A DNA stretch of 30,292 nt, from positions 1 to 30,292 of the forward strand of contig NEEC01000343.1 in NCBI GenBank assembly GCA_002189035.1, written 5' to 3'. The notes under the pieces are model-generated. The model was not told where the DNA came from. It saw nothing but the letters and a program-made list of their open reading frames with translations, and did no database searches. The DNA comes from Utricularia gibba. Lineage: Eukaryota > Streptophyta > Magnoliopsida > Lamiales > Lentibulariaceae. A program made the position numbers and the translations under genes. Shown here in pieces: positions 1 through 30,292 of the stretch (its first letter is position 1; each line of letters begins with the position of its first letter).

Positions 1-30
1 CCGACCCGACCTCGGCCGATCCTGGTGCCC
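1..30. repeat. Partial monomer at left edge
   Basis: These 30 bases are the last part of a monomer cut by the window: the hypervariable CCGACC spacer followed by the GATCCTGGTGCCC block that precedes CTCGAG at 31. It shows that the array continues to the left. Confidence 0.95.
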
Positions 31-3000
31 CTCGAGAGCGCCTCCTCAAATAAAAGCTTGTGGATGAGAAAACCATTTGGGGTGCTCATGACATCCTAAC
101 TTCAATAAATGCATCACGATTTTCGTCGAATAGGACCGATTGGGCTCAGGAGTCGAACAGAACCTTGGGTCCGGATGAACTTCCCAACGAAAGCACCCAC
201 CCAAAAACGACAAGCTTTTCCTTCAGAAACAATGTAGGCAGCTGCCGAAAACCCAACGTTAATAAATGGATCACTTTTTTTGCCGGGCTACAAATGACTA
301 TGGGCCCGAGCCGACCGACCTCCGGCCAGATCCTGTGCCCCTCGAGAGCGCCTCCTCAAATAAAAAGCTGTGGTTGAGAAAACCATTTGGGGTGCTCATG
401 ACATCCTAACTTCAAAAAATGCATCACGATTTTCGTCGAATAGGACCCGATTGGGCTCAGGAGTCGAACCGAACCTTGGGTCCGGACGAAGTTCCAATGA
501 AAGCACCCACCCAAAAACGACAAGCTTTTCTTCAGAAACCATGTAGGCAGCTGCCGAAAACCCAACGTTAATAAATGGATCACTTTTTTTGCCGGGCTAC
601 AAATGACTATGGGCCCGAGTGACCTCCGGCCCGATCCTAGTGCCCTCGAGAGCGCCTCCTCAAATAAAAGCTTGTGGTTGAGAAAACCATTTGGGGTGCT
701 CATGACATCCTAACTTCAATAAATGCATCACGATTTTCGTCGAATAGGACCGATTGGGCTCAGGAGTCGAACCGAACCTTGGGTCCGGACGAAGTTCCCA
801 ATGAAAGCACCCAACCAAAAAACGACAAGCTTTTCCTTCAGAAACCATGTAGGCAGCTGCCGAAAACCCAACGTTAATAAATGGATCACTTTTTTTGCCG
901 GGCTACAAATGACTATGGGCCCAGCCGACCCGACCTCCGGCCCGATCCTAGTGCCCCTCGAGAGCGCCTCCTCAAATAAAAGCTGTGGTTGAGAAAACCA
1001 TTTGGGGTGCTCATGACATCCTAACTTCAAAAAATGCATCACGATTTTCGTCGAATAGGACCCGATTGGGCTCAGGAGTCGAACCGAACCTTGGGTCGGA
1101 CAAAGTTCCCAAAAAGCACCCACCCAAAAACGACAAGCTTTTCCTTCAGAAACCATGTAGGCAGCTGCCGAAAACCCAACGTTAATAAATGGATCACTTT
1201 TTTTGCCGGGCTACAAATGACTATGGGCCCGAGCGACGACCTCCGGCCCGATCCTAGTGCCCCTCGAGAGCGCCTCCTCAAATAAAAAGCATGTGGTTGA
1301 AAACCATTTGGGGTGCTCATGACATCCTAACTTCAATAAATGCATCACGATTTTCGTCGAATAGGACCCGATTGGCTCAGGAGTCGAACCGAACCTTGGG
1401 TCCGGATGAACTTCCCAACGAAAGCACCCACCCAAAAACGACAAGCTTTTCCTTCAGAAACCATGTAGGCAGCTGCCGAAAACCCAACGTTAATAAATGG
1501 ATCACTTTTTTTCCGGGCTACAAATGACTATGGGCCCGAGCCCGACCGACCTCGGCCCGATCCTGGCCCCTCGAGAGCGCCTCCTCAAATATAAAGCTTG
1601 TGGATGAGAAAACCATTTGGGGTGCTCATGACATCCTAACTTCAATAAATGCATCACGATTTTCGTCGAATAGGACCCGATTGGGCTCAGGAGTCGAACA
1701 GAACCTTGGGTCGGATGAACTTCCCAACGAAAGCCACCCAAAAACGACAAGCTTTTCCTTCAGAAACAATGTAGGCAGCTGCCGAAAACCCAACGTTAAT
1801 AAATGGATCACTTTTTTTGCCGGGCTACAAATGACTATGGGCCCGAGCGACAACCTCCGGCCAGATCCTAGTGCCCCTCGAGAGCGCCTCCTCAAATAAA
1901 AGCATGTGGTTGAGAAAACCATTTGGGGTGCTCATGACATCCTAACTTCAATAAATGCATCACGATTTTCGTCGAATAGGACCCGATTGGGCTCAGGAGT
2001 CGAACCGAACCTTGGGTCCGGATGAACTTCCCAACGAAAGCACCCACCCAAAAACGACAAGCTTTTCCTTCAGAAACCATGTAGGCAGCTGCCGAAAACC
2101 CAACGTTAATAAATGGATCACTTTTTTTGCCGGGCTACAAATGACTATGGGCCCGAGCCCGACCGACCTCCGGCCCGATCCTTGTGCCCCTCGAGAGCGC
2201 CTCCTCAAATATAAAGCTTGTGGATGAGAAAACCATTTGGGGTGCTCATGACATCCTAACTTCAATAAATGCATCACGATTTTCGTCGAATAGGACCCGA
2301 TTGGGCTCAGGAGTCGAACCGAACCTTGGGTCCGGACGAAGTTCCCAACGAACCACCCACCAAAAACGACAAGCTTTTCCTTCAGAAACCATGTAGGCAG
2401 CTGCCGAAAACCCAACGTTAATAAATGGATCACTTTTTTTGCCGGGCTACAAATGACTATGGGCCCGAGCCCGACCCGACTCCGGCCCGATCCTAGTGCC
2501 CCGAGAGCGCCTCCTCAAATAAAAAGCTTGTGGTTGAGAAAACCATTTGGGGTGCTCATGACATCCTAACTTCAATAAATGCATCACGATTTTCGTCGAA
2601 TAGGACCGATTGGGCTCAGGAGTCGAACCGAACCTTGGGTCCGGACGAATTCCCAACGAAAGCACCCACCAAAAACGACAAGCTTTTCCTTCAGAAACCA
2701 TGTAGGCAGCTGCCGAAAACCCAACGTTAATAAATGGATCACTTTTTTGCCGGGCTACAAATGACTATGGGCCCGAGTTCGACCCGACCTCCGGCCAGAT
2801 CCTAGTGCCCTCGAGAGCGCCTCCTCAAATAAAAAGCTGTGGTTGAGAAAACCATTTGGGGTGCTCATGACATCCTAACTTCAAAAAATGCATCACGATT
2901 TTCGTCGAATAGGACCCGATTGGGCTCAGGAGTCGAACCGAACCTTGGGTCCGGACGAACTTCCCAACGAAGCACCCCCCAAAAAAGACAAGCTTTTCCT

Positions 3001-6000
3001 TCAGAAACCATGTAGGCAGCTGCCGAAAACCCAACGTTAATAAATGGATCACTTTTTTTGCCGGGCTACAAATGACTATGGGCCCGAGTGACCTCCGGCC
3101 CGATCCTGTGCCCCTCGAGAGCGCCTCCTCAAATAAAAAGCTTGTGGTTGAGAAAACCATTTGGGGTGCTCATGACATCCTAACTTCAATAAATGCATCA
3201 CGATTTTCGTCGAATAGGACCCGATTGGGCTCAGGAGTCGAACCGAACCTTGGGTCCGGATGAACTTCCCAACGAAAGCACCCACCAAAAACGACAAGCT
3301 TTTCCTTCAGAAACATGTAGGCAGCTGCCGAAAACCCAACGTTAATAAATGGATCACTTTTTTTGCCGGGCTACAAATGACTATGGGCCCGAGCCGACCT
3401 GACCTCCGCCCGATCCTGGTGCCCCTCGAGAGCGCCTCCTCAAATATAAAGCTTGTGGAGAAAACCATTTGGGGTGCTCATGACATCCTAACTTCAAAAA
3501 TGCATCACGATTTTCGTCGAATAGGACCCGATTGGGCTCAGGAGTCGAACAGAACCTTGGGTCCGGATGAACTTCCCAACGAAAGCACCCACCCAAAAAC
3601 GACAAGCTTTTCCTTCAGAAACAATGTAGGCAGCTGCCGAAAACCCAACGTTAATAAATGGATCACTTTTTTTGCCGGGCTACAAATGACTATGGGCCCG
3701 AGTTCGACCCGACCTCCGGCCAGATCCTAGTGCCCCTCGAGAGCGCCTCCTCAAATAAAAGCATGTGGTTGAGAAAACCATTTGGGGTGCTCATGACATC
3801 CTAACTTCAAAAATGCATCACGATTTTCGTCGAATAGGACCCGATTGGGCTCAGGAGTCGAACCGAACCTTGGGTCCGGACGAAGTTCCCAATGAAAGCA
3901 CCCACCCAAAAACGACAAGCTTTTCCTTCAGAAACCATGTAGGCAGCTGCCGAAAACCCAACGTTAATAAATGGATCACTTTTTTGCCGGGCTACAAATG
4001 ACTATGGGCCCGAGCCTATGACCTCGGCCCGATCCTAGTGCCCCTCGAGAGCGCCTCCTCAAATAAAAAGCTTGTGGTTGAGAAAACCATTTGGGGTGCT
4101 CATGACATCCTAACTTCAATAAATGCATCACGATTTTCGTCGAATAGGACCGATTGGGCTCAAGTCGAACCGAACCTTGGGTCCGGACGAAGTTCCCAAT
4201 GAAAGCACCCACCAAAAACGACAAGCTTTTCCTTCAGAACCATGTAGGCAGCTGCCGAAAACCCAACGTTAATAAATGGATCACTTTTTTGCCGGGCTAC
4301 AAATGACTATGGGCCCGAGCCCGACCCGACCTCCGGCCCGATCCTAGTGCCCCTCGAGAGCGCCTCCTCAAATAAAAAGCATGTGGTTGAGAAAACCATT
4401 TGGGGTGCTCATGACATCCTAACTTCAAAAAATGCATCACGATTTTCGTCGAATAGGACCCGATTGGGCTCAGGAGTCGAACCGAACCTTGGGTCCGGAC
4501 GAACTTCCCAATGAAAGCACCCACCCAAAAACGACAAGCTTTTCCTTCAGAAACCATGTAGGCAGCTGCCGAAAACCCAACGTTAATAAATGGATCACTT
4601 TTTTTGCCGGGCTACAAATGACTATGGGCCGAGCCGACTGACCTCCGGCCCGATCCTAGTGCCCCTCGAGAGCGCCTCCTCAAATAAAAAGCTGTGGTTG
4701 AGAAAACCATTTGGGGTGCTCATGACATCCTAACTTCAAAAAATGCATCACGATTTTCGTCGAATAGGACCCGATTGGGCTCAGGAGTCGAACCGAACCT
4801 TGGGTCCGGACGAATTTCCGAACAAAACCCAACCAAAAACGACAAGCTTTTCCTTCAGAAACCATGTAGGCAGCTGCCGAAAACCCAACGTTAATAAATG
4901 GATCACTTTTTTGCCGGGCTACAAATGACTATGGGCCCGAGCCCGACCTGACCTCCGGCCCGATCCTGGTGCCCCTCGAGAGCGCCTCCTCAAATATAAA
5001 GCTTGTGGAAAGAAAACCATTTGGGGTGCTCATGACATCCTAACTTCAAAAAATGCATCACGATTTTCGTCGAATAGGACCCGATTGGGCTCAGGAGTCG
5101 AACCGAACCTTGGGTCCGGATGAACTTCCCAACGAAAGCACCCACCCAAAAACGACAAGCTTTTCCTTCAGAAACAATGTAGGCAGCTGCCGAAAACAAC
5201 GTTAATAAATGGATCACTTTTTTTGCCGGGCTACAAATGACTATGGGCCCGAGTTCGACCCGACCTCCGGCCCGATCCTAGTGCCCCTCGAGAGCGCCTC
5301 CTCAAATAAAAAGCTTGTGGTTGAGAAAACCATTTGGGGTGCTCATGACATCCTAACTTCAATAAATGCATCACGATTTTCGTCGAATAGGACCCGATTG
5401 GGCTCAGGAGTCGAACCGAACCTTGGGTCCGGATGAACTTCCAACGAAAGCACCCACCCAAAAACGACAAGCTTTTCCTTCAGAAACAATGTAGGCAGCT
5501 GCCGAAAACCCAACGTTAATAAATGGATCACTTTTTTTGCCGGGCTACAAATGACTATGGGCCCGAGCCGACCCGACCTCCGGCCCGATCCTGTGCCCCT
5601 CGAGAGCGCCTCCTCAAATATAAAGCTTGTGGTGAGAAAACCATTTGGGGTGCTCATGACATCCTAACTTCAATAAATGCATCACGATTTTCGTCGAATA
5701 GGACCCATTGGGCTCAGGAGTCGAACCGAACCTTGGGTCCGGATGAACTTCCAACGAAAGCACCCACCAAAAACGACAAGCTTTTCCTTCAGAAACAATG
5801 TAGGCAGCTGCCGAAAACCCAACGTTAATAAATGGATCACTTTTTTTGCCGGGCTACAAATGACTATGGGCCCGAGTTCGACCTCCGGCCCGATCCTAGT
5901 GCCCCTCGAGAGCGCCTCCTCAAATAAAAGCTTGTGGTTGAGAAAACCATTTGGGGTGCTCATGACATCCTAACTTCAATAAATGCATCACGATTTTCGT

Positions 6001-9000
6001 CGAATAGGACCCGATTGGGCTCAGGAGTCGAACCGAACCTTGGGTCCGGACGAAGTTCCCAATGAAAGCACCCACCAAAAACGACAAGCTTTTCCTTCAG
6101 AAACATGTAGGCAGCTGCCGAAAACCCAACGTTAATAAATGGATCACTTTTTTTGCCGGGCTACAAATGACTATGGGCCCGAGCCGATATGACCTCCGGC
6201 CCGATCCTAGTGCCCCTCGAGAGCGCCTCCTCAAATAAAAAGCTGTGGTTGAGAAAACCATTTGGGGTGCTCATGACATCCTAACTTCAAAAAAATGCAT
6301 CACGATTTTCGTCGAATAGGACCCGATTGGGCTCAGGAGTCGAACCGAACCTTGGGTCCGGACGAATTCCAACAAAGCACCCACCAAAAACGACAAGCTT
6401 TTCCTTCAGAAACCATGTAGGCAGCTGCCGAAAACCCAACGTTAATAAATGGATCACTTTTTTTGCCGGGCTACAAATGACTATGGGCCGAGCCCGACCG
6501 ACCTCCGGCCGATCCTGGTGCCCCTCGAGAGCGCCTCCTCAAATATAAAGCTTGTGGAGAAAACCATTTGGGGTGCTCATGACATCCTAACTTCAAAAAA
6601 ATGCATCACGATTTTCGTCGAATAGGACCCATTGGGCTCAGGAGTCGAACAGAACCTTGGTCCGGATGAACTTCCAACGAAAGCACCCACCCAAAACGAC
6701 AAGCTTTTCCTTCAGAAACATGTAGGCAGCTGCCGAAAACCCAACGTTAATAAATGGATCACTTTTTTTGCCGGGCTACAAATGACTATGGGCCCGATTC
6801 GACCGACCTCCGGCCCGATCCTAGTGCCCTCGAGAGCGCCTCCTCAAATAAAAGCATGTGGTTGAGAAAACCATTTGGGGTGCTCATGACATCCTAACTT
6901 AAAAAATGCATCACGATTTTCGTCGAATAGGACCCGATTGGGCTCAGGTCGAACCGAACCTTGGGTCCGGACGAATTCCCAATGAAGCACCCACCCAAAA
7001 AAGACAAGCTTTTCCTTCAGAAACCATGTAGGCAGCTGCCGAAAACCCAACGTTAATAAATGGATCACTTTTTTTGCCGGGCTACAAATGACTATGGGCC
7101 CGAGTGACCTCGGCCCGATCCTAGTGCCCCTCGAGAGCGCCTCCTCAAATAAAAAGCTTGTGGTTGAGAAAACCATTTGGGGTGCTCATGACATCCTAAC
7201 TTCAATAAATGCATCACGATTTTCGTCGAATAGGACCCGATTGGGCTCAGGAGTCGAACCGAACCTTGGGTCCGGACGAACTTCCCAATGAAAGCACCCA
7301 CCAAAAACGACAAGCTTTTCCTTCAGAAACCATGTAGGCAGCTGCCGAAAACCCAACGTTAATAAATGGATCACTTTTTTTGCCGGGCTACAAATGACTA
7401 TGGGCCCGAGCGACCGACCTCCGGCCCGATCCTAGTGCCCCTCGAGAGCGCCTCCTCAAATAAAAGCTGTGGTTGAGAAAACCATTTGGGGTGCTCATGA
7501 CATCTAACTTCAAAAAATGCATCACGATTTTCGTCGAATAGGACCCGATTGGGCTCAGGAGTCGAACCGAACCTTGGGTCCGGACGAATTTCCCAACAAG
7601 CACCCACCAAAAACGACAAGCTTTTCCTTCAGAAACCATGTAGGCAGCTGCCGAAAACCCAACGTTAATAAATGGATCACTTTTTTGCCGGGCTACAAAT
7701 GACTATGGGCCGAGCCCGACCTGACCTCCGCCCGATCCTGGTGCCCCTCGAGAGCGCCTCCTCAAATATAAAGCTGTGGGAAAACCATTTGGGGTGCTCA
7801 TGACATCCTAACTTCAAAAATGCATCACGATTTTCGTCGAATAGGACCCGATTGGGCTCAGGAGTCGAACCGAACCTTGGGTCCGGATGAACTTCCCAAC
7901 GAAAGCACCCCCAAAAACGACAAGCTTTTCCTTCAGAAACCATAGGCAGCTGCCGAAAACCCAACGTTAATAAATGGATCACTTTTTTTGCCGGGCTACA
8001 AATGACTATGGGCCCGAGCCGACCGACCTCCGGCCCGATCCTAGTGCCCCTCGAGAGCGCCTCCTCAAATAAAAAAGCTTGTGGTTGAGAAAACCATTTG
8101 GGGTGCTCATGACATCCTAACTTCAAAAATGCATCACGATTTTCGTCGAATAGGACCCGATTGGGCTCAGGAGTCGAACCGAACCTTGGGTCCGACGAAC
8201 TTCCCAACAAAGCACCCACCCAAAAACGACAAGCTTTTCCTTCAGAAACCATGTAGGCAGCTGCCGAAAACCCAACGTTAATAAATGGATCACTTTTTTT
8301 GCCGGGCTACAAATGACTATGGGCCCGAGTTGACCTCCGGCCCGATCCTAGTGCCCCTCGAGAGCGCCTCCTCAAATAAAAAGCTGTGGTTGAGAAAACC
8401 ATTTGGGGTGCTCATGACATCCTAACTTCAAAAAATGCATCACGATTTTCGTCGAATAGGACCCGATTGGGCTCAGGAGTCGAACCGAACCTTGGGTCCG
8501 GACGAAGTTCCCAATGAAAGCACCCACCAAAAACGACAAGCTTTTCCTTCAGAAACCATGTAGGGCAGCTGCCGAAAACCCAACGTAATAAATGGATCAC
8601 TTTTTTTGCCGGGCTACAAATGACTATGGGCCCGAGACCCGACCTCCGGCCCGATCCTGTGCCCCTCGAGAGCGCCTCCTCAAATAAAAAGCTGTGGTTG
8701 AGAAAACCATTTGGGGTGCTCATGACATCCTAACTTCAAAAATGCATCACGATTTTCGTCGAATAGGACCCGATTGGGCTCAGGAGTCGAACCGAACCTT
8801 GGGTCCGGACGAAGTTCCCAACGAAAGCACCCACCAAAAAACGACAAGCTTTTCCTTCAGAAACCATGTAGGCAGCTGCCGAAAACCCAACGTTAATAAA
8901 TGGATCACTTTTTTTGCCGGGCTACAAATGACTATGGGCCGAGCCGACCGACCTCCGGCCCGATCCTGGTGCCCTCGAGAGCGCCTCCTCAAATATAAAG

Positions 9001-12000
9001 CTTGTGGATGAGAAAACCATTTGGGGTGCTCATGACATCCTAACTTCAAAAATGCATCACGATTTTCGTCGAATAGGACCCGATTGGGCTCAGGAGTCGA
9101 ACCGAACCTTGGGTCCGGACGAATTCCCAACAAAGCACCCACCCAAAACGACAAGCTTTTCCTTCAGAAAAATGTAGGCAGCTGCCGAAAACCCAACGTT
9201 AATAAATGGATCACTTTTTTTGCCGGGCTACAAATGACTATGGGCCCGAGCCCGACCTGACCTCCGCCCGATCCTGGTGCCCTCGAGAGCGCCTCCTCAA
9301 ATATAAAGCTTGTGGACAAGAAAACCATTTGGGGTGCTCATGACATCCTAACTTCAAAAAATGCATCACGATTTTCGTCGAATAGGACCCGATTGGGCTC
9401 AGGAGTCGAACCGAACCTTGGGTCCGGATGAACTTCCCAACGAAAGCACCCACCCAAAAACGACAAGCTTTTCCTTCAGAAACCATGTAGGCAGCTGCCG
9501 AAAACCCAACGTTAATAAATGGATCACTTTTTTTGCCGGGCTACAAATGACTATGGGCCCGAGTTCGACCCGACCTCCGGCCCGATCCTAGTGCCCCTCG
9601 AGAGCGCCTCCTCAAATAAAAAGCTGTGGTTGAGAAAACCATTTGGGGTGCTCATGACATCCTAACTTCAAAAATGCATCACGATTTTCGTCGAATAGGA
9701 CCCGATTGGGCTCAGGAGTCGAACCGAACCTTGGGTCCGGACGAATTCCCAAAAACACCCCCCAAAAACGACAAGCTTTTCCTTCAGAAACCATGTAGGC
9801 AGCTGCCGAAAACCCAACGTTAATAAATGGATCACTTTTTTTGCCGGGCTACAAATGACTATGGGCCCGAGCCGACCCGACCTCCGGCCCGATCCTAGTG
9901 CCCCTCGAGAGCGCCTCCTCAAATATAAAGCTTGTGGGAAAACCATTTGGGGTGCTCATGACATCCTAACTTCAAAAAATGCATCACGATTTTCGTCGAA
10001 TAGGACCCGATTGGGCTCAGGAGTCGAACCGAACCTTGGGTCCGGATGAACTTCCAACGAAAGCACCCACCAAAAAACGACAAGCTTTTCCTTCAGAAAC
10101 AATGTAGGCAGCTGCCGAAAACCCAACGTTAATAAATGGATCACTTTTTTTCCGGGCTACAAATGACTATGGCCCGAGACCGACCTCCGGCCGATCCTAG
10201 TGCCCCTCGAGAGCGCCTCCTCAAATATAAAGCTTGTGGAGAAAACCATTTGGGGTGCTCATGACATCCTAACTTCAAAAAATGCATCACGATTTTCGTC
10301 GAATAGGACCCTTGGGCTCAGAGTCGAACCGAACCTTGGGTCCGGACGAACTTCCAACAAAGCACCCACCCAAAAACGACAAGCTTTTCCTTCAGAAACC
10401 ATGTAGGCAGCTGCCGAAAACCCAACGTTAATAAATGGATCACTTTTTTTGCCGGGCTACAAATGACTATGGGCCCGAGCCCGACCCGACCTCCGGCCCG
10501 ATCCTGGTGCCCCTCGAGAGCGCCTCCTCAAATATAAAGCTTGTGGATGAGAAAACCATTTGGGGTGCTCATGACATCCTAACTTCAATAAATGCATCAC
10601 GATTTCGTCGAATAGGACCCGATTGGGCTCAGGAGTCGAACGAACCTTGGGTCCGGATGAACTTCCAACGAAAGCACCCACCCAAAAACGACAAGCTTTT
10701 CCTTCAGAAATGTAGGCAGCTGCCGAAAACCCAACGTTAATAAATGGATCACTTTTTTTGCCGGGCTACAAATGACTATGGGCCCGAGCGACCCGACCTC
10801 CGGCCCGATCCTAGTGCCCCTCGAGAGCGCCTCTCAAATAAAAAGCTTGTGGTTGAGAAAACCATTTGGGGTGCTCATGACATCCTAACTTCAATAAATG
10901 CATCACGATTTTCGTCGAATAGGACCGATTGGGCTCAGGAGTCGAACCGAACCTTGGGTCCGGACGAACTTCCCAATGAAAGCACCCACCAAAAACGACA
11001 AGCTTTTCCTTCAGAAACCATGTAGGCAGCTGCCGAAAACCCAACGTTAATAAATGGATCACTTTTTTTGCCGGGCTACAAATGACTATGGGCCCGAGTT
11101 GACCTCCGGCCCGATCCTAGTGCCCCTCGAGAGCGCCTCCTCAAATAAAAAGCTGTGGTTGAGAAAACCATTTGGGGTGCTCATGACATCCTAACTTCAA
11201 AAAATGCATCACGATTTTCGTCGAATAGGACCGATTGGGCTCAGGAGTCGAACCGAACCTTGGGTCCGGACGAACTTCCCAACAAAGCACCCACCCAAAA
11301 ACGACAAGCTTTTCCTTCAGAACCATGTAGGCAGCTGCCGAAAACCCAACGTTAATAAATGGATCACTTTTTTTGCCGGGCTACAAATGACTATGGGCCG
11401 AGCCCGACCTGACGGCCCGATCCTGGTGCCCCTCGAGAGCGCCTCCTCAAATATAAAAGCTTGTGGAAAGAAAACCATTTGGGGTGCTCATGACATCCTA
11501 ACTTCAAAAATGCATCACGATTTTCGTCGAATAGGACCCGATTGGGCTCAGGAGTCGAACAGAACCTTGGGTCCGGATGAACTTCCCAACAAAAGCACCC
11601 ACCCAAAAACGACAAGCTTTTCCTTCAGAAACCATGTAGGCAGCTGCCGAAACCCAACGTTAATAAATGGATCACTTTTTTTGCCGGGCTACAAATGACT
11701 ATGGGCCCGAGCCCGACCCGACCTCGGCCCGATCCTGGTGCCCCTCGAGAGCGCCTCCTCAAATATAAAGCTTGTGGTGAGAAAACCATTTGGGGTGCTC
11801 ATGACATCCTAACTTCAATAAATGCATCACGATTTTCGTCGAATAGGACCCGATTGGGCTCAGGAGTCGAACCGAACTTGGGTCCGGACGAATTTCCCAA
11901 CAAAGCACCCACCCAAAAACGACAAGCTTTTCCTTCAGAAACCATGTAGGCAGCTGCCGAAAACCCAACGTTAATAAATGGATCACTTTTTTGCCGGGCT

Positions 12001-14825
12001 ACAAATGACTATGGGCCCGAGTTCGACCCGACCTCCGGCCCGATCCTAGTGCCCCTCGAGAGCGCCTCCTCAAATATAAAGCTTGTGGAGAAAACCATTT
12101 GGGGTGCTCATGACATCTAACTTCAAAAAATGCATCACGATTTTCGTCGAATAGGACCCATTGGGCTCAGGAGTCGAACCGAACCTTGGGTCCGGATGAA
12201 CTTCCAACGAAAGCACCCACCCAAAAACGACAAGCTTTTCCTTCAGAAACATGTAGGCAGCTGCCGAAAACCCAACGTTAATAAATGGATCACTTTTTTT
12301 GCCGGGCTACAAATGACTATGGGCCCGAGTTCGACCCGACCTCCGGCCCGATCCTAGTGCCCCTCGAGAGCGCCTCCTCAAATAAAAGCTTGTGGCAAGA
12401 AAACCATTTGGGGTGCTCATGACATCCTAACTTCAAAAAAATGCATCACGATTTTCGTCGAATAGGACCCCATTGGGCTCAGGAGTCGAACCGAACCTTG
12501 GGTCCGGACGAAGTTCCCAACAACAGCACCCCCAAAAACGACAAGCTTTTCCTTCAGAAACCATGTAGGCAGCTGCCGAAAACCCAACGTTAATAAATGG
12601 ATCACTTTTTTTGCCGGGCTACAAATGACTATGGGCCCGAGCGATGACCTCCGGCCCGATCCTAGTGCCCCTCGAGAGCGCCTCCTCAAATAAAAGCTGT
12701 GGTTGAGAAAACCATTTGGGGTGCTCATGACATCCTAACTTCAAAAAATGCATCACGATTTTCGTCGAATAGGACCCGATTGGGCTCAGGAGTCGAACAG
12801 AACCTTGGGTCCGGATGAACTTCCAACGAAGCACCCACCCAAAAAACGACAAGCTTTTCCTTCAGAAACCATGTAGGCAGCTGCCGAAAACCCAACGTTA
12901 ATAAATGGATCACTTTTTTTGCCGGGCTACAAATGACTATGGGCCCGAGCGACCCGACCTCCGGCCCGATCCTAGTGCCCCTCGAGAGCGCCTCCTCAAA
13001 TATAAAGCTTGTGGAAAACCATTTGGGGTGCTCATGACATCCTAACTTCAAAAAATGCATCACGATTTTCGTCGAATAGGACCCCATTGGGCTCAGGAGT
13101 CGAACCGAACCTTGGGTCCGGACGAAGTTCCCAACAAAGCACCCACCCAAAAACGACAAGCTTTTCCTTCAGAAACCATGTAGGCAGCTGCCGAAAACCC
13201 AACGTTAATAAATGGATCACTTTTTTTGCCGGGCTACAAATGACTATGGGCCCGAGCGACTGACCTCCGGCCCGATCCTAGTGCCCCTCGAGAGCGCCTC
13301 CTCAAATAAAAAGCATGTGGTTGAGAAAACCATTTGGGTGCTCATGACATCCTAACTTCAAAAAATGCATCACGATTTTCGTCGAATAGGACCCGATTGG
13401 GCTCAGGAGTCGAACCGAACCTTGGGTCCGGACGAACTTCCCAACAAAGCACCCACCCAAAAACGACAAGCTTTTCCTTCAGAAACATGTAGGCAGCTGC
13501 CGAAAACCCAACGTTAATAAATGGATCACTTTTTTTGCCGGGCTACAAATGACTATGGGCCGAGCCCGACCTGACTCCGGCCCGATCCTGGTGCCCCTCG
13601 AGAGCGCTCCTCAAATATAAAGCTTGTGGATGAGAAAACCATTTGGGTGCTCATGACATCCTAACTTCAAAAAATGCATCACGATTTTCGTCGAATAGGA
13701 CCCGATTGGGCTCAGGAGTCGAACCGAACCTTGGGTCCGGATGAACTTCCCAACGAAAGCACCCACCCAAAAACGACAAGCTTTTCCTTCAGAAACAATG
13801 TAGGCAGCTGCCGAAAACCCAACGTTAATAAATGGATCACTTTTTTTCCGGGCTACAAATGACTATGGGCCGAGCCGACCGACCTCCGGCCAGATCCTAG
13901 TGCCCCTCGAGAGCGCCTCTCAAATAAAAGCTGTGGTTGAGAAAACCATTTGGGGTGCTCATGACCCTAACTTCAATAAATGCATCACGATTTTCGTCGA
14001 ATAGGACCCGATTGGGCTCAGGAGTCGAACCGAACCTTGGGTCCGGACGAATTCCCAATGAAAGCACCCACCAAAAACGACAAGCTTTTCCTTCAGAAAC
14101 CATGTAGGCAGCTGCCGAAAACCCAACGTTAATAAATGGATCACTTTTTTGCCGGGCTACAAATGACTATGGCCCGAGCCGACTGACCTCCGGCCCGATC
14201 CTGTGCCCCTCGAGAGCGCCTCCTCAAATAAAAGCTGTGGATGAGAAAACCATTTGGGGTGCTCATGACATCCTAACTTCAAAAAATGCATCACGATTTT
14301 CGTCGAATAGGACCCGATTGGGCTCAGGAGTCGACCGAACTTGGGTCCGGATGAATTTCCCAACAAAGCACCCACCCAAAAACGACAAGCTTTTCCTTCA
14401 GAAACATGTAGGCAGCTGCCGAAAACCCAACGTTAATAAATGGATCACTTTTTTTGCCGGGCTACAAATGACTATGGGCCGAGCCCGACCTGACCTCCGG
14501 CCCGATCCTGGTGCCCTCGAGAGCGCCTCCTCAAATATAAAGCTTGTGGACAAGAAAACCATTTGGGGTGCTCATGACATCCTAACTTCAAAAAATGCAT
14601 CACGATTTTCGTCGAATAGGACCCGATTGGGCTCAGGAGTCGAACAGAACCTTGGGTCCGGATGAACTTCCCAACGAAAGCACCCACCCAAAAACGACAA
14701 GCTTTTCCTTCAGAAACAATGTAGGCAGCTGCCGAAAACCCAACGTTAATAAATGGATCACTTTTTTTGCCGGGCTACAAATGACTATGGGCCCGAGCGA
14801 GACCTCCGGCCCGATCCTAGTGCCC
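31..14825. repeat. Irregular (left) domain of the array, 48 monomers
   Basis: Forty-eight monomers averaging about 308 bp without a fixed higher-order period. B-like monomers (marked by GATGAACTTCC, often CAGAACC, ACAATGTAGG and a following CCAGATCCTAG) occur at 31, 1570, 3425, 4975, 6524, 7747, 9282, 11432, 13597 and 14516, that is every 4-7 units until the last step. Between them lie monomers with TTGAG linkers. Many of these carry CAATAAATGC plus AATGAAAG, as at 645, 4044, 5905, 7130 and 10820. CAATAAATGC is found in 17 monomers here (the last at 13906) and in none further right. The ACAAG linker typical of the right domain appears only at 9282 and 14516, and CCCCATTGG only at 12363 and 12981. 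Confidence 0.8.
2500..2809. repeat. Monomer lacking the XhoI-type site
   Basis: Around 2498-2505 the copy reads GCCCCGAGAGC where all others have CCTCGAGAGC: two bases (TC) are missing. The rest of the monomer is normal. It is the only loss of CTCGAG I found, which makes CTCGAG the most constant restriction-type marker of the array. Confidence 0.9.
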
Positions 14826-15750
14826 CTCGAGAGCGCCTCCTCAAATAAAAAGCTGTGGTTGAGAAAACATTTGGGGTGCTCATGACATCCTAACTTCAAA
14901 AAATGCATCACGATTTTTCGTCGAATAGGACCCGATTGGGCTCAGGAGTCGAACCGAACCTTGGGTCCGGACGAATTTCCGAACAAAGCACCCACCCAAA
15001 AACGACAAGCTTTTCCTTCAGAAACCATGTAGGCAGCTGCCGAAAACCCAACGTTAATAAATGGATCACTTTTTTGCCGGGCTACAAATGACTATGGGCC
15101 GAGCCCGACCTGACCTCCTCCGGCCCGATCCTGTGCCCCTCGAGAGCGCCTCCTCAAATATAAAGCTTGTGGACAAGAAAACCATTTGGGGTGCTCATGA
15201 CATCCTAACTTCAAAAAATGCATCACGATTTTCGTCGAATAGGACCCCATTGGGCTCAGGAGTCGAACCGAACCTTGGGTCCGGATGAATTCCCAACGAA
15301 AGCACCCACCAAAAACGACAAGCTTTTCCTTCAGAAACAAAGGCAGCTGCCGAAAACCCAACGTTAATAAATGGATCACTTTTTTTGCCGGGCTACAAAT
15401 GACTATGGGCCCGACCGACCTCCGGCCGGATCCTAGTGCCCCTCGAGAGCGCCTCCTCAAATATAAAGCTTGTGGACAAGAAAACCATTTGGGGTGCTCA
15501 TGACATCCTAACTTCAAAAAATGCATCACGATTTTCGTCGAATAGGACCCATTGGGCTCAGGAGTCGAACCGAACCTTGGGTCGGACGAAGTTCCCAACA
15601 AGCACCCACCCCAAAAACGACAAGCTTTTCCTTCAGAAACCATGTAGGCAGCTGCCGAAAACCCAACGTTAATAAATGGATCACTTTTTTTGCCGGGCTA
15701 CAAATGACTATGGGCCCGAGTCGATGACCTCCGGCCCGATCCTAGTGCCC
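14826..15750. repeat. HOR copy 1 (A 14826, B 15139, C 15442)
   Basis: First regular A-B-C set, 925 bp. A has GAATTTCCGAACAAAG; B and C both have TATAAAGCTTGTGGACAAG. The spacer before B carries a 3-bp duplication (CTCCTCC, around 15116-15122). It is preceded at 14209-14825 by an A-like/B pair lacking C, so the change of regime is fairly sharp. Confidence 0.78.
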
Positions 15751-16680
15751 CTCGAGAGCGCCTCCTCAAATAAAAAGCATGTGGTTGAGAAAACCATTTG
15801 GGGTGCTCATGACATCCTAACTTCAAAAATGCATCACGATTTTCGTCGAATAGGACCCGATTGGGCTCAGGAGTCGAACCGAACCTTGGGTCCGGACGAA
15901 TTTCCAACAAAAGCACCCACCCAAAAACGACAAGCTTTTCCTTCAGAAACCATGTAGGCAGCTGCCGAAAACCCAACGTTAATAAATGGATCACATTTTT
16001 TGCCGGGCTACAAATGACTATGGGCCGAGCCCGACCTGACCTCCGGCCCGATCCTGTGCCCTCGAGAGCGCCTCCTCAAATATAAAGCTTGTGGACAAGA
16101 AAACCATTTGGGGTGCTCATGACATCCTAACTTCAAAAAATGCATCACGATTTTCGTCGAATAGGACCCCATTGGGCTCAGGAGTCGAACCGAACCTTGG
16201 GTCCGGATGAATTCCCAACGAAAGCACCCACCCAAAAACGACAAGCTTTTCCTTCAGAAACAATGTAGGCAGCTGCCGAAAACCCAACGTTAATAAATGG
16301 ATCACTTTTTTTGCCGGGCTACAAATGACTATGGGCCCGAGCGACCCGACCTCCGGCCCGATCCTAGTGCCCCTCGAGAGCGCCTCCTCAAATATAAAGC
16401 TTGTGGACAAGAAAACCATTTGGGGTGCTCATGACATCCTAACTTCAAAAAATGCATCACGATTTTCGTCGAATAGGACCCCATTGGGCTCAGGAGTCGA
16501 ACCGAACCTTGGGTCGGACGAAGTTCCCAACAAAGCACCCCCAAAAACGACAAGCTTTTCCTTCAGAAACCATGTAGGCAGCTGCCGAAAACCCAACGTT
16601 AATAAATGGATCACTTTTTTTTGCCGGGCTACAAATGACTATGGGCCCGAGCGATGACCTCCGGCCCGATCCTAGTGCCC
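15751..16680. repeat. HOR copy 2 (A 15751, B 16061, C 16373)
   Basis: Regular set of 930 bp. A uses the GCATGTGGTTGAG linker and shows CACATTTTTT; B has GATGAATTCCCAACGAAAG and ACAATG; C has GACGAAGTTCCCAACAAAG. B and C share CCCCATTGGG. Confidence 0.78.
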
Positions 16681-17604
16681 CTCGAGAGCGCCTCCTCAAA
16701 TATAAAGCTGTGGAGAGAAAACCATTTGGGGTGCTCATGACATCCTAACTTCAAAAAATGCATCACGATTTTCGTCGAATAGGACCCATTGGGCTCAGGA
16801 GTCGAACCGAACCTTGGGTCCGGACGAATTTCCAACAAAGCACCCACCCAAAAACGACAAGCTTTTCCTTCAGAAACCATGTAGGCAGCTGCCGAAAACC
16901 CAACGTTAATAAATGGATCACTTTTTTGCCGGGCTACAAATGACTATGGGCCGAGCCCGACCTGACCTCCGGCCCGATCCTGGTGCCCCTCGAGAGCGCC
17001 TCCTCAAATAAAAGCTTGTGGACAGAAAACCATTTGGGGTGCTCATGACATCCTAACTTCAAAAAATGCATCACGATTTTCGTCGAATAGGACCCCATTG
17101 GGCTCAGGAGTCGAACCGAACCTTGGGTCCGGATGAATTCCCAACGAAAGCACCCACCAAAAACGACAAGCTTTTCCTTCAGAAACATGTAGGCAGCTGC
17201 CGAAAACCCAACGTTAATAAATGGATCACTTTTTTGCCGGGCTACAAATGACTATGGGCCCGAGTTCGACCGACCTCCGGCCAGATCCTAGTGCCCTCGA
17301 GAGCGCCTCCTCAAATATAAAGCTTGTGGACAAGAAAACCATTTGGGGTGCTCATGACATCCTAACTTCAAAAAATGCATCACGATTTTCGTCGAATAGG
17401 ACCCATTGGGCTCAGAGTCGAACCGAACCTTGGGTCGGACGAACCCAACAAAGCACCCACCAAAAACGACAAGCTTTTCCTTCAGAAACCATGTAGGCAG
17501 CTGCCGAAACCCAACGTTAATAAATGGATCACTTTTTTTGCCGGGCTACAAATGACTATGGGCCCGAGTCGATGACCGATGACCTCCGGCCCGATCCTAG
17601 TGCC
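16681..17604. repeat. HOR copy 3 (A 16681, B 16989, C 17296)
   Basis: Regular set of 924 bp. The A monomer has an unusual TATAAAGCTGTGGAGAG linker, suggesting a B/C-like front joined to an A body. C ends with a 7-bp tandem duplication GATGACC GATGACC (17571-17584) in the spacer. Confidence 0.75.
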
Positions 17605-18354
17605 CTCGAGAGCGCCTCCTCAAATAAAAGCATGTGGTGAGAAAACCATTTGGGGTGCTCATGACATCCTAACTTCAAAAAAATGCATCACGATTTTCGT
17701 CGAATAGGACCTGATTGGGCTCAGGAGTCGAACCGAACCTTGGGTCCGGACGAATTTCCGAACAACAGCACCCACCCCAAAACGACAAGCTTTTCCTTCA
17801 CAAACCATGTAGGCAGGTGCCGAAAACCCAACGTTAATAAATGGATCACATTTTTTCCGGGGCTACAAATGACTATGGGGCCGAGCCCGACCTGACCTCC
17901 GGCCCGATCCTGGTGCCCCTCGAGAGCGCCTCCTCAAATATAAAGCTTGTGGACAGAAAACCATTTGGGGTGCTCATGACATTTTTTTGCCGGGCTACAA
18001 ATGACTATGGGCCGAGCGACCGACCTCCGGCCCGATCCTGGTGCCCCTCGAGAGCGCCTCCTCAAATATAAAGCTTGTGGACAAGAAAACCATTTGGGGT
18101 GCTCATGACATCCTAACTTCAAAAAATGCATCACGATTTTCGTCGAATAGGACCCCATTGGGCTCAGGAGTCGAACCGAACCTTGGGTCCGGACGAATTC
18201 CCAACAAAAGCACCCACCCAAAAACGACAAGCTTTTCCTTCAGAAACCATGTAGGCAGCTGCCGAAAACCCAACGTTAATAAATGGATCACTTTTTTTGC
18301 CGGGCTACAAATGACTATGGGCCCGAGCCTGACCTCCGGCCCGATCCTAGGCCC
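17605..18354. repeat. HOR copy 4 with deleted B (A 17605, B 17919 short, C 18047)
   Basis: Only 750 bp because B has lost about 180 bp. The A monomer has the full private set CACAAACC, GGCAGGTGCC and CACATTTTTT, also found at 18355 and 24227. Confidence 0.8.
17919..18046. repeat. Truncated monomer, 128 bp, internal deletion
   Basis: Begins as a B monomer (spacer GAGCCCGACCTGACC, CCTGGTG, TATAAAGCTTGTGGACAG) and reads normally to GCTCATGACAT (about 17982). It then jumps straight to TTTTTTGCCGGGCTAC, which normally lies about 180 bp further on. CTAACTT, the ATGCAT region, the GTCGAACC block, the second HindIII-type site and GGCAGCTGCC are all missing. The joined ends share a few bases (ACAT, if the CACATTTTTT variant was the right-hand partner), consistent with a microhomology deletion. 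It is the shortest unit in the window. Confidence 0.93.
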
Positions 18355-19281
18355 CTCGAGAGCGCCTCCTCAAATAAAAAGCTGTGGAGAAAACCATTTG
18401 GGGTGCTCATGACATCCTAACTTCAAAAAATGCATCACGATTTTCGTCGAATAGGACCGATTGGGCTCAGGAGTCGAACCGAACCTTGGGTCCGGACGAA
18501 TTTCCGAACAACAGCACCACCCAAAAACGACAAGCTTTTCCTTCACAAACCATGTAGGCAGGTGCCGAAAACCCAACGTTAATAAATGGATCACATTTTT
18601 TGCCGGGCTACAAATGACTATGGGCCGAGCCGACCTGACCTCCGGCCCGATCCTGGTGCCCCTCGAGAGCGCCTCCTCAAATATAAAGCTTGTGGACAAG
18701 AAAACCATTTGGGGTGCTCATGACATCCTAACTTCAAAAATGCATCACGATTTTCGTCGAATAGGACCCCATTGGGCTCAGGAGTCGAACCGAACCTTGG
18801 GTCCGGATGAATTCCCACGAAAGCACCCACCCAAAAACGACAAGCTTTTCCTTCAGAAACATGTAGGCAGCTGCCGAAAACCCAACGTTAATAAATGGAT
18901 CACTTTTTTTGCCGGGCTACAAATGACTATGGGCCCGAGTTCGACCGACCTCCGGCCCGATCCTAGTGCCCCTCGAGAGCGCCTCCTCAAATATAAAGCT
19001 TGTGGACAAGAAACCATTTGGGGTGCTCATGACATCCTAACTTCAAAAAATGCATCACGATTTTCGTCGAATAGGACCCCATTGGGCTCAGGAGTCGAAC
19101 CGAACCTTGGGTCCGGACGAATTCCCAACAAAGCACCCACCCAAAAACGACAAGCTTTTCCTTCAGAAACCATGTAGGCAGCTGCCGAAAACCCAACGTT
19201 AATAAATGGATCACTTTTTTGCCGGGCTACAAATGACTATGGGCCCGAGCCGACCTGACCTCCGGCCCGATCCTAGTGCCC
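18355..19281. repeat. HOR copy 5 (A 18355, B 18662, C 18972)
   Basis: Regular set of 927 bp. A carries CACAAACC, GGCAGGTGCC and CACATTTTTT; B GATGAATTCCCACGAAAG; C GACGAATTCCCAACAAAG. One of the clearest examples of the trimer. Confidence 0.82.
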
Positions 19282-20205
19282 CTCGAGAGCGCCTCCTCAA
19301 ATAAAAAGCTGTGGTTGAGAAAACCATTTGGGGTGCTCATGACATCCTAACTTCAAAAATGCATCACGATTTTCGTCGAATAGGACCCGATTGGGCTCAG
19401 GAGTCGAACCGAACCTTGGGTCCGGACGAATTTCCCAACAAGCACCCACCCAAAAACGACAAGCTTTTCCTTCAGAAACCATGTAGGCAGGTGCCGAAAA
19501 CCCAACGTTAATAAATGGATCACATTTTTGCCGGGCTACAAATGACTATGGGCCGAGCCCGACCTGACCTCCGGCCCGATCCTGGTGCCCCTCGAGAGCG
19601 CTCCTCAAATATAAAGCTTGTGGACAAGAAAACCATTTGGGGTGCTCATGACATCCTAACTTCAAAAATGCATCACGATTTTCGTCGAATAGGACCCTTG
19701 GGCTCAGGAGTCGAACAAACCTTGGGTCCGGATGAACTTCCCAACGAAAGCCACCCAAAAACGACAAGCTTTTCCTTCAGAAACAATGTAGGCAGCTGCC
19801 GAAAACCCAACGTTAATAAATGGATCACTTTTTTGCCCGGGCTACAAATGACTATGGGCCCGAGTTCGACCCGACCTCCGGCCAGATCCTAGTGCCCCTC
19901 GAGAGCGCCTCCTCAAATATAAAGCTTGTGGACAAGAAAACCATTTGGGGTGCTCATGACATCCTAACTTCAAAAAAATGCATCACGATTTTCGTCGAAT
20001 AGGACCCCATTGGGCTCAGGAGTCGAACCGAACCTTGGGTCGGACGAATTCCCAACAAAGCACCCCCAAAAACGACAAGCTTTTCCTTCAGAAACCATGT
20101 AGGCAGCTGCCGAAAACCCAACGTTAATAAATGGATCACTTTTTTTGCCGGGCTACAAATGACTATGGGCCGAGCGACCTGACCTCCGGCCCGATCCTAG
20201 TGCCC
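19282..20205. repeat. HOR copy 6 (A 19282, B 19591, C 19898)
   Basis: Regular set of 924 bp. A has GGCAGGTGCC and CACATTTTT but keeps CAGAAACC. B keeps the older GATGAACTTCCCAACGAAAG with ACAATG and a shortened CGAACAAACC. The spacer before C has CCAGATCCTAG, a marker that follows B-like units in the left domain too. Confidence 0.8.
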
Positions 20206-21137
20206 CTCGAGAGCGCCTCCTCAAATAAAAGCTTGTGGTTGAGAAAACCATTTGGGGTGCTCATGACATCCTAACTTCAAAAAATGCATCACGATTTTCG
20301 TCGAATAGGACCCGATTGGGCTCAGGAGTCGAACCGAACCTTGGGTCCGGACGAATTTCCAACAAAAGCACCCACCCAAAAACGACAAGCTTTTCCTTCA
20401 GAAACCATGTAGGCAGGTGCCGAAAACCCAACGTTAATAAATGGATCACTTTTTTGCCGGGCTACAAATGACTATGGGCCGAGCCCGACCTGACCTCCGG
20501 CCCGATCCTGGTGCCCCTCGAGAGCGCCTCCTCAAATATAAAGCTTGTGGACAAGAAAACCATTTGGGGTGCTCATGACATCCTAACTTCAAAAAATGCA
20601 TCACGATTTTCGTCGAATAGGACCCCATTGGGCTCAGGAGTCGAACCGAACCTTGGGTCGGACGAATTTTCCAACAAAGCACCCACCCAAAAACGACAAG
20701 CTTTTCCTTCAGAAACATGTAGGCAGGTGCCGAAAACCCAACGTTAATAAATGGATCACTTTTTTGCCGGGCTACAAATGACTATGGGCCGAGCCCGACC
20801 TGACCTCCGGCCCGATCCTGGTGCCCCTCGAGAGCGCCTCCTCAAATATAAAGCTTGTGGACAAGAAAACCATTTGGGGTGCTCATGACATCCTAACTTC
20901 AAAAAATGCATCACGATTTTCGTCGAATAGGACCCGATTGGGCTCAGGAGTCGAACCGAACCTTGGGTCCGGACGAATTCCAACAAAGCACCCACCCAAA
21001 AACGACAAGCTTTTCCTTCAGAAACCATGTAGGCAGCTGCCGAAAACCCAACGTTAATAAATGGATCACTTTTTTTGCCGGGCTACAAATGACTATGGGC
21101 CCGAGTTCGACCGACCTCCGGCCCGATCCTAGTGCCC

Positions 21138-21292
21138 CTCGAGAGCGCCTCCTCAAATATAAAGCTTGTGGACAAGAAAACCATTTGGGGTGCTCATGAC
21201 ATCCTAACTTCAAAAAATGCATCACGATTTTCGTCGAATAGGACCCCATTGGGCTCAGGAGTCGAACCGAACCTTGGGTCCGGACGAATTCC
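21138..21292. repeat. Left half-unit (L, 155 bp) of the monomer
   Basis: First of two diverged sub-repeats inside the monomer. Landmarks in order: GAGAGCGCC (21141), AAGCTT (21162), AGAAAACCAT (21175), TGCATCAC preceded by an A-rich run (21212-21225), GGGCTCAGGAG (21251), TCGAACCGAACCT (21262). Each has a counterpart in the right half at about +155. In monomers of the left domain this half reads AATAAATGCATCAC, matching 13 of 14 bases of AATAAATGGATCAC in the right half. Seen directly; common ancestry of the halves is inferred from the collinear order. Confidence 0.8.
21258..21268 (-). promoter_or_regulatory. B-box-like motif (RNA polymerase III), one per monomer, example copy
   Basis: The minus strand reads GGTTCGACTCC, a perfect match to the tRNA-gene B-box consensus GGTTCGANTCC bound by TFIIIC. 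It is present in most monomers. It is changed at one base where CGAACAGAACC occurs (as at 31, 1570, 3425) and removed at 29778. On the same strand a T6 run follows about 40 bases on (21212-21217 complement), of the kind that ends polymerase III transcription. I find no convincing A box upstream, so this is a motif match, not a promoter call. Confidence 0.3.
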
Positions 21293-21444
21293 CAACAAAG
21301 CACCCACCAAAAACGACAAGCTTTTCCTTCAGAAACCATGTAGGCAGCTGCCGAAAACCCAACGTTAATAAATGGATCACTTTTTTTGCCGGGCTACAAA
21401 TGACTATGGGCCGAGCGATGACCTCCGGCCCGATCCTAGTGCCC
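21293..21444. repeat. Right half-unit (R, 152 bp) of the monomer
   Basis: Second diverged sub-repeat. Landmarks in order: AAAGCACC (21297), AAGCTT (21318), AGAAACCAT (21331), AATAAATGGATCAC (21367-21380), TATGGGCCGAG (21405, GGGCCCGAG in most copies), and the spacer where most copies read CCGACCTGACCT. My hand alignment of L and R gives roughly 60-65% identity over the best-preserved 100 columns or so, with small gaps only. R never carries the TATAAA, and its equivalent of the GGAGTCGAACC block has decayed into the hypervariable spacer. Confidence 0.8.
21343..21352. repeat. 10-bp perfect palindrome GGCAGCTGCC, one per monomer, example copy
   Basis: GGCAGCTGCC is its own reverse complement and includes a PvuII-type CAGCTG. 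It lies within one of the best-conserved blocks of the right half-unit. It is changed to GGCAGGTGCC in several A monomers (17605, 18355, 19282, 20206, 22367, 24227, 25149) and in the chimera at 20517, and shortened at 21445. Confidence 0.85.
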
Positions 21445-22366
21445 CTCGAGAGCGCCTCCTCAAATAAAAAGCTGTGGTTGAGAAAACCATTTGGGTGCTC
21501 ATGACATCCTAACTTCAAAAAATGCATCACGATTTTCGTCGAATAGGACCCGATTGGGCTCAGGAGTCGAACGAACCTTGGGTCCGGACGAATTTCCGAA
21601 CAACAGCACCCACCCAAAACGACAAGCTTTTCCTTCAGAAACCATGTAGGCAGTGCCGAAAACCCAACGTTAATAAATGGATCACATTTTTTGCCGGGCT
21701 ACAAATGACTATGGGCCCGAGCCCGACCTGACCTCCGGCCCGATCCTGGTGCCCCTCGAGAGCGCCTCCTCAAATATAAAGCTTGTGGACAAGAAAACCA
21801 TTTGGGGTGCTCATGACATCCTAACTTCAAAAAATGCATCACGATTTTCGTCGAATAGGACCCCATTGGGCTCAGGAGTCGAACCGAACCTTGGGTCCGG
21901 ACGAATTCCCAACGAAAGCACCCACCAAAAACGACAAGCTTTTCCTTCAGAAACAATGTAGGCAGCTGCCGAAAACCCAACGTTAATAAATGGATCACTT
22001 TTTTTGCCGGGCTACAAATGACTATGGGCCCGAGCGACCGACTCCGGCCGATCCTAGTGCCCTCGAGAGCGCCTCCTCAAATATAAAGCTTGTGGACAAG
22101 AAAACCATTTGGGGTGCTCATGACATCCTAACTTCAAAAAATGCATCACGATTTTCGTCGAATAGGACCCATTGGGCTCAGGAGTCGAACCGAACCTTGG
22201 GTCCGGACGAATTCCCAACAACAGCACCCAAAAAACGACAAGCTTTTCCTTCAGAAACCATGTAGGCAGCTGCCGAAAACCCAACGTTAATAAATGGATC
22301 ACTTTTTTGCCGGGCTACAAATGACTATGGGCCCGAGCGATGACCTCCGGCCCGATCCTAGTGCCC
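21445..22366. repeat. HOR copy 8 (A 21445, B 21755, C 22062)
   Basis: Regular set of 922 bp. A has GAATTTCCGAACAACAG, CACATTTTTT and a one-base-deleted palindrome, GGCAGTGCC. B has ACAATG; C has GAATTCCCAACAACAG. Confidence 0.8.
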
Positions 22367-23299
22367 CTCGAGAGCGCCTCCTCAAATAAAAAAGCTTGTG
22401 GTTGAGAAAACCATTTGGGGTGCTCATGACATCCTAACTTCAAAAAATGCATCACGATTTTCGTCGAATAGGACCCATTGGGCTCAGGAGTCGAACCGAA
22501 CCTTGGGTCCGGACGAATTTCCCAACAACAGCACCCAAAAAAACGACAAGCTTTTCCTTCAGAAAACCATGTAGGCAGGTGCCGAAAACCCAACGTTAAT
22601 AAATGGATCACTTTTTTTGCCGGGCTACAAATGACTATGGGCCGAGCCCGACCTGACCTCCGGCCCGATCCTGGTGCCCCTCGAGAGCGCCTCCTCAAAT
22701 ATAAAGCTTGTGGACAAGAAAACCATTTGGGGTGCTCATGACATCCTAACTTCAAAAAATGCATCACGATTTTCGTCGAATAGGACCCGATTGGGCTCAG
22801 GAGTCGAACCGAACCTTGGGTCCGGACGAACTTCCCAACGAAAGCACCCACCCAAAAACGACAAGCTTTTCCTTCAGAAACAATGTAGGCAGCTGCCGAA
22901 AACCCAACGTTAATAAATGGATCACTTTTTTGCCGGGCTACAAATGACTATGGGCCCGAGCCGACCGACCTCCGGCCCGATCCTGGTGCCCCTCGAGAGC
23001 GCCTCCTCAAATATAAAGCTTGTGGACAAGAAAACCATTTGGGGTGCTCATGACATCCTAACTTCAAAAAAATGCATCACGATTTTCGTCGAATAGGACC
23101 CCATTGGGCTCAGGAGTCGAACCGAACCTTGGGTCCGGACGAATTCCCAACAAAGCACCCACCCAAAAACGACAAGCTTTTCCTTCAGAAACCATGTAGG
23201 CAGCTGCCGAAAACCCAACGTTAATAAATGGATCACTTTTTTGCCGGGCTACAAATGACTATGGGCCGAGCGATGACCTCCGGCCCGATCCTAGTGCCC
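22367..23299. repeat. HOR copy 9 (A 22367, B 22680, C 22992)
   Basis: Regular set of 933 bp. A has AACAACAG and GGCAGGTGCC with a normal CACTTTTTTT; B has GACGAACTTCCCAACGAAAG and ACAATG; C is standard. Confidence 0.8.
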
Positions 23300-24226
23300 C
23301 TCGAGAGCGCCTCCTCAAATATAAAAGCTGTGGTTGAGAAAACCATTTGGGGTGCTCATGACATCCTAACTTCAAAAATGCATCACGATTTTCGTCGAAT
23401 AGGACCCGATTGGGCTCAGGAGTCGAACCGAACCTTGGGTCCGGACGAATTTCCGAACAAAGCACCCACCAAAAACGACAAGCTTTTCCTTCAGAAACCA
23501 TGTAGGCAGCTGCCGAAAACCCAACGTTAATAAATGGATCACTTTTTTGCCGGGCTACAAATGACTATGGGCCGAGCCCGACCTGACCTCCGGCCCGATC
23601 CTGGTGCCCTCGAGAGCGCCTCCTCAAATATAAAGCTTGTGGACAAGAAAACCATTTGGGGTGCTCATGACATCCTAACTTCAAAAAATGCATCACGATT
23701 TTCGTCGAATAGGACCCCATTGGGCTCAGGAGTCGAACCGAACCTTGGGTCCGGACGAATTCCAACGAAAGCACCCACCCAAAAACGACAAGCTTTTCCT
23801 TCAGAAACCATGTAGGCAGCTGCCGAAAACCCAACGTTAATAAATGGATCACTTTTTTTGCGGGCTACAAATGACTATGGGCCCGAGCGACCGACCTCCG
23901 GCCCGATCCTAGTGCCCCTCGAGAGCGCCTCCTCAAATAAAAGCTTGTGGACAAGAAAACCATTTGGGGTGCTCATGACATCCTAACTTCAAAAAATGCA
24001 TCACGATTTTCGTCGAATAGGACCCGATTGGGCTCAGGAGTCGAACCGAACCTTGGGTCCGGACGAATTCCCAACAAGCACCCACCCAAAAACGACAAGC
24101 TTTTCCTTCAGAAACCATGTAGGCAGCTGCCGAAAACCCAACGTTAATAAATGGATCACTTTTTTTTGCCGGGCTACAAATGACTATGGGCCGAGCCGAC
24201 CTGACCTCCGGCCCGATCCTGTGCCC
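23300..24226. repeat. HOR copy 10 (A 23300, B 23609, C 23918)
   Basis: Regular set of 927 bp. A has an intermediate TATAAAAGCTGTGGTTGAG linker and retains GGCAGCTGCC. C lacks TATAAA but keeps the ACAAG linker. Confidence 0.78.
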
Positions 24227-25148
24227 CTCGAGAGCGCCTCCTCAAATAAAAGCTGTGGTTGAGAAAACCATTTGGGGTGCTCATGACATCCTAACTTCAA
24301 AAAATGCATCACGATTTTCGTCGAATAGGACCCGATTGGGCTCAGGAGTCGAACCGAACCTTGGGTCCGGACGAATTTCCGAACAAAGCACCCACCCAAA
24401 AACGACAAGCTTTTCCTTCACAAACCATGTAGGCAGGTGCCGAAAACCCAACGTTAATAAATGGATCACATTTTTTGCCGGGCTACAAATGACTATGGGC
24501 CGAGCCGACCTGACCTCCGGCCCGATCCTGGTGCCCTCGAGAGCGCCTCCTCAAATATAAAGCTTGTGGACAAGAAAACCATTTGGGGTGCTCATGACAT
24601 CCTAACTTCAAAAATGCATCACGATTTTCGTCGAATAGGACCCTTGGGCTCAGGAGTCGAACCGAACCTTGGGTCCGGATGAATTCCCAACGAAAGCACC
24701 CACCAAACGACAAGCTTTTCCTTCAGAAACCATGTAGGCAGCTGCCGAAAACCCAACGTTAATAAATGGATCACTTTTTTGCCGGGCTACAAATGACTAT
24801 GGGCCCGAGTTCGACCCGACCTCCGGCCGATCCTAGTGCCCCTCGAGAGCGCCTCCTCAAATAAAAGCTTGTGGACAGAAAACCATTTGGGGTGCTCATG
24901 ACATCCTAACTTCAAAAAATGCATCACGATTTTCGTCGAATAGGACCCATTGGGCTCAGGAGTCGAACCGAACCTTGGGTCCGGACGAATTCCCAACAAA
25001 GCACCCACCAAAAAACGACAAGCTTTTCCTTCAGAAACCATGTAGGCAGCTGCCGAAAACCCAACGTTAATAAATGGATCACTTTTTTTGCCGGGCTACA
25101 AATGACTATGGGCCCGAGCCGACTGACCTCCGGCCCGATCCTGTGCCC
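24227..25148. repeat. HOR copy 11 (A 24227, B 24536, C 24842)
   Basis: Regular set of 922 bp. A repeats the full CACAAACC, GGCAGGTGCC, CACATTTTTT haplotype seen at 17605 and 18355, about 6 kb away. B has CCCTTGGG, lacking the CGA/CCA of other copies. Confidence 0.8.
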
Positions 25149-26081
25149 CTCGAGAGCGCCTCCTCAAATATAAAGCTTGTGGATGAGAAAACCATTTGGG
25201 GTGCTCATGACATCCTAACTTCAAAAAATGCATCACGATTTTCGTCGAATAGGACCGATTGGGCTCAGGAGTCGAACCGAACCTTGGGTCCGGACGAACT
25301 TCCAACAAAGCACCCACCCAAAAACGACAAGCTTTTCCTTCAGAAACCATGTAGGCAGGTGCCGAAAACCCAACGTTAATAAATGGATCACTTTTTTGCC
25401 GGGCTACAAATGACTATGGGGCCGAGCCCGACCTGACCTCCCGGCCCGATCCTGGTGCCCCTCGAGAGCGCCTCCTCAAATATAAAGCTTGTGGACAAGA
25501 AAACCATTTGGGGTGCTCATGACATCCTAACTTCAAAAAATGCATCACGATTTTCGTCGAATAGGACCCCATTGGGCTCAGGAGTCGAACCGAACCTTGG
25601 GTCCGGATGAATTCCCAACAAAGCACCCACCCAAAAACGACAAGCTTTTCCTTCAGAAACCATGTAGGCAGCTGCCGAAAACCCAACGTTAATAAATGGA
25701 TCACTTTTTTTGCCGGGCTACAAATGACTATGGGCCCGAGCCGACCTGACCTCCGGCCCGATCCTGTGCCCCTCGAGAGCGCCTCCTCAAATATAAAGCT
25801 GTGGATGAGAAAACCATTTGGGGTGCTCATGACATCCTAACTTCAAAAATGCATCACGATTTTCGTCGAATAGGACCCGATTGGGCTCAGGAGTCGAACC
25901 GAACCTTGGGTCCGGACGAATTCCAACAAAAGCACCCACCCAAAAACGACAAGCTTTTCCTTCAGAAACCATGTAGGCAGCTGCCGAAAACCCAACGTTA
26001 AAAAATGGATCACTTTTTTTGCCGGGCTACAAATGACTATGGGCCCGAGTCGACCTGACCTCCGGCCCGATCCTAGTGCCC
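25149..26081. repeat. HOR copy 12 (A-like 25149, B 25461, C-like 25772)
   Basis: 933 bp, but the types begin to blur. The A-position monomer has TATAAAGCTTGTGGATGAG with GGCAGGTGCC downstream; the C-position monomer has TATAAAGCTGTGGATGAG. B is standard, preceded by GAGCCCGACCTGACC and CCTGGTG. Confidence 0.65.
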
Positions 26082-27310
26082 CTCGAGAGCGCCTCCTCAA
26101 ATAAAAAGCTGTGGGAGAAAACCATTTGGGGTGCTCATGACATCCTAACTTCAAAAAAATGCATCACGATTTTCGTCGAATAGGACCCGATTGGGCTCAG
26201 GAGTCGAACCGAACCTTGGGTCCGGACGAATTCCCAACAAAGCACCCACCCAAAAACGACAAGCTTTTCCTTCAGAAACATGTAGGCAGCTGCCGAAAAC
26301 CCAACGTTAATAAATGGATCACTTTTTTGCCGGGCTACAAATGACTATGGGCCGAGCCCGACCTGACCTCCGGCCCGATCCTGGTGCCCCTCGAGAGCGC
26401 CTCCTCAAATATAAAGCTTGTGGACAAGAAAACCATTTGGGGTGCTCATGACATCCTAACTTCAAAAAATGCATCACGATTTTCGTCGAATAGGACCCTT
26501 GGGCTCAGGAGTCGAACCGAACCTTGGGTCCGGACGAATTTCCCAACAAAGCACCCACCAAAAACGACAAGCTTTTCCTTCAGAAACCATGTAGGCAGCT
26601 GCCGAAACCCAACGTTAATAAATGGATCACTTTTTTTGCCGGGCTACAAATGACTATGGGCCCGAGCCGACCGACCTCCGGCCCGATCCTAGTGCCCCTC
26701 GAGAGCGCCTCCTCAAATATAAAGCTTGTGGAGAAAAAACCATTTGGGGTGCTCATGACATCCTAACTTCAAAAATGCATCACGATTTTCGTCGAATAGG
26801 ACCCATTGGGCTCAGGAGTCGAACCGAACCTTGGGTCCGGACGAATTCCCAACAAAGCACCCACCCAAAACGACAAGCTTTTCCTTCAGAAACATGTAGG
26901 CAGCTGCCGAAAACCCAACGTTAATAAATGGATCACTTTTTTTGCCGGGCTACAAATGACTATGGGCCCGAGTTCGACCCGACCTCCGGCCCGATCCTAG
27001 TGCCCCTCGAGAGCGCCTCCTCAAATAAAAAGCTTGTGGTTGAGAAAACCATTTGGGGTGCTCATGACATCCTAACTTCAAAAATGCATCACGATTTTCG
27101 TCGAATAGGACCCATTGGGCTCAGGAGTCGAACCGAACCTTGGGTCCGGACGAAGTTCCCAACAAAGCACCCACCAAAAACGACAAGCTTTTCCTTCAGA
27201 AACCATGTAGGCAGCTGCCGAAAACCCAACGTTATAAATGGATCACTTTTTTTGCCGGGCTACAAATGACTATGGGCCCGAGCGATGACCTCCGGCCCGA
27301 TCCTAGTGCC
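26082..27310. repeat. HOR copy 13, expanded to four monomers (26082, 26390, 26698, 27006)
   Basis: 1229 bp. A, B and C at 26082, 26390 and 26698 are followed by an additional monomer at 27006. This has a C-type spacer in front (GTTCGACCCGACC), a TTGAG linker of the left-domain kind, and GACGAAGTTCCCAACAAAG. It looks like a second exchange product or a re-imported older monomer. Confidence 0.65.
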
Positions 27311-28240
27311 CTCGAGAGCGCCTCCTCAAATAAAAGCTGTGGTTGAGAAAACCATTTGGGGTGCTCATGACATCCTAACTTCAAAAAATGCATCACGATT
27401 TTCGTCGAATAGGACCCGATTGGGCTCAGGAGTCGAACCGAACCTTGGGTCCGGACGAATTCCGAAAAAAGCACCCACCCAAAAACGACAAGCTTTTCCT
27501 TCAGAAACCATGTAGGCAGCTGCCGAAAACCCAACGTTAATAAATGGATCACTTTTTTGCCGGGCTACAAATGACTATGGGCCGAGCCCGACCTGACCTC
27601 CGGCCCGATCCTGGTGCCCCTCGAGAGCGCCTCCTCAAATATAAAGCTTGTGGACAAGAAAACCATTTGGGGTGCTCATGACATCCTAACTTCAAAAAAT
27701 GCATCACGATTTTCGTCGAATAGGACCCGATTGGGCTCAGGAGTCGAACCGAACCTTGGGTCCGGAAATTCCCAACGAAAGCACCCACCCAAAAACGACA
27801 AGCTTTTCCTTCAGAACCATGTAGGCAGCTGCCGAAAACCCAACGTTAATAAATGGATCACTTTTTTTGCCGGGCTACAAATGACTATGGGCCGAGTTCG
27901 ACCCGACCTCCGGCCCGATCCTAGTGCCCCTCGAGAGCGCCTCCTCAAATAAAAAAGCTGTGGTTGAGAAAACCATTTGGGGTGCTCATGACATCCTAAC
28001 TTCAAAAAATGCATCACGATTTTCGTCGAATAGGACCCGATTGGGCTCAGGAGTCGAACCGAACCTTGGGTCCGGACGAAGTTCCGAACAAAGCACCCAC
28101 CCAAAAACGACAAGCTTTTCCTTCAGAAACCATGTAGGCAGCTGCCGAAAACCCAACGTTAATAAATGGATCACTTTTTTTGCCGGGCTACAAATGACTA
28201 TGGGCCCGAGCGACCCGACCTCCGGCCCGATCCTGTGCCC
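27311..28240. repeat. HOR copy 14, degraded (A 27311, B 27620, third 27930)
   Basis: A and B are recognisable; B has lost part of its variable block (GGAAATTCCC, around 27763-27772). The third monomer has the C-type spacer but a TTGAG linker and GAAGTTCCGAAC, so it is not a true C. I place the end of the ordered trimer here. Confidence 0.55.
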
Positions 28241-30292
28241 CTCGAGAGCGCCTCCTCAAATAAAAGCTGTGGTTGAGAAAACCATTTGGGGTGCTCATGA
28301 CATCCTAACTTCAAAATGCATCACGATTTTCGTCGAATAGGACCATTGGGCTCAGGAGTCGAACCGAACCTTGGGTCCGGACGAAGTTCCCAATGAAAGC
28401 ACCCACCAAAAACGACAAGCTTTTCCTTCAGAAACCATGTAGGCAGCTGCCGAAAACCCAACGTTAATAAATGGATCACTTTTTTTGCCGGGCTACAAAT
28501 GACTATGGGCCGAGCCGACCTGACCTCCGGCCCGATCCTAGTGCCCCTCGAGAGCGCCTCCTCAAATATAAAGCTTGTGGTTGAGAAAACCATTTGGGGT
28601 GCTCATGACATCCTAACTTCAAAAAATGCATCGATTTTCGTCGAATAGGACCCGATTGGGCTCAGGAGTCGAACCGAACCTTGGGTCCGGACGAATTCCC
28701 AACAAAGCACCCACCAAAACGACAAGCTTTTCCTTCAGAAACCATGTAGGCAGCTGCCGAAAACCCAACGTTAATAAATGGATCACTTTTTTGCCGGGCT
28801 ACAAATGACTATGGGCCGAGCCGACCCGACCTCCGGCCCGATCCTAGTGCCCCTCGAGAGCGCCTCCTCAAATATAAAGCTTGTGGACAAGAAAAACCAT
28901 TTGGGGTGCTCATGACATCCTAACTTCAAAAAATGCATCACGATTTTCGTCGAATAGGACCCGATTGGGCTCAGGAGTCGAACCGAACCTTGGGTCCGGA
29001 CGAATTCCCAACAAAGCACCCACCCAAAAACGACAAGCTTTTCCTTCAGAAACAATGTAGGCAGCTGCCGAAAACCCAACGTTAATAAATGGATCACTTT
29101 TTTTCCGGGCTACAATGACTATGGGCCGAGCGACCCGACCTCCGGCCCGATCCTGTGCCCTCGAGAGCGCCTCCTCAAATAAAAAGCTTGTGGTTGAGAA
29201 AACCATTTGGGGTGCTCATGACATCCTAACTTCAAAAAATGCATCACGATTTTCGTCGAATAGGACCCGATTGGGCTCAGGAGTCGAACCGAACCTTGGG
29301 TCCGGACGAATTCCCAACGAAAGCACCCACCCAAAAACGACAAGCTTTTCCTTCAGAAACCATGTAGGCAGCTGCCGAAAACCCAACGTTAATAAATGGA
29401 TCACTTTTTTTGCCGGGCTACAAATGACTATGGGCCCGAGCGACCCGACCTCCGGCCCGATCCTAGTGCCCCTCGAGAGCGCCTCCTCAAATATAAAGCT
29501 GTGGTGAGAAAACCATTTGGGTGCTCATGACATCCTAACTTCAAAAAATGCATCACGATTTTCGTCGAATAGGACCCGATTGGGCTCAGGAGTCGAACGA
29601 ACCTTGGGTCCGGACGAAGTTCCAACAAAGCACCCACCAAAAACGACAAGCTTTTCCTTCAGAAACCATGTAGGCAGCTGCCGAAAACCCAACGTTAATA
29701 AATGGATCACTTTTTTTGCCGGGCTACAAATGACTATGGGCCCGAGCCCGACCCGACCTCCGGCCGATCCTGGTGCCCTCGAGAGCGCCTCCTCAAATAT
29801 AAAGCTTGTGGATGAGAAAACCATTTGGGGTGCTCATGACATCCTAACTTCAAAAATGCATCACGATTTTCGTCGAATAGGACCGGATTGGTCGAACGAG
29901 TTCCCAATGAAAGCACCACCAAAAACGACAAGCTTTTCCTTCAGAAACCATGTAGGCAGCTGCCGAAAACCCAACGTTAATAAATGGATCACTTTTTTGC
30001 CGGGCTACAAATGACTATGGGCCGAGACGAATGACCTCCGGCCCGATCCTAGTGCCCCTCGAGAGCGCCTCCTCAAATAAAAAGCTGTGGTTGAGAAAAC
30101 CATTTGGGGTGCTCATGACATCCTAACTTCAAAAAATGCATCACGATTTTCGTCGAATAGGACCCGATTGGCTCTCAGGAGTCGAACCGAACCTTGGGTC
30201 CGGACGAATTCCCAACAAAGCACCCACCCAAAAACGACAAGCTTTTCCTTCAGAAACCATGTAGGCAGCTGCCGAAAACCCAACGTTAATAA
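28241..30292. repeat. Right-hand irregular domain, end of window
   Basis: Monomers at 28241, 28547, 28853, 29160, 29472, 29778 and 30058 (cut by the window) do not follow A-B-C. TTGAG, ACAAG, TGAG and ATGAG linkers mix. AATGAAAG, a left-domain marker, returns at about 28392 and 29906, but CAATAAATGC does not. The last monomer, 30058-30292, is complete to CCAACGTTAATAA. Confidence 0.7.
29778..30057. repeat. Shortened monomer, 280 bp, with double small deletion
   Basis: Starts normally (TATAAAGCTTGTGGATGAG). Between 29881 and 29906 the usual GATTGGGCTCAGGAGTCGAACC and GGGTCCGGACGAAG sequence is reduced to GATTGGTCGAACGAG. About 9 bases are lost before TCGAAC and about 20 after it. The copy therefore lacks the GGAGTCGAACC motif and the GTCCGGAC palindrome present in nearly all others. 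Confidence 0.9.

Follow-up and report, generated by a model that had tools for sequence, protein, structure and literature searches.

A satellite of Utricularia gibba whose 308-bp monomer is an ancient dimer of two diverged units of about 155 bp

Dimeric satellites are a known kind of repeat, and the Utricularia gibba satellite described here has a layout comparable to that of the human alpha satellite of suprachromosomal families 1 and 2. In the passages of PMC8122249 that deal with these families, alpha satellite likewise consists of alternating diverged units of one origin, with higher-order repeats built of them; however, its units measure about 171 bp and differ by up to about 30% within a dimer, whereas the two units described here differ by about half. 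Moreover, a CENP-B box is present in one of the alpha units (none stands out here), and centromere binding, which is at most a candidate property of the U. gibba satellite, has been demonstrated for alpha (PMC8122249, same passages). The corresponding part of that source describes a further parallel in the 72-bp pericentric satellite of Palorus subdepressus, whose variants belong to two clades and form alternating dimers, although this is a beetle satellite with 72-bp units forming 144-bp dimers and taking up about 20% of the genome. Similar in unit length, and from the same plant family as U. gibba, is the 161-bp centromeric repeat Gn7c161 of Genlisea nigrocaulis, which the section of PMC4542322 concerned presents as a single-period repeat; compared through its two primers alone, it displayed no clear likeness to our units (16, 69, 87 and 88 of 300 shuffled primers did equally well). 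For U. gibba itself, the relevant passages of PMC8333044 report a genome of ca. 100 Mb and an assembly with 18 contigs longer than 1 Mb, four putatively entire chromosomes and one contig of 6.8 Mb; citing Lan et al. 2017, they describe putative centromeric regions without satellites and with few centromeric chromoviruses. Our literature search found no description of a U. gibba satellite; Lan et al. 2017, which lay outside that search, may describe the present one.

We analysed a window of 30,292 bp, which is the entire contig C189 of an assembly totalling 100,091,633 bp in 516 contigs, with telomere repeats of the plant type (TTTAGGG). TRF reported a period of 309 bp in 96.5 copies spanning positions 1–29,891, such that the contig is filled by the array; the window is thus satellite DNA in a long head-to-tail array, which we place at 1–30,292 on the forward strand with a period of ~308–309 bp. 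The motif CTCGAGAGCGCC occurs at 99 sites when up to two mismatches are allowed, and 96 of the 98 spacings between them lie at 301–315 bp. The two others are a 128-bp interval between monomer starts (17,919–18,046, forward strand), which is a truncated unit within the array by both TRF and motif spacing, and a 280-bp start-to-start interval that marks a shortened monomer (29,778–30,057, forward strand). In the first complete monomer, half-unit A runs on the forward strand from the CTCGAG start at 31 up to 184 and half-unit B from 185 to 340, with the next monomer starting at 341. Scanning the window with profiles of the two halves recovered 199 units covering 99% of it, and no unit had a neighbour of its own type. 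The short insertions and deletions that distinguish monomers may in part be long-read errors.

The earlier note had proposed that the 308-bp monomer is a concealed ancient dimer, based on landmark words recurring in the same order at a near-constant offset. All 12 words were found in place, with the pairs offset by 155, 158, 158, 157, 160 and 158 bp. The note had further held that the proposal would fall if the halves aligned no better than shuffled sequences. To address this, we derived a 312-bp majority consensus from 96 monomers (mean pairwise identity 0.937), split it near the middle at four alternative points, and compared the alignment of the halves at every split with two sets of 1000 shuffles, one mononucleotide and one dinucleotide. 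The two halves align end to end far above the shuffles (global z 7.36–8.51, local z 9.09–9.94), with none of the 1000 shuffles in any test reaching the observed score at any split. Single monomers behave alike, with 93 of 96 at z of at least 5 and a minimum of 4.47, whereas none of 43 non-satellite 308-bp pieces from the same genome reaches z 5 (maximum 2.51). The periodicity is also visible without alignment: in a raw lag scan of the window over lags 20–699, with the ranges around 308 and 617 (291–329 and 591–649) set aside, identity is highest at lags 154–156 and amounts to 0.335 at 155 (mean 0.254, sd 0.013). Hence, one monomer contains two homologous, diverged sub-units that share ancestry, as in a dimeric satellite, and both this shuffle test and the phylogenetic separation of A from B described below bear out the proposed dimer.

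Several related candidates were discarded. A smaller unit inside the 155 bp was rejected, as comparing halves of each unit gave no internal-repeat signal in either A or B (z 1.69, 0.00, −0.43 and −0.86). The shared box AATAAATGCATCAC sits in the best-conserved A–B window, yet 231 of 2000 column permutations equalled it, and it was dropped as a functional site. The units of two other satellite stretches with a period of ~342 bp (L053 and L062) and of one with a period of 535 bp (L045) gave z below 1 at all rotations tried; the former have no match to the half consensuses and the latter just 19-bp matches (E 0.012), and none was retained as a relative. The CENP-B box core motif is scored over nine positions, of which the best sites match 6–7, a level reached by 108–293 of 300 shuffles; a CENP-B-like box in the satellite was accordingly rejected as not rising above shuffles. 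The putative link of the ~155-bp unit to nucleosome size is one of length alone.

We then compared half-unit consensuses from 32 contigs, with the units found and labelled by half-profiles trained on the window, a procedure that may favour the A/B division; C402, C460 and C477 stand outside the resulting tree. Across these contigs, A–A identity is 0.64–1.0 (mean 0.80) and B–B identity 0.69–1.0 (mean 0.82), whereas A–B identity is 0.43–0.62 (mean 0.51). None of the 32 A rows and none of the 32 B rows violates the separation, and a midpoint-rooted tree supports the two groups at 0.739 and 1.0. As A and B form separate groups in all 32 contigs, the doubling is older than the split of the sampled subfamilies. 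The contigs C34, C37 and C47, found by motif, together with several contigs picked by number, represent diverged subfamilies. Nine of the 32 contigs were examined individually for the likeness of A to B, and all nine showed it (z 2.9–9.7; 0–2 of 300 shuffles equal), the signal being strongest in C150 (z 9.7) and weakest in C10 (z 2.9, 2 of 300 shuffles equal), C18 (z 3.5) and C7 (z 3.6, 1 of 300). The two sub-units follow each other in alternation and undergo homogenisation as one pair, with the alternation broken at few places, namely in a degraded part of C103 (~24–29 kb), at single places in C103 (30–40 kb) and C197, in C15, where an insertion is present, and in C300.

The register of this homogenisation is apparent in the spacing of an exact 12-base B motif, counted for B only, of which 8,949 pairs lie at ~310 bp as against 29 at ~155 bp. 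The latter, judged by eye from the printed part of the matches, look like shortened units rather than B–B arrays. For B, therefore, exchange has taken place almost wholly in the two-unit register, and its 155-bp register is nearly absent. With no single-period 155-bp array seen for B within this genome, we infer the single-unit (~155-bp) ancestral stage of the satellite.

Above the dimer, monomers three apart in the window are more alike than expected by chance (22 substitution columns; lag-3 z 5.7, 0 of 1000 permutations). The source of this signal is the monomers at 14,826–25,149, and a higher-order repeat of three dimers (~925 bp) occupies 14,826–25,460 on the forward strand, as evidenced by lag-3 identity over the same 22 columns (0.833, z 4.2) and by the haplotypes. 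In four 16-monomer segments outside this stretch the lag-3 signal is not significant (z −1.3, 1.1, 0.0 and 1.6). For lags 16 and 21, too, none of the 1000 permutations came up to the observed value (z 3.4 and 3.8). Elsewhere in the satellite family, the top spacings are ~622–630 bp in C25, C60 and C34 and 1,248 bp in C47. The array history of ~155, then 308, then 925 bp that the earlier note had envisaged thus stands for the dimer, and for the 925-bp step as a local event at ~14.8–25.5 kb, but these other spacings leave no single history of this kind for the family as a whole.

In the assembly at large we counted 12,600 B-core matches with up to two mismatches and 10,431 A-core matches with up to three; at ~309 bp for each B-core match, the satellite amounts to roughly 3.9 Mb, or ~4% of the assembly. 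Exact motifs common to several subfamilies number 10,707 for B and 6,420 for A. With matches taken in contig order, the first for both A and B falls on C7, and thus C1–C6 hold none of these exact motifs, which can miss diverged copies. C1–C4 are four chromosome-scale contigs of 8.50, 6.19, 5.35 and 3.85 Mb; all start in telomere repeats, and such repeats close C3 and C4 as well, which thus run from telomere to telomere, while C1 and C2 end in other sequence. Of 41 contigs chosen arbitrarily by number, with a bias to low numbers, 21 contained the AB satellite and 13 lacked it, the other seven being all N where sampled. Five of the 13 satellite-free contigs hold GC-rich DNA with chance-level matches of ~9–11 bits; the GC-rich contigs with a 133-bp sub-period were rejected as satellite relatives on account of these scores, and seven loci from the GC-rich contigs had no Rfam match. 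Many of the satellite contigs observed are small. C460 (880,676 bp) has satellite in all eight samples from 1.0 to 84.6 kb, with the array ending near 87.6 kb, non-satellite DNA in all eight samples from 96.0 to 216.6 kb, and satellite again in its final 300 bases; the inner array edge is adjoined by an inverted-repeat element and by a Ty3-like element in four frames.

A composite relative of the satellite is found in C150, a tandem array of ~2,330-bp units, each comprising three AB dimers, ~75% alike, and a further ~1,475 bp in which long inverted repeats occur. The halves from C150 are low-branching in the tree, and their A–B identity (0.616) is the highest within any contig. Among 40 scored candidates, the ~1,475-bp second part was present on nine contigs. 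In C402 (2,629,907 bp) the composite extends from 2,605,372 to the last examined base, 2,622,000, and further matches to its dimer part reach 2,627,856. The plain satellite of C460 is flanked by a related inverted-repeat element (77–78% in pieces of 474 and 314 bp). In our reading, the composite arose when part of an array edge and an element were amplified jointly.

These observations have to be weighed against other accounts of how the monomer arose. One is that A and B were related satellites that diverged elsewhere and were then joined into one unit and co-amplified. A wide A–B distance in every one of the 32 contigs (mean identity 0.51) and the lack of any remaining single-unit array, as seen from the B pairs, would be expected under it; however, it presupposes two distinct arrays that were later joined, of which no trace was seen, and A and B are equal in length and similar end to end. 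We therefore regard such a joining as unlikely. Another possibility is that a mobile or composite element resembling the 2,330-bp repeat of C150 contained repeats that gave rise to the satellite, the element then being the source and not the derivative. Both the low branching and high A–B identity of the C150 halves and the related element next to plain satellite in C460 speak for this direction, but the composite is itself a tandem array, and as its three dimers are ~75% alike, dimers existed before it; joint amplification of an array edge and an element explains it equally well. An origin within an element is accordingly quite improbable.

The satellite contigs could also stem from another organism sequenced along with the plant, such as prey or a commensal, in keeping with the absence of exact motifs from C1–C6 and the small size of many satellite contigs seen. 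Against this, a copia-type gag frame (Pfam PF14223, E 2.3e-27) lies within the satellite contig C15, and of 40 scored matches to the DNA surrounding that frame, 14 fall on C1–C4 at 96–99% identity, one of them on C1 and the others clustered on C2, C3 and C4; moreover, the 880-kb C460 contains a junction between satellite and other DNA, as does the 2.63-Mb C402 for the composite form. The recurrence of the copia DNA and the junction in C460 place the satellite in this genome, making a foreign source highly improbable. Scanning 18 kb of these copia clusters, taken from C3 and C4, with profiles gave nothing significant (best E 2.1). Finally, A-runs and short CG-rich words abound in both halves and could in principle create a likeness by chance or low complexity; yet none of 1000 dinucleotide shuffles at any of the four splits and none of the 43 non-satellite pieces at z 5 reproduced it, which refutes this explanation as far as shuffle tests go and leaves it a vanishingly small probability.

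We consider it very probable that, as a whole, the satellite is an AB dimer derived from one ancestral unit, which doubled before the subfamilies, was homogenised in the two-unit register and acquired higher-order repeats locally and later. Under this reading, A and B (~155 bp each) would descend from a single ancestral unit that was, most simply, duplicated in tandem, and would have diverged until about half identical, with copying and homogenisation then proceeding almost only in the two-unit register, so that A stayed like A and B like B. The likely agents are unequal crossing-over between dimers or gene conversion, with the divergence presumably suppressing exchange between A and B. The dimer would subsequently have diversified into several subfamilies, with the 925-bp repeat and other local higher-order repeats arising later still.

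As to what the arrays do, there is perhaps an even chance that they serve in heterochromatic packaging, probably pericentromeric or centromeric, on part of the karyotype. Toward such a chromosomal setting we counted the position of the satellite in C460, over its first ~87.6 kb and last 300 bases with elements at the inner edge; counted against a packaging role were the absence of exact motifs from C1–C6 and of any CENP-B-like box that stands out. We tentatively entertain the further possibility that one karyotype combines two kinds of chromosomes, those with long AB-dimer blocks around their centromeres and those with none.

The interest of the satellite lies in its genome-wide setting: it abounds in this small plant genome but is, by exact motifs, not found in the chromosomes assembled from end to end. 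The statement on satellite-free centromeres of U. gibba, as worded in the pertinent passages of PMC8333044, may reflect which chromosomes were assembled. If there are indeed two kinds of chromosomes, that statement would cover only those that were assembled because they are satellite-free, the published view would need revision, and both types of centromere could be compared by CENH3 mapping within one nucleus. Moreover, a doubling that is ordered before the sampled subfamilies, together with their graded divergence, provides a series for studying how a satellite unit doubles and how exchange in the old register is lost.

Within the window, comparison of satellite monomers at variant columns showed similarity above that of 1000 out of 1000 permutations also for those 16 and 21 monomers apart, and these two lags perhaps preserve traces of larger duplications.

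Elsewhere in the assembly, AB dimers are found in a composite tandem repeat with a 2,330-bp unit, which combines ~1,475 bp bearing long inverted repeats with three AB dimers. This composite occupies positions 1-27282 of contig C150 (L066-L068) and is found again on the 2.63-Mb contig C402 from 2605372 (L076-L077), where it reaches the end region of the contig. An inverted-repeat element akin to that of the composite is also seen at the inner edge of the satellite array on C460, near 87.6-92.2 kb (L098 2975-3447), together with a Ty3-like element spread over four frames (L098 3467-7607).

Other tandem repeats include a second satellite, whose monomers recur every ~342 bp at a GC content of ~0.52 (L053 on C32, L062 on C200 and L017 on C102 1-100), which has no internal dimer and for which the searches made found no relationship to the AB units, and a 535-bp repeat on C400 5001-7500 (L045). 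Five further stretches are GC-rich, at 0.66-0.69: L042 (C70), L047 (C13), L052 (C28), L054 (C42) and L064 (C350). A sub-period near 133 bp is among the top spacings in four of these and is weakly so in L052; Rfam gave no match for any of the five, which are perhaps candidate ribosomal spacers. The sampled stretches of C9, C12, C14, C40, C45, C450 and C516 consisted of N only, representing either gaps or withheld sequence.

On the chromosome-scale contigs, copies of one copia-type element are grouped at a single place on each of C2 (2.83-2.92 Mb), C3 (4.63-4.71 Mb) and C4 (1.98-2.05 Mb), with one copy on C1 (5.29 Mb) among the matches scored. The clusters on C2, C3 and C4 perhaps mark pericentromeres without AB satellite.
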